Position numbers and translations under genes: made by a program. From positions 518,283 to 582,282 of the forward strand of contig NZ_FNUM01000002.1 in assembly GCF_900107995.1 (NCBI RefSeq): a DNA stretch of 64,000 nt, read 5' to 3'. Shown here piece after piece: positions 1-64,000 of this stretch (positions are counted from its first letter, which is position 1; every line of letters begins with the position of its first letter). The notes beneath the pieces are model-generated. The model had not been told where the DNA came from and did not search any database. It saw nothing but the letters and a program-made list of their open reading frames with translations. The stretch comes from Alcanivorax sp. DSM 26293. Its GTDB lineage: Bacteria; Pseudomonadota; Gammaproteobacteria; Pseudomonadales; Alcanivoracaceae.

Positions 1-1
1 T

Positions 2-1054
2 GCCACCGTGATTCGCATTGACCGCCCCGGCGGCAACCCCCATGCGGCTATCGGCCATAGCGTGCTGTTCCGCAATCGGCAGAACCTGGCCCTGGACCTG
101 AAAAGCCCGGAAGGCATCGAAACCGTCCTCAAGCTTTGTGAAACCGCCGACGGCCTGTTCGAAGGCTTCCGGCCGGGCGTGACCGAGCGCCTGGGCATTG
201 GCCCGGAACAGTGTCTGGCCCGTAATCCGAAACTGGTGTACGGCCGCATGACCGGTTGGGGCCAGACGGGTCCGCTGGCCAAAGCGGCCGGTCACGACAT
301 GAACTACATCTCCCTGTCCGGTGCCCTCCATGCCATGGGCCGTCAGGGGGAAAAGCCCGCCATTCCGCTGAACCTGGTGGGTGATTTCGGCGGCGGCGGC
401 ATGATGCTGGCCTTCGGCATGGTCTGTGCCGCCCTGGAAGCCCAGCGCTCCGGCGAAGGCCAGGTGGTCGACAGCTCCATGGTGGAAGGCTCCGCCGCCC
501 TCATGGCCATGTTCTATGGCCTCAAGGCCCAGGGCATGTTCAGCGAAAACCGCGGCACCCACATGCTCGATTCCGGCGCCCACTTCTATGAAGTCTACGA
601 AACCGCGGACGACAAATTCGTGTCCATCGGCAGTATCGAACCGCAGTTCTACGCCGAGCTGTGCCGCATCGCAGAGTTGCCCGCCGAGGACTTTGCTCAG
701 CAAATGAACCCGGCCAAATGGCCGGAACTGAAACAAAAACTGGCGGCGGTCATCAAACTCAAGAGCCGTGATGAATGGACCGCGTTGATGGAAGGTACCG
801 ACGTGTGCTTTGCACCGGTATTGAGCCTTGAAGAGGCGCCTTCACACCCGCATAACGTGGTAAGAGGTTCCTTTGTCACTGTTGGCAACACCGTACAGCC
901 GGCCCCGACACCGCGCTTTTCGCGCAGCGCCGCCAGCGATATCAAACCCGCGGCCAGCGCCGGAGCCGACAGCCAGGCGGTACTGCGCCAGGCCGGTTTC
1001 AGTGACGAACAGATCGACAGATTGATCAATAGCGGCGCAGTGAAGCAGGACTGA
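2..1054 (+). CDS. alpha-methylacyl-CoA racemase (CaiB/BaiF family), 5' end missing
   Basis: The reading frame is open from the left edge (Ala-Thr-Val-Ile-Arg-Ile-Asp-Arg), so the first 30-40 residues, normally holding the EL.GIGPGPF-type start, lie outside the window. The 350 residues seen match alpha-methylacyl-CoA racemases, type III CoA-transferase-fold enzymes that epimerise 2-methylacyl-CoA so that branched chains can enter beta-oxidation. Visible hallmarks are GHDMNYISLSGAL (catalytic His), VVDSSMVEGS (catalytic Asp) and the GAHFYEVYETADDKF and IEPQFY motifs. This fits a lipid- or hydrocarbon-degrading host. A succinyl-CoA:substrate CoA-transferase is the alternative, but the GHDMNY and IEPQFY motifs favour the racemase. 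Confidence 0.85.
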   Translation, partial: ATVIRIDRPGGNPHAAIGHSVLFRNRQNLALDLKSPEGIETVLKLCETADGLFEGFRPGVTERLGIGPEQCLARNPKLVYGRMTGWGQTGPLAKAAGHDMNYISLSGALHAMGRQGEKPAIPLNLVGDFGGGGMMLAFGMVCAALEAQRSGEGQVVDSSMVEGSAALMAMFYGLKAQGMFSENRGTHMLDSGAHFYEVYETADDKFVSIGSIEPQFYAELCRIAELPAEDFAQQMNPAKWPELKQKLAAVIKLKSRDEWTALMEGTDVCFAPVLSLEEAPSHPHNVVRGSFVTVGNTVQPAPTPRFSRSAASDIKPAASAGADSQAVLRQAGFSDEQIDRLINSGAVKQD

Positions 1055-1063
1055 CCTGAGCGA

Positions 1064-1149
1064 CTGTTGCAGCCTGGCTTGCAAGGGGAAGGGGTTGATC
1101 AAGTGCGGTGCAACCTGAAACCTTCGCTTTGCAAGCAAAGCTCCAACAG
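1064..1149. repeat. inverted pair of REP-like sequences
   Basis: A roughly 30-nt motif at 1064-1093 (CTGTTGCAGCC...) recurs in inverse orientation at 1120-1149; the reverse complement of the latter begins CTGTTGGAGCTTTGC. Each copy contains a short palindrome around TTGC/GCAA. It fills the gap between the racemase and msrA. The paired-REP layout resembles BIMEs and may form a hairpin that ends transcription or protects mRNA 3' ends. Confidence 0.6.
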
Positions 1150-1210
1150 CCAGTTTCAGGCCAGTAGCCCCCGGCCACGTGCCGGGACATTCTTACCCGC
1201 GGAGGACTCC

Positions 1211-1837
1211 ATGAGTGCAGTAATACCCGGAACATCCCTGGCCATTCATCCGGAACGCTTCCCGGATCCGGTGGACGACCTGCCAACGGATGGCATCCGC
1301 AAAGCCATATTGGCGGGGGGGTGCTTCTGGTGTGTGGAAGCAGTTTACCTCAATCTGGACGGCGTATTGGCGGTCACTTCTGGTTATACCGGTGGTCATG
1401 CCTCCCGCGCCAATTATGAGGCGGTCTGCAGCGGCACCACCGGTCACGCGGAAGCGGTGGAAATCGCCTACGACAGCAAGGTGATCAGCTATGGTAAATT
1501 GCTCAAGGTGTTCTTCTCCGTCGCCCACGACCCGACCCAGAAAGATCGCCAGGGCAACGACCGGGGCACCCAGTACCGCTCCGCCATTTTCTATCAGAGT
1601 GCGGAAGAAAAAGCGGTGGCCGGGGCCTATATCCAGCAGCTGGAAAACGCCGGGGCCTTTACCGCTCCCATCGTGACCACACTGGAACCCCTGGAAACTT
1701 TCTACCGGGGCGAGGATTACCACCAGAACTTCGCCAGTCACAACCCGAATCAGGGCTATATCGTTCACGTGGCCAAGCCCAAGGTGGAAAAGCTCATCCA
1801 CGCCTTTCCCGATCTGCTCAAGGGGGACACCCAATGA
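1211..1837 (+). CDS. msrA: peptide-methionine (S)-S-oxide reductase MsrA
   Basis: MsrA reduces the S epimer of methionine sulfoxide in oxidised proteins. The 208-residue product has the GGCFWC active site with the nucleophilic Cys at about residue 38, followed by the family motifs [40 protein letters not shown] and YHQNF. The ATG at 1211 was chosen because GGAGG lies 6 nt upstream; the open frame begins earlier but has no ribosome site. Its last four bases (ATGA) overlap the msrB start, so the two reductases are translationally coupled. Confidence 0.97.
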
Positions 1838-2262
1838 GCGCAACACATTCCGCCAGCGGTCATGATCTGACCCCTCTCAGTGACACGGAAAAACAGCAAC
1901 GCGCGGAAAGCCTCACCGCCGAGGAAAGACGCATTCTCCTCAATCAGGGCACGGAACCTCCCTTCTGCGGCGGCCTGCTCGACAACAAGGAAAATGGCGT
2001 CTACCACTGCAAATTGTGCGAGCTGCCACTTTTCGCCGCCAGCGCCAAATTCGAATCCGGTACGGGCTGGCCCAGCTTTTACCAGCCCTTTGACCCGGAG
2101 CATATCCGCGAACTGCGCGACACCAGCCATGGCATGGTCCGGGTGGAAATCCGCTGTGCCCGCTGCGACGGCCACCTGGGGCATGTCTTCCCGGACGGAC
2201 CGCCCCCTACCGGCCTGCGCTATTGCCTGAATTCGGCGTCGATGGTGTTCAAGGCAAGTTGA
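1834..2262 (+). CDS. msrB: peptide-methionine (R)-S-oxide reductase MsrB
   Basis: MsrB reduces the R epimer of protein methionine sulfoxide, complementing the adjoining MsrA. The protein is 142 residues. It has two CxxC zinc sites (HCKLC at about 59-62, RCARC at about 108-111), the [10 protein letters not shown] motif, GHLGHVF and the catalytic Cys at about 131 in RYCLNSASM. The start overlaps the msrA stop. The TGA stop lies inside the left arm of a heptamer-repeat palindrome (2257-2410), so the repeat begins within the coding region. Confidence 0.97.
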
Positions 2263-2410
2263 AAGTTTAAAGTTCAAAGTTGAAAAGCGCGGGATGGCTT
2301 CCTCATTCAACAGACTTGCTTTGCCCGCGTACCTATGCGGGTTGCAACGCGTAGCACAGAGTTTCCGTCAGCACGGCGGTTATCCGCGTTTCAACTTTGA
2401 ACTTTCAACT
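2257..2410. repeat. heptamer-repeat palindrome, AGTTnAA type
   Basis: The left arm (2257-2285) is four consecutive degenerate 7-mers: AGTTGAA, AGTTTAA, AGTTCAA, AGTTGAA. The right arm (2389-2410) is their reverse complement with one 7-mer missing and no other mismatch. About 100 nt of unrelated sequence separates the arms. The CGCG flanking each inner arm end is also symmetric. It begins in the msrB stop codon and ends about 155 nt before the next gene. One of five such loci in the window. Confidence 0.85.
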
Positions 2411-2566
2411 CATTAGCCCTTACCCCACAGCACCCCTGACTTGACCGCAGCGTACAGCGGCAGTTTCTGTCATTGCCTCCTGTAACACCCTGTATACCAT
2501 CGGAAGTGACCCCCAAGTCACGACACCCTGGCAACTGCCAGAACAATGGAAATCACAGGAGGCAAC

Positions 2567-4078
2567 ATGAACGCCGCGACCCCTGCCCCGCGCCGCGAGG
2601 AAAGCGCCGAACAGCGCTGGAATCGCTTTTCTGTCCTGAAAACCGGTGAGGATTACCTGGCTAGCCTGCGCAACCGCGGCACCCGCCTATTCCTGTTCGG
2701 CGAGCTGATCGACGAACCCGCTGACCACCCGATCATCAAACCCAGCATCAATGCCCTGCGTGCCAGTTACGATCTGGCCATTGAGGATCCGGACTTGGCC
2801 ACGGCCTGGTCACCGCTGATTGATGCTCAGGTAAACCGCTTTCTGCACATCGTGGAATCGCCGGCAGACCTGGTGAAAAAGAACAAGATGCAACGCCGCA
2901 TGGGGCAGATTACCGGGACCTGTTTTCAACGTTGCACCGGCCTGGACACCATCAGCGTGCTGCATTCGATTACCTACGAGATCGACGAAAAGCATGGCAC
3001 ACAGTATCACCAGCGTTTCCTGGATTTTCTCGCAGAAGCGCAGCGCAAGAACATCCTCATCGCCGCCGGCATGACTGACCCCAAGGGCGATCGCAGCAAG
3101 CGCCCGGCCCAGCAGAGTGATCCGGACATGTTCATGCGCGTGACCCGTCGCACGGACAAGGGCATTTACGTGAAAGGCGTGAAAGCCCATATGACCGGTG
3201 GCTGGAATCAGCACTGGATCTGCGTCATGCCTACCATGAACCTGACTGAAGACGACCGGGATTATGCGGTGGTCGGCATGATCCCCGGCGACGCGGAAGG
3301 CATAACCTATATCTACGGCCGCCAGAGCTGCGATACCCGGGCTATGGAAGGTGGCGACATCGATCAGGGCAATGCCGAATATGGCGGCCAGGAAGTCCTG
3401 GTCTATTTCGATGACGTCTTTATTCCCCATGAGCATGTTTTCATGGACGGCGAGTACGAATTTGCCCAGGACATGGTGGCCCGTTTCACCGCCTATCACC
3501 GGGCCAGCTATGTGTGCAAAACCGGCCTGGGCGATGTGCTGGTGGGTGCCGCCGCGTCCATTGCCGAATACAACGGCCTGGAGAAAATCAGCCATATTCG
3601 CGACAAGCTGGTGGAAATGGTGCACCTGAACGAAACCATCTACTCCTCAGGCATCGCCAGCTCCCACGAGGCCAAGCAGATGCCCAGCGGCATCTTCATG
3701 AACGACGCCATGCTGTCCAACGTGTGCAAGCACAACGTGACCCGCTTTCCCTATGAAATCTCCCGACTGGCACAGGATCTGGCCGGCGGCATCATGGTCA
3801 CCATGCCCAGCGAGAAAGACCTGGAAAACCAGGAAGCCGGCGACATTATCCGCCGTTTCCTGAAAGGGCGGGACGACATTCCCACCGAAGACCGCATGCG
3901 CATCCTGCGCCTGATCGAAAACATGACGCTGGGTCGTAACGCCGTCGGGTACCTCACCGAATCCATGCACGGCGCCGGGAGCCCCCAGGCACAGCGCATA
4001 CAGATCCTGCGCGGCATGGATGTGGACGCCAAGAAATGGCACGCCCGCAAACTGGCCGGCATCAAGCAGGTTTCTTGA
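2567..4078 (+). CDS. HpaB-family flavoprotein, 4-hydroxybutyryl-CoA dehydratase-like
   Basis: The 503-residue protein belongs to the 4-hydroxyphenylacetate 3-hydroxylase (HpaB) superfamily, which includes FAD monooxygenases and the FAD/[4Fe-4S] enzyme 4-hydroxybutyryl-CoA dehydratase (AbfD). It keeps a CxxxC pair (CFQRC, about residues 119 and 123 of this start) and a downstream His-x5-Cys (HRASYVC, about 311 and 317), close to the AbfD cluster ligands Cys99, Cys103, His292 and Cys299, although the His-Cys spacing is one residue shorter. KTGLGDVLVG is another shared motif. The ATG at 2567 follows AGGAGG; an upstream in-frame ATG at 2546 lacks a ribosome site. No flavin reductase partner is adjacent, which argues against a two-component hydroxylase. 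The substrate is unknown. Confidence 0.72.
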   Translation: MNAATPAPRREESAEQRWNRFSVLKTGEDYLASLRNRGTRLFLFGELIDEPADHPIIKPSINALRASYDLAIEDPDLATAWSPLIDAQVNRFLHIVESPADLVKKNKMQRRMGQITGTCFQRCTGLDTISVLHSITYEIDEKHGTQYHQRFLDFLAEAQRKNILIAAGMTDPKGDRSKRPAQQSDPDMFMRVTRRTDKGIYVKGVKAHMTGGWNQHWICVMPTMNLTEDDRDYAVVGMIPGDAEGITYIYGRQSCDTRAMEGGDIDQGNAEYGGQEVLVYFDDVFIPHEHVFMDGEYEFAQDMVARFTAYHRASYVCKTGLGDVLVGAAASIAEYNGLEKISHIRDKLVEMVHLNETIYSSGIASSHEAKQMPSGIFMNDAMLSNVCKHNVTRFPYEISRLAQDLAGGIMVTMPSEKDLENQEAGDIIRRFLKGRDDIPTEDRMRILRLIENMTLGRNAVGYLTESMHGAGSPQAQRIQILRGMDVDAKKWHARKLAGIKQVS

Positions 4079-4087
4079 CGCCGCTAC

Positions 4088-4115
4088 TTGCCAGCCCGGG
4101 GCGTCCTGCTAAACT
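4088..4115 (+). promoter_or_regulatory. candidate sigma-70 promoter of tRNA-Thr
   Basis: TTGCCA (4088-4093) and TAAACT (4110-4115) are separated by 16 nt. A GC-rich discriminator follows, as at stringently controlled tRNA promoters, and the tRNA begins about 25 nt after the -10 box. Confidence 0.55.
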
Positions 4116-4139
4116 AGCGCCGCTCTGAATAACGGGCAT

Positions 4140-4215
<76 letters not shown>

Positions 4216-4224
4216 TCGAATCAT

Positions 4225-4257
4225 AAAAAAGCCGCCTTTTAAGGCGGCTTTTTTGTT
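4225..4257. terminator. bidirectional intrinsic terminator
   Basis: GCCGCCTT and AAGGCGGC (4231-4249) form a strong stem flanked by an A-run on the left and a T-run on the right. It can therefore end both the tRNA-Thr transcript and the convergent outer-membrane protein gene. Confidence 0.9.
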
Positions 4258-4280
4258 TTGGTCCATCCTGCGACAGCCTC

Positions 4281-5345
4281 TTATTTCCCGCCGAAGGCCT
4301 TCTGCCAACCCACCGTGAAGGTGTAGTCGGTTTCCATCTGGACACCATGCAGGGATTGGTGAACCGGGGCCTTGTATTCCAGCGCCAAACGATGGCCCTT
4401 CAGTGTGCCGTTCTTGCCCAACAGGTTCAGCCCCAAGCCGATATCCAGTCGCTGCCCACCCTTGGCGTCCGGATCGGCGGCAGGATTCATGTTGGGTGAA
4501 ATGGTCAGATCTTCCGCCTGGCCATGAATGTCCGACCACCAGCTTTTGTAGGCCGCCAGAGAGACAGAGGCCCAGGGACTGACTGGCTTCGCTGCCCAGG
4601 CCGTCAGGTAACGTCGGGAACCCAGTTTGTAACCCTGATCATTCTCATCCAGTGCGATTCTGGCACTCACCTGCGCACCCCAGCTCCAGGTTTGGTATTG
4701 CTTGTTCAGGGTAATGCCCGGGCGTGCCTCGTAGCTGCCAGACCCCAACTGCATGGGATATGGCAACTGGATCTCCTTGCCCTGCATGGGCACATAGTCT
4801 TCTTCATCAATGGAGCCGGTGGGCAACCCCAACACCAGGTTCAAATGAAGACGATAGCCGTCGTGGTCGAAGAACTTGTAGAGGCCACCGATGCTGGCAT
4901 CACCAATACCGGAGGTTTCGGTGTCGAACTCGTCATCCATGGTGTTCATCATCATGGTCATGCGAGTTTTGGTGGTCATCTTGTTGGTGGTATACGGCAG
5001 CATGGCCATCAGGGTGAGATTGTCCGTCGGCGCGTACATGCCCCCGAGCATGTGCATGTGCATGGTCATCTCGTCGGGCAATGCTTTCATGTTCATCATG
5101 CCCATGCCGGGAATCTCGTCGAAGGCCTCGTTGGTACTCAGGGATTCACTGCCGGACCTGGCACCACTCATCCCCATGCCCATATAACGATAGGACAGCA
5201 TCCATTCGCCTTTGCCATGGGTGTGGTCCCCCATCACGGAAATCGGCGCATGGCTGTCGGCCCGACCGCCATCATAATGAGCCTGGACCTGGCCCACGCT
5301 GGCCATGGCCGTTGCCACCACGAGAAATTTCGCTGTCTTGGGCAT
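4281..5345 (-). CDS. Met-rich outer-membrane transporter-like protein
   Basis: The 354-residue protein begins with a signal peptide (MPKTAKFLVVATAMASVGQVQA) and continues as alternating aromatic/hydrophobic strands ending in VGWQKAFGGK, consistent with an outer-membrane beta-barrel of the 'phenol/meta-pathway degradation transporter' type. Residues about 50-140 are very rich in Met and His (YMGMGMSG, GMGMMNM, MTMHMHMLGGM, MTMMMNTM), spacing typical of copper- or silver-binding segments, though no metal genes are adjacent. The ATG at 5345 has GGAGG 7 nt upstream; an in-frame GTG at 5360 is less likely. Function is not established. Confidence 0.7.
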   Translation of the reverse strand: MPKTAKFLVVATAMASVGQVQAHYDGGRADSHAPISVMGDHTHGKGEWMLSYRYMGMGMSGARSGSESLSTNEAFDEIPGMGMMNMKALPDEMTMHMHMLGGMYAPTDNLTLMAMLPYTTNKMTTKTRMTMMMNTMDDEFDTETSGIGDASIGGLYKFFDHDGYRLHLNLVLGLPTGSIDEEDYVPMQGKEIQLPYPMQLGSGSYEARPGITLNKQYQTWSWGAQVSARIALDENDQGYKLGSRRYLTAWAAKPVSPWASVSLAAYKSWWSDIHGQAEDLTISPNMNPAADPDAKGGQRLDIGLGLNLLGKNGTLKGHRLALEYKAPVHQSLHGVQMETDYTFTVGWQKAFGGK

Positions 5346-5442
5346 GTGTCGCCTCCCCACTGAATAACAGAAGTGGGCAGCCTAACGATGCTGCGGGCAA
5401 AACCAATGTGGCAAAACGTCGCAGCGGTGAGGGGCGCCTGTA

Positions 5443-6462
5443 TCAGGAGAATTGCTTGCGATATTGCCCGGGGGCACAACCCTGCCAGCGCTTGAAGGCA
5501 TGGTAGAAATTGGCGGTATCGGAAAAGCCCAGCTCCATGGCCAGTGCCTGCATGTCACAGCCAGGGCCGCGCAGTGCCTGACAGGCATGCTGATGACGGA
5601 CCTGGTCGCGGAGCTGGGCGAAGCGGGTGCCCTCCTCCTGAAGCCGTCGTTGAAGGGTGCGAGGGGTCATGGCGAGCGCATCGGCTACCGCTTCCATGGT
5701 CACCGTCTGGCCTCCCAGCATGATTTCCAGCTGCTTGATCACCTGACCGGAGACGCCCGCAGCCCGCGACAGACCGGACAACACCTGATCCGCGGATTTG
5801 CGCAGACGTTCATTATACTTGGGATAGGCCCGGGGCAACGGCTCGGCTAACAGACTGCCCGGAATCGTGATGGCATTGTGCTGTTGGGCGAAGTACAGCG
5901 GGCACTGGAAAAACCGCTGGTAAACCGCAACGTGTTCGGCCAGCGGCTCGTCATGGAGAAACCAGGCACTCCTTACTGGCATGTCACCCGCCAGCAAGGA
6001 GCGTCCGATGGCCACCATGGTGGCCACCACCACTTCATTATGGGTCCGGGTGGCGGTAAAGCGCAGGCTCGGATCCTTGCTGGCCACTGCCAGCATCACT
6101 TCGTCGCCGCTGGTCGTCAGAGAGAAATCCAGGTACGGAACCACCAGATCCTTGTACCGAAACAGCATGGCCAACCCCTGTTTCAGGGTGTCGGCCGTTG
6201 CCATCAGGTTACCCAGCAGATCCAGGTTGCCGTAATGATTATCGGCCCCCACCTGCAAACCGAACAAGGGATCATCGCTTTCACTGAACGCGGAATAAAG
6301 CAGTTCATCCAGCTGCAGCAGGCTGATGAACCGGTCATTGCGTCCGACAATGTCCGCATCAATACCTGCCCGTTCGAACAGGGACTGCACATCCAGACGC
6401 CCGCGCAGGGAGACTTCAAGAAGGCCGGGAAGAATGGAAGCCGGAAGCAACGTTGTGTTCAT
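5443..6462 (-). CDS. AraC-family transcriptional regulator (OruR/ArgR-like)
   Basis: The 339-residue protein has an N-terminal 'arabinose-binding-like' domain of the OruR type (about residues 10-200) and a C-terminal double helix-turn-helix (MTPRTLQRRLQEEG near 245; MELGFSDTANFYHAFKRWQG near the end). The ATG at 6462 follows GAGG; the frame stays open upstream without a good start. It is divergent from the SRPBCC-MMPL pair and separated from it by about 210 nt, so it may control them. Its ligand cannot be read from the sequence. Confidence 0.88.
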   Translation of the reverse strand: MNTTLLPASILPGLLEVSLRGRLDVQSLFERAGIDADIVGRNDRFISLLQLDELLYSAFSESDDPLFGLQVGADNHYGNLDLLGNLMATADTLKQGLAMLFRYKDLVVPYLDFSLTTSGDEVMLAVASKDPSLRFTATRTHNEVVVATMVAIGRSLLAGDMPVRSAWFLHDEPLAEHVAVYQRFFQCPLYFAQQHNAITIPGSLLAEPLPRAYPKYNERLRKSADQVLSGLSRAAGVSGQVIKQLEIMLGGQTVTMEAVADALAMTPRTLQRRLQEEGTRFAQLRDQVRHQHACQALRGPGCDMQALAMELGFSDTANFYHAFKRWQGCAPGQYRKQFS

Positions 6463-6673
6463 GGTGTTTCCTCGCAATCCCCAGAAACTAGGCAAAGGTA
6501 TCGGGCAGGTCAACCAGCGGCCGGGGATTGGCCCGTTTGACCTACTGGAGGTTCCCTCGGACAGTGAGTACTCTAGAGAGCCCTGAATAACCCCCTCGCT
6601 AAGCGGGTCAGGGCATAGGTGTAACACCTCATTCAGCTTCCTGCTGTTACCCCAATCAACAACCGGATCGATT

Positions 6674-7105
6674 ATGCTCAAACGCTATCTGGTCGACGAG
6701 GTCACCGACACCCGGGCCTCGCGCAAACAGGCCTTCAAATTGTTCACCGACGCAACCAACTGGCAGAACTGGTGCTCGGTGGTGCGTCATGCCCGACTGC
6801 TGAATGGCAACTGGCGCCCCGGCGCCCTGCTACTGTTCGTGGCAGACTTGCCCGGGCTGCCGCCGGCGCCGGTGGTGGTCCGGGTGATGGAATACAAGGA
6901 AAACGAGCGTATCACCTGGGGCTTGCATCTTCCCTTCGCGCGTATCACCCATCGATTCACCTTTATCGATGACGGCCAGGGTGGCTGTCGCGTCCACCAG
7001 GAAGAATGGACTGAAGGGCTGCTCACCCTGCTGGCCTGGCCCGCCGGCAAACTGATTCACCGCTTCGATACCCGCTTTGCGGCAGAATACGCTGCCATGT
7101 TCTGA
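6674..7105 (+). CDS. SRPBCC-domain protein (polyketide cyclase/dehydrase-like)
   Basis: A 143-residue single-domain protein of the START/Bet v1 (SRPBCC) fold: N-terminal beta strand and Ser/Arg-rich helix (RKQAFKLFTDATNWQNWCS), central strands (PVVVRVMEYKENERITWGL), then a long C-terminal helix. Such proteins bind hydrophobic ligands in a cavity. It lies 25 nt before the MMPL exporter, probably cotranscribed, and diverges from an AraC regulator, suggesting a lipid- or hydrophobe-handling unit. No specific ligand is visible. Confidence 0.75.
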   Translation: MLKRYLVDEVTDTRASRKQAFKLFTDATNWQNWCSVVRHARLLNGNWRPGALLLFVADLPGLPPAPVVVRVMEYKENERITWGLHLPFARITHRFTFIDDGQGGCRVHQEEWTEGLLTLLAWPAGKLIHRFDTRFAAEYAAMF

Positions 7106-7130
7106 TTGTTGACCCTGAACGGATTCCTTC

Positions 7131-9788
7131 ATGACGCATCGACTGTTTAATGCCTACTGCCGGGTTGTGCTGGCTCACCCGGTTTTCTGGCTGGCTCTGC
7201 TGGCGCTTATCTGTTCGGTCGCCGCCTGGCAGGCCCGGGACTTCAAGATTGATGCATCGGCGGATTCGCTGGTGCTCGAGAACGATGAGGCATTGCAGTA
7301 CTACCGGAAGATTTCCAAGCGCTACGGGGGCAGTGATTTCCTGATCATCACTTACACCCCGTCCCAGGCGCCGCTGTTCCAGCGCGATACCCTGGCGCAC
7401 TTGCAGGCATTGCAGAACGATCTGAAACAGGTCGACCGGGTCAGTTCGGTGTACAGCATGCTGGATGTCCCCCTGCTGTTCAGCCCCCAGGTGGAGTTCA
7501 GTGACCTGGCCAACGACTACCGGACCCTCACTGACGAGGATGTGGACCTGTCACTGGCGCAGAAGGAATTCACCGAAGAAAACCCGCTCTATGAAGATCT
7601 GCTGGTCAGCGACGACGGCAACACCACCGCCCTGCTGGTGAGCTTCGAGCGCGACGAAAAATATTACGACCTGCTTTACCGCCGTAATGAGCTGCGTGCC
7701 CAGCAACACGAGGGCGAGCTGGACGAAGACGGCGAACAGGCGCTGGAAGAGGCCTCCCAGGCCTTCAGTGACTACAGCAGTCAGATTCAGGAACGCACCG
7801 CCGGCGAGATTGATCAGGTGCGTCATATCATGGACAGCTACCGGGACGAGGCAAAACTGTTCCTCGGCGGGGTGCCCATGATCGCCACGGATCTGGTGCG
7901 CTTTATTCGTGCGGACCTGAAAATCTTCGGCATCGGCGTGCTGGCGTTCCTGATCGTTACCCTGTTCATGATTTTCCGCCGACCCCGCTGGGTAGTCGTC
8001 CCCCTGGCCTGCTGTGGTGTCACCGTGCTGACCGTGACCGGCTGGCTGGGCTGGATGGACTGGAAAGTCTCGGTGATCAGCAGTAACTACATCTCGTTAC
8101 TACTGATCATCACCATGTCGATCACCATTCACCTGACCGTGCGTTTCCGGGAGCTCCATGAGGAGAACCCGGAGGCCAGCCAGAAATGGCTGATCCGGGA
8201 AACCGCCGCCCATATGATGCGGCCCATGATCTACATGATCCTCACCACCATGGTGGGCTTCTCGTCCCTGGTGATCAGTGGCATTCGCCCGGTGATCGAC
8301 TTCGGCTGGATGATGACCTTTGGCCTGGGCGTGGCCCTGGTGGTCTGTTTTCTGGTTTTCCCGGCCCTGTTGGGTCCGTTGAAGGCCGGCCAACCGCAAC
8401 AGGGGCGCGACTTCAGCCGCAAGTTCACCCTGGCCTTTGCCGACTTTACCGAACGGCACCGCCCTACCCTGATGGTGCTGGCCATTGTCACCGTGGTCGC
8501 CTCCCTGTGGGGGATCAGCAGATTGACGGTGGAAAACCGCTTTATCGACTACTTTCAGAAAGACACGGAAATCTATCAGGGCATGCTGCAGATTGATCGC
8601 AAGCTCGGGGGCACAACGCCGCTGGACATCGTCATCGATGCGCCCAGTAGTGACGCCCGGAGTGCGACAGCGTCATCCGGGCCTGCCACCGGCTGGGACG
8701 GTGAATCCATGGACGACAGCGCCGCAACAGATCCGTTCGCGGCGGGTGGCGATAGCGACCCGTTTGCCACTGCAGAGCCGGACCCGTTTGCCGATAGCGA
8801 CCCCTTCTCCGCTGGCTCAGGCGGCGACGATCCCTTTGCAAGCGCGCCCTCTGCCGATCCGTTTGCCGAATCCCAGCAGGCCAAGCCCAATCCATTGAAA
8901 GGGGCCTACTGGTTTACCCCGGCACGTCTGGCCCAGCTGGTGGAAATCCAGAATTACCTGCAGTCCCTGCCGGAAACCGGCAAGGTGCTGTCCATCGCTA
9001 CCACCTACAAGGTGGCGGAAAAACTCAACGAGGGACCGCTCAGCTATGTCCAGTTGATGCTGCTGGCCAGCTTTATTCCCGAGGACCTGCGTGATCAGCT
9101 GGTGCGTCCCTACCTGTCCGACGACGGCAACCAGGTGCGTTTCAGCGTAAGGGTGATCGATTCGGACCAGAACCTTAACCGCAACGAGCTGCTGGCCAAG
9201 ATCCGCACCGACCTGGAAAGCGACTTTGGCCTGCAACCCGAGCAGGTGAATCTCACCGGCGCCATGGTGCTCTACAACAACATGCTGCAAAGCCTGTTCG
9301 ATTCCCAGATCAAGACCCTGGGCTATGTGTTTGCCGCCATTCTGGTAATGCTGCTGATCCTCTTCCGCAGCCTGCCGGTGGCGCTTATCAGCATGGTGCC
9401 AAGCCTGATCTCCGCATCTCTGGTGCTGGGCCTGATGGGCTGGATTGGCCTGCCGCTGGACCTGATGACCATTACCATCACCGCCATCACCATCGGCATC
9501 GCCGTGGATGACACCATTCACTATATCCACCGCTTCCATGAGGAGCTGCCGAAAGATAATGACTACGTGGCCACCATGAAGCGCTGCCATGGTTCCATCG
9601 GCAAGGCCATGTACTACACCTCGCTGACGATCATTGCCGGCTTCTCGATCCTGGCGTTCTCCAATTTCAACCCCACGGTGTACTTCGGCCTGCTCACCGG
9701 CCTGGCCATGCTGGTCGCCCTGCTCAGCAACCTGACGCTGCTGCCGGCACTGCTGATCTCGGTGAAACCGAAGCTGCGGGCGGGATAG
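7131..9788 (+). CDS. MMPL/RND-family inner-membrane exporter with DPF-repeat insert
   Basis: The 885-residue protein has the two-fold RND design: TM1 near residue 15, a periplasmic domain, five TM helices near 260-425, TM7 near 450, a second periplasmic domain, then five TM helices near 730-875. Motifs include FKIDASADSLVLENDE at the first TM exit and GIAVDDTIHYIHRFHEE in the second bundle, typical of the COG1033 'predicted exporter' family that handles lipids, hopanoids or sterol-like molecules. Residues about 534-578 contain six Asp-Pro-Phe repeats in an acidic, Ser/Ala-rich segment, absent from typical relatives. The stop is followed at once by a heptamer palindrome. Substrate unknown. Confidence 0.85.
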   Translation: MTHRLFNAYCRVVLAHPVFWLALLALICSVAAWQARDFKIDASADSLVLENDEALQYYRKISKRYGGSDFLIITYTPSQAPLFQRDTLAHLQALQNDLKQVDRVSSVYSMLDVPLLFSPQVEFSDLANDYRTLTDEDVDLSLAQKEFTEENPLYEDLLVSDDGNTTALLVSFERDEKYYDLLYRRNELRAQQHEGELDEDGEQALEEASQAFSDYSSQIQERTAGEIDQVRHIMDSYRDEAKLFLGGVPMIATDLVRFIRADLKIFGIGVLAFLIVTLFMIFRRPRWVVVPLACCGVTVLTVTGWLGWMDWKVSVISSNYISLLLIITMSITIHLTVRFRELHEENPEASQKWLIRETAAHMMRPMIYMILTTMVGFSSLVISGIRPVIDFGWMMTFGLGVALVVCFLVFPALLGPLKAGQPQQGRDFSRKFTLAFADFTERHRPTLMVLAIVTVVASLWGISRLTVENRFIDYFQKDTEIYQGMLQIDRKLGGTTPLDIVIDAPSSDARSATASSGPATGWDGESMDDSAATDPFAAGGDSDPFATAEPDPFADSDPFSAGSGGDDPFASAPSADPFAESQQAKPNPLKGAYWFTPARLAQLVEIQNYLQSLPETGKVLSIATTYKVAEKLNEGPLSYVQLMLLASFIPEDLRDQLVRPYLSDDGNQVRFSVRVIDSDQNLNRNELLAKIRTDLESDFGLQPEQVNLTGAMVLYNNMLQSLFDSQIKTLGYVFAAILVMLLILFRSLPVALISMVPSLISASLVLGLMGWIGLPLDLMTITITAITIGIAVDDTIHYIHRFHEELPKDNDYVATMKRCHGSIGKAMYYTSLTIIAGFSILAFSNFNPTVYFGLLTGLAMLVALLSNLTLLPALLISVKPKLRAG

Positions 9789-9790
9789 GA

Positions 9791-9861
9791 ACGAGTTGCG
9801 AGAAGCGAGTCTCGAAAAGCAAACCACCCCGCCTTTCGAAACTCGCTTCTCGCGACTCGTC
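9791..9861. repeat. heptamer-repeat palindrome, CGAGnnn type
   Basis: The left arm (9791-9818) reads as 7-mers CGAGTTG, CGAGAAG, CGAGTCT, CGAAAAG. The right arm (9833-9861) is its inverse with two or three mismatches, leaving a loop of about 14 nt. It starts 3 nt after the exporter stop and lies between two convergent genes. It closely resembles the arms at 23389-23476. Confidence 0.85.
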
Positions 9862-10081
9862 ACTGCCTTTAATTGACCACTGACCAAATGAACAGTATAT
9901 TGATTGTCCGGGCGGCCCCAGGCCTTCGTACTGTGACCCCAGGAAGACCTGATTGATCTCCGTAGCCCCAGGGATGGGGCCGGGCTCCCGGACTTATTCG
10001 ATAGATCGGAAAGGCGAGATTGGGAAAGGTAAAGGGAAAGAAGGAGTGGGCCGATTCATTGGCACCATGAAACAGCCAGAC

Positions 10082-10918
10082 TCATTGATCGTCTTGCCGG
10101 TCCGGCTGACACTGGGAACCCAGCAGATTCCGGGCAAGCACGTAGCGGTCCTGGGCGCTCTCCGCCCGGATCTCTCCCACCGACAGGTACTGCAGGGTCC
10201 AGTTATCCCAGATCCGGGTATAGCGACTTTCCAGCAGCACATCGCCACGCATCATGGTGGCCCGCTCGGCCTTCACCGTCAGCTTGTCGCCATTGCGGCG
10301 TATCTGATAGCCCTCATTGGGATATAGCACTTCCAGACAGGCCAGAAAGCGCTTCAGGGTCATGTCCGAGGGGGACCCTACCGTGAACGCCAGTGGCAGG
10401 TTGGGCACCTCCAGCATGAGGTTATGAATATTGGCCCCGTCCAGCCTCTCCAACCGCTGATTCTGTGCCTTCTCCTGTTCCTCTTCGGCATTTCGCAGGG
10501 TTTCCGCCATTTGCTGGGCCTGACGCATGTCCTCACGGATCTGGCGGCGCCGTTGGGCCTGTTGCCGCTGCGCTTCCTTGCGGTCCAGTAGCGCCTGCCA
10601 GGCGATCTCCACTTCCTGATCCACCTGTCGGGCATATTCTCGGGCCTTGCGGGCCTGGGCAATGCGTTCTTTACACTCCTCATGCCATACCGCCCCCTGC
10701 TGCTGTCTCAGGTAACGGCCGTCGATATAGAGCTGATAGAGAGAAAGGCACGCTCCTGTCCGGGCACCCAGTGCGTCGATCTCATCGTAGTCGAGACCAT
10801 CCACCAGGGTCGGGGCACGGGTCCAGCCCAGCCAGTTGGCCGTGGCCGGCACCAGGGAACTGCAACCGCTGACCGCGGCTGCCAGACACCCAATGAGAAT
10901 AGCCGGAACAATACGCAA
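10082..10918 (-). CDS. hypothetical lipoprotein with coiled coil
   Basis: The 278-residue protein carries a lipoprotein signal with lipobox VSGC (lipidated Cys about residue 19). A Gln/Arg/Glu-rich region at about 80-150 is predicted to be a coiled coil. The C-terminal part (MLEVPNLPLAFTVGSPSDMTLKRF... then short strands) looks globular. I do not recognise the family. The start appears to be TTG at 10918, with AGGCG about 10 nt upstream; no in-frame ATG could supply the signal peptide. It follows the fumarase gene but lies beyond an intrinsic terminator, so it is probably expressed separately. Confidence 0.65.
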   Translation of the reverse strand: MRIVPAILIGCLAAAVSGCSSLVPATANWLGWTRAPTLVDGLDYDEIDALGARTGACLSLYQLYIDGRYLRQQQGAVWHEECKERIAQARKAREYARQVDQEVEIAWQALLDRKEAQRQQAQRRRQIREDMRQAQQMAETLRNAEEEQEKAQNQRLERLDGANIHNLMLEVPNLPLAFTVGSPSDMTLKRFLACLEVLYPNEGYQIRRNGDKLTVKAERATMMRGDVLLESRYTRIWDNWTLQYLSVGEIRAESAQDRYVLARNLLGSQCQPDRQDDQ

Positions 10919-10944
10919 AACAGAACGTCGCCTGTGGCATCGGG

Positions 10945-10976
10945 ACAGAAAGAAAGGGGGTAGCCAGACTACCCCC
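10945..10976 (-). terminator. intrinsic terminator of the fumarase gene
   Basis: On the minus strand GGGGGTAG, a 5-nt loop and CTACCCCC (10956-10976) are followed by TTTCTTTCT. It lies 19 nt after the fumarase stop. Confidence 0.85.
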
Positions 10977-10994
10977 TCCGAGACATGCAGAACC

Positions 10995-12497
10995 TTAACG
11001 TGCAGCGATCTTTTCTTTCCAGATCACCGGTCCCGTCTTGTGAACGGATTCGCCCTTGGAGTCCACTGCCACGGTCACCGGCATGTCTTCCACCTCGAAC
11101 TCGTAGATGGCTTCCATACCCAGATCTTCAAAAGCCGCTACGCGTGACTTGCGAATAGCCTTGGACACCAGATAGGCGGCGCCGCCCACGGCCATCAGAT
11201 ACACCGCCTTGTTGTCCTTGATGGCCTCGATAGCGGTATCGCCACGCTCGGCCTTGCCGACCATGCCGATCAGCCCCGTTTCTTCCAGCATGGTGCGGGT
11301 GAACTTGTCCATCCGGGTGGCTGTGGTCGGGCCAGCGGGGCCAACCACCTCATCGCCCACCGGATCCACCGGACCCACGTAGTAGATAAATCGGTTGGTG
11401 AAGTCCACCGGCAGTTTTTCGCCCTTGGAAATCATGTCTACCATGCGCTTGTGGGCCGCATCACGGCCGGTGAGCAGCTTGCCGGACAGTAGCAGGGTGT
11501 CACCGGGCTGCCAGGTCTGCACTTCTTCCGGGGTCACGGTATCCAGATTGACGCGCTTGGCGCCCTCATCATTGCCCCAGGCAATCTCCGGCCATTCTTC
11601 CAGATCCGGCGCTTTCAGGTCCGCTGGCCCCGTGCCGTCCAGGGTAAAATGGGCATGGCGGGTGGCAGCACAATTGGGAATGATGGCCACCGGCTTGTTG
11701 GCCGCGTGGGTGGGATAATCGGCCACTTTCACGTCCAGGACGGTGGTCAGGCCGCCCAGACCCTGGGCACCGATGCCCAATGCATTGACCTTTTCGAACA
11801 GTTCCAGACGCAGCTCCTCAGAGCGGTTCTGCGGGCCACGGGCCTGCAACTCGTGAATATCGATGGGGTCCATCAGCGATTCCTTGGCCAGCAGCATGGC
11901 CTTCTCAGCGGTACCGCCAATGCCGATGCCCAGCATGCCCGGCGGGCACCACCCGGCCCCCATCTTGGGAACCTGCTCCAGCACCCAGTCAACCACGGAA
12001 TCAGAAGGGTTGAGCATGGCAAACTTGGACTTGGCTTCGGAACCGCCGCCCTTGGCCGCCACGTCAATCTCCAGCTTGTCACCGGGCACGATGGAATAGT
12101 TGATCACTGCCGGGGTGTTGTCCTTGGTGTTGGCCCGCTTGCCGTCCGGGTCCGCCAGCACCGAAGCGCGCAGGACGTTTTCCGGATGGTTGTAGGCCCG
12201 GCGTACACCTTCGTTGATCATGTCATCCAGGCTCATGTCGCCTTCAAAAGTGACATTCATGCCCACCTTGGCGAATACGGTCACGATACCGGTGTCCTGG
12301 CAAATAGGCCGACGGCCCATGGCAGACATGCGGGAATTGACCAGGATCTGCGCCATGGCGTCCTTGGCAGCCCTGCTCTCTTCCTTCTCGTAGGCTTCGG
12401 TGACGGCACGAATGAAATCCACCGGATGGTAGTAAGAGATGTACTGCAAGGCATCAGCCACGCTCTGGATCAGGTCATCCTGGCGAATCACCGTCAT
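10995..12497 (-). CDS. fumA: fumarate hydratase class I
   Basis: The 500-residue product is a single-chain class I ([4Fe-4S]) fumarase, interconverting fumarate and L-malate in the TCA cycle. The N-terminal half contains CQDTG and the cluster/substrate region GAGWCPPGMLGIGIGGTAEKAM; NCAATRHAHF supplies another conserved Cys. The C-terminal beta domain contains GPTTATRMD and GKAERG. ATG at 12497 follows a modest GGAGT. The gene is monocistronic, with a terminator downstream. The class is certain; the symbol is by analogy with the E. coli enzymes. Confidence 0.95.
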   Translation of the reverse strand: MTVIRQDDLIQSVADALQYISYYHPVDFIRAVTEAYEKEESRAAKDAMAQILVNSRMSAMGRRPICQDTGIVTVFAKVGMNVTFEGDMSLDDMINEGVRRAYNHPENVLRASVLADPDGKRANTKDNTPAVINYSIVPGDKLEIDVAAKGGGSEAKSKFAMLNPSDSVVDWVLEQVPKMGAGWCPPGMLGIGIGGTAEKAMLLAKESLMDPIDIHELQARGPQNRSEELRLELFEKVNALGIGAQGLGGLTTVLDVKVADYPTHAANKPVAIIPNCAATRHAHFTLDGTGPADLKAPDLEEWPEIAWGNDEGAKRVNLDTVTPEEVQTWQPGDTLLLSGKLLTGRDAAHKRMVDMISKGEKLPVDFTNRFIYYVGPVDPVGDEVVGPAGPTTATRMDKFTRTMLEETGLIGMVGKAERGDTAIEAIKDNKAVYLMAVGGAAYLVSKAIRKSRVAAFEDLGMEAIYEFEVEDMPVTVAVDSKGESVHKTGPVIWKEKIAAR

Positions 12498-12592
12498 GGG
12501 ATTACTCCTGCTGGGACAATTTGGGGGCGCGTAGTATAGCGCAGAGTGTGAAGCCTGAGAATTTTACCTAGACGCCCCTACCAAAGGCACCC

Positions 12593-12747
12593 GTAGGAGC
12601 ACCTCTTGAGGTGCGAACCGCGCTTGCGCGGAAATCACCCGCAGGGCGATCAGGAATCGCAGAACTCGACAGGCTCCAGAAAGAATGACGGACAATCGTC
12701 CTTATTGCCTCGCGCCGCTCGGTTCGCGCCTCGACAGGCGCTCCTAC
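12593..12747. repeat. inverted pair of REP-like sequences (GTAGGAGC type)
   Basis: A 27-nt motif starting GTAGGAGCACC and ending GCGAACC (12593-12619) is repeated in inverse at 12721-12747 with about five differences. Each arm is itself palindromic at the centre. A further dyad CCGCGCTTGCGCGG (12618-12631) lies inside. This occupies most of the 328-nt gap between fumarase and the alpha/beta hydrolase; I see no gene in that gap. Confidence 0.7.
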
Positions 12748-12825
12748 AGCGGCTTCGTAGAAATGCCAAGGTCTTGGGGACTTTCCACCCTGTCCCCATC
12801 CAACGAGCGTAGCTCGTAGCTCATC

Positions 12826-13701
12826 TCAGTCGCAGCGGGTATTGTTGAGCAAACGCAGCAGATGATCGTTGATCACTTCCGGCTGCTCCAGATGCAGGAA
12901 ATGCCCGGCATTGGCAATCTGCTGCAACTCCACGCCGCCGCTGAAGTCAGTGTCCACCAGAGTATGTTCGAGCAGTTTGGGACTCATGCAGCCGTCATTT
13001 TCGCCGATCAGAATCTGGGTGGGCGTGGCGATATCCTGCCCCAGCCAGGTCAGGGCCTTACGCTGCTCCTTCTTCCACAGCTTGAACATGGCCCGATACC
13101 AGGCCAGCGCTGCACTGATCACCCCCGGCTCCGCCAACGTGTGCTTGGCATTGTCCAGGTAGAGCCCCGGGTCCCAGTCCGGCGACCAACGCCGCCAGAG
13201 GGTTTCCACACCACTCAGATCGCCGCGCTTGAGCCAGGCCTCCGGGGCCATCGGCAACTGGAAAAACTGCATGTAGCCACTGAGCAGCACCTGTTCGGGA
13301 ACCTTGAGCAGTGCCTGGGGAATCCGGCGCAGGGGCGGTATGGCCAGAGCACTGAAAGAGCAGAAGGTTTCCGGGGACTGGGCGCACGCCAGGTAGCCCA
13401 CCGCCGCCCCCCAGTCATGACCGATCAGGTGCACACGGCCACCCAGCTGAGCGGCAAACACCATCAGGTCGTCCACTGCGGCATACAGAGAATAATCGCC
13501 GCTTCCGGACTGGCAGCCCGGGGCATAGCCGCGCAACGCTGGCGCAATGGCGGTATAACCTGCCTCCGCCAGCGCATTGATTTGCACCGCCCAGTTTTCA
13601 TGGGTATCCGGAAACCCATGCAACAAAATCACGGGCTCGCCACTGCCGGCCATCAGCGCCGGAAAACGCAAGTCACCGTTTACCAGTTCAACTTGTTTCA
13701 T
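12826..13701 (-). CDS. alpha/beta-fold hydrolase (epoxide hydrolase/dehalogenase type)
   Basis: The 291-residue protein has the alpha/beta-hydrolase layout: oxyanion motif HGFPDTHENW (about 28-37), nucleophile elbow GHDWGA with Asp about residue 96, a helical lid, a late acid in GENDGCM and the catalytic His in NAGHFLHLEQPE. An Asp nucleophile points to epoxide hydrolase, haloalkane or fluoroacetate dehalogenase subclasses rather than an esterase. Its start overlaps the acylphosphatase stop by 4 nt, so it belongs to a yihY-acyP-hydrolase operon. Substrate unknown. Confidence 0.85.
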   Translation of the reverse strand: MKQVELVNGDLRFPALMAGSGEPVILLHGFPDTHENWAVQINALAEAGYTAIAPALRGYAPGCQSGSGDYSLYAAVDDLMVFAAQLGGRVHLIGHDWGAAVGYLACAQSPETFCSFSALAIPPLRRIPQALLKVPEQVLLSGYMQFFQLPMAPEAWLKRGDLSGVETLWRRWSPDWDPGLYLDNAKHTLAEPGVISAALAWYRAMFKLWKKEQRKALTWLGQDIATPTQILIGENDGCMSPKLLEHTLVDTDFSGGVELQQIANAGHFLHLEQPEVINDHLLRLLNNTRCD

Positions 13702-13973
13702 CGAGTTACCTCAAAGTGCCGGGTCAGCGGCGCCTCTGAATCCCGGGTGATTACCTCTTCCACCCGGGCCATGGCCGGCCCCTGGCGCATAGCGTCCAGC
13801 ATCGCCGATACCGCATCCGGCGGGCCGTGCAGGATGGCTTCCACACGACCGTCATCACAATTACGTACCCAACCGGCAAGATCTCGCAGGCTGGCTTGGT
13901 GTTGGGTCCAGGCCCGGTAGCCTACCCCTTGAACCCTGCCGCTCACCAGTACATGTTTAGTGATCGCCATCAT
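13698..13973 (-). CDS. acyP: acylphosphatase
   Basis: A 91-residue acylphosphatase, which hydrolyses carboxyl-phosphate bonds. It shows VSGRVQGVGYRAW (phosphate loop with the conserved Arg) and LAGWVRNCDDGRVEAILHG (catalytic Asn). Two adjacent ATGs at 13973 and 13970 are possible; GGGGAG lies just upstream of both. It overlaps the yihY 3' end by 17 nt and the next hydrolase by 4 nt. Confidence 0.93.
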   Translation of the reverse strand: MMAITKHVLVSGRVQGVGYRAWTQHQASLRDLAGWVRNCDDGRVEAILHGPPDAVSAMLDAMRQGPAMARVEEVITRDSEAPLTRHFEVTR

Positions 13974-15249
13974 TGCTCTCCCCAATCTCCTCGTCGGTAA
14001 TACTGTCACGACGGTGAAAGAGTGTATCCAGCGGCATATCCAGCGGCGCCATCATACCGTCACGGGCCTGATCCATCTTTTCCTTCAATACCTGCTCCCA
14101 GGCGGATTCATCATTGCCCAGGCGCACCCGAAGCTGGGTATGGGCCGGCCACGGCAGCATAGCTACCAGCTGTCCCAGTGTCAGGTTGCGCAGATCCCGG
14201 GATAGCATATAACCGCCCTCGTCCGTGCGCCGTATCAGCTTGGCGTCCATCAATAAGTTGCGAAACTCATCCCACTGACTGACTCCGCAATCGCGCATCA
14301 CCTGACGCACTTCCTTGCTGCGCAGCACCTTGCCCTGTTGCTGACGTAGCCAGAAAGCATGCAGTAAACGCATCAGCGCATGCATTCTCGGCACCCGACG
14401 TCGATGCTCCTGGAATACCACCAGGGCCCGAACCAGCTCCGCGCCACCGAGCACAATGATCCAGGAAATGTACACCCACAGAAGAAACAGCGGCACCGCC
14501 GCAAACGCCCCGTACACCACTTCATAGCTGGGGGCCTGGCGGATAAAAAAGGCAAAACCGCTTTTTGCCAGTTCAAACAGCAATGCTGCAGAGGCCGCAC
14601 CCAGCATGCCCTGACGCAAAGGGACATTGGTGTTGGGAACCACCGTGTATAGCAACGTCAGCATGGCCGTGGTGAAGAGGAAAGGCAGCAACGACAACCA
14701 CAGCCTGACCCCACCCAGATAGTGCACGGTGTCACTGAAAATAGCCTGGGAGGTGAGATAGGACGAGATCGCCAGCCCCGCACCCAGACAGATCGGCCCC
14801 AGTGACAACACCGCCCAGTACATCATCAGACTGGTAAGCCCCTTACGGGCAGTGCGCACCTTCCAGATTCGATTCACGGTCTGTTCGATGGTCCGCAGCA
14901 TCAATACCGAGGTGATGATCAGAATAATCACCCCCGGGCCGGTCAGATTGGTGGCCTGGCGGGCAAACGACTGCAGGTGCTCCAACAGCATATTGCCCGC
15001 CGACGGCACAAAGTATTCAAACGCCCATTGCTGGAGCTGAATCCCCTTGCCCTTCAGTGCAGGCACCGAGGCCAGTACCGAAAAGCTCACGGTCATCACC
15101 GGCACGATGGCAAAGAGCGTCGTGTAAGTCAGTGCGGCAGCGCTTTCCCGACAGCCATCTTCCTTGAACTGACGCACCAGCAAGGCAAAAAAGGCACGAA
15201 TGGAATCCAGCCTGGCGCGGACCGGAATGACCTCTTCATCAGTTTCCAT
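13957..15249 (-). CDS. yihY: YihY/BrkB-family inner-membrane protein
   Basis: The 430-residue protein matches YihY (formerly 'RNase BN'-like), an integral membrane protein of unknown function. Six hydrophobic segments lie within residues 35-270, starting with the signature ESAAALTYTTLFAIVPV and including RTIEQTVNRIWKV and YGAFAAVPLFLLWVYISW. The C-terminal 150 residues are cytosolic with a winged-helix-like segment (QVMRDCGVSQWDEFRNLLMDA). AAGGAG lies about 11 nt before the ATG. First gene of a three-gene minus-strand operon. Confidence 0.9.
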   Translation of the reverse strand: METDEEVIPVRARLDSIRAFFALLVRQFKEDGCRESAAALTYTTLFAIVPVMTVSFSVLASVPALKGKGIQLQQWAFEYFVPSAGNMLLEHLQSFARQATNLTGPGVIILIITSVLMLRTIEQTVNRIWKVRTARKGLTSLMMYWAVLSLGPICLGAGLAISSYLTSQAIFSDTVHYLGGVRLWLSLLPFLFTTAMLTLLYTVVPNTNVPLRQGMLGAASAALLFELAKSGFAFFIRQAPSYEVVYGAFAAVPLFLLWVYISWIIVLGGAELVRALVVFQEHRRRVPRMHALMRLLHAFWLRQQQGKVLRSKEVRQVMRDCGVSQWDEFRNLLMDAKLIRRTDEGGYMLSRDLRNLTLGQLVAMLPWPAHTQLRVRLGNDESAWEQVLKEKMDQARDGMMAPLDMPLDTLFHRRDSITDEEIGESNDGDH

Positions 15250-15326
15250 GCTATCGGCATCCTCTCCTTGCCAGCGGATTCAAGCGCCTTACAATGACAC
15301 CCTCATCCACAGAATATGCAAAACTC

Positions 15327-16281
<955 letters not shown>

Positions 16282-16283
16282 CA

Positions 16284-16625
16284 ATGAATCTTCTGCTTCT
16301 GCGTATCAGCTACGCACTCTTGCTGTTTGTGGGCATCACCGGGCTGTTCAGCCTGGCGCCGCCGGATGTCCATCCTCTTTCCAGCATCATCTTTGCGGCG
16401 ATTCTCTACGCGCCGCTGGTGCTGATGCTGCCGGCCGTGATCAGTGGCAACAAGCGCCAGGCCACCTGGTTGTGCTTTATTCTGCTGTTCTATTTCTGCG
16501 GCTATGCTGTCCAGCTACTGGATCCGCCGCCGGTGCGCACCCTGGCCATCGCCAAGACCTCGCTGACGGTGATGCTGTTTGTATTCTCTGCCCTGCAGAT
16601 TCGCCAGGGGCAAAATGCTGATTGA
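16284..16625 (+). CDS. DUF2069 membrane protein
   Basis: A 113-residue protein with about four transmembrane helices: residues 5-25, 35-55, 60-80 (ATWLCFILLFYFCGYAVQLL) and 85-108. It matches DUF2069, small inner-membrane proteins of unknown function found near wrbA in gammaproteobacteria. Its last 11 nt overlap the RDD gene start. Confidence 0.82.
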   Translation: MNLLLLRISYALLLFVGITGLFSLAPPDVHPLSSIIFAAILYAPLVLMLPAVISGNKRQATWLCFILLFYFCGYAVQLLDPPPVRTLAIAKTSLTVMLFVFSALQIRQGQNAD

Positions 16626-17295
16626 CGAACGGTATGAGGTGGAGACACCGGAAGGGGCCATGCTCAGCCTGTCCCTGGCGGGCCCGGTAACCCGGGCCAT
16701 GGCCTACGGTATCGACCTCCTCCTTCGTTTGCTGATTTTCGCGGTCCTGGCGTTTGTGCTGGGCATGCTTGGCAAAATGGGCATTGGCCTGCTGCTGATT
16801 ATCGGCTTTGCCCTGGAATGGTTTTACCCCACCCTGTTCGAGGCGTTGCGTCATGGCCAGACCCCGGGCAAGAAAGCCATGGGCATTGCCGTGGTCCACG
16901 CCAACGGGAGTCCACTCAGTTTTAACGGCAGTCTGATCCGGAATCTGCTGCGCACTGCAGATGCTTTCCCGCTATTTTATCTGCTCGGTTTTATCACCAC
17001 CCTGATCAGTCCGCGCTATCAGCGCCTGGGGGACATGGCGGCCAACACCCTGGTCGTCCATATCGAGCAAACCGGGACCACCCGCAAGCAACACAGCGGC
17101 CCGGCCAATCCGCCGGACTGGCCACTCAGCGCCCAGGACCAGCTGGCTCTGCTGGCCTTCCACGAACGCCAGGATCAATTCTCCGAAGCCCGCCAGCAGG
17201 AGTTGGCGCAACTGGCTTTCCCGGAACTGAACCCGTCCCAGGCATTGCAACGCCTGCGAGCCGTAACCCGTTACTTGCTTGAGGGGGCACGGTGA
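16615..17295 (+). CDS. RDD-family membrane protein
   Basis: The 226-residue protein carries an RDD domain: AGPVTRAMAYGIDLLLRLLIFAVL (Arg-Asp signature in the first helix), a second helix near 45-65, GQTPGKKAMGIAVV and RYQRLGDMAANTLVVH. The C-terminal ~75 residues are cytosolic. ATG at 16615 follows AGGGG inside the previous gene. RDD proteins commonly accompany SpoIIM-like, MoxR and DUF58 genes, as here; the biochemical role is unknown. Confidence 0.88.
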   Translation: MLIDERYEVETPEGAMLSLSLAGPVTRAMAYGIDLLLRLLIFAVLAFVLGMLGKMGIGLLLIIGFALEWFYPTLFEALRHGQTPGKKAMGIAVVHANGSPLSFNGSLIRNLLRTADAFPLFYLLGFITTLISPRYQRLGDMAANTLVVHIEQTGTTRKQHSGPANPPDWPLSAQDQLALLAFHERQDQFSEARQQELAQLAFPELNPSQALQRLRAVTRYLLEGAR

Positions 17296-18281
17296 AACAG
17301 GCTCGCTTCGAACAACAGTACCGACCTCTATGGGAGTCGCTGGAACAGCAATTGGAGCAACTGGAAGCGCTGCGGGTGTCGCGCAAGAAACGCCTGCCAC
17401 TGGACCGCTTCGTGGCGGATTACCGCCAGCTGTGCCATCAACTGGCGCTGGCCCGGGAGCGCGCCTACAGTCTGGAACTTCAGCAATACCTGAACAATCT
17501 GGTGCTGCGCGCCCACCGCCAGCTGTACCGCTACAACCCGCCCCTGGCGGATCGTATTGGCGCATTCTTTGCCCATGGCTTTCCCGCCGCCGTGCGACGG
17601 CAATGGAAGTGGCACCTGGTCAGCGCCCTCAGCTTCGTTCTGTCCATCGCCCTCGCCTGGATTCTGGTGCAGCAGCAACCGGAGATGATCTACACCGTAG
17701 TAGACGAAGCCATGCTCTCGGATCTGGAGCTCATGTATCAGCCGGAGGATTCGGGCAGCAGCGACATCCATGCCGGGCGAGAGGGCGAGGATGATGTGCT
17801 GATGTTCGGTTACTACATCAAGAACAACATCGGCATTGCCTTTCGTACCTTTGCCGGCGGTCTGCTGCTGGGCGTGGGTGCCATCTTTGTCATGCTGTTC
17901 AACGGCAGTTTCTTTGGCGCCATCGCCGGCCACCTGATCAACACCGGCGGCCATGAGGCCTTCTTTACCTTCGTCATCGCCCATGGGGCCCCGGAACTCA
18001 CCGCCATCGTGCTGGCCGGCGGCGCCGGCTTGCGACTGGGCTGGTCGATTATTGCACCGGGACAATGGTCACGGCTGGATGCCCTGCGCCTGGCAGCACG
18101 GGATGCCTTGCCGACCATGTACGGGGTCTTCGCTCTGTTGCTGCTGGCCGCTTTCATCGAGGCGTTCTGGTCGCCCAGAGACTTCGACGCCACCATAAAA
18201 TACAGCGTCGGTGCGGCCTGCTGGGCTCTGCTTTATCTCTATCTTTTCTTCGGGGGACGTAATGGAACTCGAGAAAGCTAG
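17292..18281 (+). CDS. SpoIIM-family (stage II sporulation protein M-like) membrane protein
   Basis: The 329-residue protein starts with about 110 residues of charged helical sequence, then a TM helix (VSALSFVLSIALAWILV), the signature GYYIKNNIGIAFRTFAGGLLLGVG and further helices with HGAPELTAIVLAGGAGLRLGW, diagnostic of the SpoIIM/DUF95 family. The host is not a spore former; in Gram-negatives this family is part of MoxR-linked clusters. It begins with GTG, overlapping the RDD stop by 4 nt (GTGA). Confidence 0.88.
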   Translation: MKQARFEQQYRPLWESLEQQLEQLEALRVSRKKRLPLDRFVADYRQLCHQLALARERAYSLELQQYLNNLVLRAHRQLYRYNPPLADRIGAFFAHGFPAAVRRQWKWHLVSALSFVLSIALAWILVQQQPEMIYTVVDEAMLSDLELMYQPEDSGSSDIHAGREGEDDVLMFGYYIKNNIGIAFRTFAGGLLLGVGAIFVMLFNGSFFGAIAGHLINTGGHEAFFTFVIAHGAPELTAIVLAGGAGLRLGWSIIAPGQWSRLDALRLAARDALPTMYGVFALLLLAAFIEAFWSPRDFDATIKYSVGAACWALLYLYLFFGGRNGTRES

Positions 18282-19764
18282 CGCCCGCCTGGCACCACGT
18301 AGCCCCTGGCAGGCGGTGGACCTGGGCACAAAACTGTATCGGCAATGGGCCGCCCCCGTGCTATGGGTATGGTTGGCATTCACGCTGGTCCCTTTCGGAC
18401 TAATGCTTGGCTGGTCGCTGCTGGCAGAAACCCTGTGGCCGCTGTTCCTGTTCTGGTGGCTCAAACCCCTCTGGGAGCGACCGGTGCTGGCCTGGTACAG
18501 CCATGCCCTGTTTGCGGAAACCCTCACGCTCAAGCAACTGTTCCAGCGTTGGCGCCAGTACGCCCTGCCCGGCCTGGCCAGCCAGCTCACCTGGCGCCGT
18601 TTCAGCCCGGCACGCAGTTTCAACACCTGCGTCTGGCAACTGGAGGGCGCCAAGGGAGAACAACTCAGCCAGCGTTTGCGGGCACTGAACAGCTACCCCT
18701 CCAACCGGGCCGGCATCATGACCATCGTGGTGCTGCATCTGGAGCAGTTCATGGCCATGGGGCTGATGGTACTGCTTTACACCCTGGTGCCCTGGCAATT
18801 CAGCCTGGAATGGAGTGACTGGTTCTACGATCAAGGTGCCCTGCAGATGGCCATTGCCAGCGCTACTCTGTACCTGGTCATGTGTGTCACCGAACCACTC
18901 TATGTGGCCTGTGGCTTTGCCCTCTATCTGAACAAGCGCACCTGGCTGGAAGGCTGGGACCTGCAACTGGGCCTGACCCGGTTGGGCCGCCACCGGGCAA
19001 GCCGCACCGGTTCCACCCTGCTAATGCTGCTGGCCCTGTTGCTGCCCTTGCCTGAACCGGTAACGGCACAACCTTCCCCCCGCAATAATGAAGAGCAACA
19101 GCAGGTCATCGAACTACTGGCCGGCCCGGACTACATGCCCTTCGAAGAACGCACCGAACGGCAATGGAAAGATCGAGACGACGACAGCGATAGCTGGCTG
19201 GAAAAATTCTGGAAACACTTCTTCGATAACCTGGACGATGATGAGCAACAGGAACCCTCCGACAGCCCCTTTGATATCCCAGATGCGGTGCTATGGATAC
19301 TGTTCTGGGGTGTCTTCGCCGGGCTGGCGATCTGGCTGCTGATCAAGGTCATGGATCAGCTGGGGCTGGGGAGCCGCAATCGGGATAGCACCCCGGTGAT
19401 TCCTACCCATGTGGCCGGCATGGATATTCGCCGCCAGAGCCTGCCGAAGAACCTGCGCGACGCCACGGAACAAGCGCTCGGTGCCAACGACATTCGCCTG
19501 GCCCTGTCGCTGATGTTGCGCAGTGCCCTGGCCGAGCTGCTGCGCCGCTATCCGGTGGCACTGGCCGCCGGCAGCACCGAACAGCAATGCCTGCGCAACC
19601 TCCAGGCCGCCCATGGTGAACCCTTGCCGATTCTCTATCTGCAACGCCTGATCCAGGCCTGGATCAGCACGGCCTGGGCCCATCGTCCGGTGGACGCCGA
19701 GACGGTGCGCACCCTGCTGGCTGACTGGGAGCAAATCAGCGCAGAGGAGGCCGCCAATGCGTAA
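18262..19764 (+). CDS. DUF4129-domain membrane protein
   Basis: The 500-residue protein has several N-terminal TM helices (about 30-70, 165-190, 200-225, 250-270), a periplasmic Asp/Glu-rich stretch, one more TM helix (VLWILFWGVFAGLAIWLLI, about 345) and a C-terminal cytosolic helical domain (DIRLALSLMLRSALAELLRR) like DUF4129. The ATG at 18262 lies within the end of the SpoIIM-like gene. Its position between SpoIIM-like and DUF4350 genes is the standard place for this protein in MoxR clusters. Role unknown. Confidence 0.75.
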   Translation: MELEKASARLAPRSPWQAVDLGTKLYRQWAAPVLWVWLAFTLVPFGLMLGWSLLAETLWPLFLFWWLKPLWERPVLAWYSHALFAETLTLKQLFQRWRQYALPGLASQLTWRRFSPARSFNTCVWQLEGAKGEQLSQRLRALNSYPSNRAGIMTIVVLHLEQFMAMGLMVLLYTLVPWQFSLEWSDWFYDQGALQMAIASATLYLVMCVTEPLYVACGFALYLNKRTWLEGWDLQLGLTRLGRHRASRTGSTLLMLLALLLPLPEPVTAQPSPRNNEEQQQVIELLAGPDYMPFEERTERQWKDRDDDSDSWLEKFWKHFFDNLDDDEQQEPSDSPFDIPDAVLWILFWGVFAGLAIWLLIKVMDQLGLGSRNRDSTPVIPTHVAGMDIRRQSLPKNLRDATEQALGANDIRLALSLMLRSALAELLRRYPVALAAGSTEQQCLRNLQAAHGEPLPILYLQRLIQAWISTAWAHRPVDAETVRTLLADWEQISAEEAANA

Positions 19765-21064
19765 AAAGCTTCCCTGGCTTGGCACCCTGCTCGTAGTGGC
19801 GCTTACGATCGCTTATTACGCACTGACCGAGCCGGTCACCGTGATCCAGAGAGCGGCGCCGGACAGCGCCATTCAACGCAATCCCTACAGCGCTGCCCAG
19901 GACTGGCTGACACAGCGAGGCCAGCCCAGCACACGCATACTGAGTGCCGCAGCCCTGTTCCCGTTGCCGGAAGAAGACACCACCCTGATCATCGACAAAC
20001 AGCGCGGCTTGCTCAATACCGGTCAGGTCCGCTCACTGTTGCAATGGGTGGAAGCTGGCGGTGAACTGATCGTCGAAGCACGCCCATTGCCAAAATCCCG
20101 GGATGAAGATACCGCCACCGAGAGGGAGTGGCAGGACAACGATCCCCTCCTCTTCAGCCTGGGAATCACGGTCTGGAAAAGTGAACAGGAAACCGTCGAC
20201 GAAGCGCTGGACCCGTTTTTCGAATTGCTGGATGCGCTACCGGCCTTTGCCGGTAATCCCCTGCAATACTGCCTGCTGACCGATAACGACGAACTGCGGG
20301 AAACCTGCGAAGCACTGGCCTGCGAGGCGCCCCCACAACCGGAGCCACTGCTGCTGCATGCCGGTGATGATCAACCCTCCCGACGCATCCAGCTGCATAG
20401 CCAGCATGTACTCTGGCACGACAGCTGGAACGAGGAAGACACCCCGGCAGAGTTTCTCCCCGAGTGGCCGGTGGAGGTCTCCGCCTATGCGGACAATGAT
20501 TACGGCAGCCAACTGGTCCAGTTATCCCTGGGCGACGGCCAGATCACCGTGCTCACCGACCTGGGACTATGGAATAACCAGAATCTGCATTATTTCGACC
20601 ATGCCTGGCTGCTGGCCTGGCTCACCGGCGATCAGCCGGTATGGTTCGTGCGCTCCGTGGCCATGCCCCCCCTACTGCAATGGTTATGGCTTCGCGCCCC
20701 GGAACTGGGAACCGCCTTGCTGTTACTGCTAGGCCTGTGGTTGTGGTCACGGATTCCCCGCCGCGGCCCGATTCAGCCCGTGGCCGAAGACAACCATCGG
20801 GATTACCTGCAGCATCTACACGCCAGTGGTTATTTCCAGTGGCGCACCGAACAGCAGGACACCCTGCTCACCGCCTTGCGCCAGCAGGCACAAGCCCGAC
20901 TCAACCGTTACCATCACCAGCGCCAGCAGGCCCTGGAACGCGCCGCCGCGCATCTGAAGGTCACCGTGGCACAACTGGACCATGCACTGACACAGCCACC
21001 GGCAAACCGCGACCAGCTCACCCAGCAAGTAAGCCTGCTGCAGGCTCTAAGGAGTGAAACATGA
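19757..21064 (+). CDS. DUF4350-domain membrane protein
   Basis: The 435-residue protein has a TM anchor at residues 5-22, a DUF4350 domain (AAQDWLTQRGQPSTRIL, LIIDKQRGLLNTGQ, LLQWVEAGGELIVEA) facing the periplasm, a second TM segment near 310-330 (LGTALLLLLGLWLWSRI) and a cytosolic tail with helices (RQQAQARLNRYHHQRQQ). DUF4350 has a glutamine-amidotransferase-like fold without clear activity. It overlaps its upstream neighbour by 8 nt and moxR by 4 nt. Confidence 0.85.
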   Translation: MRKKLPWLGTLLVVALTIAYYALTEPVTVIQRAAPDSAIQRNPYSAAQDWLTQRGQPSTRILSAAALFPLPEEDTTLIIDKQRGLLNTGQVRSLLQWVEAGGELIVEARPLPKSRDEDTATEREWQDNDPLLFSLGITVWKSEQETVDEALDPFFELLDALPAFAGNPLQYCLLTDNDELRETCEALACEAPPQPEPLLLHAGDDQPSRRIQLHSQHVLWHDSWNEEDTPAEFLPEWPVEVSAYADNDYGSQLVQLSLGDGQITVLTDLGLWNNQNLHYFDHAWLLAWLTGDQPVWFVRSVAMPPLLQWLWLRAPELGTALLLLLGLWLWSRIPRRGPIQPVAEDNHRDYLQHLHASGYFQWRTEQQDTLLTALRQQAQARLNRYHHQRQQALERAAAHLKVTVAQLDHALTQPPANRDQLTQQVSLLQALRSET

Positions 21065-22032
21065 CACAGCCCACCACCCTGGCCGATGCCACCCGCCTGG
21101 CCCAGGATATTGAACACCATCTCAATCAGGTGCTGATCGGTCAGCGTCAGGTGGTTCGTGAAGTGCTGATTGCCCTGGTATCCGGCGGCCATGTGCTGAT
21201 TGAAGGGGTGCCCGGGCTCGGCAAAACCCTGCTGGTGCGCAGCCTGGGCAAGGCGCTGGAACTGGACTTCAACCGTATCCAGTTCACCCCGGACCTGATG
21301 CCCACGGACGTCACCGGCCATGCCATGTACGACCAGAAAAGCGAGCAATTCCGCATTCGCCGCGGCCCCGCCTTTACGCAACTGCTGCTGGCCGATGAAA
21401 TCAACCGGGCCCCGGCCAAGACGCAGGCGGCGCTTCTGGAAGTCATGCAGGAGCGGCAGATCACCATCGAGGGCAAGGCGTTCACCCTGAATGAGCCCTA
21501 CATGGTGCTGGCCACCCAAAACCCGCTGGACCAGGAAGGCACCTACCCGCTGCCGGAAGCGGAACTGGATCGCTTCCTGTTCAAGGTGCTGATCGACTAC
21601 CCGGATCATGCGGACGAAACCCGCCTGGTGAACATGGTGCTGGACGGCACCATCCGCGCCAGCCTGGATGTGGAAAGCCTGACTCCCGTCACCGATGCCG
21701 CCGGTCTGAAAGCCATGAAGACCCTGAGCGACGGCGTGCTGATTGATGACGAGGTGCTCGACTATGCCCTGCGCATCGTTCGCGCCACCCGGGACTTCAG
21801 CGGTTTGAGTCACGGCGCCAGCCCCCGCGCCAGCATCGCCCTGGCCCGGGCCAGCCGGGTGCAGGCCCTGTTCGAGGGCCGAGACTTCGTCACCCCGGAC
21901 GATGTACAGCAGGTGGCCCGCCCGGTACTGCGGCACCGTATCCAGCTCAGCGCCGATGCGGAAATCGAAGGCCAGACTCCGGAAACCGCCCTGGGTCGAC
22001 TGCTGGAACAGGTGGAAGCGCCGAAGCAATGA
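21061..22032 (+). CDS. MoxR-family AAA+ ATPase
   Basis: The 323-residue AAA+ ATPase has Walker A GVPGLGKT (about 47-54), Walker B LLADEINRAPAKTQAALLEVMQE (start about 110), sensor 1 ATQNPLDQEGTYPLPEAELDRF and a C-terminal lid with GASPRASIALARASR. MoxR proteins act as chaperone-like ATPases, often with the adjacent DUF58 protein. It overlaps genes on both sides by 4 nt. Confidence 0.95.
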   Translation: MTQPTTLADATRLAQDIEHHLNQVLIGQRQVVREVLIALVSGGHVLIEGVPGLGKTLLVRSLGKALELDFNRIQFTPDLMPTDVTGHAMYDQKSEQFRIRRGPAFTQLLLADEINRAPAKTQAALLEVMQERQITIEGKAFTLNEPYMVLATQNPLDQEGTYPLPEAELDRFLFKVLIDYPDHADETRLVNMVLDGTIRASLDVESLTPVTDAAGLKAMKTLSDGVLIDDEVLDYALRIVRATRDFSGLSHGASPRASIALARASRVQALFEGRDFVTPDDVQQVARPVLRHRIQLSADAEIEGQTPETALGRLLEQVEAPKQ

Positions 22033-23339
22033 AGCCTGCGCCGCGTCTTCTCCTGCTCGCCGGCCTGTGGGCGCTACTGTCTCTGCCGTTGCTGGTCATA
22101 CCCGGCATGCTGGCCGTGGCCCTGTGGTGGGCCCTGGGCGGCTTGGCCCTGGTGATTGCGCTGCTGGATCTGTGGCACGCCCGCCGCCTGCCCGCCCCGC
22201 AGGCGCACCGGGAACTACCCACTGCCCTGTCGGTGCAACAGCCGCACCCGGTACGAGTCCGGGTTTCCTCGGCAAGCCTGCCAGACAGCGTGGAGCTGGC
22301 CGACCAGCACCCCGGTGATGATCCCCACACCGGCCTGCCGGCCACCCTGACGCGCGCAAAAGAAGAACTGACCGAGCTGACCTATCATTACCGGCCCAGC
22401 CGCCGCGGCCCGGTACAGTTCGGCGATCTGGTGTTCTGGTTCCCCAGCCGCCTGAAGCTGTGGCAGGTACGCAAGGTGTGCGACGCCGCCTGCACCGTGC
22501 CGGTTTACCCGGACTTTTCCCGGCTCAGCCACAGCGGACTGGATGCCAGCCATGCCCACCTGCTCACCGGCACCCGCCTGCAACCACGCCGCGGCGAAGG
22601 CATGGAGTTTCACCAGCTACGCGAATACCACCCGGGTGACAGCCTGCGGCAAATCGACTGGAAGGCCACCGCCCGACGGCGCAGCCTGATCAGCCGGGAA
22701 TACCAGGATGAACAGAATCAACAGGTGCTGATAATGCTGGATGGCGGCCGCCGTCTGGGCATGCCGGTGGGCTCACTGACCGGTTTCGATCACGCCCTTA
22801 ACGCCGCACTGCTGCTCGCCTGGAGCGCCCTGAAGCAAAAGGACAAGGCCGGGGCAATGCTCTTTTCCGGTGACCAGCCACGCTGGCTACCGCCGGTGCA
22901 GGGCCAGCAGGGTATCAACCACCTGCTCAACGGACTCTACGATCTGCACCCCAGCCAGCATGCCAGCGACTTCAGCCTGGCCGCCCGGCAACTGGTCCGC
23001 CGCAGCCGCCGGCGAGCCCTGGTGGTTCTGGTTACCCGCCTGCAGCAGGAAGATCTGGATGACTTGATAAGCGCCGTGTCGCTGCTGCGTCGCCACCATC
23101 TGGTGCTGATTGCCGACATGCTGCTGCCGGAGCAGGAACAACTGTCACGGCAACCGGTGGGCCATGATTTTGATCAGGCCCTGCAAGTCTGTGCCGACGC
23201 TCAGGAACAACAGGCCCGCCACGACCTGCATACCCGCCTGCGTCATGCCGGCGCCCTGGTCACGGCAACCACCCCGCAGCACATGCCGGCGCAGCTCAAC
23301 AACCTTTACCTGATGCTGAAACGCAGCGGACGCTTATAG
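22029..23339 (+). CDS. DUF58-domain protein (MoxR partner)
   Basis: The 436-residue protein has two N-terminal TM segments (residues 7-25 and 28-48) and the DUF58 signature EFHQLREYHPGD followed by LRQIDWKATARRRSLISREY. A vWA-like region follows (QQVLIMLDGGRRLG). It is the last gene of the operon, overlaps moxR by 4 nt and is followed by repeat sequences rather than a clear terminator. In characterised clusters such proteins are membrane effectors of MoxR ATPases; the process is unknown here. Confidence 0.92.
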   Translation: MKPAPRLLLLAGLWALLSLPLLVIPGMLAVALWWALGGLALVIALLDLWHARRLPAPQAHRELPTALSVQQPHPVRVRVSSASLPDSVELADQHPGDDPHTGLPATLTRAKEELTELTYHYRPSRRGPVQFGDLVFWFPSRLKLWQVRKVCDAACTVPVYPDFSRLSHSGLDASHAHLLTGTRLQPRRGEGMEFHQLREYHPGDSLRQIDWKATARRRSLISREYQDEQNQQVLIMLDGGRRLGMPVGSLTGFDHALNAALLLAWSALKQKDKAGAMLFSGDQPRWLPPVQGQQGINHLLNGLYDLHPSQHASDFSLAARQLVRRSRRRALVVLVTRLQQEDLDDLISAVSLLRRHHLVLIADMLLPEQEQLSRQPVGHDFDQALQVCADAQEQQARHDLHTRLRHAGALVTATTPQHMPAQLNNLYLMLKRSGRL

Positions 23340-23357
23340 ATCCAATCCCGCCCCGCC

Positions 23358-23383
23358 GTAGGAGCGTCGCTGGCGGCGCGATC
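23358..23383. repeat. single REP-like sequence (GTAGGAGC type)
   Basis: GTAGGAGCGTCGC followed by TGGCGGCGCGATC, a Pseudomonas-REP-like motif, 19 nt after the DUF58 stop. It shares its core with 12593-12619 and 53884-53907. Confidence 0.6.
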
Positions 23384-23388
23384 AAAAC

Positions 23389-23476
23389 AGTTGCGAGGTA
23401 CGAGAAGCGAGTTTCGAAAGGCACAACACAATAAGGTTGGCGGCTTTTCGGAACTCGCTTCTCGCTACTCGAAACT
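23389..23476. repeat. heptamer-repeat palindrome, CGAGnnn type
   Basis: The left arm (23389-23420) contains 7-mers CGAGGTA, CGAGAAG, CGAGTTT, CGAAAGG. The right arm (23443-23476) is an imperfect inverse. The spacer is about 22 nt. The arm core CGAGAAGCGAGTTTCGAAAG is nearly the same as at 9791-9861. It lies between the convergent DUF58 and epmC genes. Confidence 0.82.
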
Positions 23477-23489
23477 GGTTTACATCATG

Positions 23490-23562
23490 AGCGCGGCCTT
23501 TTCCGTTGCAGCACCAGAAAAGCCCGGTCGCGTCACTGTTAACTATTCACTGTTAACTGAAA
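23490..23562. repeat. half-copy of the GTTAACT-type heptamer element
   Basis: The stretch begins GAGCGCGGCCTTTTCCGTTG, resembling the inner right hairpin arm of the elements at 27017-27181 and 42359-42512. It ends with GTTAACT, ATTCACT, GTTAACT (23537 onward). No matching left arm is present upstream; the CGAGnnn-type palindrome sits there instead. Confidence 0.65.
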
Positions 23563-23578
23563 CTCTCCAGTCCACTGA

Positions 23579-24175
23579 TCAAGGGCAATCAAAAACCTCG
23601 CCAAGCCCCTCCTCCAGGGAAATAGACGTCCGACCGTAGAAATCTACCAGGGTCTGACACCAGTGCCGGGGACGTTCAGGAAGGCCGTTTCCCAGTAAGG
23701 AAAGCGCCTTATCATGCACCTTCATTGCAAAGACCCTCTCATCCCCCGCCTCCCCATCCAGGTTATCCAGTGACACCCGAAACGGATGCCCACAGGCCGC
23801 ACAGAAAAGCGCCTCATAGGCCTGGGGCAACACTTCTACCCGGGTGAACTCTGCCTGCTGCTCCGCATTGCGGCCATCCGGGGCATACCAGTAGCCATAA
23901 TCTTCCTGCTGACGGCGCGCCGGACCTGCCACGCACCAGTGGGCGATTTCGTGCAGGGCGCTGCGGAAATAGTCACGGGTATAGCAGATACGATGGGGAT
24001 TGCCCGGACGATACACGGGTTCGTCCGCGCCGCCTTCCAGCACGGTGGTGTGGGAATGAAAAAAAGTGGCCCTAAACAGTCTGTCCAGGTCTTCGCTACG
24101 ATGCCCCCGAACAGCGCTTTGCGGTATGGTAGCCGCCTTTGTTTGGCCCTGTGGTTTACCGCCAAGATCACCCAT
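23579..24175 (-). CDS. epmC: elongation factor P hydroxylase EpmC
   Basis: The 198-residue protein matches EpmC (YfcM), which hydroxylates the modified lysine of EF-P after EpmA/EpmB action. Conserved segments include DEPVYRP, SALHEIAHWCVAGPARR (metal-binding HExxH-like region), DYGYWYAPDGRNAEQQ and NGLPERPRHW. The N-terminus is about 15 residues longer than in E. coli and no better start is visible, so ATG 24175 is tentative. It is divergent from the MATE gene with only 16 nt between starts. epmA, epmB and efp are not in this window. Confidence 0.9.
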   Translation of the reverse strand: MGDLGGKPQGQTKAATIPQSAVRGHRSEDLDRLFRATFFHSHTTVLEGGADEPVYRPGNPHRICYTRDYFRSALHEIAHWCVAGPARRQQEDYGYWYAPDGRNAEQQAEFTRVEVLPQAYEALFCAACGHPFRVSLDNLDGEAGDERVFAMKVHDKALSLLGNGLPERPRHWCQTLVDFYGRTSISLEEGLGEVFDCP

Positions 24176-24191
24176 AAGATTCGTCGCGCCT

Positions 24192-25571
24192 ATGTCATCC
24201 CGTCGTCAGGAGCTCGTCGCCCAGCTCACCCTTGCCCTGCCCATTCTCGGCGGCCAGTTGGCCCAGACCGCCAATGGCTTCGTGGATACCATGATGGCCG
24301 GTCGGGTCAGTGCCAATGATCTGGCGGCAGTGGCGGTGGGTGCCAGCATCTGGGTGCCCCTGTTTCTGTTCATGACCGGCGTGCTGATGAGTGCCACGCC
24401 GATTCTGTCCCGCCATCTCGGCGGCGAAGCTTACCATCGCATCAACCCGCTCGCCCAGCAGGGCATCTGGCTGGGCCTGGGGCTGGGGGTGCTCTGTGCC
24501 ATGATCCTGCGCAGCATCGCACCGGTGTTGGTGTGGATGGACGTGGACCCGGCCATTCGCCCGCTGGTCAGTGGCTATCTGGATGCGCTCAGCTGGGGCA
24601 TGCCCGGTGCCGCCCTGATGCTGGCCATGCGAAGCTACACGGAATCCATTAATCACACTCGCCCGGTGTTGCTGTTCAGTGTGATCGGCCTGCTGATCAA
24701 TATTCCCAGCAACTATGTGCTGATCTACGGCAAGCTGGGCTTTCCCGCCATGGGCGGCGTGGGCTGTGGCTGGGCGACCTCCCTGGTGATGTGGTCCATG
24801 GCACTGATGATGCTGTTTTATACCCACCGCCACCCGGTGTACCAGCATGCTCCGCTGAATCTGCGCCGGCGCCACGTTGAGATGGCCAGTCTGGGGTACA
24901 TGTTGCGTCTGGGACTGCCGGTGGGCTTATCGATCTTTTTCGAGGTCAGCATCTTTGCCGTGATTGCCCTGCTGATTGGCAGCCTGGGCGCCCAGATCGT
25001 AGCCAGCCACCAGATCGCCCTGAATTTCACCTCGCTGATTTTCATGGTACCGCTCAGCTTTTCCCTGGCGGCCTCCGTGCGAGTGGGCCATGCCAGGGGA
25101 CGCCACGACGAGCAGGGGCTGCGACATGCGGTGCAGGTGGCACTCTGTATCACCACCGTGGTGGGCGTGACAGCGGCAGCGGCGCTGGTCCTGGCAAGAG
25201 GCTGGATCCCCCATATCTATACCAATAACCGGGACGTCATTGAGCTGGCCACCTATCTATTGCTGTTCGCGGCGTTGTACCAGGTATCCGATGCCCTGCA
25301 GGTATGTGCCAACGGCTGCCTGCGCGGCTTTGAAGACACCGCCTGGCCAATGATCATGACCCTGTTCGCTTACTGGGGTGTGGGCCTGCCACTGGGGTAC
25401 GGCCTGGGCCTGACCCACTGGTTCGGCGAACCCATGGGGCCGGCAGGGTTCTGGATCGGCCTGGTAGCCGGCCTGACCGTGGCCGCCATTCTGCTGGGAT
25501 GGCGGCTGCGCTGGCGGATGCGGCAAACCCTGTCACCGACGGCTGACGTTTCACCTACGGCATCTCGGTAG
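24192..25571 (+). CDS. MATE-family multidrug efflux transporter (NorM-like)
   Basis: A 459-residue, 12-helix MATE protein close in length to NorM. Recognisable features are LALPILGGQLAQTANGFVDTMMAGR in helix 1, the two internally similar six-helix halves, and the second-half start LGLPVGLSIFFEVSIFAVIALLIG. Such pumps export cationic drugs in exchange for Na+ or H+. ATG 24192 gives the normal N-terminus; the frame is open upstream through the epmC start region. It is followed by a long inverted repeat. Confidence 0.92.
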   Translation: MSSRRQELVAQLTLALPILGGQLAQTANGFVDTMMAGRVSANDLAAVAVGASIWVPLFLFMTGVLMSATPILSRHLGGEAYHRINPLAQQGIWLGLGLGVLCAMILRSIAPVLVWMDVDPAIRPLVSGYLDALSWGMPGAALMLAMRSYTESINHTRPVLLFSVIGLLINIPSNYVLIYGKLGFPAMGGVGCGWATSLVMWSMALMMLFYTHRHPVYQHAPLNLRRRHVEMASLGYMLRLGLPVGLSIFFEVSIFAVIALLIGSLGAQIVASHQIALNFTSLIFMVPLSFSLAASVRVGHARGRHDEQGLRHAVQVALCITTVVGVTAAAALVLARGWIPHIYTNNRDVIELATYLLLFAALYQVSDALQVCANGCLRGFEDTAWPMIMTLFAYWGVGLPLGYGLGLTHWFGEPMGPAGFWIGLVAGLTVAAILLGWRLRWRMRQTLSPTADVSPTASR

Positions 25572-25649
25572 GGTGCACTGAGCCTAAGGCGAACTGCACC
25601 TATCCGGCGTCTGAATGGTGCAGTTCGCCCTAGGCTCAGTGCACCCTAC
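25568..25649. repeat. 33-bp inverted repeat between convergent genes
   Basis: GTAGGGTGCACTGAGCC... (25568-25601) and its inverse (25616-25649) pair over about 33 bp with one or two mismatches around a 14-nt loop. It lies right after the MATE stop and before the convergent cyclotransferase gene. It has no clear heptamer step. It resembles GTAGGGTGC-type repeats of gammaproteobacteria and could act as a bidirectional terminator. Confidence 0.8.
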
Positions 25650-25716
25650 GAGACGCGAACACAGTTTCGGGGCAGGAAACCTGAGCATTTAGGTTTTGCA
25701 CGTTAATCCTTGGTTG

Positions 25717-26172
25717 TCAGGGTTCAAAGACCGGGACCTGCAATAAACGTCGATAATAGCTGTCGCTCAACCAGGGCCGCCCGCTCAGCAAATGGTTGAG
25801 GTACCAGCGCTCCGGTTTCAGGTTTTCCGCCTGCCAGTCGGCGTTGGCAATATAAACCCAGGTGAGCACTTCACCGGCGCCGGTCTGCACCGGCAGGCAT
25901 TCACGCCGGTAACGCACCGGGTGGCCCTCATAGGGATCCATTCGCTCTATTTCCTGGTGATCGCGCAAGCGGTACAACACCCCTTCCACGACCCCATCCG
26001 TCGGCACGATGTTGGCGTAGGCAATACCCTGCAGACCGTGGGCTCGCTTGTTGAAGGCCAGCGCCCACCCTTCCAGCCGCGCCGCCATGGAATCCTGATA
26101 CTGCATCCCCCGCACCGCCATGCGGGACGGATTCATGTTCGAGCCATAGGCAAAATAATACTCACACTGCAC
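25717..26172 (-). CDS. gamma-glutamylcyclotransferase-like protein
   Basis: A 151-residue GGCT-like fold protein with the YFAYGSNMNPSRM motif that binds the substrate amino group, a central GVLYRLRDHQEIERMDPYEG motif (acidic residue before the PYEG turn) and YRRECLPV. Family members cyclise gamma-glutamyl groups, but substrate specificity varies. The start is GTG at 26172, with AGGAGG at good spacing. Confidence 0.85.
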   Translation of the reverse strand: MQCEYYFAYGSNMNPSRMAVRGMQYQDSMAARLEGWALAFNKRAHGLQGIAYANIVPTDGVVEGVLYRLRDHQEIERMDPYEGHPVRYRRECLPVQTGAGEVLTWVYIANADWQAENLKPERWYLNHLLSGRPWLSDSYYRRLLQVPVFEP

Positions 26173-26325
26173 ACTCGCCTCCTGAAGAAGAATGCCACGA
26201 TAAGCCGGTTATCTGCAGCGGCTTGCATGGCCGGCCCGTACAGGCTAACGTGAATTAACGGGCCGTGCAGAACGAACACTGTGTGTCGGGCTGGCGGCGC
26301 CAAGGACTTGTACCGGGAGGTGCCC

Positions 26326-27012
26326 ATGACTCAGGCTCACCGGCAACACCCTGGCGGGAACAATGTGGTTCCTTTCTCTCCACGCCGCAAAGCGGCACAG
26401 CCCCCCATTTTGCGTCTCTCCCCGGAATACGATGGCATCGAGCTGTTGTACGCCAATGATCATCACCCGGATAAACTCTTCTCACTGAAAATTCTGGCCT
26501 GGGCCCGTCTCGCCAATGGCGACACCGTGGCCATGGTTCCCTGGCTGAAAGAGCCGGTGACCGCCATGGCCCTGGCGGATCCATTGAACGGTCGCTGGGA
26601 AGGTTACCGCCTGCCGGAAAGCGATTACCTGTTTATTGATGCCCCGGCACACAAGGTGCAGGAACTGGATGCGGCCATCAGCTTCTTCGGCAAGCCCCAG
26701 CCCGGGCATCAGACGATTCAGGAAATTCCCGACACGATCGGCACCCACGCGGTATTTTCCGAGGATGACTTCCACACCATCAGCCTGATGGAAGTGGTGA
26801 GCTGGCAACTGTCCGCCGACGGGAGTCTGGCTGCCATGGTGGCGGAGGAAAATGGCTTGGTGGAAACCCCGGTCCTGCCAGGCGCCGGGTGTCTGATCCA
26901 GGCCCAGCAACTCCCGGACTTCCGCTATTTTTTCCAACACGGCATCGCCAACAAACTCAAGGAAAGGGATCCGGAGGCCCTGGCGGCGGTGGCAATGCTG
27001 GCAAGGAGTTGA
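26326..27012 (+). CDS. conserved hypothetical protein
   Basis: A 228-residue soluble protein without signal peptide or TM helix. ATG 26326 follows GGGAGG. It may contain two similar halves: LKILAWARLANGDTVAMVPWL (about 53-73) resembles LMEVVSWQLSADGSLAAMVAEE (about 160-181), each followed by a segment with Pro-Gly and a hydrophobic strand. I do not recognise the family. It is monocistronic and ends at a heptamer palindrome shared with tusA. Confidence 0.7.
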   Translation: MTQAHRQHPGGNNVVPFSPRRKAAQPPILRLSPEYDGIELLYANDHHPDKLFSLKILAWARLANGDTVAMVPWLKEPVTAMALADPLNGRWEGYRLPESDYLFIDAPAHKVQELDAAISFFGKPQPGHQTIQEIPDTIGTHAVFSEDDFHTISLMEVVSWQLSADGSLAAMVAEENGLVETPVLPGAGCLIQAQQLPDFRYFFQHGIANKLKERDPEALAAVAMLARS

Positions 27013-27016
27013 AAGG

Positions 27017-27181
27017 CAGTTAATAGTTAACAGTGAATAGTGAACAGCTACGCGGATTGATCCGTGAGAGAATCCACAACACAGGAGGCCCCGCCCATGG
27101 CTTGAGCGCGGCCTCTTTGCGTTCAACTTTCAATGCGCTTGGGCGCGCAACTATTCACTGTTAACTATTAACTGTTCACTG
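27017..27181. repeat. heptamer-repeat palindrome, GTTAACT/ATTCACT type, with inner hairpin
   Basis: The left arm (27017-27047) and right arm (27149-27181) are built of 7-mers such as GTTAACT, ATTCACT, ATTAACT, GTTCACT; 25 nt pair perfectly. The spacer holds a second, inner inverted repeat, GAGGCC..CGC (27085-27094) with GCGCGGCCTC (27106-27115), which recurs at 42421-42455. It fills the gap between convergent genes exactly, and the tusA stop lies inside the right arm. Confidence 0.88.
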
Positions 27182-27412
27182 CTTCTTCTTTATCCAATAC
27201 ACAAACAGCTCCCCCTCCTGCTCCTGCCCCAGCAGGGTGTGGCCAAGAAACTGACAGAACTTGGGAATGTCCCGTTCGGTGGACGGGTCCGTGGCTCGCA
27301 CTTCCAGAACCTCGCCGGGGTCCATGTCACGCACCTTGTTGTGCAGCATCATTACCGGTTCCGGACACAGCAGGCCGGTGGCGTCGAGGTGGTGTTGGGC
27401 GTCATGGCTCAT
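27176..27412 (-). CDS. tusA: sulfurtransferase TusA family protein
   Basis: A 78-residue TusA/SirA-type sulfur carrier: [22 protein letters not shown] holds the active Cys and the CPEP motif, followed by the expected [18 protein letters not shown]. TusA relays sulfur for tRNA 2-thiouridine synthesis and other sulfur-transfer steps. Its start overlaps the upstream permease stop by 4 nt. Its last codons (Lys-Lys-Lys-Gln-stop) run into the heptamer repeat. tusBCD are absent here. Confidence 0.92.
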
Positions 27413-28650
27413 GGAGTTACCTTTTTTGCGTTGCCAACAAGGGGCGCTTGCCAGAAAAAGGCGGCCATTATAACGGCTGTGCAGAGAATCGCAGCCAGCA
27501 GGAAATGGCCAGCATATCCCAGCCAGGCCGCACTGAAGCCGCTGGCCAGGGTAAAGGCCCCCACCGCAAACAACTGCACGGACGCCTGCATGGTGTAGTC
27601 ACTTCCCTCATGGCCACTGCGGCAGTAGTCCATCATCAACACAAACAGGGCCACGGTGGAAAGGCCATCGGCGAACTGCTCGAAGAGCGCCACCGGCCAG
27701 ATCCAGTGATCCGCCGGGCTGCTGGCCACCGCCCACCAACCCAAAAAAGACAGGGCCTGCAACCCGGCAAACCCGAACAGGGCCAGTTTGCGCGACAGGC
27801 GCATCATCAGCACCCCGGCCAGCGCCGCCCCGGCCAGCCCGACCAGGGATGACACCAGATCCAGACGACCGATGGCTTCCAGCGTCCATTGCCGATCCAC
27901 CAGAAAGGGTTTGATCATACGGGTACCAAAACCATCACCGACCTTGTAGCCCAGCAGAATGATCAACCAAACGGCCATACCCGGGCGCCACCAGAACAGG
28001 GTCAATTGCCGGCGCCACCAGCGTAACGTCACCGGTCGGCGGGGCCGGATCTGCTCCGGTGGCTCATGAAACCGCCAGACAACCAGCGCCACCAGCAACA
28101 GGGCAAGCATCAGGCTGGCCAGAGTACCCTGCCAGCCCCAGTGACCGACCATGATCAACAGGGCACCACTGCCGAGAATCATGCCAATCTTGTAGCCATT
28201 CACCTGAATACTGTTACCTAACCCACGCAGGTCCGGTGTCAGCAAGCGCGTGGCCAGGCCGTCAGTGGCGATATCCTGGGTGGCGCTGAACAGGTTGAGC
28301 AGGAAAAGTAGCACCACCAGCAACGCAAAGCCGGGCCCGAACAACCATTCGCGGGGAAACAGGGCGGTGACTGCCAACACCAGCATTACCGCCAACACGC
28401 AGGCAAGAATCCAGCGCTTGCGGTGATTGGGCTTGCCGCTGCCCCAGCGGTCCACCCAGGGCGCCCAGAGAAACTTCAGTACCCACGGCAGCGCCGGCAA
28501 CGCCAGCAGGCCAATCCATTCCGGTGACAGACCTGCGTCCCTGGCCAGGGCCGGCATGGACTTGCCCAACAACCCGGCGGGCAGGCCCTGGGCAAAGTAG
28601 AGCATGCCCAGAGTGACAAAGAGTGCCGGGGTGGCACGGGGGGCTGACAT
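27409..28650 (-). CDS. AmpG-like MFS permease
   Basis: A 413-residue, about 12-helix major facilitator resembling AmpG muropeptide permeases and their relatives: [21 protein letters not shown] in helix 1, [11 protein letters not shown] after helix 2 and [19 protein letters not shown] in helix 4 are characteristic. AmpG imports anhydromuropeptides during wall recycling, but several AmpG-like paralogues have other substrates. Coupling with tusA (4-nt overlap) and closeness to rlmM (2-nt gap) suggest an rlmM-permease-tusA operon. Confidence 0.82.
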
Positions 28651-28652
28651 GA

Positions 28653-29744
28653 TCAGTAATCCCGGTGGAAGGCGGCCCAGACGGTGATTTCCTCACGATC
28701 ATAATAGAGCTGGGCAGCCTTGATCTCGGGTACACCCAGGTGCTCATGACGTTCCATGGCAGCGGTCAGCTTTTCCAGCAATTGCCAGGCTTCCTGGAAC
28801 CGGCGCTTCATGGGCAGCTTGAGATTGAACAGGGCAGCCCGGGACCAGCCCTGGGTAAGCCACTTTTCCATCTGCTGCAGGGTACGTGCCGGCTTGTCCA
28901 CCACATCGCAGACCACCAGGTCCACACTGCTGCGGGGCCGCCAGGTAAAGGCATCACCATGAATATGCTCTACCGGGTATTCATCCAGCAGACGCCCATC
29001 GAGTTTGCCGTGATCCACTGCCTGAACCTTGATACCGCGCCTGGCCAGTTGCCAGCTCCAGCCTCCCGGCGCGGCACCCAGATCCACAGCCGTTTTCGCA
29101 GTGAGGCTGTCGGTGCTACCGAAAAAGCGCAGTAACGCCTCTTCCACCTTGAGGGCAGATCGGCTGGGCGCTTCGGCCGGCAGTTTCAGCCGCCGCACCC
29201 CGCCTTCGGCAAGCGGCACCGACGTCGGGCTGCTGGTCACCCAGCCATTGTGGGAATCACTAAAGAACAGATGTACCCGTTGCCGGGCATTGGCTTTCAA
29301 CAGGCCGGCTTTTTTCAGGCGAGGTTCCAGCGCCTTGCGAAAGCCACGCAGAAACCGCTGCATTTCCCGGCCGTCGTTGGTGTCAGGGTGCTCCAGAAAC
29401 ACTTCACGGAAAGGCGCGGCCTGTTTCAGTAATGGCCACAGCTCGGCGATCCTGTCATCGCCGATATTCACAAACTGCCCCTCGGCCAGGCTCAGACTGC
29501 GGGCAAAAATCAGCCCACTCTGCAGCAGTGGAGCCATGGAGCCCTGCTGGCTGTGCCAGAGCACATAGCCGCTGTCCGGGGTGGTACGGGGATAACCGCC
29601 GATCATCTGCTCAGCCGCATGGTAATTCAGCTCCGCAGCCAGGTCGTTCTCGAAGCCGGGTCGGCACAACCCCAGCAGGGTTTCATCATGGGCGTGCTGC
29701 AAGTCACTGTGCATGTCGGTCTCGCGGTGGTTACAATGTGGCAC
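28653..29744 (-). CDS. rlmM: 23S rRNA (cytidine-2498 2'-O)-methyltransferase RlmM
   Basis: The 363-residue protein has an N-terminal THUMP-like region ([18 protein letters not shown]) and a C-terminal RrmJ-like methyltransferase with SAM motif [17 protein letters not shown] and catalytic residues in VVCDVVDKP and [10 protein letters not shown]. It methylates C2498 in the peptidyl transferase centre. The start may be GTG 29744 (AAGGA upstream) or ATG 29714. It is divergent from the beta-barrel gene with a 30-nt gap. Confidence 0.93.
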
Positions 29745-29774
29745 ATTGTCCTTATCACAACGGCTGGATCAATA

Positions 29775-30446
29775 ATGAAAACAATATTGCCGCTGACCCT
29801 GGGCCTTGGCGCTGCCCTGCTCTCCCCCTTTGTACACGCTGAAGAGGAACTGGCGCCACCGGATGTGGATTTCTACGCCGAGGCGCAGATGCTGCGCGCC
29901 GACCTGGCGCCCTACGGCTTTGATACCACCGACGGCCTGGATATTCGTCTGGGCATGTGGCTCAACAGCGTTGATATCGGTGGAGACTCTCGGCTGGGAC
30001 TGGAGGCGGGCTTCCTGCGTCACAGCGAAGACTCGAACGGCCGTCAGCTTGAACGAGCCCCAGAATCCAACGAAACCCCGATTAATGGCACTCCCATCGA
30101 CACTGTCCGAATCAACGAAGAGAACTCCCTTCGCCTTAACGGCATTACAGTGGGAGTTGTTTGGCAAACCAAACGCTGGGTCTATCTGAAAGGCGGTGCT
30201 TATATCTACGATTTCAAGCTCGAAAACCGTCAGCAACGGGCATTTCTTGACGATAATTCAGACACGGTTGCCAGCGTGAACGAAGCCCCAACGAACGACA
30301 GCCAAAGTGGTATCGCCCCTTATCTCGGCGTAGGCCTGGCCATCCCGGTTCTGGACAAGCTGTCCGTCACCGCGGATTACCGCCAAACGCAATTGGAATC
30401 CGAAAACTATGGCACCTTTGGTGTCGGGCTGCGTTTTTCCAACTGA
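29775..30446 (+). CDS. small outer-membrane beta-barrel protein
   Basis: The 223-residue protein has a clear signal peptide (MKTILPLTLGLGAALLSPFVHA, cleaved before EEEL) and amphipathic strands ending in YGTFGVGLRFSN with a terminal aromatic-x-Asn pattern, consistent with an eight-stranded barrel insertable by BAM. Acidic loops (QLERAPESNETPING, AFLDDNSDTVASVNEAP) fit surface exposure. No specific function can be assigned. Confidence 0.75.
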   Translation: MKTILPLTLGLGAALLSPFVHAEEELAPPDVDFYAEAQMLRADLAPYGFDTTDGLDIRLGMWLNSVDIGGDSRLGLEAGFLRHSEDSNGRQLERAPESNETPINGTPIDTVRINEENSLRLNGITVGVVWQTKRWVYLKGGAYIYDFKLENRQQRAFLDDNSDTVASVNEAPTNDSQSGIAPYLGVGLAIPVLDKLSVTADYRQTQLESENYGTFGVGLRFSN

Positions 30447-30453
30447 TTCGAAA

Positions 30454-30492
30454 ACGCGGTTGGTGCCTTTGCTTGTAAGGCTCCAACCGCGC
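30454..30492. terminator. inverted repeat, probable terminator or REP
   Basis: GCGGTTGG-TGCCTT and AAGGCT-CCAACCGC pair around a short loop, 8 nt after the beta-barrel gene and before convergent purU. The motif resembles the REP-like sequence at 1120-1149 (TTGGAGC...TTGC). No U-run follows, so a terminator role is tentative. Confidence 0.55.
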
Positions 30493-30529
30493 CACGCCTT
30501 TTCATCCCACAGCAGACCACTCTCTGCTG

Positions 30530-31402
30530 CTACTTCACAAACACCACGGTCTTGTTGCCATCCACGATCACCCGGTCTTCCAGGTGCCAACGGACCGCTC
30601 GCAGCATCACCTGACGCTCCACATCCTGCCCCAGCGATTTGAGCTCCTCGGCGGAATGGCGATGGCTTACCCGCTGCACGTTCTGCTCGATGATCGGCCC
30701 CTGATCCAGATCTTCGGTCACATAATGGCTGGTGGCACCAATCAGTTTGACGCCGCGATCGTGGGCCTGCTGATAGGGATTCGCCCCCACAAAGGCCGGC
30801 AGGAAAGAATGGTGGATATTGATAATGCGGTGCGGGTGATGGGAAACGAAATCGCTGCTCAAGATCTGCATGTAGCGTGCCAGCACGATCACATCCACCT
30901 GGCCCTCGAGCAGCGCCAATGCCTTGGCTTCCGCCTCGGCCTTGTTGTCGCCACTGACAGGAATATGGTGATACTCAATACCAAAGCGCTCCACTTCGCC
31001 GCGCAGGTCTTCATGGTTGCTGATCACCATGGGAATGGTGGCCGGCAAATCGCCCCGGGAGGTACGCCACAACAGGTCCATGATCACGTGGTCATGGCGT
31101 GACACCATCACCGCCATGCGCTTTTTCTCGCTGGCATAGCTGATTTGCCACTGCATGCCATAGGGTTCGGCAACCCGGCTGGCGAAGTTGTTACGCAGGG
31201 CCTCCCGGGAGCAGTCCAGCTCCGGCGTCTGGAATTCCAGCCGCAGAAAGAAGGTGCCGCCACGGGCATCGCTGGAATGCTGGTCGAAATCGGTGATGTT
31301 GGCACCGTGATTGAACAGAAAGGTACTGACGGCGCTGATGATGCCCGGCTTGTCCGGACAGGTCACCAGCAGGCGCGCCGTATTGGCGTCTTGCACTGTC
31401 AT
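30530..31402 (-). CDS. purU: formyltetrahydrofolate deformylase PurU
   Basis: The 290-residue protein has an N-terminal ACT domain ([26 protein letters not shown]) and a formyltransferase-fold catalytic domain with [16 protein letters not shown] and [19 protein letters not shown]. It hydrolyses 10-formyl-THF to formate and THF, supplying formate for PurT and balancing one-carbon pools. A modest AGGAC precedes the ATG. It is 30 nt downstream of an AraC regulator on the same strand, a link of unknown meaning. Confidence 0.96.
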
Positions 31403-31432
31403 TGCAGGTCCTGATTAACGGGTCGGCACAAA

Positions 31433-32452
31433 TTACTGACTGACGCCGAAGTGCTCCTTGCGGAAGCTGGATGGGGTCTTGCCCGTCCACTTCTTGAAAG
31501 CACGGTGGAAAGAGCTGGCCTCGCTGAAGCCCATCAACAGGGCAATTTCATCAATGCTCAGATCCGGCTTGGACAGGTAGTAGACCGAGGCATCCTTGCG
31601 GATGGAATCCTTGATCTCCTGGTAGCTGGTATTGGCCTCTTTCAGCCTCCGGCGCAGGGTTTGCGGCGTCATGTTGAGTTTACCGCAGATTTCCGTGAAA
31701 TCGGGGAAACTGTTGCCGTATTCGTTGGAGATAATGGCCCGTATCTGCGCTGGCAGGCCCACATTATGAATATTGCCGTTAAACAGCTGGGTCAGGGAAT
31801 CCTTCAGGAACTTGGACAGGGACAACTCATTCTGCACCAGCGGCAGATCAAGAAAGTCGGCCCGGAAGGTCACCGAACTCTCGTCGGCACTGTACTCAAT
31901 CGGGCAATCAAACAGGAAACGATGTTCTTCGTCGTTTCTCACATCGGTGTAATCCAGTTTCACCAGTTTCGGCTCAATGGCCTTGCCGACCAGCCAGCTC
32001 ATGAAGCGCAGCCACACAAACAGGGAGGTCTCGATGATCACTTCCCGAAAATCCAGACGGGGGTCCGCGTGAACCACCAACCTGGCGATGTCGCCTTCTC
32101 GCGTAATGCGGGAATACATGCTCAGCTCGAACAAATCGTAAAAACGGATACCCCGCTCAACGGCTGCCCCCAGGGTCGGGCAATTGATGACCGCATGGGC
32201 CATCATGGAAAAGGTGCCGGGCTTGGATTTGCGCCCCTGGCCGAAACCGAGGAACTCGTCCTGGGTCTGCTGCATGATCAGCAGCATCATCTTGATAAAG
32301 GTGTCGCGCTCAATGCTCCCGTTCGGGTCATCGAGCAACTGTCGGGGAATGTCGCACTGATCCAACAGATCGGGAATGCTGGCACCAGACCGGGCCGCCC
32401 CCTGGAGCAATTTTACGACGCGATTGATATTGATTGTTCTGCGCTGGTACAT
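31433..32452 (-). CDS. AraC-family transcriptional regulator (OruR-like)
   Basis: The 339-residue protein has the OruR-type N-terminal domain (GAARSGASIPDLL, then ERGIRFYDLFELSM, a typical motif) and a C-terminal double HTH (LNMTPQTLRRRLKEANTSYQEIKD; LLMGFSEASSFHRAFKKWTGKTPSSFR). It shares architecture but only moderate similarity with the two other AraC proteins of the window. It lies upstream of purU and divergent from a receiver-domain protein. Confidence 0.9.
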   Translation of the reverse strand: MYQRRTININRVVKLLQGAARSGASIPDLLDQCDIPRQLLDDPNGSIERDTFIKMMLLIMQQTQDEFLGFGQGRKSKPGTFSMMAHAVINCPTLGAAVERGIRFYDLFELSMYSRITREGDIARLVVHADPRLDFREVIIETSLFVWLRFMSWLVGKAIEPKLVKLDYTDVRNDEEHRFLFDCPIEYSADESSVTFRADFLDLPLVQNELSLSKFLKDSLTQLFNGNIHNVGLPAQIRAIISNEYGNSFPDFTEICGKLNMTPQTLRRRLKEANTSYQEIKDSIRKDASVYYLSKPDLSIDEIALLMGFSEASSFHRAFKKWTGKTPSSFRKEHFGVSQ

Positions 32453-32726
32453 CGACCGCCACCCTCACACCGCTGGCAATGCCAAAAAACGGCTTAACCG
32501 CTTATTCAGTATCCTGAAATGGTTACCCGTTCATCATTGTTGTCCAACGGGCTTGTCTCTCGAATCCTCAGCACGGAATCCGGGCCGTCAATAATAAAGA
32601 AACTCGCCATAATTGACATAGTGTTTACCCGGTCCGACCGTGCCATTGTACGTGGAAATAACAAAAATCGCCTTGACGCATCTTTCACCCTTGTTATCCA
32701 CCCGTCATTACGTTACAAAATCATCC
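32453..32726. other. intergenic region between divergent araC-type and receiver genes
   Basis: This 274-nt, relatively AT-rich gap should hold both promoters. A weak candidate for the receiver gene is TTGACG (32673-32678) and TATCCA (32695-32700), 16 nt apart and about 27 nt before the ATG. I see no gene, repeat or clear operator. Confidence 0.35.
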
Positions 32727-33122
32727 ATGAATGTTCTCGTTGTCGAAGACAATAAAGCTGTCAGTCTGATCATTTGCCGTATCATTGAAGAGTTGGGCCA
32801 TGAATATGTGCTGGCCGCCGACGGTGAGGTGGCGCTTCGCCTTTTTCGACAACGGAAGGTGGATCTGCTGATTCTGGATGTGGAACTACCGTCTCTGGAC
32901 GGCTTCAGCGTCGCCCGGGAAATCCGCAACCAGAATGGCCATACTCCCATCCTTTTTATATCCGGCAACAACAGCGAATCCTATCGGCAACAATGCCTGG
33001 ACGCTGGCGGCGAGACCTTGATGCCCAAACCCCTGCGACCCAGTGAATTGCGGCGCTGGCTGGAAATGGCTTTCAGCCAGTTAGCTGCCGGCAACCTTGC
33101 CCCCTCTGACGCCTCCGCTTGA
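32727..33122 (+). CDS. stand-alone response-regulator receiver protein
   Basis: A 131-residue CheY-like receiver: acidic pair in VVEDNK, phosphorylatable Asp in LLILDVELPSLDG (about 52), Ser in FISGNN and Lys in MPKPLRPSE. There is no output domain, so it probably works through protein contacts or as a phosphorelay intermediate. No histidine kinase is in the window. It ends 9 nt from the convergent Na/Pi transporter gene. Confidence 0.9.
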   Translation: MNVLVVEDNKAVSLIICRIIEELGHEYVLAADGEVALRLFRQRKVDLLILDVELPSLDGFSVAREIRNQNGHTPILFISGNNSESYRQQCLDAGGETLMPKPLRPSELRRWLEMAFSQLAAGNLAPSDASA

Positions 33123-33131
33123 CCTCAGCCC

Positions 33132-34655
33132 TCATTGCCTAACGTCATTTGTCACCGCCAGACTGCGTAACCAGTGCCGCCCGCTCTCATCCACTTCCCG
33201 GGCCAGATTCAACACGCTGATACCCCGTAAACGAGCGCCTGAGACCAGCGAATAGGCCTCACGCTGGAGTTTCTCCATGGCCAGACGATGCTCAGCCGCC
33301 AGCTCAGCGCCGGGCGATGCCTGGTAAAGCCTGTCCAGCGCCAGCAAAATCTGCTCACTGAATCCCTTCAGGCCGGGGTCCCGGCTTTCTGCAAGAAGCG
33401 CCAGATCATCGGCCACATCCTTCAACGCTTTCAAGGCATAAACGGCCTCACGAACCCGAGCCCGGAGCCGCTGGAGGCGCTGTTCCTGCCCCTCGGTCAG
33501 GGTCTGTTGAGCCAGCCGGTTGGCATAATCCGCCAACTGCATTTCCTGATCTGTTACCTGCTCATACTCCTCCAGGAAACGCGACAAGGAACGCCCCTGC
33601 AGGGGGTAACGGCAATAGTTGCGGACCCGCTCAATGAGACTGTCCGTCTCACGACTCAGCACCAGTAACGCCGGCTCCACCGATTGCGGGCTGATATCGG
33701 CAAACAGGTCATGATGTGCTCGCTTACCAATGTGTTTCTCAATCCCCTTTTCCATGGCGGCCAGAAACGGCGCGAACACGACGATCCCGATCAGGTTGAA
33801 ACCGGTATGAAAGGCCACCAGGCCATATAACGGATCATTGACACCAAGCCAGACCGCCACTTGTGGCCATACAGGCATCATCAGAGAAAACGCCATCAGG
33901 GCCGTTCCCACGTTATATAACACATGAAAGGCCGCCACCTGTTTCTTCTGCACGGAGCCCTTGATCGCGCCAAGCAACAAGGTACTCGTGGTACCCAGAT
34001 CCGCACCAATCACCAACGCGAGGGCTTCCGGCAAGGCGATCAAACCGCCATTGAGCGCCGATAGCGTAATCAACATGGCCGCCGACGACGACTGGATGAT
34101 GGCGGTCAGCAGCACGCCGGCCAGCAGATATACCAGTGGTGGGTAACCCTGCAGCCAGCTCACATCAAAACGCTGGCCGACGCCTTCAACCGCCACCTTC
34201 ATGGTATCCAGACCGAAAATCAGCAATCCGAATGCCAGCAAAAACAGGCCGCCAGAGCGCCACAGCCCTTTCGGCAAAAGCACGTAGCAAAGAGCACCGG
34301 CCCCCGCCAGTGGCAAGCTCACCGCAGAGAGCGAGAGTTTGAAACCCAGCAGTGTCACCAGCCAGCCGGTAACCGTAGTGCCCAGATTGGCACCCAGCAT
34401 CACTGCCATGGCATGGCGCAGGGGAAGGATGCCCACCGACACGAATGCCAGGACCAGCAATCCGACCAGGGAGCTGCTCTGCATCACGGCAGTTATCAAC
34501 GCACCTGCCACAACGCCTTTCAGCGTAGTGTTGGTGGACCGTTGCAGCCAGTGTGAGGCCTTTTCGCTGAAAAGGGTCTGCACCGCCTGCTCCACCAATT
34601 GCATGGAAAACAGGAACAACCCCAGCCCGGCAATCATGGTCAGCACACTGTTCAT
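33132..34655 (-). CDS. Na/Pi cotransporter family protein with PhoU-like tail
   Basis: The 507-residue protein has two repeated NptA/PNaS domains with QSSS signatures (ITAVMQSSSLVGLLVLAFV near 55; LTAIIQSSSAAMLITLSALN near 185) and GANLGTT / GADLGTT motifs, then a C-terminal helical PhoU-like region (about 330-500). Such proteins move phosphate with Na+, and bacterial YjbB-type members favour export. It starts 9 nt after a PPK2 gene, suggesting a phosphate/polyphosphate homeostasis operon. Confidence 0.92.
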   Translation of the reverse strand: MNSVLTMIAGLGLFLFSMQLVEQAVQTLFSEKASHWLQRSTNTTLKGVVAGALITAVMQSSSLVGLLVLAFVSVGILPLRHAMAVMLGANLGTTVTGWLVTLLGFKLSLSAVSLPLAGAGALCYVLLPKGLWRSGGLFLLAFGLLIFGLDTMKVAVEGVGQRFDVSWLQGYPPLVYLLAGVLLTAIIQSSSAAMLITLSALNGGLIALPEALALVIGADLGTTSTLLLGAIKGSVQKKQVAAFHVLYNVGTALMAFSLMMPVWPQVAVWLGVNDPLYGLVAFHTGFNLIGIVVFAPFLAAMEKGIEKHIGKRAHHDLFADISPQSVEPALLVLSRETDSLIERVRNYCRYPLQGRSLSRFLEEYEQVTDQEMQLADYANRLAQQTLTEGQEQRLQRLRARVREAVYALKALKDVADDLALLAESRDPGLKGFSEQILLALDRLYQASPGAELAAEHRLAMEKLQREAYSLVSGARLRGISVLNLAREVDESGRHWLRSLAVTNDVRQ

Positions 34656-34664
34656 ACCTGCAAC

Positions 34665-35480
34665 TCAATCATGCGTTTTCATCAGTTCCCGGCGATAGTG
34701 CTCAATACACTGCAGGTCTTCACGGGGATATTCTGGTGCCAGCTCCTGAAGCGTAGACAACAACAACTGTGCCACAGCCGCTCTGGCACGGTGCTTGTCA
34801 TCATTGGGAATAAGATGCCAGGGAGCATGAAGGGTATGGGTTGCCGTCAGGGTCTCATTGACCAGCGTTAGATAGGATTCCCTCGCCATCCAGCTTTCCA
34901 CATCGGCGGGATCGAACTTCCAGCGCTTGCGAGGCTTGTCCAGTCGCTTCAACAGCCGGCGGCGCTGTTCTTCGCGAGAGGTGTTCAGCCAGATTTTGAT
35001 GATCCGGGTGCCTTCCCGATGCAGGTGTTGTTCGAACGCGTTGATGGCCTCATATTTCAGTGGCCAGTCATCACTACTGTGCTCGGTGACCGGCCATAAC
35101 CGTTCGGCCAGTACCGATTCGTAATGACTGCGATTGAATGCCACCACTTCCCCCCTGGCCGGCAAATGACGCCATACTCGCCAGAGAAAATCATGGTCCA
35201 CCTCCTCACCCAGGGGGCGACTGAATCCATGCACCCGGAACGCGGCCGGATCCATTGCTCCGGCCAGGGTGCGAATCAAACTATCCTTGCCGGAAGCATC
35301 AAGACCCTGCACAACCAGCAGCACCCCATTACGCCGATTGGCAAACAGTCGCCGTTGGTATTCTTGCAGGCCGGCCAGTGCCGTATCCAGGCACGGCTCC
35401 GGAGAGTCCGGAAAACGTGTTGGCAAACTCTGCACGTTGAGGGTCGGTCCTGAGGGCCAACCAAAGCGGTCCAGTTCCAT
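34665..35480 (-). CDS. ppk2: polyphosphate kinase 2 (PPK2) family protein
   Basis: A 271-residue P-loop kinase of the PPK2 family: Walker A GLDASGKDSLIRTLAG, then Walker B/lid motifs FNRSHYESVLAERL, and RIIKIWLNTSREEQRRRLLKRL. PPK2 enzymes use polyphosphate to phosphorylate nucleotides, or run in reverse; the class cannot be set by eye. GGGAG precedes the ATG. It is the first gene of a pair with the Na/Pi transporter. Confidence 0.92.
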   Translation of the reverse strand: MELDRFGWPSGPTLNVQSLPTRFPDSPEPCLDTALAGLQEYQRRLFANRRNGVLLVVQGLDASGKDSLIRTLAGAMDPAAFRVHGFSRPLGEEVDHDFLWRVWRHLPARGEVVAFNRSHYESVLAERLWPVTEHSSDDWPLKYEAINAFEQHLHREGTRIIKIWLNTSREEQRRRLLKRLDKPRKRWKFDPADVESWMARESYLTLVNETLTATHTLHAPWHLIPNDDKHRARAAVAQLLLSTLQELAPEYPREDLQCIEHYRRELMKTHD

Positions 35481-35530
35481 GCTGACTCCCTTGGGTATAC
35501 CGAATTGAGCATAATGGGCAGCGTGATCTC

Positions 35531-35713
35531 GGGAGCCTCTGAATAACTCCTTGCATGCTCAGTCTTTCAGGCTGGGTCGCAATCCCCACTCGCAGAGCAC
35601 AGAATGCGCGGTTTTGAAAGTGTATGTCCATCCACCGAAAAACCGCAACAACGAGTGCCAGTCAGCCTGGAAGCGCCAGCAGAAGATGCCTGAAAGGCAT
35701 ATCGGCCGCGCGA
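35531..35713. mobile_element. MITE-like repeat, copy 1
   Basis: Begins GGGAGCCTCTGAATAAC and resembles copy 2 at 40727-40936 along its length: the CCTTGCATG, GTCTTT.AGGCTG, GTCAGCCT.GAAGC and CCTGAA.GGCA blocks occur in the same order. About 180 nt, with no transposase. It occupies most of the 281-nt gap between ppk2 and the VOC gene. Probably the end of, or a small element derived from, an insertion sequence. Confidence 0.6.
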
Positions 35714-35761
35714 GTACGCATGGCGTGATCCAGAAGCCCCGCACGCAAACAGGAGATTTTC

Positions 35762-36172
35762 ATGGAACCACGCATCAGCATGATCACCCTTGGCGTCAGG
35801 GATCTGGCTACGGCGATCCGCTTTTATGAACAGGGCCTGGGCCTGCCTCGCCGCCCCGGTCCCGACGATGCGCCGGTGGCGTTCTTTGAATTGAACGGCA
35901 CCTGGCTGGGGTTGTTCGGTCATGACGACCTGGCGGCTGATGCCGGCGTTGGAGCAGCCGGTGAGGGTTTTCGGGGAGTGGCGATGGCTCACAATGTGGA
36001 AAGCCCACAGCAGGTTGACCAGCTGCTCGCCCAGGCCCGGGAAGCCGGCGCACAACGGATCAAACCCGGCCAGCCCACCGACTGGGGCGGTTACGCCGGC
36101 TACTTTGCCGACCCGGATGGCCATCTCTGGGAAGTCGCCTGCAACCCGCACTTCTGGGTTGGACCTCGCTAG
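35762..36172 (+). CDS. VOC (glyoxalase/bleomycin-resistance) family protein
   Basis: A 136-residue vicinal-oxygen-chelate protein: MITLGVRDLATAIRFYEQGLGL opens the first beta-alpha-beta-beta-beta module and YFADPDGHLWEVACNPHF closes the second. Metal ligands of glyoxalase I are not all obvious, so the function is open. AGGAG lies 6 nt before the ATG. It is followed by a bidirectional terminator. Confidence 0.88.
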   Translation: MEPRISMITLGVRDLATAIRFYEQGLGLPRRPGPDDAPVAFFELNGTWLGLFGHDDLAADAGVGAAGEGFRGVAMAHNVESPQQVDQLLAQAREAGAQRIKPGQPTDWGGYAGYFADPDGHLWEVACNPHFWVGPR

Positions 36173-36192
36173 TATCAGCAACGGATAGACAT

Positions 36193-36222
36193 AAAAAAGC
36201 CCGGCACAGGGCCGGGCTTTTT
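36193..36222. terminator. bidirectional intrinsic terminator
   Basis: A-run, GCCCGGC (36199-36205), loop ACAGG, GCCGGGC (36211-36217), T-run. It lies between the convergent VOC and fatty-acid oxidation genes. Confidence 0.92.
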
Positions 36223-36239
36223 AACAGACGACATCCACG

Positions 36240-38405
36240 TTATTTGTAGATTTCGCCCTTTTCCGCTTTCTCCACCAGGGAAGCCGGCGGATTGAAGCGA
36301 TCACCGTACAGCTTGGCCAGCTCCTGGGCACGAGCCACAAAACCGCGCAGGCCACCCTCATACTGGTTAATGTACTGGATCACGCCACCGGTCCAGGCCG
36401 GGAAGCCGATACCGAAGATGGAGCCGATGTTGGCGTCCGCCACGGATTCCATCACTCCCTCGTCAAAGCATTTCACCGCTTCAATGGCTTCCACGAACAT
36501 CATCCGTTCCTTGATATCTTCGAACGGGATTTCCTTGTCACCACCAAAAGCGTCTTTCAGGCCAGACCAAAGGTGCTTCTTGCCGTTTTCCGGATATTCG
36601 TAAAAGCCTTTGCCCTGGGCTTTGCCCGGACGATTGAGCTCTTCGACCATTTTCTTCATGACCACTTCCGCAGGATGCTCCGGCGGCAGCTCTGTGCCTT
36701 CACGCTTGGCATCATCACGGGCTGCCTTGCCGATCTTCAGGGCAGTTTCCATGTTGATCTCATCGATCAGGTTCAGGGTGCCTACCGGATAACCCGCCTG
36801 CATGGCCGCCTGCTCAATGGACTGGGCGTTAATGCCCTCACCCAGCATGGCAATACCTTCGTTGGCAAAGGTGCCAATCACGCGGGTGGTGAAGAAGCCA
36901 CGGGCATCGTTGACCACGATAGGGGTCTTCTTGATCTGCTGGCAGTAATCGTAGGTTTTCGCCAGCGCTTCCGGGCTGGTGTCCTTGCCGGAAATAATTT
37001 CCACCAGCGGCATCTTGTCCACCGGGCTGAAGAAGTGGATACCGATAAAGTTGTCCTGCTTCTTCACACCCTTGGCCAGGCCGGTAATCGGCAGAGACGA
37101 GGTGTTGGAACCCAGCACCGCATCCGGCTTCACCACATCCTCGATTTCCTGGAAGACCTTGTGCTTCAGTTCGGTGCTCTCGAACACCGCCTCAATCACG
37201 AAGTCCACCCCTTCCAGATCCTTGGCATCCGCCGTGGCGTGGATCAGGGACAGGATTTGCTCTTTCTTCTCCTCGGTCATCTTGCCCCGGGAGATTTCCT
37301 TGTCGAGCAGTTTACGGGAGTAGTCCTTGCCCTTCTCCGCGTTTTCCTGGGAGATATCTTTCAGCACCACCTGGGCACCACTGCGAGCGGTCACGTAGGC
37401 GATACCTGCACCCATCATGCCCGCACCGAGAATACCGACTTTTTCGGCGCGGAATTTCGGCACATCCTTGGGACGGCTGGCACCGGCGTTGATCGCCTGC
37501 AGGTTGAAGAAGAAGGCGGTGATCATGTTCTTGGCCACCTGGCTGGTGACCAGGGACACGAAGTAGCGGCCTTCAATGGTGGAGGCATTATCGAAATCCA
37601 CCTGGGCCCCTTCCACGGCCGCCGACATGATCGCCAGCGGGGCCGGGTAGTTGGCACCCTTGATCTGCTTTTTCAGGTTGGCCGGGAAGGCCGGCAGGTT
37701 CATGGCGAACTTGGGATTCTTGGGGTCCCCGCCGGGAATCTTGTAACCCTTCTGGTCCCAGGGCTGCTGGGCTTTCGGGTTGGCCTTGATCCATTCGCGG
37801 GCCTTGGCCAGCATCTCATCACGGTCGGCGGCCAATTCGTCGATCAGCCCCACTTTCTGGGCCTTGTCGGCTTTCATCCGCTGGCCCTGCATCAACACCT
37901 TCATCAGGCCGTCCTGGATGCCCAGCATGCGCACTACGCGGGTCACACCGCCACCACCGGGCAGCAAACCCAGGGTCACTTCAGGGAGACCGAACTGGGC
38001 CGATTTATCGTTGATGGCAACACGGTGATGACAGGCCAAAGCGATTTCCAGACCGCCGCCCAGAGCCGTACCGTTCAGGGCTGCCACAACCGGCTTGCCC
38101 AGGGTTTCCAGCACACGCAGCTGGCGCTTGATCTCCGTCACGTTATCCAGGAATACCTGGCCGTCTTCCTTTTTCGCCTTGAGCAGGTCACGGAGATCAC
38201 CGCCGGCAAAGAAGGTCTTCTTGGCAGAGGTGATGATGACGCCGGCAATGTTGTCTTTCTCTTTTTCCAGACGCTCTACGGTGGCGGCCATGGACTTGCC
38301 GTACAGCTCGTTCATGGTGTTCGCGGACTGATTGGGATCATCCAGAATCAGGGTAACGATGTTGTCCGCGTCCTGTTCCCAACGGATAGCAGTTTGTTCA
38401 CTCAT
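36240..38405 (-). CDS. fatty-acid oxidation complex alpha subunit (FadJ/FadB-like)
   Basis: The 721-residue bifunctional enzyme joins an enoyl-CoA hydratase domain (residues 1-200: AALNGTALGGGLEIALACHH and FGLPEVTLGLLPGGGG, with the catalytic Glu region) to a 3-hydroxyacyl-CoA dehydrogenase (about 325-500: VGILGAGMMGAGIAYVTA NAD-binding motif; NTSSLPITGLA; GIHFFSPVDKMPLVEII) and its C-terminal helical domains (QAGYPVGTLNLIDE). It catalyses two beta-oxidation steps. The thiolase gene lies 29 nt upstream on the same strand, completing the complex. GGAG lies 7 nt before the ATG. Confidence 0.95.
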   Translation of the reverse strand: MSEQTAIRWEQDADNIVTLILDDPNQSANTMNELYGKSMAATVERLEKEKDNIAGVIITSAKKTFFAGGDLRDLLKAKKEDGQVFLDNVTEIKRQLRVLETLGKPVVAALNGTALGGGLEIALACHHRVAINDKSAQFGLPEVTLGLLPGGGGVTRVVRMLGIQDGLMKVLMQGQRMKADKAQKVGLIDELAADRDEMLAKAREWIKANPKAQQPWDQKGYKIPGGDPKNPKFAMNLPAFPANLKKQIKGANYPAPLAIMSAAVEGAQVDFDNASTIEGRYFVSLVTSQVAKNMITAFFFNLQAINAGASRPKDVPKFRAEKVGILGAGMMGAGIAYVTARSGAQVVLKDISQENAEKGKDYSRKLLDKEISRGKMTEEKKEQILSLIHATADAKDLEGVDFVIEAVFESTELKHKVFQEIEDVVKPDAVLGSNTSSLPITGLAKGVKKQDNFIGIHFFSPVDKMPLVEIISGKDTSPEALAKTYDYCQQIKKTPIVVNDARGFFTTRVIGTFANEGIAMLGEGINAQSIEQAAMQAGYPVGTLNLIDEINMETALKIGKAARDDAKREGTELPPEHPAEVVMKKMVEELNRPGKAQGKGFYEYPENGKKHLWSGLKDAFGGDKEIPFEDIKERMMFVEAIEAVKCFDEGVMESVADANIGSIFGIGFPAWTGGVIQYINQYEGGLRGFVARAQELAKLYGDRFNPPASLVEKAEKGEIYK

Positions 38406-38434
38406 TTCATTTCTCCGAATTCGTTCGACGCGGT

Positions 38435-39646
38435 TTACAGACGCTCAATGATGGTGGCGATACCCATGCCACCGCCCACACACAGGGTGCACAGCGCGTA
38501 CTTCTTGTCGCGACGTTCGAGTTCATCCAGCGCGGTGCCCAGAATCATGGCGCCGGTGGCACCCAGGGGGTGGCCCATGGCAATTGCACCACCATTCACG
38601 TTGGTCACATCCGGGGTGATATCCATGTCCTTCATGAAACGCATGGCCACAGCGGCGAACGCTTCGTTGATTTCCCACAGATCGATGTCGCTGGCCTTGA
38701 GGCCGGCTTTTGCCAGCGCCTTCCTGGCAGCCGGGCCCGGACCGGTCAGCATGATGGTGGGATCCGCCCCGCTGATGGCGGTGCAGACAATGCGACCACG
38801 GGCCTTCATGCCGTAATCCTTGCCGACCTGCTCGTTACCCAGTACGACCAGTGCCGCGCCATCCACGATGCCGGAAGAGTTACCGGCGTGGTGAACGTGA
38901 TCAATCTTTTCCAGCCAGTGGTATTTCTGCAGCGCTACCGCATCGAAACCACCCATTTCGCCCATCATGGCAAAAGAGGGATTCAGGCCCGCCAGGCCAT
39001 CGGCGGTGGTGCCGGCACGGACATGCTCGTCACGATCCAGAACGGTCAGGCCGTTGAGGTCTTTCACCGGTACCACAGAATTGCCGAAGTAGCCTTTTTC
39101 CCAGGCAGTGGCAGCGCGCGCCTGGGATTCGGCAGCAAACTCATCCACATCACGGCGGGAAAAACCTTCGATGGTCGCGATCAGGTCTGCACCGATGCCC
39201 TGGGGCACGAAACCGGTCTTGTAGTTGGTCACCGGATCCATGGCCCAGGCGCCACCGTCGGAGCCCATGGGAATCCGGCTCATGGCTTCGACACCACCCG
39301 CCAGAATCAGGTCATCCCACCCGGAGGCCACTTTCTGGGCGCCGGTATTCACCGCTTCCAGGCCGGAAGCACAAAAGCGGTTCAGTTGGTAACCCGCCAC
39401 GGTATCCGGCAGGCCCGCAGCCAGCGCCGCAGTCTTGGCGATACAGGCGCCCTGATCGCCCACCGGGGTAACCACGCCCAACAACAGGTCATCAATACGG
39501 TTGGTGTCCATATTGGGAAAACGGGCTTTCACTTCATCGATCAGGCCGACCACCAGGTCCAGCGGCTTCACCGTATGCAGTGAGCCATCTTTTTTGCCCC
39601 GACCACGGGGAGTACGGATGGCATCGTAAATATAGGCTTCGGTCAT
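38435..39646 (-). CDS. acetyl-CoA C-acyltransferase (thiolase), beta-oxidation partner
   Basis: The 403-residue thiolase shows the nucleophilic Cys in [12 protein letters not shown] (about 90), [16 protein letters not shown] with the active His, and the C-terminal [10 protein letters not shown]. It cleaves 3-ketoacyl-CoA to acetyl-CoA. It is the first gene of a thiolase-FadJ/B operon with AGGAAGG before its ATG. Whether it is a long-chain (FadI-like) or acetoacetyl-CoA thiolase cannot be told, though linkage favours beta-oxidation. Confidence 0.94.
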
Positions 39647-39673
39647 GGAACCTTCCTCTTGCCTCAGGCAGAT

Positions 39674-39752
39674 GTCAGCTCAGCTGACGGGTTGTGAAGG
39701 GCAGCACCTGTCTGTGCATGTGTTGGATCATGCGTAACAAAGTGACAGGTGC
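39674..39752. promoter_or_regulatory. palindromes upstream of the beta-oxidation operon
   Basis: Two dyads lie in the promoter region of the thiolase gene: a near-contiguous GTCAGCT-C-AGCTGAC (39674-39688), and GCACCTGTC/GACAGGTGC (39704-39712 and 39744-39752, 32-nt spacing). Either could bind a TetR-type fatty-acid regulator. Neither matches the PsrA or FadR consensus as I remember them. Confidence 0.4.
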
Positions 39753-39933
39753 CGGCCAAATGTAGACCCGAGAGATTGCCCTACCCGCGCCCGTCACTCA
39801 ATGACAGGAGTTAACAGCCGGGGTGAGCGGAACGGGCAGTGGTTAACCGCTTGATATGCAAGGTGTCTTAAGGGCCAATGCGGGGCGCCCCAGAGATGCT
39901 AAGGTCCGGACATTCGTTTCAGGAGAATTCGCT

Positions 39934-40692
39934 ATGTCCCATAACACCGAGGTGCTGCGCTCCCTGGCCGCTTCCGCCCTGCAACAGGGCCGCGGCATTG
40001 CCAGCAAAGGCCACCGCAAGACCCCCCAGGAGCCCCTTGAACTGTATGACATGGAAGGGTGTCCGTTCTGCCGCCTGGTCCGTGAAGCATTGACGGATCT
40101 GGACCTGGATGTGCTGATTTTCCCCTGTCCCAAAGGGGGGGAGCGTTATCGCCCCCTGGTTGAGCGCCTGGGTGGGCGCCAGCAGTTCCCCTACCTGATG
40201 GATCCGAATACCGGGGCTGCCCTTTACGAATCCGCGGATATCATCGACTACCTTTACCGGGAATACGGTGGTCGCCCGGCACCTCGCCGCTGGCTGGTAC
40301 GCAGTTTGCGCACGGCAGCGGCGGTGTCCGCTTCTCTCCCCCGCGCGTCACGGGGCCTGCACGCCCTGGATAGCAAAACGCCGGAGCAGGCGCTGGAACT
40401 CTACTCTTTTGAGGCCAGCCCCTTCGCCCGCCTGGTTCGCGAACGCCTCACCGAGCTTCAGCTTCCCTACCTGCTACGCCAGTGCGGACGGGATCAGTGG
40501 CAGGACTGGGTGTTGCCGCCGATGCGCAGGCATCTTCTCAGTGACTATTCACCCCGTCAGCGAAACCGCATCGCTCTGATGGAGCGGGCCGGCCGTATCG
40601 CCGTTCCTTACTTGGTCGATCCCAATACGGGCACTGAACTGTTCGAGTCTGCGGATATTCTCGATTATCTGGACCAGACTTACGGTCGATAA
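39934..40692 (+). CDS. tandem thioredoxin-fold (GST N-terminal-like) protein
   Basis: The 252-residue protein contains two copies of a glutaredoxin/GST-N module. The first (about 38-120) starts LELYDMEGCPFCRLVREALTDL, with a redox-type CPFC, and ends FPYLMDPNTGAALYESADIIDYLYREYG. The second (about 160-250) starts LELYSFEASPFARLVRERLTEL and ends VPYLVDPNTGTELFESADILDYLDQTYG, with both cysteines replaced (SPFA). Only the first half can do Cys chemistry. ATG 39934 follows CAGGAG. Specific function unknown. Confidence 0.85.
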   Translation: MSHNTEVLRSLAASALQQGRGIASKGHRKTPQEPLELYDMEGCPFCRLVREALTDLDLDVLIFPCPKGGERYRPLVERLGGRQQFPYLMDPNTGAALYESADIIDYLYREYGGRPAPRRWLVRSLRTAAAVSASLPRASRGLHALDSKTPEQALELYSFEASPFARLVRERLTELQLPYLLRQCGRDQWQDWVLPPMRRHLLSDYSPRQRNRIALMERAGRIAVPYLVDPNTGTELFESADILDYLDQTYGR

Positions 40693-40726
40693 TGGCAATC
40701 CGGCGCATCAACAAATGGTGCGCCCA

Positions 40727-40936
40727 GGGAGCCTCTGAGTAACACCTTGCATGCCCCGTCTTTGAGGCTGGTCGCCCCTCGGCCAGGTAACGAGGGGCGC
40801 AATTTTGACGCTACCCCCTTAAGGAGAATCGAGAGATGCCTCTCCATCAGCGTTTCAACGTCAACATGCAATAGCGGGTGTGGGTCAGCCTTGAAGCCCC
40901 GGAAAAGGTGACCTGAAGGGCAGATCTGCGGCGCTT
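40727..40936. mobile_element. MITE-like repeat, copy 2
   Basis: Begins GGGAGCCTCTGAGTAAC, matching copy 1 (35531-35713) in order and spacing of conserved blocks. It contains its own hairpin, CGCCCCTCG/CGAGGGGCG (40773-40799), followed by CAATTTTG, which could terminate the upstream gene. The rest of the 419-nt gap up to 41112 holds only the candidate promoter of the small gene. Confidence 0.6.
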
Positions 40937-41060
40937 TGACACCGGGAAAGGGCACCACCCTGTCCATCACCAGAAAATATAGCCCCTGCCCCCCTTCACA
41001 CCACGCTGAGCACGCAAGGTGCTATTCAGGGGTTTCCCCCTTCTCCCCTCTCTGGATTAA

Positions 41061-41069
41061 TGCTATATA
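41061..41069 (+). promoter_or_regulatory. candidate extended -10 promoter
   Basis: TGCTATATA forms an extended -10 element about 43 nt before the ATG of the 52-residue gene. The -35 region is poor, as often tolerated with a TGn motif. Confidence 0.4.
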
Positions 41070-41111
41070 AAGCACTGAGTACCCCTTTAATTCTGGAAAG
41101 AGAGCAGCACC

Positions 41112-41270
41112 ATGGGTCGTCGACATTTTGATGACTATGAACCGGACGATTGGAAAGAAGAGCACAAGCGCGCCGAACGTGAACGTCGCAAACGCGATGC
41201 CAAGCGACATCGGCACGATTCAGAGGAAAAAAGTGAATCACGCGACGGTCGCGATTCACGCCCTTACTGA
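41112..41270 (+). CDS. small highly charged protein (52 aa)
   Basis: ATG 41112 opens a 52-codon frame ending at TGA 41270, encoding a very polar protein that starts MGRRHFDDYEPDDWKEEHK and continues with dense Arg/Lys/Glu/Asp/His and Ser. GAAAGAGAG lies upstream, an extended -10 motif is about 40 nt upstream, and a terminator follows, giving it a complete monocistronic unit. No hydrophobic core is evident, so it is probably disordered; nucleic-acid or ribosome binding would be a guess. Confidence 0.6.
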   Translation: MGRRHFDDYEPDDWKEEHKRAERERRKRDAKRHRHDSEEKSESRDGRDSRPY

Positions 41271-41311
41271 AACGCGTTTCTTCCCCTGAGGCATTCGCCT
41301 CATGGTCTGAA

Positions 41312-41346
41312 AACCGGGCTTCACGGATGAAGCCCTGGTTCCCCCT
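41312..41346 (+). terminator. intrinsic terminator
   Basis: AACCGGGCTTCA / TGAAGCCCTGGTT (41312-41340) with a CGGA loop is followed by CCCCCTTTTT. It lies between the small charged gene and the convergent PilZ gene. Confidence 0.8.
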
Positions 41347-41352
41347 TTTTGA

Positions 41353-41676
41353 CTAATTATCACCGTAACGGCTGGCAAGGGTGGTCAATGCGGCGGCGGT
41401 TTTTGCATCCGACTGCAGTTTGAATCCGCCACGCCAATGTCCATTGGGCAAATAATCATGCCAGCGGGGCTCCGCCATCACCGTCAATTCACGGCAACCC
41501 GATAAAGTCAGGGGTAATTGCAGCAGCAGGGGCTGGCAGCCTTGTGGCGGCGTGCCCCGACCGGTCAGGCAAAGCCCTTCATCGGTCAGATTGAGAACAT
41601 GCCCCACGGGCTGTCGGTGGATGGAAGCCTGCACATTGAGTCTCAGTCGAGGCCTGCGGAAACGTCGTCGCTCCAT
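41353..41676 (-). CDS. PilZ-domain protein
   Basis: A 107-residue single PilZ domain. The N-terminal ERRRFRRPR supplies the RxxxR c-di-GMP motif and NLTDEGLCL corresponds to the [D/N]xSxxG motif, with Thr in place of Ser. It ends in a strand-helix with WRGGFKLQ. Such proteins are c-di-GMP receptors, but partner and output cannot be inferred. It is divergent from smr. Confidence 0.85.
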   Translation of the reverse strand: MERRRFRRPRLRLNVQASIHRQPVGHVLNLTDEGLCLTGRGTPPQGCQPLLLQLPLTLSGCRELTVMAEPRWHDYLPNGHWRGGFKLQSDAKTAAALTTLASRYGDN

Positions 41677-41766
41677 AACTACCTCTCGGGAAGGGGCTCA
41701 CTGCCAGTTTCTGCCCGCTTTGTGTACCATGCAAGCATGAACTAACGGGTTTTGTGGAGCAGTCCC

Positions 41767-42360
41767 ATGGCCACCAATGACGATGATCTGTTCCGCCAGG
41801 AAATGGCGGATGTGACACCGATCAAGCCGGATAATCGGGCAACTCTGCCCCGCGTCAAGCGACCGGACAGCCTGCGCGAACAGCTTCGCCGCGCCGCTGC
41901 CATGGATGATCGCAAGGACAACAATCCCCTCACTGTACCGGAACAGGTTCCTCCCGTTGGCCCCACCGACATAGTCGGTGTGAAGAAAAACGGTGTTCAG
42001 GAAGGGGTTTACCGTAAATTACGACTGGGAAAGTACGACGCCCAGGACGTGCTGGACCTGCACCGGGTACGTTTGATGGACGCCCGGGACCGGGTGCAAA
42101 CCTTTCTTGTGAAAGCCCACGAGCAAGGCCTGCGTTCCGTCCTGATCAGTCATGGCAAAGGCGTGCACAGTGAACGCCCGGGCTTTCTCAAGAGCTATGT
42201 CATGCATTGGCTTGAGGAAAGCCATCTGGTCCTTGCCTACCACTCCGCCCCCCAGAATCAGGGCGGCAGTGGCGCCACCTATGTGCTGATACGGAAAAGC
42301 AGTCAGTCACGACAGCGTAATAGGGAATTCTTTATGGAGGCGGGAAAGCAGCAGAGATAG
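41767..42360 (+). CDS. Smr-domain protein (SmrA-like putative nuclease)
   Basis: The 197-residue protein has a disordered N-terminal half and a C-terminal Smr domain: VLDLHRVRLMDARDRVQTFL (LDxH motif), VLISHGKGVHSERPGFLK (HGKG motif) and GATYVLIRKS. Smr domains nick DNA or cleave mRNA at collided ribosomes; this short form resembles SmrA/YdaL. ATG 41767 has TGGAG 8 nt upstream. The stop abuts a heptamer palindrome. Confidence 0.9.
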   Translation: MATNDDDLFRQEMADVTPIKPDNRATLPRVKRPDSLREQLRRAAAMDDRKDNNPLTVPEQVPPVGPTDIVGVKKNGVQEGVYRKLRLGKYDAQDVLDLHRVRLMDARDRVQTFLVKAHEQGLRSVLISHGKGVHSERPGFLKSYVMHWLEESHLVLAYHSAPQNQGGSGATYVLIRKSSQSRQRNREFFMEAGKQQR

Positions 42361-42512
42361 TGAATAGTTAACAGTGAACAGTTAATAGCGCGCTTGGCTG
42401 CGCATCCCTGTCTGAAATGCAAGAGGCCGCGTCCATACTCAGGGCGCGGCCTCTTGCGCTCACGAAACAGATAACCTGCTTCGCGAAACTATTCACTGTT
42501 AACTGTTAACTA
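42359..42512. repeat. heptamer-repeat palindrome, GTTAACT/ATTCACT type, with inner hairpin
   Basis: The left arm (42359-42388) and right arm (42487-42512) are runs of 7-mers related to GTTAACT and ATTCACT, inverted. Inside is a perfect 11-bp inverted repeat AAGAGGCCGCG (42421-42431) / CGCGGCCTCTT (42445-42455). Same plan and same inner hairpin as 27017-27181. It exactly fills the gap between the smr stop and the convergent sthA stop. Confidence 0.88.
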
Positions 42513-42514
42513 CC

Positions 42515-43912
42515 CTACCGCCTTATCCGGTTGATCCCGTTGATCGCTGCCACCCGATACGCTTCTGCCATGGTCGGATAGTTGAAGGTCGTATCGATGA
42601 AATACTCCAGGGTGTTCAGCTCACCGGGCTGGCGCATGATTGCCTGACCCACGTGCACGATTTCCATGGCTTGATAACCAAAGCAATGAATGCCCAGTAC
42701 GGCCAGGGTTTCCCGGTGAAAGAGGATTTTGAGCATGCCCACTCGCTCACCGGTAATCTGTGCCCTGGCCAGATTGCGGAAGAAGGCCTGCCCGACTTCA
42801 TAGGGGACTTTGGCTTCGGTGAGTTCCTGCTCTGTGCGCCCCACGCTGCTGATCCCCGGTATGGTATAAATTCCGGTGGGCACATCGGTCACTTGCCGCA
42901 CTTCATCTCCGGCGATGGCCGCCGCGCAGAAACGCCCCTGATCGTAGGAGGCACTTGCCAGTGAAGGCCACCCCACCACATCACCGACGGCATAGATCCC
43001 GTCGACTTCTGTCTGGTAACGCTCATTGACCTGCAGCTGACCACGGCTGTTGGCTTTCAGGCCAACGGTTTCCAATCCCATGTCCTGGGTGTTACCGGAC
43101 CGGCCGTTACACCACAGCACGGCATCCGCCCGCAGTTTCTTGCCGGACTGCAGCTCCAGAGTGACACCATGATCATCAGCGACAACCCGCTTGTATTCTT
43201 CATCCTGACGAATCGTGCAGCCCTGCTCACGCAAGTGATAACTCAGCGCGTCAGAAATTTCTGTATCCAGAAAGTCCAACAGATGCTGGCGTGAATTCAC
43301 CAGATCGACCCGAATCCCCAGCCCGGTAAAAATGCAGGCATACTCCGACCCGATCACCCCGGCCCCGTAGATAATGATATGCCTTGGGGTATGGTCCATA
43401 GTCAGAATGGTATCGGAGTCGTAAATCCGTGGATGGTCGAAATTCACGTCATCCGGGTGATAGGGCCTTGAGCCGGTGGCGATGACCACATTACGGGTTT
43501 TCAGCAGATGCAGTCGCCCTTCCCGATCCTGCACTTTCACTTCGTTGTTGCTGAGCAGCTCTCCCCGCCCTCCGAATACGGTCACCCGGTTACGAATATA
43601 GAAATCCGTACGCACCTGGACCTGGGAATCAATCACTTCTCGGGTTCGGGTGATCAGATCCTGCCAACGGACCTCACGGGGATTGAGGATGCCGCGCAGC
43701 AACGGATTGCGCTGGGTACGAATCACCTGGCGTACCAGGTGACGAAGCGCCTTGGAAGGGATCGTCCCCCAGTGTGTACAGTTTCCACCCAGAGATTTCT
43801 GATCCTCGACAATGGCCACACGCAGGCCTTTCTTTGTCGCCTGCATGGCCGCCGCTTCACCCGCCGGCCCACTGCCAATCACCACCAGATCCCAACCTGC
43901 ACTGATATCCAT
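42515..43912 (-). CDS. sthA: soluble pyridine nucleotide transhydrogenase
   Basis: The 465-residue flavoprotein has the FAD motif [31 protein letters not shown] (one Cys where dithiol reductases have CxxxxC, as in SthA), the NAD-binding [15 protein letters not shown] and [21 protein letters not shown]. It moves hydride between NADPH and NAD+. AAGGAG lies 6 nt before ATG 43912. Confidence 0.95.
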
Positions 43913-44059
43913 TCACTTCTCCTTTCCACCACGCGACTATTATAGGCATGCCGCACAATGGGTACGAGTAAGACCAAAGCCGAGGTCTGGTCATAGCCAT
44001 CGAGGCTGGCATGATGGGGATGAAGAAAGAGAGTGATTCAATCAAAAAAGGAGTCTGAC

Positions 44060-44356
44060 ATGGATGAGCGCAGAGAACACAAGACCTCTCGGTTGGCCCG
44101 TGGTGGCAAGACAACAGGGCGTTGGCTGGTGACCCACCCCGTAGGGGCCTTGCAGATTCTGGCAGTGCTGCTGTTGGCCATTATCGTGCTTCAGAATCTG
44201 GAGCCCACCAGCATCGATATCCTTTTCTGGACACTGGTGGACATCCCCAAACTGTTGCTTTTACTGGCCAGCATGTTGGCCGGTGGACTGATCTGGGAAC
44301 TATTGCGGCGAGGCCTGCTACGCCGCCGCAAAGCGTCGACGACGCCAGAACAGTAA
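44060..44356 (+). CDS. LapA/DUF1049-domain membrane protein
   Basis: A 98-residue protein with two TM helices (GALQILAVLLLAIIVLQNL and PKLLLLLASMLAGGLIWELL) matching the LapA/DUF1049 fold, linked in E. coli to LPS assembly regulation. Partner lapB is not adjacent. ATG 44060 follows AAGGAG. Its last 39 nt overlap the 3' end of the convergent giant gene. Confidence 0.82.
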   Translation: MDERREHKTSRLARGGKTTGRWLVTHPVGALQILAVLLLAIIVLQNLEPTSIDILFWTLVDIPKLLLLLASMLAGGLIWELLRRGLLRRRKASTTPEQ

Positions 44357-47300
44357 TAGCAGGCCGGAGAGCAGGCCAAGACTCCAGCTACCCGCGCTGT
44401 TGTCTTCCTGCTCACCCGGGTAGGTGATGGTGAATGTGGCCGCCGAAGAGGTGCCCCCGCAATCGTCACTAACCTCCAAGGTGAAACTGTCCTTGAAAGG
44501 ACTAAAGTTACTATCCGATATGTAAGTCACTGTACGGGCGTCATAGTCGATAATGATACCAGTGCCCAGAACCGTTCCTGTTTCAGGGTCCCGCTTACTG
44601 AAGCCGGGTTTATCCTTGAGCGTTAGCGACTCCCAATTAATCGAGCTTTCGTCGCCGTCAGGATCTTCCGCTGTGATCTTGAAGGTTACCGATTCACCAG
44701 GGCGACTGGCTCGGGTCTGGCCGGTAATTGTCGGTGCCTTATTGGTGATAGTCATCATAACCGCCGCTTCATCACCGGGCAGAACAGTTTCGTTCTCACT
44801 GTCACTAAAGCCATAGAGAAAAACGATACGTGGCGCCTCCCACTCATAATCCTCATCTTCCGGATCAACAGGGTTTGTGTCAGTTTCGCAGGTGGCATCA
44901 ACGTCAGACGCACCCGGGGTAGGAATAAAGCCACTATTGGATGGCGTATAAAGAACGATACAATTCTTTGCCACGTCCCCATCTTCATAGTCGTCCGGGT
45001 TGCGATTAATGAAACGCTGGGGTAGCGGCTCGCCACATTTCACATCATAGCCATCAATGGATTCGCTATAAAATTCCCAGACAAACTCGATGGTCGTGCC
45101 ATCAGCCTGGGTGCCACTCCCGCCCAGAACATAACGACCTGTGGCCGGGTCGTACGTGTAGGAGCCGGCGGCCGGGTTCACTTCTTCGTCCTCGCCAACC
45201 ATATCAATCTGGGCAGGCGAGAAAACAAAGCGGTCATTCAGGAATACATTGTTTTCATCAAGAAGCTGAATCTCTGCGCCATCGCTGGGCAAATCATTAT
45301 CAAGTACGTCGACCAGAACACGGCGATCCGGTGCACGCTGGTTATCGGCTTCATCATCTGAAGCGGTAATTTGTTGATACTCGAACGCCCCCCGGTCACA
45401 ACGCCCCCCGGACGTTCTGGCAATTCCCCGCAAGTCCGTCGCGCGGCAGCGCAGCGGGGTGGAGGTACCGGATTGCAGATCGCCTTCATCGTTGCCGGCA
45501 TCAATGATCAATGGATCGCTCAGGTCCTCAGCAGCAAGGTACGGGGGCGTATAATCCGTTGAAGTGCCAGCCTCACCACCAAGGTCAGGAGACACTCCCG
45601 CAGTTCCACCTGCTCCGTCATCATTGTTTTCATCTGTATTACTTGCCGTGCAGGCAGTGTCGGAAAACAGGTTATACACGCTATCGTGCAATTCCCCGGT
45701 GCCTGTGGAGCAACTGGCGCCGCTGGCCGCTACAATGCTGTTAGCCAGACTGACCGAGGCCTCAGAATCACCCAACTCAATGCCATTCCCCGGAGCATTA
45801 TTCACAAAGGTCAGATTCATCAGGCGAACATTGATATCAACGCCACCCAAGTCCAGAGCCGACCCCTGCGGTGCACTGTTATCCACAAACGTAGAGTTGG
45901 AAAACGCTATGAAATTGCCGGTAGGAACATTCAAATCAAAGGCTCCGCCCTCAGTACCGGCACTATTGTTTTCAAACGTGGTGTCCACAGCGGCAAACCG
46001 GAAGCTCTCCCCATTCTGCGCCGTGGTTGCCATAACGCCACCAGACAGCACCGCCTCATTCCCGGTCACATAGGCACGGTTGAAGGACACCTGTTTTTCA
46101 TTGCCGGCATTGGCCCGCACATAGATCACCCCACCAGCACGATCTGCCCGGTTGTTCTGCAGAACGACCCGGTCAAATACCACCGAGCCGCCGGTAATGA
46201 TGACACCACCGAATCCCTGATCACCAACAGGCGTCGCTCCTGGTACGGAGGCATTGCCATCTTCCAGCGTCAGATAGCGAAACGCCACGCTGGGGTGCCC
46301 GTTGCTCACCGGTGCCCGAACTTCAAACAATCGGCTCTGTCCATCGCCGATGATGCGGGTGATGGTATCTTCATCCGCCGGGTCCGCATCGTCCGCATTG
46401 CGAACCCCTTTGCCCACCAGCTCCACACTGCCACCTTGGATCAACAGCGTATCCACCAGCTGGATTTCCCCCGCAGGCAGGAGAATGCGATCTTCGCCTT
46501 TGGCGCCAAATTCACAATCCGGGCTACTGAAAGTGGCGGCATTTGCCAAGGCTTCACGCAGTGTGCAGAGGCCATCATTGGGAATCGGCGGGTTATGATC
46601 CAGCAGGGAGTTCACCTCGATATCCGCTGCCAGTGCCGTGCCCGATACAGTCATCGCACAGGCAACGATGCCTGCACGCCAACGACGCAGTAATCCACCT
46701 ACAACCAGCATCAGCAACGTCAGACCCGGTACGGAACCACCACTGCTTCCATCCAGAATACTCTTGGATTCCGTCAGACCACTGGCTGGCTGCGCAACCA
46801 AATTAACGTCTTCACCAATTTGCAGGCCAAGATCCGTTCCACCTGCAAAGGCTTCTGCCACCACCATGTATGCCAGACTGTCCACACCATGAAAACTGCT
46901 GGCTGGGGTATAACGGACACGCGGGTAGCCCTGATCATCGATTTCCACCGATGCCATGCCACGCTCAGGCGCAACAATAATTGTCATGCAGCGATTGAGC
47001 ACTTGCTGCTCCAGGCAGGCCTCATCACTGGCGGCACAGGTGCCTTCATCAACAATGATCGGCTCGAGACGACCGCAATCCACCCGGGTGTCGTTCATGT
47101 CATTGCTCAGCACATCACCCAGCACGGTTCGCCCGCTAATCAGATCGACCTCATCCGGTTGCGCCAAGGCACGGAGGAATTCCACTGCGCCCACATCACA
47201 ACGCCCCCCGGCACCACCACGGGACTCACCCCGCATATCCTCTTTGGCGCACTGGTCGACGGTTTCCGGGTTTCCGCGGTCAAACAGACTGGGAGTGGCC

Positions 47301-48796
47301 GCCGACATTGCCGGGTCCAGGCCGGCAGGCTCCGGATTGGGCAGAAAGCCGGGGAAGTTCCCGCCCAGCTCGTCGGCAGGGATAGGCATACAGCTTCCCT
47401 GACCGGTGCCGGTGCAGACGCGACGAGCGCCGGCCGTCTCATCCCAGCCGAGCAGCACTTCTGCCGTGGCTCCGTTCGGATCGGATGTGACCGGTGTTCC
47501 CTCTGTCTGCTCACGGGGCAAGGGGCAGGCGGCATCATCTGTAATGGTGTAGAGCAGCCTGGCGTCAGCGTCGTCCGTACCATCCAGGGCCGTTCCCGCA
47601 CACGCTCCACCGCTGTTCCCCACCAGCACCGTATTGACAATAAAGGCGGTGCTGGTAGGTTCCGGTGGATCTGTTTCCGGGTCTTCCGGAACGTCCAGCT
47701 CCGCCTCGTCCAGGTAAAGCGCCAGGCCATCGTTAAAGGCAAGGGTCATGTTTTGCATGACCAGTTGATGCTTTGGCGCCACCAATTGAATCACGCCACC
47801 CACATTGTTAGTGATGGTGCCATTGGTCAGATCAACGGCCATCGTGTTGTCTTCATCGCCATCCAGATAGAACAGGCCGCCATCGGACTGGGACTCATTC
47901 CCTGTCATGTAAAACCGATGGCCGGTGATCTCACCGGCAAACTCGGCAGACGTGGCGATCACAGCTCCGTTGCCGCTGGCCACATTATCCTCGAAGAGAG
48001 CGCTTTCCGGGAAAACCAGGTTGGCGCCTTTATCAAGGTAGATCGCGCCGCCGTTGACTGCCTGGCCGCCGCGCAACTCCAGATTCTCCGAGAAGCCAAG
48101 ACCACCATTGGCCAGAATCAATCCCCCGTTTCTGTCTGCCGGGTCGACTTCGTTATTGGCTGAGCCATCCTGCAAAACAAGATTGCCGAGAGTCAGGGAA
48201 CCGCGATCCAGGCGGAACAAGCGGCTATTGCCGGCGGCAGAGATAACAGGCTTCTCTTTTTCTTCCGGCTCTTCAAAGGTGTCGAGAAACACATCGACCC
48301 TGATGTTGGGGGAAATGGCAGTGTCGTCCTCGGGATCAGTCACAGGCACCTTCTCCGGGTTCCCCTCACTATCAAGAACGACTTGCTCTATCTCTTCACA
48401 AACATCTCCCGGGGGACATTCAGGATCCGGAACCATGATTGTCTTATTAACAAACTTGATCTTACTGCCACCGATGGGAAGCTCACCTTCCGTAAGCAGG
48501 TAGGTTTTCCCTTCAAGCAGGCGAATAGTGTCATTACCCGTCCCCGCTTCACAGGCTCCAACCGGGGTCTGATAATTGATGGCATAGATAGCTTCACGCA
48601 GGCGGCACTGGGCGCCGCTGGTGGTGGGATTAACCTCATAGCGGTCTTGTTCAGGGGAGGCGTCACCGGGACGTTCATCAACCGTTACCGCCACATCATC
48701 CGTGGTCTCGATCTTGTAGACAGTGGCCTGGGAAGAGGCGGCCGCGAGAATAAGGGCGCAGCCAACAAGGGATTGCCAAAGCGCGATGTGGCGCAT
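44318..48796 (-). CDS. two CSLREA-type surface/secreted proteins fused in one frame
   Basis: The 1492-residue ORF has AGGAG before ATG 48796, a signal peptide (residues 1-24), a CSLREA motif (CRLREAIYAIN, about 64), parallel-beta-helix-like sequence with GGAIYL and NNVGGVIQL repeats, then a cadherin-like region (TVLGDVLSNDMN, SFHGVDSLAYMVV). Residues about 685-707 form a C-terminal sorting signal: SGGSVPGLTLLMLVVGGLLRRWR. Immediately after, AGIVACAMTVSGTALAA reads as a signal peptide (to about 724), followed by a second CTLREALANA module, beta-helix repeats, another ND-type region (LVDVLDNDLP), an Ig-like domain and a final sorting signal (GSWSLGLLSGLLLLFWRRRR). No stop separates the halves. 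Confidence 0.8.
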   Translation of the reverse strand: MRHIALWQSLVGCALILAAASSQATVYKIETTDDVAVTVDERPGDASPEQDRYEVNPTTSGAQCRLREAIYAINYQTPVGACEAGTGNDTIRLLEGKTYLLTEGELPIGGSKIKFVNKTIMVPDPECPPGDVCEEIEQVVLDSEGNPEKVPVTDPEDDTAISPNIRVDVFLDTFEEPEEKEKPVISAAGNSRLFRLDRGSLTLGNLVLQDGSANNEVDPADRNGGLILANGGLGFSENLELRGGQAVNGGAIYLDKGANLVFPESALFEDNVASGNGAVIATSAEFAGEITGHRFYMTGNESQSDGGLFYLDGDEDNTMAVDLTNGTITNNVGGVIQLVAPKHQLVMQNMTLAFNDGLALYLDEAELDVPEDPETDPPEPTSTAFIVNTVLVGNSGGACAGTALDGTDDADARLLYTITDDAACPLPREQTEGTPVTSDPNGATAEVLLGWDETAGARRVCTGTGQGSCMPIPADELGGNFPGFLPNPEPAGLDPAMSAATPSLFDRGNPETVDQCAKEDMRGESRGGAGGRCDVGAVEFLRALAQPDEVDLISGRTVLGDVLSNDMNDTRVDCGRLEPIIVDEGTCAASDEACLEQQVLNRCMTIIVAPERGMASVEIDDQGYPRVRYTPASSFHGVDSLAYMVVAEAFAGGTDLGLQIGEDVNLVAQPASGLTESKSILDGSSGGSVPGLTLLMLVVGGLLRRWRAGIVACAMTVSGTALAADIEVNSLLDHNPPIPNDGLCTLREALANAATFSSPDCEFGAKGEDRILLPAGEIQLVDTLLIQGGSVELVGKGVRNADDADPADEDTITRIIGDGQSRLFEVRAPVSNGHPSVAFRYLTLEDGNASVPGATPVGDQGFGGVIITGGSVVFDRVVLQNNRADRAGGVIYVRANAGNEKQVSFNRAYVTGNEAVLSGGVMATTAQNGESFRFAAVDTTFENNSAGTEGGAFDLNVPTGNFIAFSNSTFVDNSAPQGSALDLGGVDINVRLMNLTFVNNAPGNGIELGDSEASVSLANSIVAASGASCSTGTGELHDSVYNLFSDTACTASNTDENNDDGAGGTAGVSPDLGGEAGTSTDYTPPYLAAEDLSDPLIIDAGNDEGDLQSGTSTPLRCRATDLRGIARTSGGRCDRGAFEYQQITASDDEADNQRAPDRRVLVDVLDNDLPSDGAEIQLLDENNVFLNDRFVFSPAQIDMVGEDEEVNPAAGSYTYDPATGRYVLGGSGTQADGTTIEFVWEFYSESIDGYDVKCGEPLPQRFINRNPDDYEDGDVAKNCIVLYTPSNSGFIPTPGASDVDATCETDTNPVDPEDEDYEWEAPRIVFLYGFSDSENETVLPGDEAAVMMTITNKAPTITGQTRASRPGESVTFKITAEDPDGDESSINWESLTLKDKPGFSKRDPETGTVLGTGIIIDYDARTVTYISDSNFSPFKDSFTLEVSDDCGGTSSAATFTITYPGEQEDNSAGSWSLGLLSGLLLLFWRRRRFAAA

Positions 48797-48958
48797 GTTG
48801 TGCTCCTGCAGGCTTTTTTGTGCCTGGCGTTATTGTTCTAATCTGGATCCAAAGTCCGGCGATACACGAACCACCGAAAACGTAACCTGATGTAAGCAAA
48901 CATCAATATACCGGTTACTTGCGTATCAAACTGTTGCTTCTTCGTTAAGCGCCCCTTT

Positions 48959-49648
48959 TTACCACCCCAGCGCATCCTTGACAAAGGGAATAGTGACCGA
49001 GCGTTGTTGCGCGAGGGCCATCCGGTCAAGACGGTCAAGCAGCGCCATCAGCGCACCGGGGCTTCTTTCACTGCGCATGGCAATATAGTGAGCAACATCC
49101 TGCTCGATTCTCAGTCCACGGGCTCTGCCTCGCGCCTGCAACAGGGCCTGCAGGTCCTCATCAACCAAAGGGGACATTCTGTATACCGGGCCGGCGGCCA
49201 GCCGGGTGGCCAGATCCGGCAACAACAGGCCTGCGGCGGTCGGGGACGCATCAGCGGTTACCAGCAGGCGCCCTCCCCTCGCCATCAGACGGTTGTAGAG
49301 GTGAAACAGGGCTTCTTCCCAGGCCGCATCACCTGCAAAACGCTGGCAGTCATCCAGCGCCAACAGATCAAACTGTTCCATGGACTCCAGCACCGCCGGG
49401 ACCAGTGGAAGCAGCTCGCTGGCAGGCAGCAGACAGGCATCCATCCCTTGCTGCTGGGCCAGGCGAACGGCCCCTTCCAGCAGATGACTTTTGCCCTGTT
49501 GTGCGCCCCCCCAGACAAAGGCCTGGCGGTCATCGCCCAGTACCACTTCACGGACACCGGCCAGCACAGCCCCATTGGGCCCGGGAAGGAAGTTCGACAA
49601 ATCATTTCCCTCACGCAGTTGCAGCGCCAGGGGCAGCTGTGCGCTCAT
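48959..49648 (-). CDS. hda: DnaA regulatory inactivator Hda
   Basis: The 229-residue AAA+ protein is DnaA-like without the DNA-binding domain. It has the N-terminal clamp-binding motif QLPLALQL, a P-loop WGGAQQGKSHLL, Walker B LLALDDCQ and an arginine-containing MSERSPGALMALLDRLD lid segment. Hda with the beta clamp stimulates ATP hydrolysis by DnaA after initiation. It lies 3 nt after the DUF2066 gene, the usual arrangement. Confidence 0.93.
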   Translation of the reverse strand: MSAQLPLALQLREGNDLSNFLPGPNGAVLAGVREVVLGDDRQAFVWGGAQQGKSHLLEGAVRLAQQQGMDACLLPASELLPLVPAVLESMEQFDLLALDDCQRFAGDAAWEEALFHLYNRLMARGGRLLVTADASPTAAGLLLPDLATRLAAGPVYRMSPLVDEDLQALLQARGRARGLRIEQDVAHYIAMRSERSPGALMALLDRLDRMALAQQRSVTIPFVKDALGW

Positions 49649-49651
49649 GAA

Positions 49652-50650
49652 TCAGGAGCGCCAGCAGTAGCGCCACTGCGGCCCGGCGACCGCATCGTCC
49701 GGACAGGGGCGCAATTGACGGGACAGCTCCAGCAAACTGCGGAGTTGGGAATCGCTGGCACCGAAGTCCAGGCCGAAGGTCACACCCTGATCTGACACCT
49801 GCACCAGTGACACGGACCGCATGCCGCTCAGCCCGGCCAGAAAGCCCTGCAACTGATGCCAGTCTGCCAGCGCGTCCACCCGCTCAACCTCCAGCAGGGT
49901 AAGCCCCCGGGACGCACTGCTGGCCACCGAATAACGCTGGGCGAGCTGGTCAGTGACCGCATCCACCAGCGTCTTTACAGCCTCCCCGGCGGACGCGCTT
50001 TCCTCGCGGCCCTGATCCAGAGTCTTCTGGTCTTGCAGTACACGCCAGCTGACCTTGGTCGGCGAGCCTCGATACATCACGGCAGCGACCACCAGTTCAT
50101 GGGGATAACGCTCGGAAGCGGCGAGTAACTGACCATCGAAACGGCCACGGATATCCGCCACGGTAACCGCACTACGGTCCTGGCTATCCCATTCCGGCAC
50201 CACCAGGGACAACCCCCGCCGTCTGGCTTCGCCGATCAGTGCCTCGCGCAGGGCATGATCGCCGGCCACCAGTTCACCGCGCCCGGCGCCTTGATCCACC
50301 AGCCATATCAGCACCTGGGGACGCGGAAATCCCCAGACCGAAGCACCTTCCGAGGCCATGAAATCCATCAGCCCCCGGGTGTCATAGCGGACCACCAGGT
50401 TGTCGCCGTCATAATCGTAACGGGTCACCCAGCGATCCAGCTGGGCCAGTGCCTGCTCTGTCACTGGCTGATCAAGCACCTGCTGCTTGCCACTCAGCCG
50501 TACCAGCATATCCCTGAGCCCCTGCTGCAAGACCTGCTGGCGCTCGCTGTCGCCACGGCCATCCACGGACTGCACAACCGTATTCAGGGATTCTGCCCGG
50601 GCCACCAGACACAATCCCAACAACAATGCCACGATTCCAAGAAAACGCAT
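49652..50650 (-). CDS. DUF2066-domain periplasmic protein
   Basis: A 332-residue protein with signal peptide MRFLGIVALLLGLCLVARA and a DUF2066 body (QQGLRDMLVRLSGKQQVL, WGFPRPQVLIWLV). The family is conserved upstream of hda in gammaproteobacteria but uncharacterised. ATG 50650 gives a normal signal peptide; an in-frame TTG at 50665 is possible. It is divergent from purM. Confidence 0.85.
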   Translation of the reverse strand: MRFLGIVALLLGLCLVARAESLNTVVQSVDGRGDSERQQVLQQGLRDMLVRLSGKQQVLDQPVTEQALAQLDRWVTRYDYDGDNLVVRYDTRGLMDFMASEGASVWGFPRPQVLIWLVDQGAGRGELVAGDHALREALIGEARRRGLSLVVPEWDSQDRSAVTVADIRGRFDGQLLAASERYPHELVVAAVMYRGSPTKVSWRVLQDQKTLDQGREESASAGEAVKTLVDAVTDQLAQRYSVASSASRGLTLLEVERVDALADWHQLQGFLAGLSGMRSVSLVQVSDQGVTFGLDFGASDSQLRSLLELSRQLRPCPDDAVAGPQWRYCWRS

Positions 50651-50797
50651 GACCGCCCATTCCAACCTGAAAATTCAAGCGCGCTATTATCACTTATTCC
50701 CTCCCACCACGCGAACCGGATTTTCAGGTGAAGACAGCGGTGGAAAGATGGGTCCCCCGCCCTTAAAATACGCGCCTTCACCAATCCGGAGCCCCCC

Positions 50798-51841
50798 ATG
50801 ACCGATCAGAAACGGCCGCTGACCTACCGTGACGCCGGCGTCGATATCGACGCTGGTAACGAGCTGGTAAAACGTATTGCCCCTGTGGCCAAACGCACCC
50901 GTCGTCCCGAGGTGCTGGGCGGTCTGGGTGGCTTCGGCGCCCTTTGCGAGCTGCCCAGCCGCTACAAGAACCCGGTGTTGGTGGCCGGAACCGACGGGGT
51001 CGGTACCAAGCTGCGCCTGGCCATTGATACCGGTCGCCATGACAAGGTGGGCATCGATCTGGTGGCCATGTGCGTCAACGATCTGATCGTCGGCGGCGCC
51101 GAGCCACTGTTTTTCCTCGACTACTACGCCACCGGCAAACTGGATGTGGACACCGCCACCAGCGTGGTGACCGGCATCGGCGAAGGCTGTGAAATGGCCG
51201 GGTGCGCCCTGATTGGTGGCGAAACCGCGGAAATGCCCGGCATGTATGAAGGTGAAGATTACGATTTGGCCGGCTTCTGCGTGGGCGTGGTGGAAAAGGA
51301 CGGTGTGCTGGACGGCAGCAAGGTACAAGCTGGCGACAAGCTCATTGGCCTGGCCTCCTCCGGCCCCCACTCCAATGGCTACTCATTGATCCGCCGCATC
51401 ATGGCCCAGTCCGACATCAATATTGACCTGGACGGCCAACCCCTGATGGAGCACCTGCTGGCCCCCACGCGCATCTATGTAAAGCCCTTGCTGAAACTGC
51501 TGGAGCAGGTACCGGTCCACGCCCTTGCCCATATTACCGGCGGCGGTCTGCCGGAAAACCTGCCCCGGGTCATGCCGGAGAATACCCGTGCGGTCATTGA
51601 TACCCGTAGCTGGGAATTCCCAGCCGTCTTCCAGTGGCTGCAACAGGAAGGCCAGGTACCCGCTTTCGAGATGTACCGTACCTTCAACTGTGGTGTGGGC
51701 ATGGTCATTGCCGTCCCCGCAGACCAGGTGGATGCCACCCTGGCGCTCATGGAAGCCGAAAGCGAAGTGGCCTTCCTGATGGGAGAAATACAGGCCGGTG
51801 AAGGGGAACCGGAAGTGGTACTGGAAGGCCTGGCAGAGTGA
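50798..51841 (+). CDS. purM: phosphoribosylformylglycinamidine cyclo-ligase PurM
   Basis: The 347-residue AIR synthetase catalyses the fifth step of purine synthesis. It shows [56 protein letters not shown] and [13 protein letters not shown]. The stop overlaps the purN start by 4 nt (GTGA). A weak TAAAAT -10 lies at 50764-50769. Confidence 0.98.
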
Positions 51842-52479
51842 CGCACCGCCTTGCTGTCCTGATCAGCGGCTCCGGCACCAATCTGCAGGCCATTATGGCG
51901 GCCATCGATAGTGGCCGCCTGAATGCGGAAATCGCCGTGGTGCTGTCCAACCGTGCCGATGCCGGCGGCCTGAGCCGTGCCCGGCATGCCGGCATTGCCA
52001 CCGAAGTCCTGGACCACCGCCAGTACGACAGCCGGGAAGCCTTTGACCAGGCCATGATAACGGCCCTGGATCATTATCAGCCCGGCACGGTGGTACTGGC
52101 CGGGTTCATGCGCATTCTCTCGCCCCTGTTTGTGCGCCACTATGCTGGACAGCTGATAAACATCCATCCTTCCCTGTTGCCCAAATATCGCGGGCTACAT
52201 ACCCATGCCCGCGCTCTGGAAGCCGGCGATTCACAACATGGCTGCTCTATCCATTTCGTGACCGAAGAGCTGGATGGTGGCCCACTGATCGCCCAGGCTC
52301 CCCTGGACGTCCTTGCGAACGATACCGTTGATTCCTTGTCCAAACGCGTACAACAACGCGAACACCTGCTTTATCCTCTGGTGTTGCAATGGCGCGCCGA
52401 ACAGCGCCTGGAACTGGATCACGACGGAGTCAAGCTGGATGGCAAACCCCTCCCTGAACAGGGTTATCAACTGGTCTAG
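51838..52479 (+). CDS. purN: phosphoribosylglycinamide formyltransferase PurN
   Basis: The 213-residue enzyme transfers a formyl group from 10-formyl-THF to GAR. Motifs are [29 protein letters not shown] (catalytic Asn-His region) and [20 protein letters not shown]. It begins with GTG inside the purM stop. PurU in this window consumes the same cofactor. Confidence 0.98.
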
Positions 52480-53161
52480 CAGCCTTCTGCTGATGCTGAC
52501 CCTGGTGGCGCCGGCCAGCCACGCCGGACCGCCGGTGGCCCCCTTCACGCTGGATTACCATCTCAAAAGCGAGGGCATTCCCTTTACGGTCACCGCTACC
52601 CGCACGCTCAAGCCGGTAAAAAACGGCCTGTGGGAAATGCAGGTCCAAGCCAAGAACTGGCTGGGCGAAATCCGTGAAATCACCCTGTTTGACTGGCAGC
52701 AGTGCATTCCCGAGAGCACCTACTACGGCTACTATCGGCGCGGGTTGGGCCGGGTGAAGGAAGCCAAGCTGCATCTGGACCGGGAAGCCGGTGTCGCCGC
52801 CAGCGAACGCACCGACAAACCCACGCGAAGCTATCCGATCACCGATGAAGCGACAGACGAGCTGTCTGTCTCCCTGGCCTTGCAGTGCTCCCTGCAAGCA
52901 GGGCAACAGGATATCAAGTTACAGGTGGCTGACGAGCGCTCCCTGGAAACCCACCGTTACCGGGTAGTCGGCGAAGAATCCCTGGAGATTGACGGCCAGC
53001 GGATTGAAACCGTAAAAGTACAACGCCAGCGGGGCGCCAACAGCAAACGACAGACCTATATGTGGTTTGCGCCACAGCATGATTACCTGCTTGTGCAACT
53101 CTTGCAGGAAAACAGTGATGGCGACCACGTGATGACACTGCAATCTATGGAAGGATTATAA
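52439..53161 (+). CDS. DUF3108-domain periplasmic protein (first copy)
   Basis: A 240-residue protein with a signal peptide ([22 protein letters not shown]) and a DUF3108 beta-rich domain (PFTLDYHLKSEGIPFTVTATRTL; YVWFAP-like TYMWFAPQHDYLLVQLLQ). ATG 52439 lies inside purN, with GGAG about 9 nt upstream. DUF3108 follows purN in many gammaproteobacteria; function unknown. Residues beginning FDWQQCIPES match the second copy. Confidence 0.85.
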   Translation: MANPSLNRVINWSSSLLLMLTLVAPASHAGPPVAPFTLDYHLKSEGIPFTVTATRTLKPVKNGLWEMQVQAKNWLGEIREITLFDWQQCIPESTYYGYYRRGLGRVKEAKLHLDREAGVAASERTDKPTRSYPITDEATDELSVSLALQCSLQAGQQDIKLQVADERSLETHRYRVVGEESLEIDGQRIETVKVQRQRGANSKRQTYMWFAPQHDYLLVQLLQENSDGDHVMTLQSMEGL

Positions 53162-53163
53162 CG

Positions 53164-53874
53164 GTGCAACGGATATTACTTGCCCTGCTATTGATAACCA
53201 GCAGCCTTGCCTCCGCCGAACCACTGGCGCCCTTCGCCGCTGAATTCCGCATTTATGTGAATAAACTGCCCACCCCCGTCAAGGCCGATCTGGTCCTGGA
53301 GCCTGCCGAGGGCAAAGACTATTACCGCATGCTGCTCAAGGCCAAGTCGTTCCTGCTCACCAACACGGAAGAGAGCTATTTCCATTGGCGCGACTGCCAG
53401 CCCCGGACCACCCACTATGTGCACGAGTTCAAGGGCTTCGGCCAGCACCGCTACCATCACATGGATTTTCAGTGGGACCCGCCCATGGTCCACAACGAGT
53501 CGGAAGACGATCAGGAAAGCCTGGAAATCCCGGAGAACACCCTGGATGAGCTGACCATTCTGCTCCGCGGGCGCTGCGTGTTTGCCACCGGTGACAAGGC
53601 CTACAAGGTCACCAGTGCCTACGGCGATAAACTCCGTACCCACCATTTCGAAATCATCGACCGGGAAGAAATCGACACCCCACTGGGCAAGATCGATACC
53701 CTGCTGGTGGAGAAAAAGCGTGAGGGAGACAGCAAGGAAAAGCGTCGCACCCTGTTCTGGGTAGCGCCAAGCCTGGATTACATGGTGGTGAAAGCCAGGC
53801 ACATTGAAAGCACCCTGCTCAAGGCGGAACTGATCATGATTGATTACGCCGGCCCGGATCAAGTCAGCGGATAA
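53164..53874 (+). CDS. DUF3108-domain periplasmic protein (second copy)
   Basis: A 236-residue paralogue of the preceding protein: signal peptide MQRILLALLLITSSLASA, then PFAAEFRIYVNKLPTPVKADLVL, FHWRDCQPRTTHYVHEFKG and RRTLFWVAPSLDYMVVKARH, aligning with the first copy along its length. It starts with GTG, 2 nt after its neighbour, with GGAAGG upstream. Tandem duplication after purN; function unknown. Confidence 0.85.
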   Translation: MQRILLALLLITSSLASAEPLAPFAAEFRIYVNKLPTPVKADLVLEPAEGKDYYRMLLKAKSFLLTNTEESYFHWRDCQPRTTHYVHEFKGFGQHRYHHMDFQWDPPMVHNESEDDQESLEIPENTLDELTILLRGRCVFATGDKAYKVTSAYGDKLRTHHFEIIDREEIDTPLGKIDTLLVEKKREGDSKEKRRTLFWVAPSLDYMVVKARHIESTLLKAELIMIDYAGPDQVSG

Positions 53875-53883
53875 CGCCTGTTC

Positions 53884-53907
53884 GGGAGCGTCGCTGGCGA
53901 CGCTCCC
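53884..53907. terminator. hairpin of REP type between convergent genes
   Basis: GGGAGCGTCG, loop CTGG, CGACGCTCCC: a perfect 10-bp stem starting 10 nt after the DUF3108 stop and facing dcd. It shares the GGAGCGTCGCTGGCG core with the REP at 23358. There is no T-run. Confidence 0.6.
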
Positions 53908-53930
53908 ATGGCAAGCTCAGCCGGCTGCCT

Positions 53931-54500
53931 TTACGCCCGCGGCAGGGTCACACCGCGCTGCCCCTGATATTTCCCGCCCCGGTCCATGTAGGACGTTTCG
54001 CACATCTCATCGGACTCGAAAAACAGCATCTGTGCCACCCCTTCATGGGCATAGATCTTCGCCGGCAAGGTAGTGGTATTGGAAAATTCCAGCGTCACAT
54101 GCCCTTCCCACTCCGGCTCCAGCGGCGTCACATTGACGATAATGCCGCAACGCGCATAGGTAGACTTGCCCAGGCAGATGGTCAGCACATTGCGGGGAAT
54201 GCGGAAGTACTCCACCGTGCGGGCCAGTGCAAAGGAATTGGGCGGGATGATGCAGTAATCGCCCTTGATATCCACAAAGCTGCGCTCGTCGAAGGCCTTG
54301 GGGTCCACCGTGGCGGAGTGAATATTGGTGAACACCTTGAACTCATCCGCGCAGCGCACATCGTAGCCATAGCTGGACACGCCGTAGGAAATCATTTTTT
54401 CGCCATTCTCGTCGGCACGAATCTGGCCGGCCTGGAAGGGCTCGATCATGCCTTTTTCGGCGGCCATACGGGTAATCCAGCGATCCGATTTAATCGTCAT
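53931..54500 (-). CDS. dcd: dCTP deaminase
   Basis: The 189-residue enzyme converts dCTP to dUTP for thymidylate synthesis. It begins MTIKSDRWI and carries [46 protein letters not shown] and the C-terminal [20 protein letters not shown] precedes the ATG. It follows apbC on the same strand. Confidence 0.98.
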
Positions 54501-54595
54501 TATTGCGCCTCAATGTTCCGGGGTAATTGGCGTTCAAGCGGCCAATGGTAGCAGCATGAAACGCCGCACGCAGCAGGCCAAGTTCACGGCCTTTC

Positions 54596-55681
54596 TCAAT
54601 GCTGTGTCACTTTGGGAAATGACCGCTTGCCGGCTTCCGTCAATGACAGCCTGGCCGCGAGACGGCGGGCGGCCTGCCGGTACAGCCCGGCCTCCTCGCT
54701 GTCCGGGCAGGCCGCCACCACCGGTTGGCCGCTATCAGCCTGTTCGCGGATCCGCAGTGACAACGGCAGGGCCGCCAGCACGTCAGTGTGATACTCCCGG
54801 GCCATCCTTTCACCGCCGCCCTGGCCGAACACATGCTCTTGATGGCCGCACTGGCTGCAAATGTGCACCGCCATATTTTCCACAATGCCCAATACCCGGA
54901 TATCCACCTTGCGAAACATCTCCACCCCCTTGATGGCATCCAACAGGGCAATATCCTGGGGCGTGGTGATCACAACCGCACCGGCGACGGGAATTTTCTG
55001 GGCCAGCGTCAGCTGGATATCGCCAGTGCCCGGGGGCAGATCCACCAACAGATAATCCAGCTCATGCCAGCGGGTCTGCTCCATCATTTGTACCAGCGCG
55101 CCACTGGCTTTCGGCCCCCGCCAGACCACCGGGGTCTGCTTGGTGGTCAGGTACCCCATGGACATGGTCTGCAACCCATAGGCCTCCACCGGCACGAAGT
55201 ACTTGCCTTCAAGAACCTCTGGACGAGTGCCGTCCGGCAAGCCCAGCATCAACGGCTGGCTGGGGCCAAACACATCCGCATCCAGCAGCCCCACCCGGGC
55301 GCCCTCCGCCTGCAGCGCCAACGCCAGATTCACCGCCGTTGTGGATTTCCCCACCCCGCCTTTACCGGAAGCGATGGCAATCACATTGGCGACCTGGTCC
55401 AGCGCCGGCAGGCTGCTCTGGGCCCGATGCGGAATGATCTTCGCCGTCAGGGTCAACGCCAGCTCGCGGCCTTCCAGCACCGGCTCCAGATACTCCCGAA
55501 TCTGCGCTATCCATTGCTCACGGATACCGTCAATCGGAAATCCCAGAACGATTCGGGCGTGGACGGTGCGGTCATCCACCGCCAGTGATTCAATGGCATT
55601 CACCGATGCCAGGCTGACGCCCAGATCCTCGGGAATAAATTCGCCCAATTGCTGTCGAATGCGTTGCTCGGCTGAACTCAT
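54596..55681 (-). CDS. apbC: iron-sulfur cluster carrier ATPase ApbC/Mrp
   Basis: The 361-residue protein has an N-terminal MIP18-like domain (residues 1-90) and a ParA/MinD-type NTPase with deviant Walker A ASGKGGVGKST, YLLVDLPPGTGDIQLTLAQ and the CxxC pair in CSQCGH that binds the cluster. It delivers Fe-S clusters to apo-proteins. ATG 55681 has GGAGG upstream; the frame is open further but without a start signal. Confidence 0.96.
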   Translation of the reverse strand: MSSAEQRIRQQLGEFIPEDLGVSLASVNAIESLAVDDRTVHARIVLGFPIDGIREQWIAQIREYLEPVLEGRELALTLTAKIIPHRAQSSLPALDQVANVIAIASGKGGVGKSTTAVNLALALQAEGARVGLLDADVFGPSQPLMLGLPDGTRPEVLEGKYFVPVEAYGLQTMSMGYLTTKQTPVVWRGPKASGALVQMMEQTRWHELDYLLVDLPPGTGDIQLTLAQKIPVAGAVVITTPQDIALLDAIKGVEMFRKVDIRVLGIVENMAVHICSQCGHQEHVFGQGGGERMAREYHTDVLAALPLSLRIREQADSGQPVVAACPDSEEAGLYRQAARRLAARLSLTEAGKRSFPKVTQH

Positions 55682-55870
55682 GATGGCCTCCGTTTCGCGA
55701 GCTGCGATGATAGGGGCTAAGCCGGGAACAACCAAGTCACCCCATGGATGTTATCCGTTGAGCGCCAAATCATGGACGCCCTCACACAAACACAAACCTT
55801 GGGGTGGTTATCCCGTGATAAATACGCAAAATAGAATCCTGCCGATTGGACGGCAGTACAAGGAGAGTCC

Positions 55871-56572
55871 ATGAAACGCATCACCGCCGCATCCCTGATC
55901 GCCCTGGGAGCGTTGACCCTTACCGCCTGTAGCGATACACACCAGATGCTCAGCACCGGACCCGACAGTATTACGGTTTCCGGCAATGGCGAAATCGCTG
56001 CCCAGCCGGATATTTTTCGGGTGGCCGCGACGGCCCGCGAGCAAGGCGATGATATTGCCGCCATGAAGTCCCGCGTTGATGACGCGGTGGCCGACATGCT
56101 TGACCTGGCCGATGACCTGGACATCGAAGAGAAACAGGTCCGCGCCAGTGACCTGCACGTCCAGCCACAATGGCAGTACCAGCCTGAACGCAAACTCATC
56201 GGCCATGAAGTCAGCCGTGACGTGATCTTCCGTGCCAACGGTCTGGACACCTACACACGGTTGCTGGAAGGCCTGGCCAAACAAGGCGTACGCGACATTC
56301 GTCCTGCTGGCACCGAGGTCAGTAATGCTGACGAGCTCGCCAACCGGGCCCTGGAAAAAGCCGTGGCCGACGCCCGCCAGCGCGCCCGCATCATCGCTGA
56401 GGCCGCTGACCGGGAACTGGGCAAGGCCATCCAGATCCATGCGCAGGACGTGCAATCTCCGCAGCCGGTGATCATGATGGCTCGCAGCAAGGAAAGCGGA
56501 AACGCCGACAGCTATCGCCCCGGTGAAACCGACATCACCGCCCGGGTACAGATCACCTTCGAACTGGATTGA
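55871..56572 (+). CDS. SIMPL (DUF541) domain lipoprotein
   Basis: The 233-residue protein has a lipobox LTAC (Cys about 20) after a 19-residue signal, then a SIMPL/DUF541 domain: ISVSG-like ITVSGNGEIAAQPDIFRVAATA at the start and ARQRARIIAEAADRELGKAIQI near the end. Relatives (e.g. BP26, YggE) are oxidative-stress-linked periplasmic proteins of unclear mechanism. AAGGAG lies 7 nt before the ATG. The stop overlaps the next start by one base (TGATG). Confidence 0.88.
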   Translation: MKRITAASLIALGALTLTACSDTHQMLSTGPDSITVSGNGEIAAQPDIFRVAATAREQGDDIAAMKSRVDDAVADMLDLADDLDIEEKQVRASDLHVQPQWQYQPERKLIGHEVSRDVIFRANGLDTYTRLLEGLAKQGVRDIRPAGTEVSNADELANRALEKAVADARQRARIIAEAADRELGKAIQIHAQDVQSPQPVIMMARSKESGNADSYRPGETDITARVQITFELD

Positions 56573-57600
56573 TGGATAACCTGGGTCAAATCTGCAGCGC
56601 GGCGCTGCAGCAATATCTCTCCCACGGTGAGGCCCGGGGGCTGGATATTGCTGCGGCACTGGATGCTGCCAACCTGGATGCGGAACGGATCCGCCAGCCG
56701 GATGCCCGCATACCCGGTGTCAGCTTCCAGACCTTGCTGCACACACTGATTGACCAGGCCAGAGACCCCCTGTTCGGGCTGCACACTTCCGAGTTCGTGC
56801 AACCCGGCTCCTATAACGTGATGGGCTACATTGCCATGAGCGCCAGCACGTTGCAGGAGGCCTTGTCCAAGGTCAGTCTCTACGAAAAGCTGGTAGGCGA
56901 CATGGGCACCACCGACACGCAAGTCACCGATAATCAGGCGGCCATCCGTTGGCAATGCCGCTACGTCCAGCAACCCGCACGCCAGCACCTGATCGACAAT
57001 GTGCTGGGGTCCTGGGTCCGCTATGCCCGCTGGCTGACCGGAAATGAAAAACTGGCCCCGGCCCAGGTCTGGCTGGAACATCCCCGACCCAGAGCGGCGC
57101 TGGTGGAGGAATACCAGCGAGTGTTTCTCTGCGAGGTGCGGTTTGCCCAGCCCTGCTCGGCCCTGATCGGCCCACCGGACCTGCTGCAACAACCCATCCG
57201 TCAACCGGACCCACTATTGCTGTCTACCCTGGAAGCCCACGCGATCCAGCAACTCAACCAGCTGGGCGTGGAAACCAGCCTGGGCCAGCGGGTCAAGCAG
57301 TGCATCCAGGATGCCATTGGCCATTCCCTGCCCCGCAAGGAAACCATCGCCGAACGACTTGGCATGAATGTTCGCACGCTCCACCGTCGCCTGGCCGATG
57401 AAGGCCACAACTGGCAAAAACTGCTGGATGAGGTGCGCCTGCACCGGGCCCGGCAACTGCTTTGCCAGAGCCCGGCTCCCCAGGCAGAGATTGCCGAAGC
57501 CCTGGGCTACTCGGATATCCGCTCTTTCCAGCGCAGCTTCAAGCGACATACCGGCATCACCCCGGGTCAGTTCCGCACCCGGCACAAGTCCGATTTGTAA
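56572..57600 (+). CDS. AraC-family transcriptional regulator (OruR-like)
   Basis: The 342-residue protein has an OruR-type N-terminal domain (VSFQTLLHTLIDQARDPLFGL, TLQEALSKVSLYEKLV) and C-terminal HTH motifs (RLGMNVRTLHRRLADEGHNWQKLLDEVR; EALGYSDIRSFQRSFKRHTGITPGQFR). It is translationally coupled to the SIMPL lipoprotein gene, an unusual linkage that suggests shared conditions of expression. Confidence 0.9.
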   Translation: MDNLGQICSAALQQYLSHGEARGLDIAAALDAANLDAERIRQPDARIPGVSFQTLLHTLIDQARDPLFGLHTSEFVQPGSYNVMGYIAMSASTLQEALSKVSLYEKLVGDMGTTDTQVTDNQAAIRWQCRYVQQPARQHLIDNVLGSWVRYARWLTGNEKLAPAQVWLEHPRPRAALVEEYQRVFLCEVRFAQPCSALIGPPDLLQQPIRQPDPLLLSTLEAHAIQQLNQLGVETSLGQRVKQCIQDAIGHSLPRKETIAERLGMNVRTLHRRLADEGHNWQKLLDEVRLHRARQLLCQSPAPQAEIAEALGYSDIRSFQRSFKRHTGITPGQFRTRHKSDL

Positions 57601-57797
57601 GAGATAGCTTACAAAATTTATCGGCTTTCTCTTATGCGCATTGGATCATAATCCCGTTCGGTATCTACCCCACCGCCACCGGTCGTTATCGCTTTGCCCG
57701 TGCCTCCACGGTTTGACTACAACAGTCCCCAAGGGATCGCGACGTTCCCCCAAACCACCGAGCCCATCGGTTTCAGGAACCTCTACAGGGACGTACC

Positions 57798-58106
57798 ATG
57801 AACCGCAAAATCTCCGTCAGTGGCCTGACTCATGACTCTGCCAGCGCCTTTGTCTCCATGATGGGCATCATCAATGGTCGTTGCAGCGTTATTTGGGAAA
57901 ATGCCGACCCCGGACAAGCCGACGTATTATTGGTCGCCGCCAGTGAGGCACGTCATCTTCCCGCCGGCAAAGGGGACAAACCCTGCATCGTGGTATACCC
58001 CAGCTCCCAGAACCGACCCAATGCCCCCTTCACCCTGTCCCATCCATTCCGTGCCATGAACATGATCCGGGTTCTGGAAGACGTGGCCCGGGCCTTACCC
58101 GGCTGA
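57798..58106 (+). CDS. hypothetical protein (102 aa)
   Basis: The 102-residue protein has its own terminator and a modest AGGGACG before the ATG. Sequence alternates short strands and helices (ISVSGLTHDSASAFVSMM, ADVLLVAASEA, PCIVVYPSS, NMIRVLEDVARAL), recalling a degenerate receiver-like alpha/beta fold, but the phospho-acceptor position holds Val-Ala-Ala rather than Asp. I do not recognise the family; the receiver comparison is speculative. Confidence 0.6.
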   Translation: MNRKISVSGLTHDSASAFVSMMGIINGRCSVIWENADPGQADVLLVAASEARHLPAGKGDKPCIVVYPSSQNRPNAPFTLSHPFRAMNMIRVLEDVARALPG

Positions 58107-58163
58107 CCGGCCTGCCCCCCATCAGCTTGCGCTGATCGCCTGATAGGCAATTCTGCCCATATA

Positions 58164-58197
58164 AACGCGGCCTTTTCTTTTCGGCCGCGTTCTTTTT
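58164..58197 (+). terminator. intrinsic terminator
   Basis: AACGCGGCC (58164-58172) and GGCCGCGTT (58183-58191) pair around a pyrimidine loop and are followed by CTTTTTG. It ends the transcript of the 102-residue gene. Confidence 0.9.
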
Positions 58198-58276
58198 GTC
58201 CTACAAAGCCTTAAACCCGGCCTCCAGTCATGGCTATACTGACATCAGCCAATGACAATAATGAGCGGAGACCTGC

Positions 58277-59737
58277 ATGAAAGGCACTCTCAAGCAACTG
58301 GACCGGGCCATCGAGCGCGCAGAAACCTACGAAGAATGGTACGAAGCCAGCCGCGAACACGACCGTCTTTCCGGTGCGGATGAATGGAAGGAAATCGATC
58401 GCTCGCCCCATTACGACTATGAGCTGATCCGTAATCGCCTGTGGCAGATTCGTCAGGCCCGTGAACGCCATGACGTGAACAAGCTGGTGTTCCATTTACA
58501 CGAAGGCCTGCACGGCAACCTGGGCAATATCTCCAACCCGCGCCTTTATCAGCAGACCCGGGTAGGCACCAAGCGTCTGATCGAGAATTATCTCGAAGAA
58601 GTCACCATCGCCCTGAATTACCTGTGTGATACCAACTTCAAGGAATTCGGGCTCAAGGAAAAACTGGATTTCTTCGAAACCACCGGCCAGGCCTTTGGCC
58701 AGAGCTGCCTGATGCTGTCCGGTGGCGCCGCCCTGGGACTGTTCCATATCGGCGTGGCCCGTTGTCTTTGGGAGCAAGGCCTACTGCCTTCCGTGATCTC
58801 CGGCTCCAGTGCCGGCAGCATCATTGCGTCCGTTGTGGGGACCCACAACGATGAAGAGCTGAAGCTCAAGCTGGAACCGGAAAACATTTATCTGGAAGCC
58901 TTCAAGGTGCTGGGCTGGAAGGGCATCGTGCGCGGCACGCCAGTACTGGACGGCGACCACCTGGAAGCCTGCCTGGAAGAGAACATCCTCGACATGACCT
59001 TCGAGGAGGCCTACCGCCACACCGGTCGTGAAATCAACATCACCGTCAGCCCCTACGACCGCAATCAGCACGCCCGTCTGCTTAATTGGCGTACCTCGCC
59101 CAATGTGCTGATCCGCAAGGCGTCCCTGGCGTCCTGCGCGATTCCCGGCATCTACCCGCCGGTCTCCCTGTGGGCCAAGAATATCGATGGCGAGCGGGTG
59201 CCCTATATCCCCGGCCGCAAGTTCGTGGATGGCTCCATCGTCGACGACCTGCCCATCCGCCGCCTGTCACGACTGTATGGCGTCAACCACTCCATTGTCA
59301 GCCAGACCAACCCCCATGTGGTGCCCTTCCTGTCCCGTAACGAGAACACCGACAGTTCCCTGAGCACCCTGGCAGACTGGGGCCTGAAAAACGTGTCCAT
59401 GAACCTGCGCTATGCTTTACAACTGATGCAGCGCCGGGTGGAGTCCAACGACGTGGGCCTGATGTTCGACAAGGCCAAAAGCATGGTCACCCAGAAATAC
59501 ATCGGCGATATCAACATGATCCCGCCGCGCCAGCCCATGAACGCCCTGAGAGTCTTGAGCAACCCGACCCTGCAGGATGTACGCAACTACATCCGCAAGG
59601 GGGAAAAGGCGACCTGGCCCAAGCTCGATATGGTGGCCAACACTACCGCCATCAGTCGCACCTTCCGCGACTGCCGCGCCCGTCTGGACCGTATCGAGGA
59701 ACGCATGCTCGATCAGGTACCGATGACCGCCGTCTGA
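58277..59737 (+). CDS. patatin-like phospholipase with DUF3336 domain
   Basis: The 486-residue protein joins an N-terminal DUF3336 region (about 1-130: TYEEWYEASREHDRLSGADEW) to a patatin domain: oxyanion loop SGGAALGLFH, nucleophile elbow GSSAGS (Ser about 178) and catalytic Asp in DGSIVDD. This two-part design is shared with yeast TGL-type lipases and bacterial triacylglycerol lipases/phospholipases. No signal peptide, so it is probably cytosolic or membrane-associated. It may mobilise storage lipids in a triacylglycerol- or wax-storing host, which is inference. Confidence 0.9.
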   Translation: MKGTLKQLDRAIERAETYEEWYEASREHDRLSGADEWKEIDRSPHYDYELIRNRLWQIRQARERHDVNKLVFHLHEGLHGNLGNISNPRLYQQTRVGTKRLIENYLEEVTIALNYLCDTNFKEFGLKEKLDFFETTGQAFGQSCLMLSGGAALGLFHIGVARCLWEQGLLPSVISGSSAGSIIASVVGTHNDEELKLKLEPENIYLEAFKVLGWKGIVRGTPVLDGDHLEACLEENILDMTFEEAYRHTGREINITVSPYDRNQHARLLNWRTSPNVLIRKASLASCAIPGIYPPVSLWAKNIDGERVPYIPGRKFVDGSIVDDLPIRRLSRLYGVNHSIVSQTNPHVVPFLSRNENTDSSLSTLADWGLKNVSMNLRYALQLMQRRVESNDVGLMFDKAKSMVTQKYIGDINMIPPRQPMNALRVLSNPTLQDVRNYIRKGEKATWPKLDMVANTTAISRTFRDCRARLDRIEERMLDQVPMTAV

Positions 59738-59750
59738 CAGGCGTCATTCT

Positions 59751-59785
59751 CTGCCCCGCCGCCCGGGTTAACGGGCCCGGGGCAG
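59751..59785. terminator. GC-rich hairpin between convergent genes
   Basis: CTGCCCC...GCCCG and CGGGC...GGGGCAG form a near-symmetric hairpin centred on GGTTAA, overlapping the umuC stop and facing the patatin gene end. No clear T-run. Confidence 0.5.
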
Positions 59786-61048
59786 ATCGTTCCAGCGGGT
59801 AGTATAGGCCGGTGACAAATGCGCCCGACGCATGGCCCAGACACAGCGCGCCGCCTGATTGACCCCTCTCCCTGCCAACCAGACTTTGCCCTTGCCGCTC
59901 CGGTTGATGGTATCCATCACCGCCATCAACGCCTTCCCTTTCTCTGCGTTGTCATCTTCGCGAAACAGGGTGACCTGCTCACGCCCCGCCGGGCCCAGAT
60001 CCGTCAGCATGACTCCCGCCTTGCCATAGCGGTAACCGGCCTGCCACAGGGCTGACACCATTTCCATGGCATGGCGAACCATCACCCGGGTGTCTGTCGT
60101 GGCCGGCGACAGGGTCGCCCGGGCGGAATGGGGAAATAACTGCTGTGGTTTGCCCACCGGAGCCGTGCGCAGATACACACTGATCGCACCGGCACTGAGT
60201 CCTTCGGCACGCATGCTTTCCGCGGCCCGGGCGGTAAAATCACTGACCGCCTGACGCACGGCCACCAGCGAGGCCACCGGCTCCCCGAAAGAACGGGAAT
60301 GGATGATCTGCTGACGGGGTTCCAGGCGGGTTTCCAGGGGCAGGCAGCTTTCTCCATTCAATTCCCGCACCACCCGTTCCTGCACCACGGAAAAGCGCTT
60401 GCGGATCAGGCGGTAATCGGTCTGCGCCAGGTCCAGCGCAGTCTCAATCTCCATATCATTGAGACGCCGCCCCAGACGTCGGCCGATCCCCCACACCGCC
60501 GATACCGGCGTACGTGCCAGCAGCCGTTGACGCCTCTGCGGATCCGTCAGTACCAGCACGCCCCCCGTTTGCGGATACCTCTTGGCCGCATGGTTGGCCA
60601 GCTTGGCCAGGGTCTTGGTCGGCGCCACCCCCACACATACGGGGACCCCCACCCACTTGCCAACCCGCTCGCGTAAGGCCTGCCCCAGTGGCTGAAGCTC
60701 CTCGGGTCGCATCAGAGACAGATCCAGAAACGCCTCATCAATGGAATACACCTCCACAGCGGGTACCAGCGTCGCCAGCGACGCCATGACCCGCCGGGAG
60801 ATATCGCCGTACAGTCCATAGTTGGAGGAAAACACCGCGACCTGATGCTTGCGGATCAGATCCCGCGCCTCGAACAGGGGCATCCCGGTTCTCACCCCCA
60901 GTGCCTTGGCCTCGGCGGATCCCGCCACGATGCAGCCATCGTTGTTGGATAGCACCACCACCGGGCGCCCCCGCAGGTCCGGGCGAAAAATACGCTCACA
61001 GGAAGCATAGAAGCTGTTGCAGTCCACCAGCGCAAACATGGCAGTCAT
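59768..61048 (-). CDS. umuC: DNA polymerase V catalytic subunit UmuC
   Basis: The 426-residue Y-family polymerase starts [25 protein letters not shown] and has the catalytic [43 protein letters not shown] and the little-finger region, then the UmuC-specific C-terminal domain. It carries out translesion synthesis with UmuD'. ATG 61048 overlaps the umuD stop (ATGA); ATG 61039 is the more usual family start. Controlled by the LexA box upstream of umuD. Confidence 0.96.
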
Positions 61049-61449
61049 CGTCCGGAGCGGGCCACTGGCCGGTGCGCATGGAGCGAGAATGTCACCACCC
61101 CGAACAGCTCCCACTCCTGATCGGCCAGCGGTATCGGCGCATAGCAGGGGTTGCGAGGCATCAATACGGGCTGCGGTCGCAACCGCAATTCCTTCACGGT
61201 GAATTCCCCGTTCAGCGACGCCACCACCACATCCCCGTGGGCCGGCTCCAGAGAGCGGTCCACCACCAGAATGTCATCCGCAAAAATGCCGGCGTCGCGC
61301 ATGGAATCCCCCTCCACACGAAGCAAGAAGGTGGCTTCCTGCTGGCCGATGCACAGCTGGTTCAGATCCAGCGGCGCCTCCAGATATCCCTGGGCAGGAG
61401 ACGGGAACCCGGCGGCAACACGTTCGGTAAAAAAAGGCAACGCAGTCAT
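61045..61449 (-). CDS. umuD: DNA polymerase V accessory subunit UmuD
   Basis: The 134-residue S24-family protein has a self-cleavage region [12 protein letters not shown] (Ala-Gly where E. coli has Cys-Gly), catalytic Ser in [11 protein letters not shown] (about 48) and catalytic Lys in NGEFTVKEL. RecA-stimulated cleavage yields UmuD', which binds UmuC. First gene of the umuDC operon behind a near-consensus LexA box. Confidence 0.95.
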
Positions 61450-61490
61450 GGGACACCACAGGAAAACAGCGATAGCACCATGCTATCAAA

Positions 61491-61510
61491 TACTGTCTTT
61501 ATGTACAGTT
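61491..61510 (-). promoter_or_regulatory. LexA (SOS) box
   Basis: CTGT-N8-ACAG at 61493-61508, extended outward to TACTGT...ACAGTT, is nearly the gammaproteobacterial LexA consensus. It lies 43 nt upstream of the umuD ATG. The divergent orphan gene begins about 140 nt away on the other side, so it could also be influenced. Confidence 0.92.
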
Positions 61511-61650
61511 ATATAGTGCACCCGTATTTCCGGATACCCCCTTGACTGAACACACAGGAAAACAACAAAACGCAAAGAAAGGCATATCCACACCATCACC
61601 ATGGCTGCCTTAGGGTTGGCATTAAGAATCCATGATCAGGATGCAGTCAT

Positions 61651-61932
61651 ATGCTTGAAGGGAACCCGGGCTGGATGTCCGACTTTCTGGAAGAAATGGG
61701 ACTGCCGGCCAACGCCGTTTTTCAGGGCTATGTGCTCTATCATCGGGAAAATGACAGCTTTGTCGCCGACGCCCCTGCCCCATCCTTGACTCACTATGTG
61801 AAGCCATGCGCCTGGGCGCGCCGCTACCCCTACATCATGCTGGCGCGGGACGCCGCTCAGGACCTGGAAGAAGGGATGCAGGTACAGGTACTGTTCCGGC
61901 TTGGCGGGAAATTTCTGGCTTATCCGATCTGA
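61651..61932 (+). CDS. hypothetical protein (93 aa)
   Basis: A small soluble protein of 93 residues from ATG 61651, or 85 from ATG 61675 (better preceded by GAAGGGA). It starts with an acidic helix (MSDFLEEMGLPANAVFQGYV) and continues with strands and a segment EEGMQVQVLFRLGGKFLAYPI. No family recognised. It is divergent from SOS-regulated umuDC and is followed by a good terminator. Confidence 0.6.
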   Translation: MLEGNPGWMSDFLEEMGLPANAVFQGYVLYHRENDSFVADAPAPSLTHYVKPCAWARRYPYIMLARDAAQDLEEGMQVQVLFRLGGKFLAYPI

Positions 61933-61955
61933 CAAACACCGATATCCCCATAAGC

Positions 61956-61983
61956 AAAAAGCCACCCGCTGGGTGGCTTTTCA
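61956..61983 (+). terminator. intrinsic terminator
   Basis: A-run, GCCACCC, loop GCT, GGGTGGC, TTTT. It follows the 93-residue gene and, since it is flanked by A- and T-runs, may also terminate the oppositely oriented tRNA-Gly. Confidence 0.9.
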
Positions 61984-61986
61984 ATA

Positions 61987-62060
61987 TGGAGCGGGTGAAG
62001 AGAATCGAACTCTCGTATGCAGCTTGGGAAGCTGCCGTTCTACCATTGAACTACACCCGC
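61987..62060 (-). tRNA. tRNA-Gly (anticodon CCC)
   Basis: On the minus strand the 74-nt cloverleaf has acceptor GCGGGTG/CACCCGC, D-arm GTTC...GAAC, anticodon stem GCAGC/GCTGC with loop TTCCCAA (anticodon CCC), a T-arm GAGAG TTCGATT CTCTT and an encoded CCA. It reads GGG codons. Confidence 0.96.
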
Positions 62061-62225
62061 TTTGACAACCGGCAATATAGTCAAAAGGATGTGTCTTTGC
62101 CAGTGCTGATGTGGGCAAATACGTCATAATAGAAAGGTTGGGCTACACTGCATTAACCGCTTCTGAATCATGCATTGCATACTCAGGGGCCCCGTAACGA
62201 TGAGAATGAAAAGAGGAGCATGGCC

Positions 62226-63206
62226 ATGCCAATGGCATTTGTGAGTGGGGCCCGGGGCTTTCTCGGTGGGCATATCGTCGATCAGTTGCTGGCCAGGGGC
62301 TGGGAAGTTACCGCCGTGATCCGACCCTACAGTGATGCGGCAGCACTCCAGGCCAAGGGCGTTCAGGTGGTACAGGCTCCGCTGGACAATGCCACCGAGC
62401 TGGCCCTGGTGATGCCGGCAGCCCCGGACGCGGTGTTTCATGTGGCCGGTAATACCAGTTTGTGGCGACGCGGCAACGAGCAGCAGTACCGGGATAACGT
62501 CCTGGGGACCCGGGCCATGGTCAGCGCGGCGCTGAAAAATGTGGCGGGCCGCTTCGTGCATACCTCCTCGATTTCTGCCTGGGGTATCCAGGACACCCCC
62601 ATCAATGAACAGACACCCTCCAATGCCGCCAACGACTGGATCGGCTATAACCGCAGCAAGTATCTGGCCGAACAAGAGGTGGAAAACGGTATCCGCCAGG
62701 GGCTGGACGCCGTCATCCTGAATCCCTGCGGGATTATCGGCGCCGGCGACACCCATAACTGGTCGCAGATGATCAAACTGATTCAGGACGGCAAGCTGCC
62801 GGGGGTGCCACCGGGCGGGGGCAATTTCTGCGCCGTTGAAGAGGTGGCCAACGCGCACCTGGCGGCGCTGGAACGGGGCCAATGCGGTGAGCGCTATATC
62901 CTGGCCGGAGTGGAAGCCAGCTTTCTGGAACTGGTGCAGACCATTGCCGGGCAACTGGGCAAAAAAGCCCCGACCCGCACCGTGCCTCCGGCAGTATTGA
63001 AACTGGCCGGACAGCTATACCCCATTGGCAGCCTGTTTACCGGCAATGAACCCCGTCTGACACCGGAAAAGGTGGCGCTGGTAACCAGCCGGGTGCATGC
63101 CGACGGCAGTAAAGCCGTCCAGGAATTAGGCTTTAACGATCAGGTGCCACTGGCCACCATGATCGCAAACTGTATTCGCTGGATGAGGCAGGAGAAACGC
63201 CTGTAG
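62226..63206 (+). CDS. NAD-dependent epimerase/dehydratase (extended SDR)
   Basis: A 326-residue extended short-chain dehydrogenase: Rossmann motif VSGARGFLGGHIVDQLLARG, FHVAGNTSLWRRG, Ser in VHTSSISAWG, catalytic YNRSKYLAE (YxxxK) and NPCGIIGAGD. This group resembles dihydroflavonol-4-reductase-like and 3-beta-HSD-like enzymes; the substrate is unknown. ATG 62226 has GGAG at a 7-nt spacing; ATG 62220 is too close to it. Confidence 0.87.
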   Translation: MPMAFVSGARGFLGGHIVDQLLARGWEVTAVIRPYSDAAALQAKGVQVVQAPLDNATELALVMPAAPDAVFHVAGNTSLWRRGNEQQYRDNVLGTRAMVSAALKNVAGRFVHTSSISAWGIQDTPINEQTPSNAANDWIGYNRSKYLAEQEVENGIRQGLDAVILNPCGIIGAGDTHNWSQMIKLIQDGKLPGVPPGGGNFCAVEEVANAHLAALERGQCGERYILAGVEASFLELVQTIAGQLGKKAPTRTVPPAVLKLAGQLYPIGSLFTGNEPRLTPEKVALVTSRVHADGSKAVQELGFNDQVPLATMIANCIRWMRQEKRL

Positions 63207-63218
63207 TCACTATGCTCT

Positions 63219-63275
63219 CATGGCGAACCTGTTTGCCTGTGTGGGCGGTTCGCCATGCAAGCATGGCTCCTACAG
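63219..63275. repeat. REP-like inverted repeat
   Basis: CATGGCGAACC (63219-63229) and GGTTCGCCATG (63247-63257) are perfect inverses. The right part continues to GGCTCCTAC, which matches in inverse orientation the GTAGGAGC...GCGAACC motif at 12593-12747. It lies between convergent genes. Confidence 0.65.
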
Positions 63276-63324
63276 AAAAACCGTTACGGGAAAAAGCATC
63301 AGGGCAGCAATGCCCTGTTCTGAT

Positions 63325-64000
63325 TCATACCACCGCCCGATATACCCGAAAACGCGTAGTCTCCCCGGCCACCTGCACATGGGAAAAGGCCTCATCCAGC
63401 CACTGGGCGTAGGGTAACTCGCGGTTTGCCACCAGCCACATTTCTCCCTCCTTGTTCAGGTAAGCCGGTGCCTCGGCGATCAACCGGCGAGTGATATCCG
63501 TGGTGCGCTGACGACGGTCATGAAAGGGAGGGTTGGTGACAATCATGTCCACCCGACCGGAGATCGGAGAAAACAGATCGCCGCCAATCACTCGCCCCTG
63601 CAAACCATTACGGGCCAGGCTGGCGGTGGTCGCCGCCACCGCACAGGCACTCACATCCACCGCCTGCACCTTCCATCCCTGGCTGGCCAGGCTGGCACTG
63701 ATCACTCCTGCGCCGCAGCCCATATCGATCATGCTTCCCGGGCCAGGCAAGCGATGCGCGGCCATCAACTCCAGCAATAGCCGGGTCCCCTCGTCCAGGC
63801 GGCCATGACTGAACACGCCCGGATAGCTGACGATCTCCAGATCCCCAACCGGTATCGCCTGCCCCCAGGCCGCCAGCGTCTGTGTTTCCCCGGGCTGTAA
63901 TTGGCCACTATACAACTTGCAGTGGCGCGCACTATCCACCAATACCGCATCATCCACATGTGACTGCATGTGTTTCAGGGCGCCACGGATGCCTCCCTTG
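63325..64000 (-). CDS. rsmC: 16S rRNA (guanine-1207 N2)-methyltransferase RsmC, N-terminus missing
   Basis: The C-terminal part of RsmC: KLYSGQLQ, LPGVFS-like YPGVFSHGRLDEGTRLLLE, SAM motif MIDMGCGAGVISASLASQG and catalytic NPPFH. The frame stays open to the window edge (Lys-Gly-Gly-Ile-Arg-Gly-Ala-Leu-Lys-His before an internal Met), and the family is about 340 residues, so roughly the first third lies outside. It methylates G1207 of 16S rRNA. Confidence 0.9.
   Translation of the reverse strand, partial: KGGIRGALKHMQSHVDDAVLVDSARHCKLYSGQLQPGETQTLAAWGQAIPVGDLEIVSYPGVFSHGRLDEGTRLLLELMAAHRLPGPGSMIDMGCGAGVISASLASQGWKVQAVDVSACAVAATTASLARNGLQGRVIGGDLFSPISGRVDMIVTNPPFHDRRQRTTDITRRLIAEAPAYLNKEGEMWLVANRELPYAQWLDEAFSHVQVAGETTRFRVYRAVV

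Follow-up and report, generated by a model that had tools for sequence, protein, structure and literature searches.

What kind of element fills two gaps between convergent genes in the Alcanivorax sp. DSM 26293 genome (G000) is the question raised by positions 27017-27181 and 42359-42512 of the 64,000-nucleotide stretch analysed here (the window). The common design that an earlier note had described for the two loci was confirmed when the arm coordinates and heptamers were re-read. The left arm of element 1 (27018..27045, plus strand) is made of four heptamers, AGTTAAT AGTTAAC AGTGAAT AGTGAAC, all of the class designated A below; AGC directly follows them, and read inward the arm has stop codons in all frames. 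Its right arm (27153..27180, minus strand) carries the same four heptamers with their order shifted by one. Element 2 has four class-A heptamers in the left arm (42359..42386, plus strand) and three full heptamers in the right arm (42491..42511, minus strand). The inner hairpin, terminator-like in element 1 (27085..27115; GAGGCCCCG...CGCGGCCTC) and located at 42419..42457 in element 2 (GCAAGAGGCCGCGTCC / GGGCGCGGCCTCTTGC), was present at both loci as previously described, but the left stem at locus 1 is GAGGCCCCG and not GAGGCCGCG as had been written; the orthologues of this locus in G006 and G001 read GAGGCCGCG, so the copy in the window carries one mismatch. Compared with shuffled sequences, element 2 folded far better (z -7.9), and element 1 gave a z of -2.6; a search of positions 20000-46000 of the window against Rfam gave no match above the gathering score.

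The placement of the arms at stop codons was borne out at both loci by the stop positions. Element 1 lies between a gene without an NCBIfam or Pfam match in the profile search (26410..27012, plus strand), whose stop ends 5 nt short of the left arm, and the convergent gene for TusA (27179..27412, minus strand), whose stop overlaps the right arm. Element 2 lies between the gene for SmrA, with an Smr domain (41767..42360, plus strand), whose stop codon extends into the left arm, and the convergent gene for SthA, a Si-specific NAD(P)+ transhydrogenase (42515..43912, minus strand), whose stop is 3 nt outside the right arm.

Patterns of two heptamers, allowing up to two mismatches, matched 18 times in the window against 1.33 expected, and two more such elements were found there, one with a different heptamer (2253-2410) and one nested or damaged (23388-23558). 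The former is of class E (AAGTTGA-type), with its left arm at 2253..2286 (plus strand) and its right arm at 2385..2410 (minus strand). The latter comprises a CGAG-type element (23388..23480, inverted heptamer arms at 23388-23423 and 23451-23480) and a leftover right class-A arm (23538..23558, minus strand), the left half of which is missing or replaced by the CGAG-type element. The whole-genome search that the earlier note had called for yielded at least 43 armed loci instead of two, three clusters inside the window and at least 40 outside it; three strict heptamers gave 96 matches in this genome and none with the reversed control. Matches of this or a sister type numbered 45-429 in 15 of the 16 genus relatives and 2 in G015, as counted with a generic pattern whose reversed control also matches (20 control matches vs 249 in G000; as many as 31 control matches in G008). 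The same elements were present on named Alcanivorax contigs, where locus L117 repeats the arm of L037 together with its flanks; the scan of genome contigs for arms covered at least 120 stretches. These counts exclude that the element exists in two copies only or lacks a conserved arm in related strains, and support a conserved family. The open-access literature searched contained no published account of heptamer repeats in Alcanivorax.

An arm consists of about four heptamers with the consensus A-R-T-K-R-A-Y, which fall into four classes (A-D). Among pairs selected for three or more strict heptamers in each arm and an arm separation of 70-140 bp, both arms belonged to one class in all cases (54/54), with a spacing of 101-109 bp in 48; mixed-class loci were seen outside that selection (L046, and the HtrA locus in G012). 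When 43 loci of G003 were picked by the hairpin alone, several heptamer classes were represented and the arms matched in 38, at a score reached by 35% of arms paired randomly across loci (permutation, 0/10000), whereas matched arms were found at none of the 12 hairpin loci of G015. In G000, where nearly all palindromes are of one class, own-locus arm matching was not significant (688/10000, 15 loci).

Arms of this kind also bracket genes for S23p proteins, an association first seen between glyA and nrdR (genes named by the model in G003 only, the other 15 loci being recognised by the same flanking sequence). The S23p family (PF05635, a four-helix bundle), whose small genes are poorly understood, was detected in 16 of the 17 genus genomes and in none of 14 named control genomes; the one genus genome lacking it is G015, with its 2 arm matches vs 45-429 in the others. 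Of the 46 PF05635 matches listed, four were set aside, three for being partial and one for lying at a contig end. Flanking inverted repeats with a score of at least 28 were found for 36 of the 42 genus S23p genes examined vs 0/83 control ORFs, six of the 42 having no flanking repeat at this threshold. Beyond the genus, in distant bacteria, plasmid and viral-contig S23p genes had flanking repeats in 9/14 and 10/16 cases (14 of 21 plasmid records read; 7 duplicates among 23 viral contigs left out) vs 3/114 controls, and 11 of the 30 had none at threshold; a period of 7 was best in 16 of the 19 that were bracketed by arms.

The arm class followed the S23p lineage. On the tree of glyA-nrdR S23p proteins it required three changes, the minimum, a value that none of 200 shuffles reached, whereas on the species tree built from four other proteins it required eight (82/200 shuffles as low); classes at this locus were read from the left arm in 16/16 cases and agreed with the right arm in 14/16, a tie at position 2 having placed two right arms in B. 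A wider tree of 39 S23p rows and 11 classes, in which labels E-K were assigned by eye, required 10 changes, again the minimum (0/200 as low), with classes C, E, F and G not forming single branches (two changes each); three of the 42 genes were omitted from it, one broken and two without recognisable arms.

The palindromes use the same arms. Their classes A-D equal those of the glyA-nrdR S23p elements, and their arms were closer to the left arm of the S23p element in class B (33:3), class C (5:1) and class D (15:1), but no closer within class A (31:26). Of the two further elements in the window, the class-E left arm at 2253..2286 contains a 29-nt run identical to one bordering an S23p gene in G008, and the CGAG-type arm class surrounds S23p genes in G004, G011, G012 and G014. 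Since the ends of the palindromes are of the kind that brackets S23p genes, they look like gene-less relatives of these elements, within one little-known family that would be either mobile or tied to gene boundaries. The lack of an S23p gene inside them makes them non-autonomous kin and not coding members. The palindromes in the window contain no S23p gene, and the three PF05635 matches of the genome lie on other contigs, with arms of class C, of CAAGCTA-type and of a weak (score 20-26) TCAGTTA-like type (L375). No class-A S23p gene was found in this genome, although its palindromes are mostly of class A, so the cognate gene would have to have been lost or replaced. The genome-wide share of class A tracked S23p type poorly, and the genus-wide association between S23p type and dominant class was weak; in G001, 255 of 329 matches were of class A, yet its glyA-nrdR S23p element is of class C.

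We therefore interpret the palindromes as non-autonomous, S23p-less members of a family in which the coding elements enclose a PF05635/TIGR02436 gene between like arms, a reading to which we give a probability of roughly two in three. At the arms, the S23p protein would recognise heptamers of its own class, and the DNA bounded by the arms may be, or may have been, copied or exchanged through this recognition, with S23p-less copies riding along. The earlier note had considered that the palindrome might be a mobile element dependent on an outside enzyme for its movement. What stands of this is that the arms match those of S23p elements and that S23p lineage predicts arm sequence; movement, and S23p as its agent, are what we infer from these matches, and no element was observed to move.

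Part of the setting of the arms could also be read as that of a gene-end module, that is, a terminator acting in both directions, with arms that serve as 3'-UTR spacers bearing stops in all frames, the whole being selected for clean ends of translation and transcription. According to gene calls from a small purpose-built codon model, a called gene ended towards the arm in 48 of 64 arms (47 within 25 nt), 35/64 arms were in convergent gaps, and 25 of 56 stops lay 1-10 nt before an arm; the L039 gene is of the HtrA family. Heptamers of classes A-D contain stops, which the 7-nt period distributes over all frames, and the folding of elements 1 and 2 fits such a role. Nine of the 64 arms, however, were in divergent gaps, and for six of these a called start was no more than 22 nt away; heptamers of classes F and G and of the GTCKGAC-type have no stop per heptamer; a three-frame stop cassette was for this reason rejected as the general explanation of the heptamers. 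Interiors in convergent gaps usually hold a terminator-like hairpin. A bidirectional intrinsic terminator would have a GC-rich hairpin with a T tract on both strands; here the hairpin was strong, the T tract following it was weak, and none of these hairpins was listed by the promoter/terminator scan. The inner hairpin was not confined to armed copies either, as G015 has 12 with arms almost absent. A module of this kind leaves both the S23p genes inside arms and the link between S23p and arm class unexplained, and we regard it as unlikely to be the whole explanation.

The interiors have inverted between the arms. Their orientation was flipped between species at three of four loci examined, the exchange points lying within the arms or close to them; swapped homology exceeded the null maximum in five pairs (at three of the four loci) and direct homology in 16, the test using 45 of 67 orthologous gaps, as no hairpin was found in the others. 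At the sthA gap the class had switched with the interior still alignable (class D in G008 vs class A in G014). Own-locus heptamer order, allowing a one-unit shift, beat chance in class A of G000 (80/10000) and in pooled class B (41/10000). All three observations would be expected if inversion and hairpin-templated copying homogenised slippage-prone arrays locally, with no trans-acting protein involved; the same order match was not significant in class A pooled over genomes (1005/10000), and a purely local process accounts neither for a few classes recurring at unrelated loci and in unrelated species, class A in other phyla as well, nor for the S23p link, which makes it rather improbable as the sole cause. 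Within the S23p-based reading, the interior may flip by recombination between the arms, through RecA or template switching during replication, and copies in convergent gaps would be kept whatever their orientation because the interior would be a symmetric, two-way terminator; as its orientation would not matter, flipping would be nearly neutral. Invertons are likewise DNA segments between inverted repeats that are found in both orientations; the palindromes differ from them in that the interior appears to be a symmetric terminator and the orientations were compared between species.

Whole-element transposition was rejected as the source of recent spread because interiors differ between loci: no pair of 28-nt fillers in G003 reached a score of 40, a value that 15% of the left-arm zones, which are longer (62 nt), did reach, so interiors were not copied between loci and recent jumping of whole elements is unsupported. 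No empty site with a target duplication was seen among orthologous gaps; the sthA gaps of G007, G015 and G005 have no such arms and are too diverged for a junction to be read. Like MITEs, the palindromes are short non-coding DNA whose terminal inverted repeats are shared with a coding element, but their arms are tandem heptamers, and no target duplication or transposase was seen. REPIN/RAYT and BIME elements resemble them in being non-autonomous inverted repeat pairs at gene ends in many copies, here with a variable spacer, and a Y1 transposase (Y1_Tnp, PF01797) occurs in 16/17 genus genomes and is absent from the nearly arm-free G015. Nevertheless, the arms are tandem heptamers with an architecture different from REP hairpins, and no arm of classes A-D, the classes searched for, was found in the stretches around the 17 open-frame Y1 genes (among 19 looked at), so that mobilisation by a RAYT seems very improbable. 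The tandem heptamers of the cyanobacterial STRR repeats are dispersed between genes, like the arms of the palindromes; we know of no link between STRR and S23p or paired arms.

Among the closest described systems are the intervening sequences (IVS) of 23S rRNA genes, so the earlier statement that no named element has this plan needs qualification. In the parts of PMC4990558 available to us, the ~430 bp Coxiella IVS with its S23p ORF has terminal inverted repeats that pair into a 28-bp stem and, beside the ORF, tandem heptameric repeats whose number varies between strains; IVS sit within 23S rRNA, from which RNase III excises them, and the Xanthomonas S23p is a homopentamer. The palindromes share the terminal inverted repeats of ~28 bp (about four heptamers per arm) and a heptamer class that matches an S23p lineage. 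They differ in lacking an S23p gene, in having a terminator-like hairpin and tens of copies per genome, and, in the window's genome, in the absence of an S23p of their predominant class; the elements described here, S23p-bearing ones included, lie between protein genes and not in the 23S rRNA gene. The TAACTGA repeats of Beggiatoaceae, cyanobacteria and Bacteroidetes are also heptamer arrays at gene edges in these phyla, described as direct repeats that precede start codons and for which a role in translation was proposed, and their reverse complement, TCAGTTA, resembles the weak L375 arms; in the portion of PMC4679880 consulted, a single indirect repeat and no S23p link were noted. Among the matches listed in the open-access literature, no link between S23p and heptamers outside rRNA was found in print.

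We lean somewhat towards a broader proposal, in which S23p proteins and tandem-heptamer inverted arms constitute one superfamily with a heptamer-to-protein code, each S23p lineage having its own heptamer, with elements at gene boundaries and even inside operons, and in which many heptamer repeats of cyanobacteria, Beggiatoaceae, Bacteroidetes and Alcanivorax would be ends or S23p-less satellites of such elements. Neither the heptamer repeats between genes nor the S23p protein of IVS has had an explanation so far; if the two are linked, the repeats gain a candidate cognate protein and S23p gains a candidate nucleic-acid target. The ~11 protein/heptamer pairs of this single genus could, if the proposal is true, yield a recognition code, and the finding also identifies, where convergent genes end, a new source of DNA that can invert and that carries a terminator-like hairpin.

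The two palindromes of the window, which the earlier note had described as inverted heptamer arms around a shared inner hairpin in convergent gaps (27017-27181 and 42359-42512), were recovered at both loci, the first at the TusA gene and the second at the SmrA and SthA genes; only the left stem of the hairpin at the first locus departed from that description, by one altered base, reading GAGGCCCCG where its orthologues in two other Alcanivorax genomes (G006 and G001) have GAGGCCGCG. A strict three-heptamer pattern matched 96 times genome-wide (reversed control, 0), and at least 40 clusters outside the window and at least three within it were read. A scan of the window for repeat periods from 4 to 11 gave four segments at period 7 and a single one at period 10, with no segment at any other period. 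Of the period-7 segments, that at 2253-2286 is the left arm of an additional element in another gap (2253-2410), carrying heptamers of class E, and corresponds to a 29-nt run that also borders an S23p gene in G008 (L388). At 23340-23581 lies a nested or replaced element, in which the left half of a class-A element is gone or exchanged and CGAG-type heptamer arms (23388-23423 and 23451-23480) now take its place. In G161, a genome of the same taxonomic class, the reversed control pattern itself had 67 matches, so that this genome may be rich in a further family of heptamers.

From outside to inside, each arm consists of about four heptamers, after which come AGC or AAC, a GCGCG-like boundary and a filler of about 35-40 nt, with the hairpin GCAAGAGGCCGCGCCC/GGGCGCGGCCTCTTGC usual at the centre of elements in convergent gaps. 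The inter-arm distance was 101-109 bp in 48 of the 54 measured pairs, a spacing kept although the fillers are unrelated from locus to locus. A called gene ended toward 48 of the 64 arms of the window's genome, at most 25 nt away in 47 of these; 35 arms were located in convergent gaps and nine in divergent ones, six of the latter no more than 22 nt from a called start. A long open frame was available for 56 arms; its stop codon fell within 10 nt of the outer edge in 40 of them, positive offsets being partly forced by the stops that the arms themselves contain, and 1-10 nt ahead of the arm in 25. Many class-A arms had each of four heptamer variants once, the order sometimes being shifted by one unit in the right arm relative to the left, and neighbouring identical heptamers looked rare. 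In the gap past the HtrA-family gene of G008 (L308), about 15 tandem TGACGCC heptamers formed a long array at that same gene end, next to a terminator-like hairpin of another kind.

Loci for the class survey were picked by their hairpin rather than by their arms, because this avoids bias. The hairpin was present in all the genus genomes (n = 17/17), with 12-72 copies each. Matched inverted arms, of several heptamer classes, were found at 38 of the 43 hairpin loci of G003, with an own-arm score of at least 24 that random cross-locus pairing reaches in 35% of cases (permutation, 0/10000). Classes A to D are a single sequence, A-R2-T-K-R5-A-Y, with class-wide changes at R2 and R5 (G and A in class A, A and G in class B, G and G in class C, A and A in class D). 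When pairs were required to have three or more strict heptamers in each arm, both arms belonged to the same class in 54 of 54, mixed-class loci existing outside that selection (L046, and the HtrA locus of G012). Orthologous gaps of related species may differ in class, both arms being altered together, as in the sthA gap, which is of class A in the window's genome (G000), B in G003 and D in G001. G015 had 12 hairpins, no matched arms and two arm-pattern matches; the remaining genus genomes had 45-429 matches each (reversed control, 4-31), and 20 genomes outside the genus had four altogether. G015 was also the sole genus genome lacking both S23p and Y1_Tnp, and some of its 12 hairpins (L278-L288) had only one arm or arms in decay, made of heptamers of other types.

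Heptamer arms also bracket genes for S23p, a four-helix-bundle protein (PF05635/TIGR02436). The element between glyA and nrdR in G003 has class-C arms 410 bp apart with such a gene inside. PF05635 was detected in 16 of the 17 genus genomes, all except G015, and in none of 14 named control genomes. A flanking inverted repeat scoring at least 28 accompanied 36 of the 42 genus S23p genes examined versus none of 83 other ORFs at the same loci; these repeats are heptamer arrays whose sequence varies with the S23p subfamily. Similar repeats flanked S23p genes on nine of 14 plasmids read (12 cyanobacterial, one from Azospirillum and one from Gemmatirosa) and 10 of 16 on viral contigs, after removal of duplicates; period 7 was best in 16 of these 19, and repeats were found in three of 114 controls. 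A search with class-A arrays alone retrieved at least 120 loci, at least three of which hold S23p genes: in a Bacillota and an unclassified bin the class-A array lay no further than 25 nt from the gene; the locus of a Bacteroidota bin had its own AGTGATC-type arms. On a Nostoc plasmid, the arms around S23p begin 2 nt past one gene and stop 8 nt short of the next; one convergent gap of the same plasmid is occupied by paired AAGGCAG-type arms without S23p, at distances of 24 and 22 nt to the two genes, with the same plan as the Alcanivorax palindromes. S23p genes were located within CRISPR operons of cyanobacterial plasmids (cas6-cas4, cas10-cmr3; L402, L407 and L412), and arms of period 8 instead of 7 were seen beside S23p genes on both sides in L412 and on one side in L406.

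In the Coxiella paper, the intervening sequence (IVS) of the 23S rRNA gene is described as 428 nt long and as containing an S23p ORF, a terminal stem of 28 bp and tandem GACAGAT heptamers varying in number among strains; RNase III excises this element, which possibly originated from a mobile element (PMC4990558). According to the same paper, the S23p of Xanthomonas is a homopentamer of toroidal shape (PMC4990558); the Xanthomonas protein 2gsc was the sole solved relative by sequence. TAACTGA heptamer repeats have been described in Beggiatoaceae, cyanobacteria and Bacteroidetes, their mechanism being given as not known (PMC4679880). No publication joining S23p to heptamer repeats outside rRNA was found among the open-access papers searched.

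The glyA-nrdR locus was read in all 16 genomes having the gene, and its arms were of class A in G006 and G014, B in G002, G005, G009 and G010, C in G000, G001, G003, G007, G012 and G016, and D in G004, G008, G011 and G013. On the 16-row S23p tree the arm class required three changes, the minimum (0/200 shuffles as low), unlike on the species tree from four other proteins, where eight were needed (82/200 shuffles as low); thus the S23p gene and its arms move as one cassette, and a switch of S23p lineage is accompanied by a heptamer switch. In the 16-row tree a branch with 99/98 support separated A and D from B and C, which differ at heptamer position 5, and the 39-row tree, including further S23p lineages, placed class C at the base, so that the order of the class splits is unsure. 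The 39 genes, with 11 classes, required 10 changes, again the minimum, classes C, E, F and G not forming single branches.

Palindrome arms of classes B, C and D largely match the S23p elements of those classes in their heptamers and in how these are ordered, and were closer to the left than to the right S23p arm (33:3, 5:1 and 15:1, respectively), with no preference in class A (31:26). The simplest reading of these similarities is that the palindromes would be S23p-less members of the S23p-element family. Against it, a class-A S23p gene is absent today from the window's genome, the dominant palindrome class disagrees with the S23p class in several genomes, no insertion junction was seen for the palindromes, and the filler comparison gave no sign of recent copying between loci.

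Left and right fillers of orthologous gaps were scored directly and swapped, against a null of 1529 different-locus comparisons (largest difference, 31). Direct homology exceeded the null maximum in 16 of 235 pairs and swapped homology in five of 235, at three of the four loci. In the clearest swaps, G014 versus G009 at the sthA gap and G000 versus G001 at the HtrA-family locus, where a few hairpin-loop bases stay uninverted, the interiors are approximately reverse complements of each other with unchanged flanking gene order; therefore, over evolutionary time the interior inverts between its arms.

A mechanism built on the observed heptamer arms, class matching, co-inheritance of S23p with its arms, gene-edge position and interior inversion would begin with S23p binding its own heptamer. 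DNA bounded by the arms would then be copied or exchanged through S23p and host enzymes, the passage from binding to DNA movement being the least certain step. Copies with a symmetric terminator would persist at convergent gene ends because both orientations function, and their arms, as inverted repeats, may recombine and so flip the interior.
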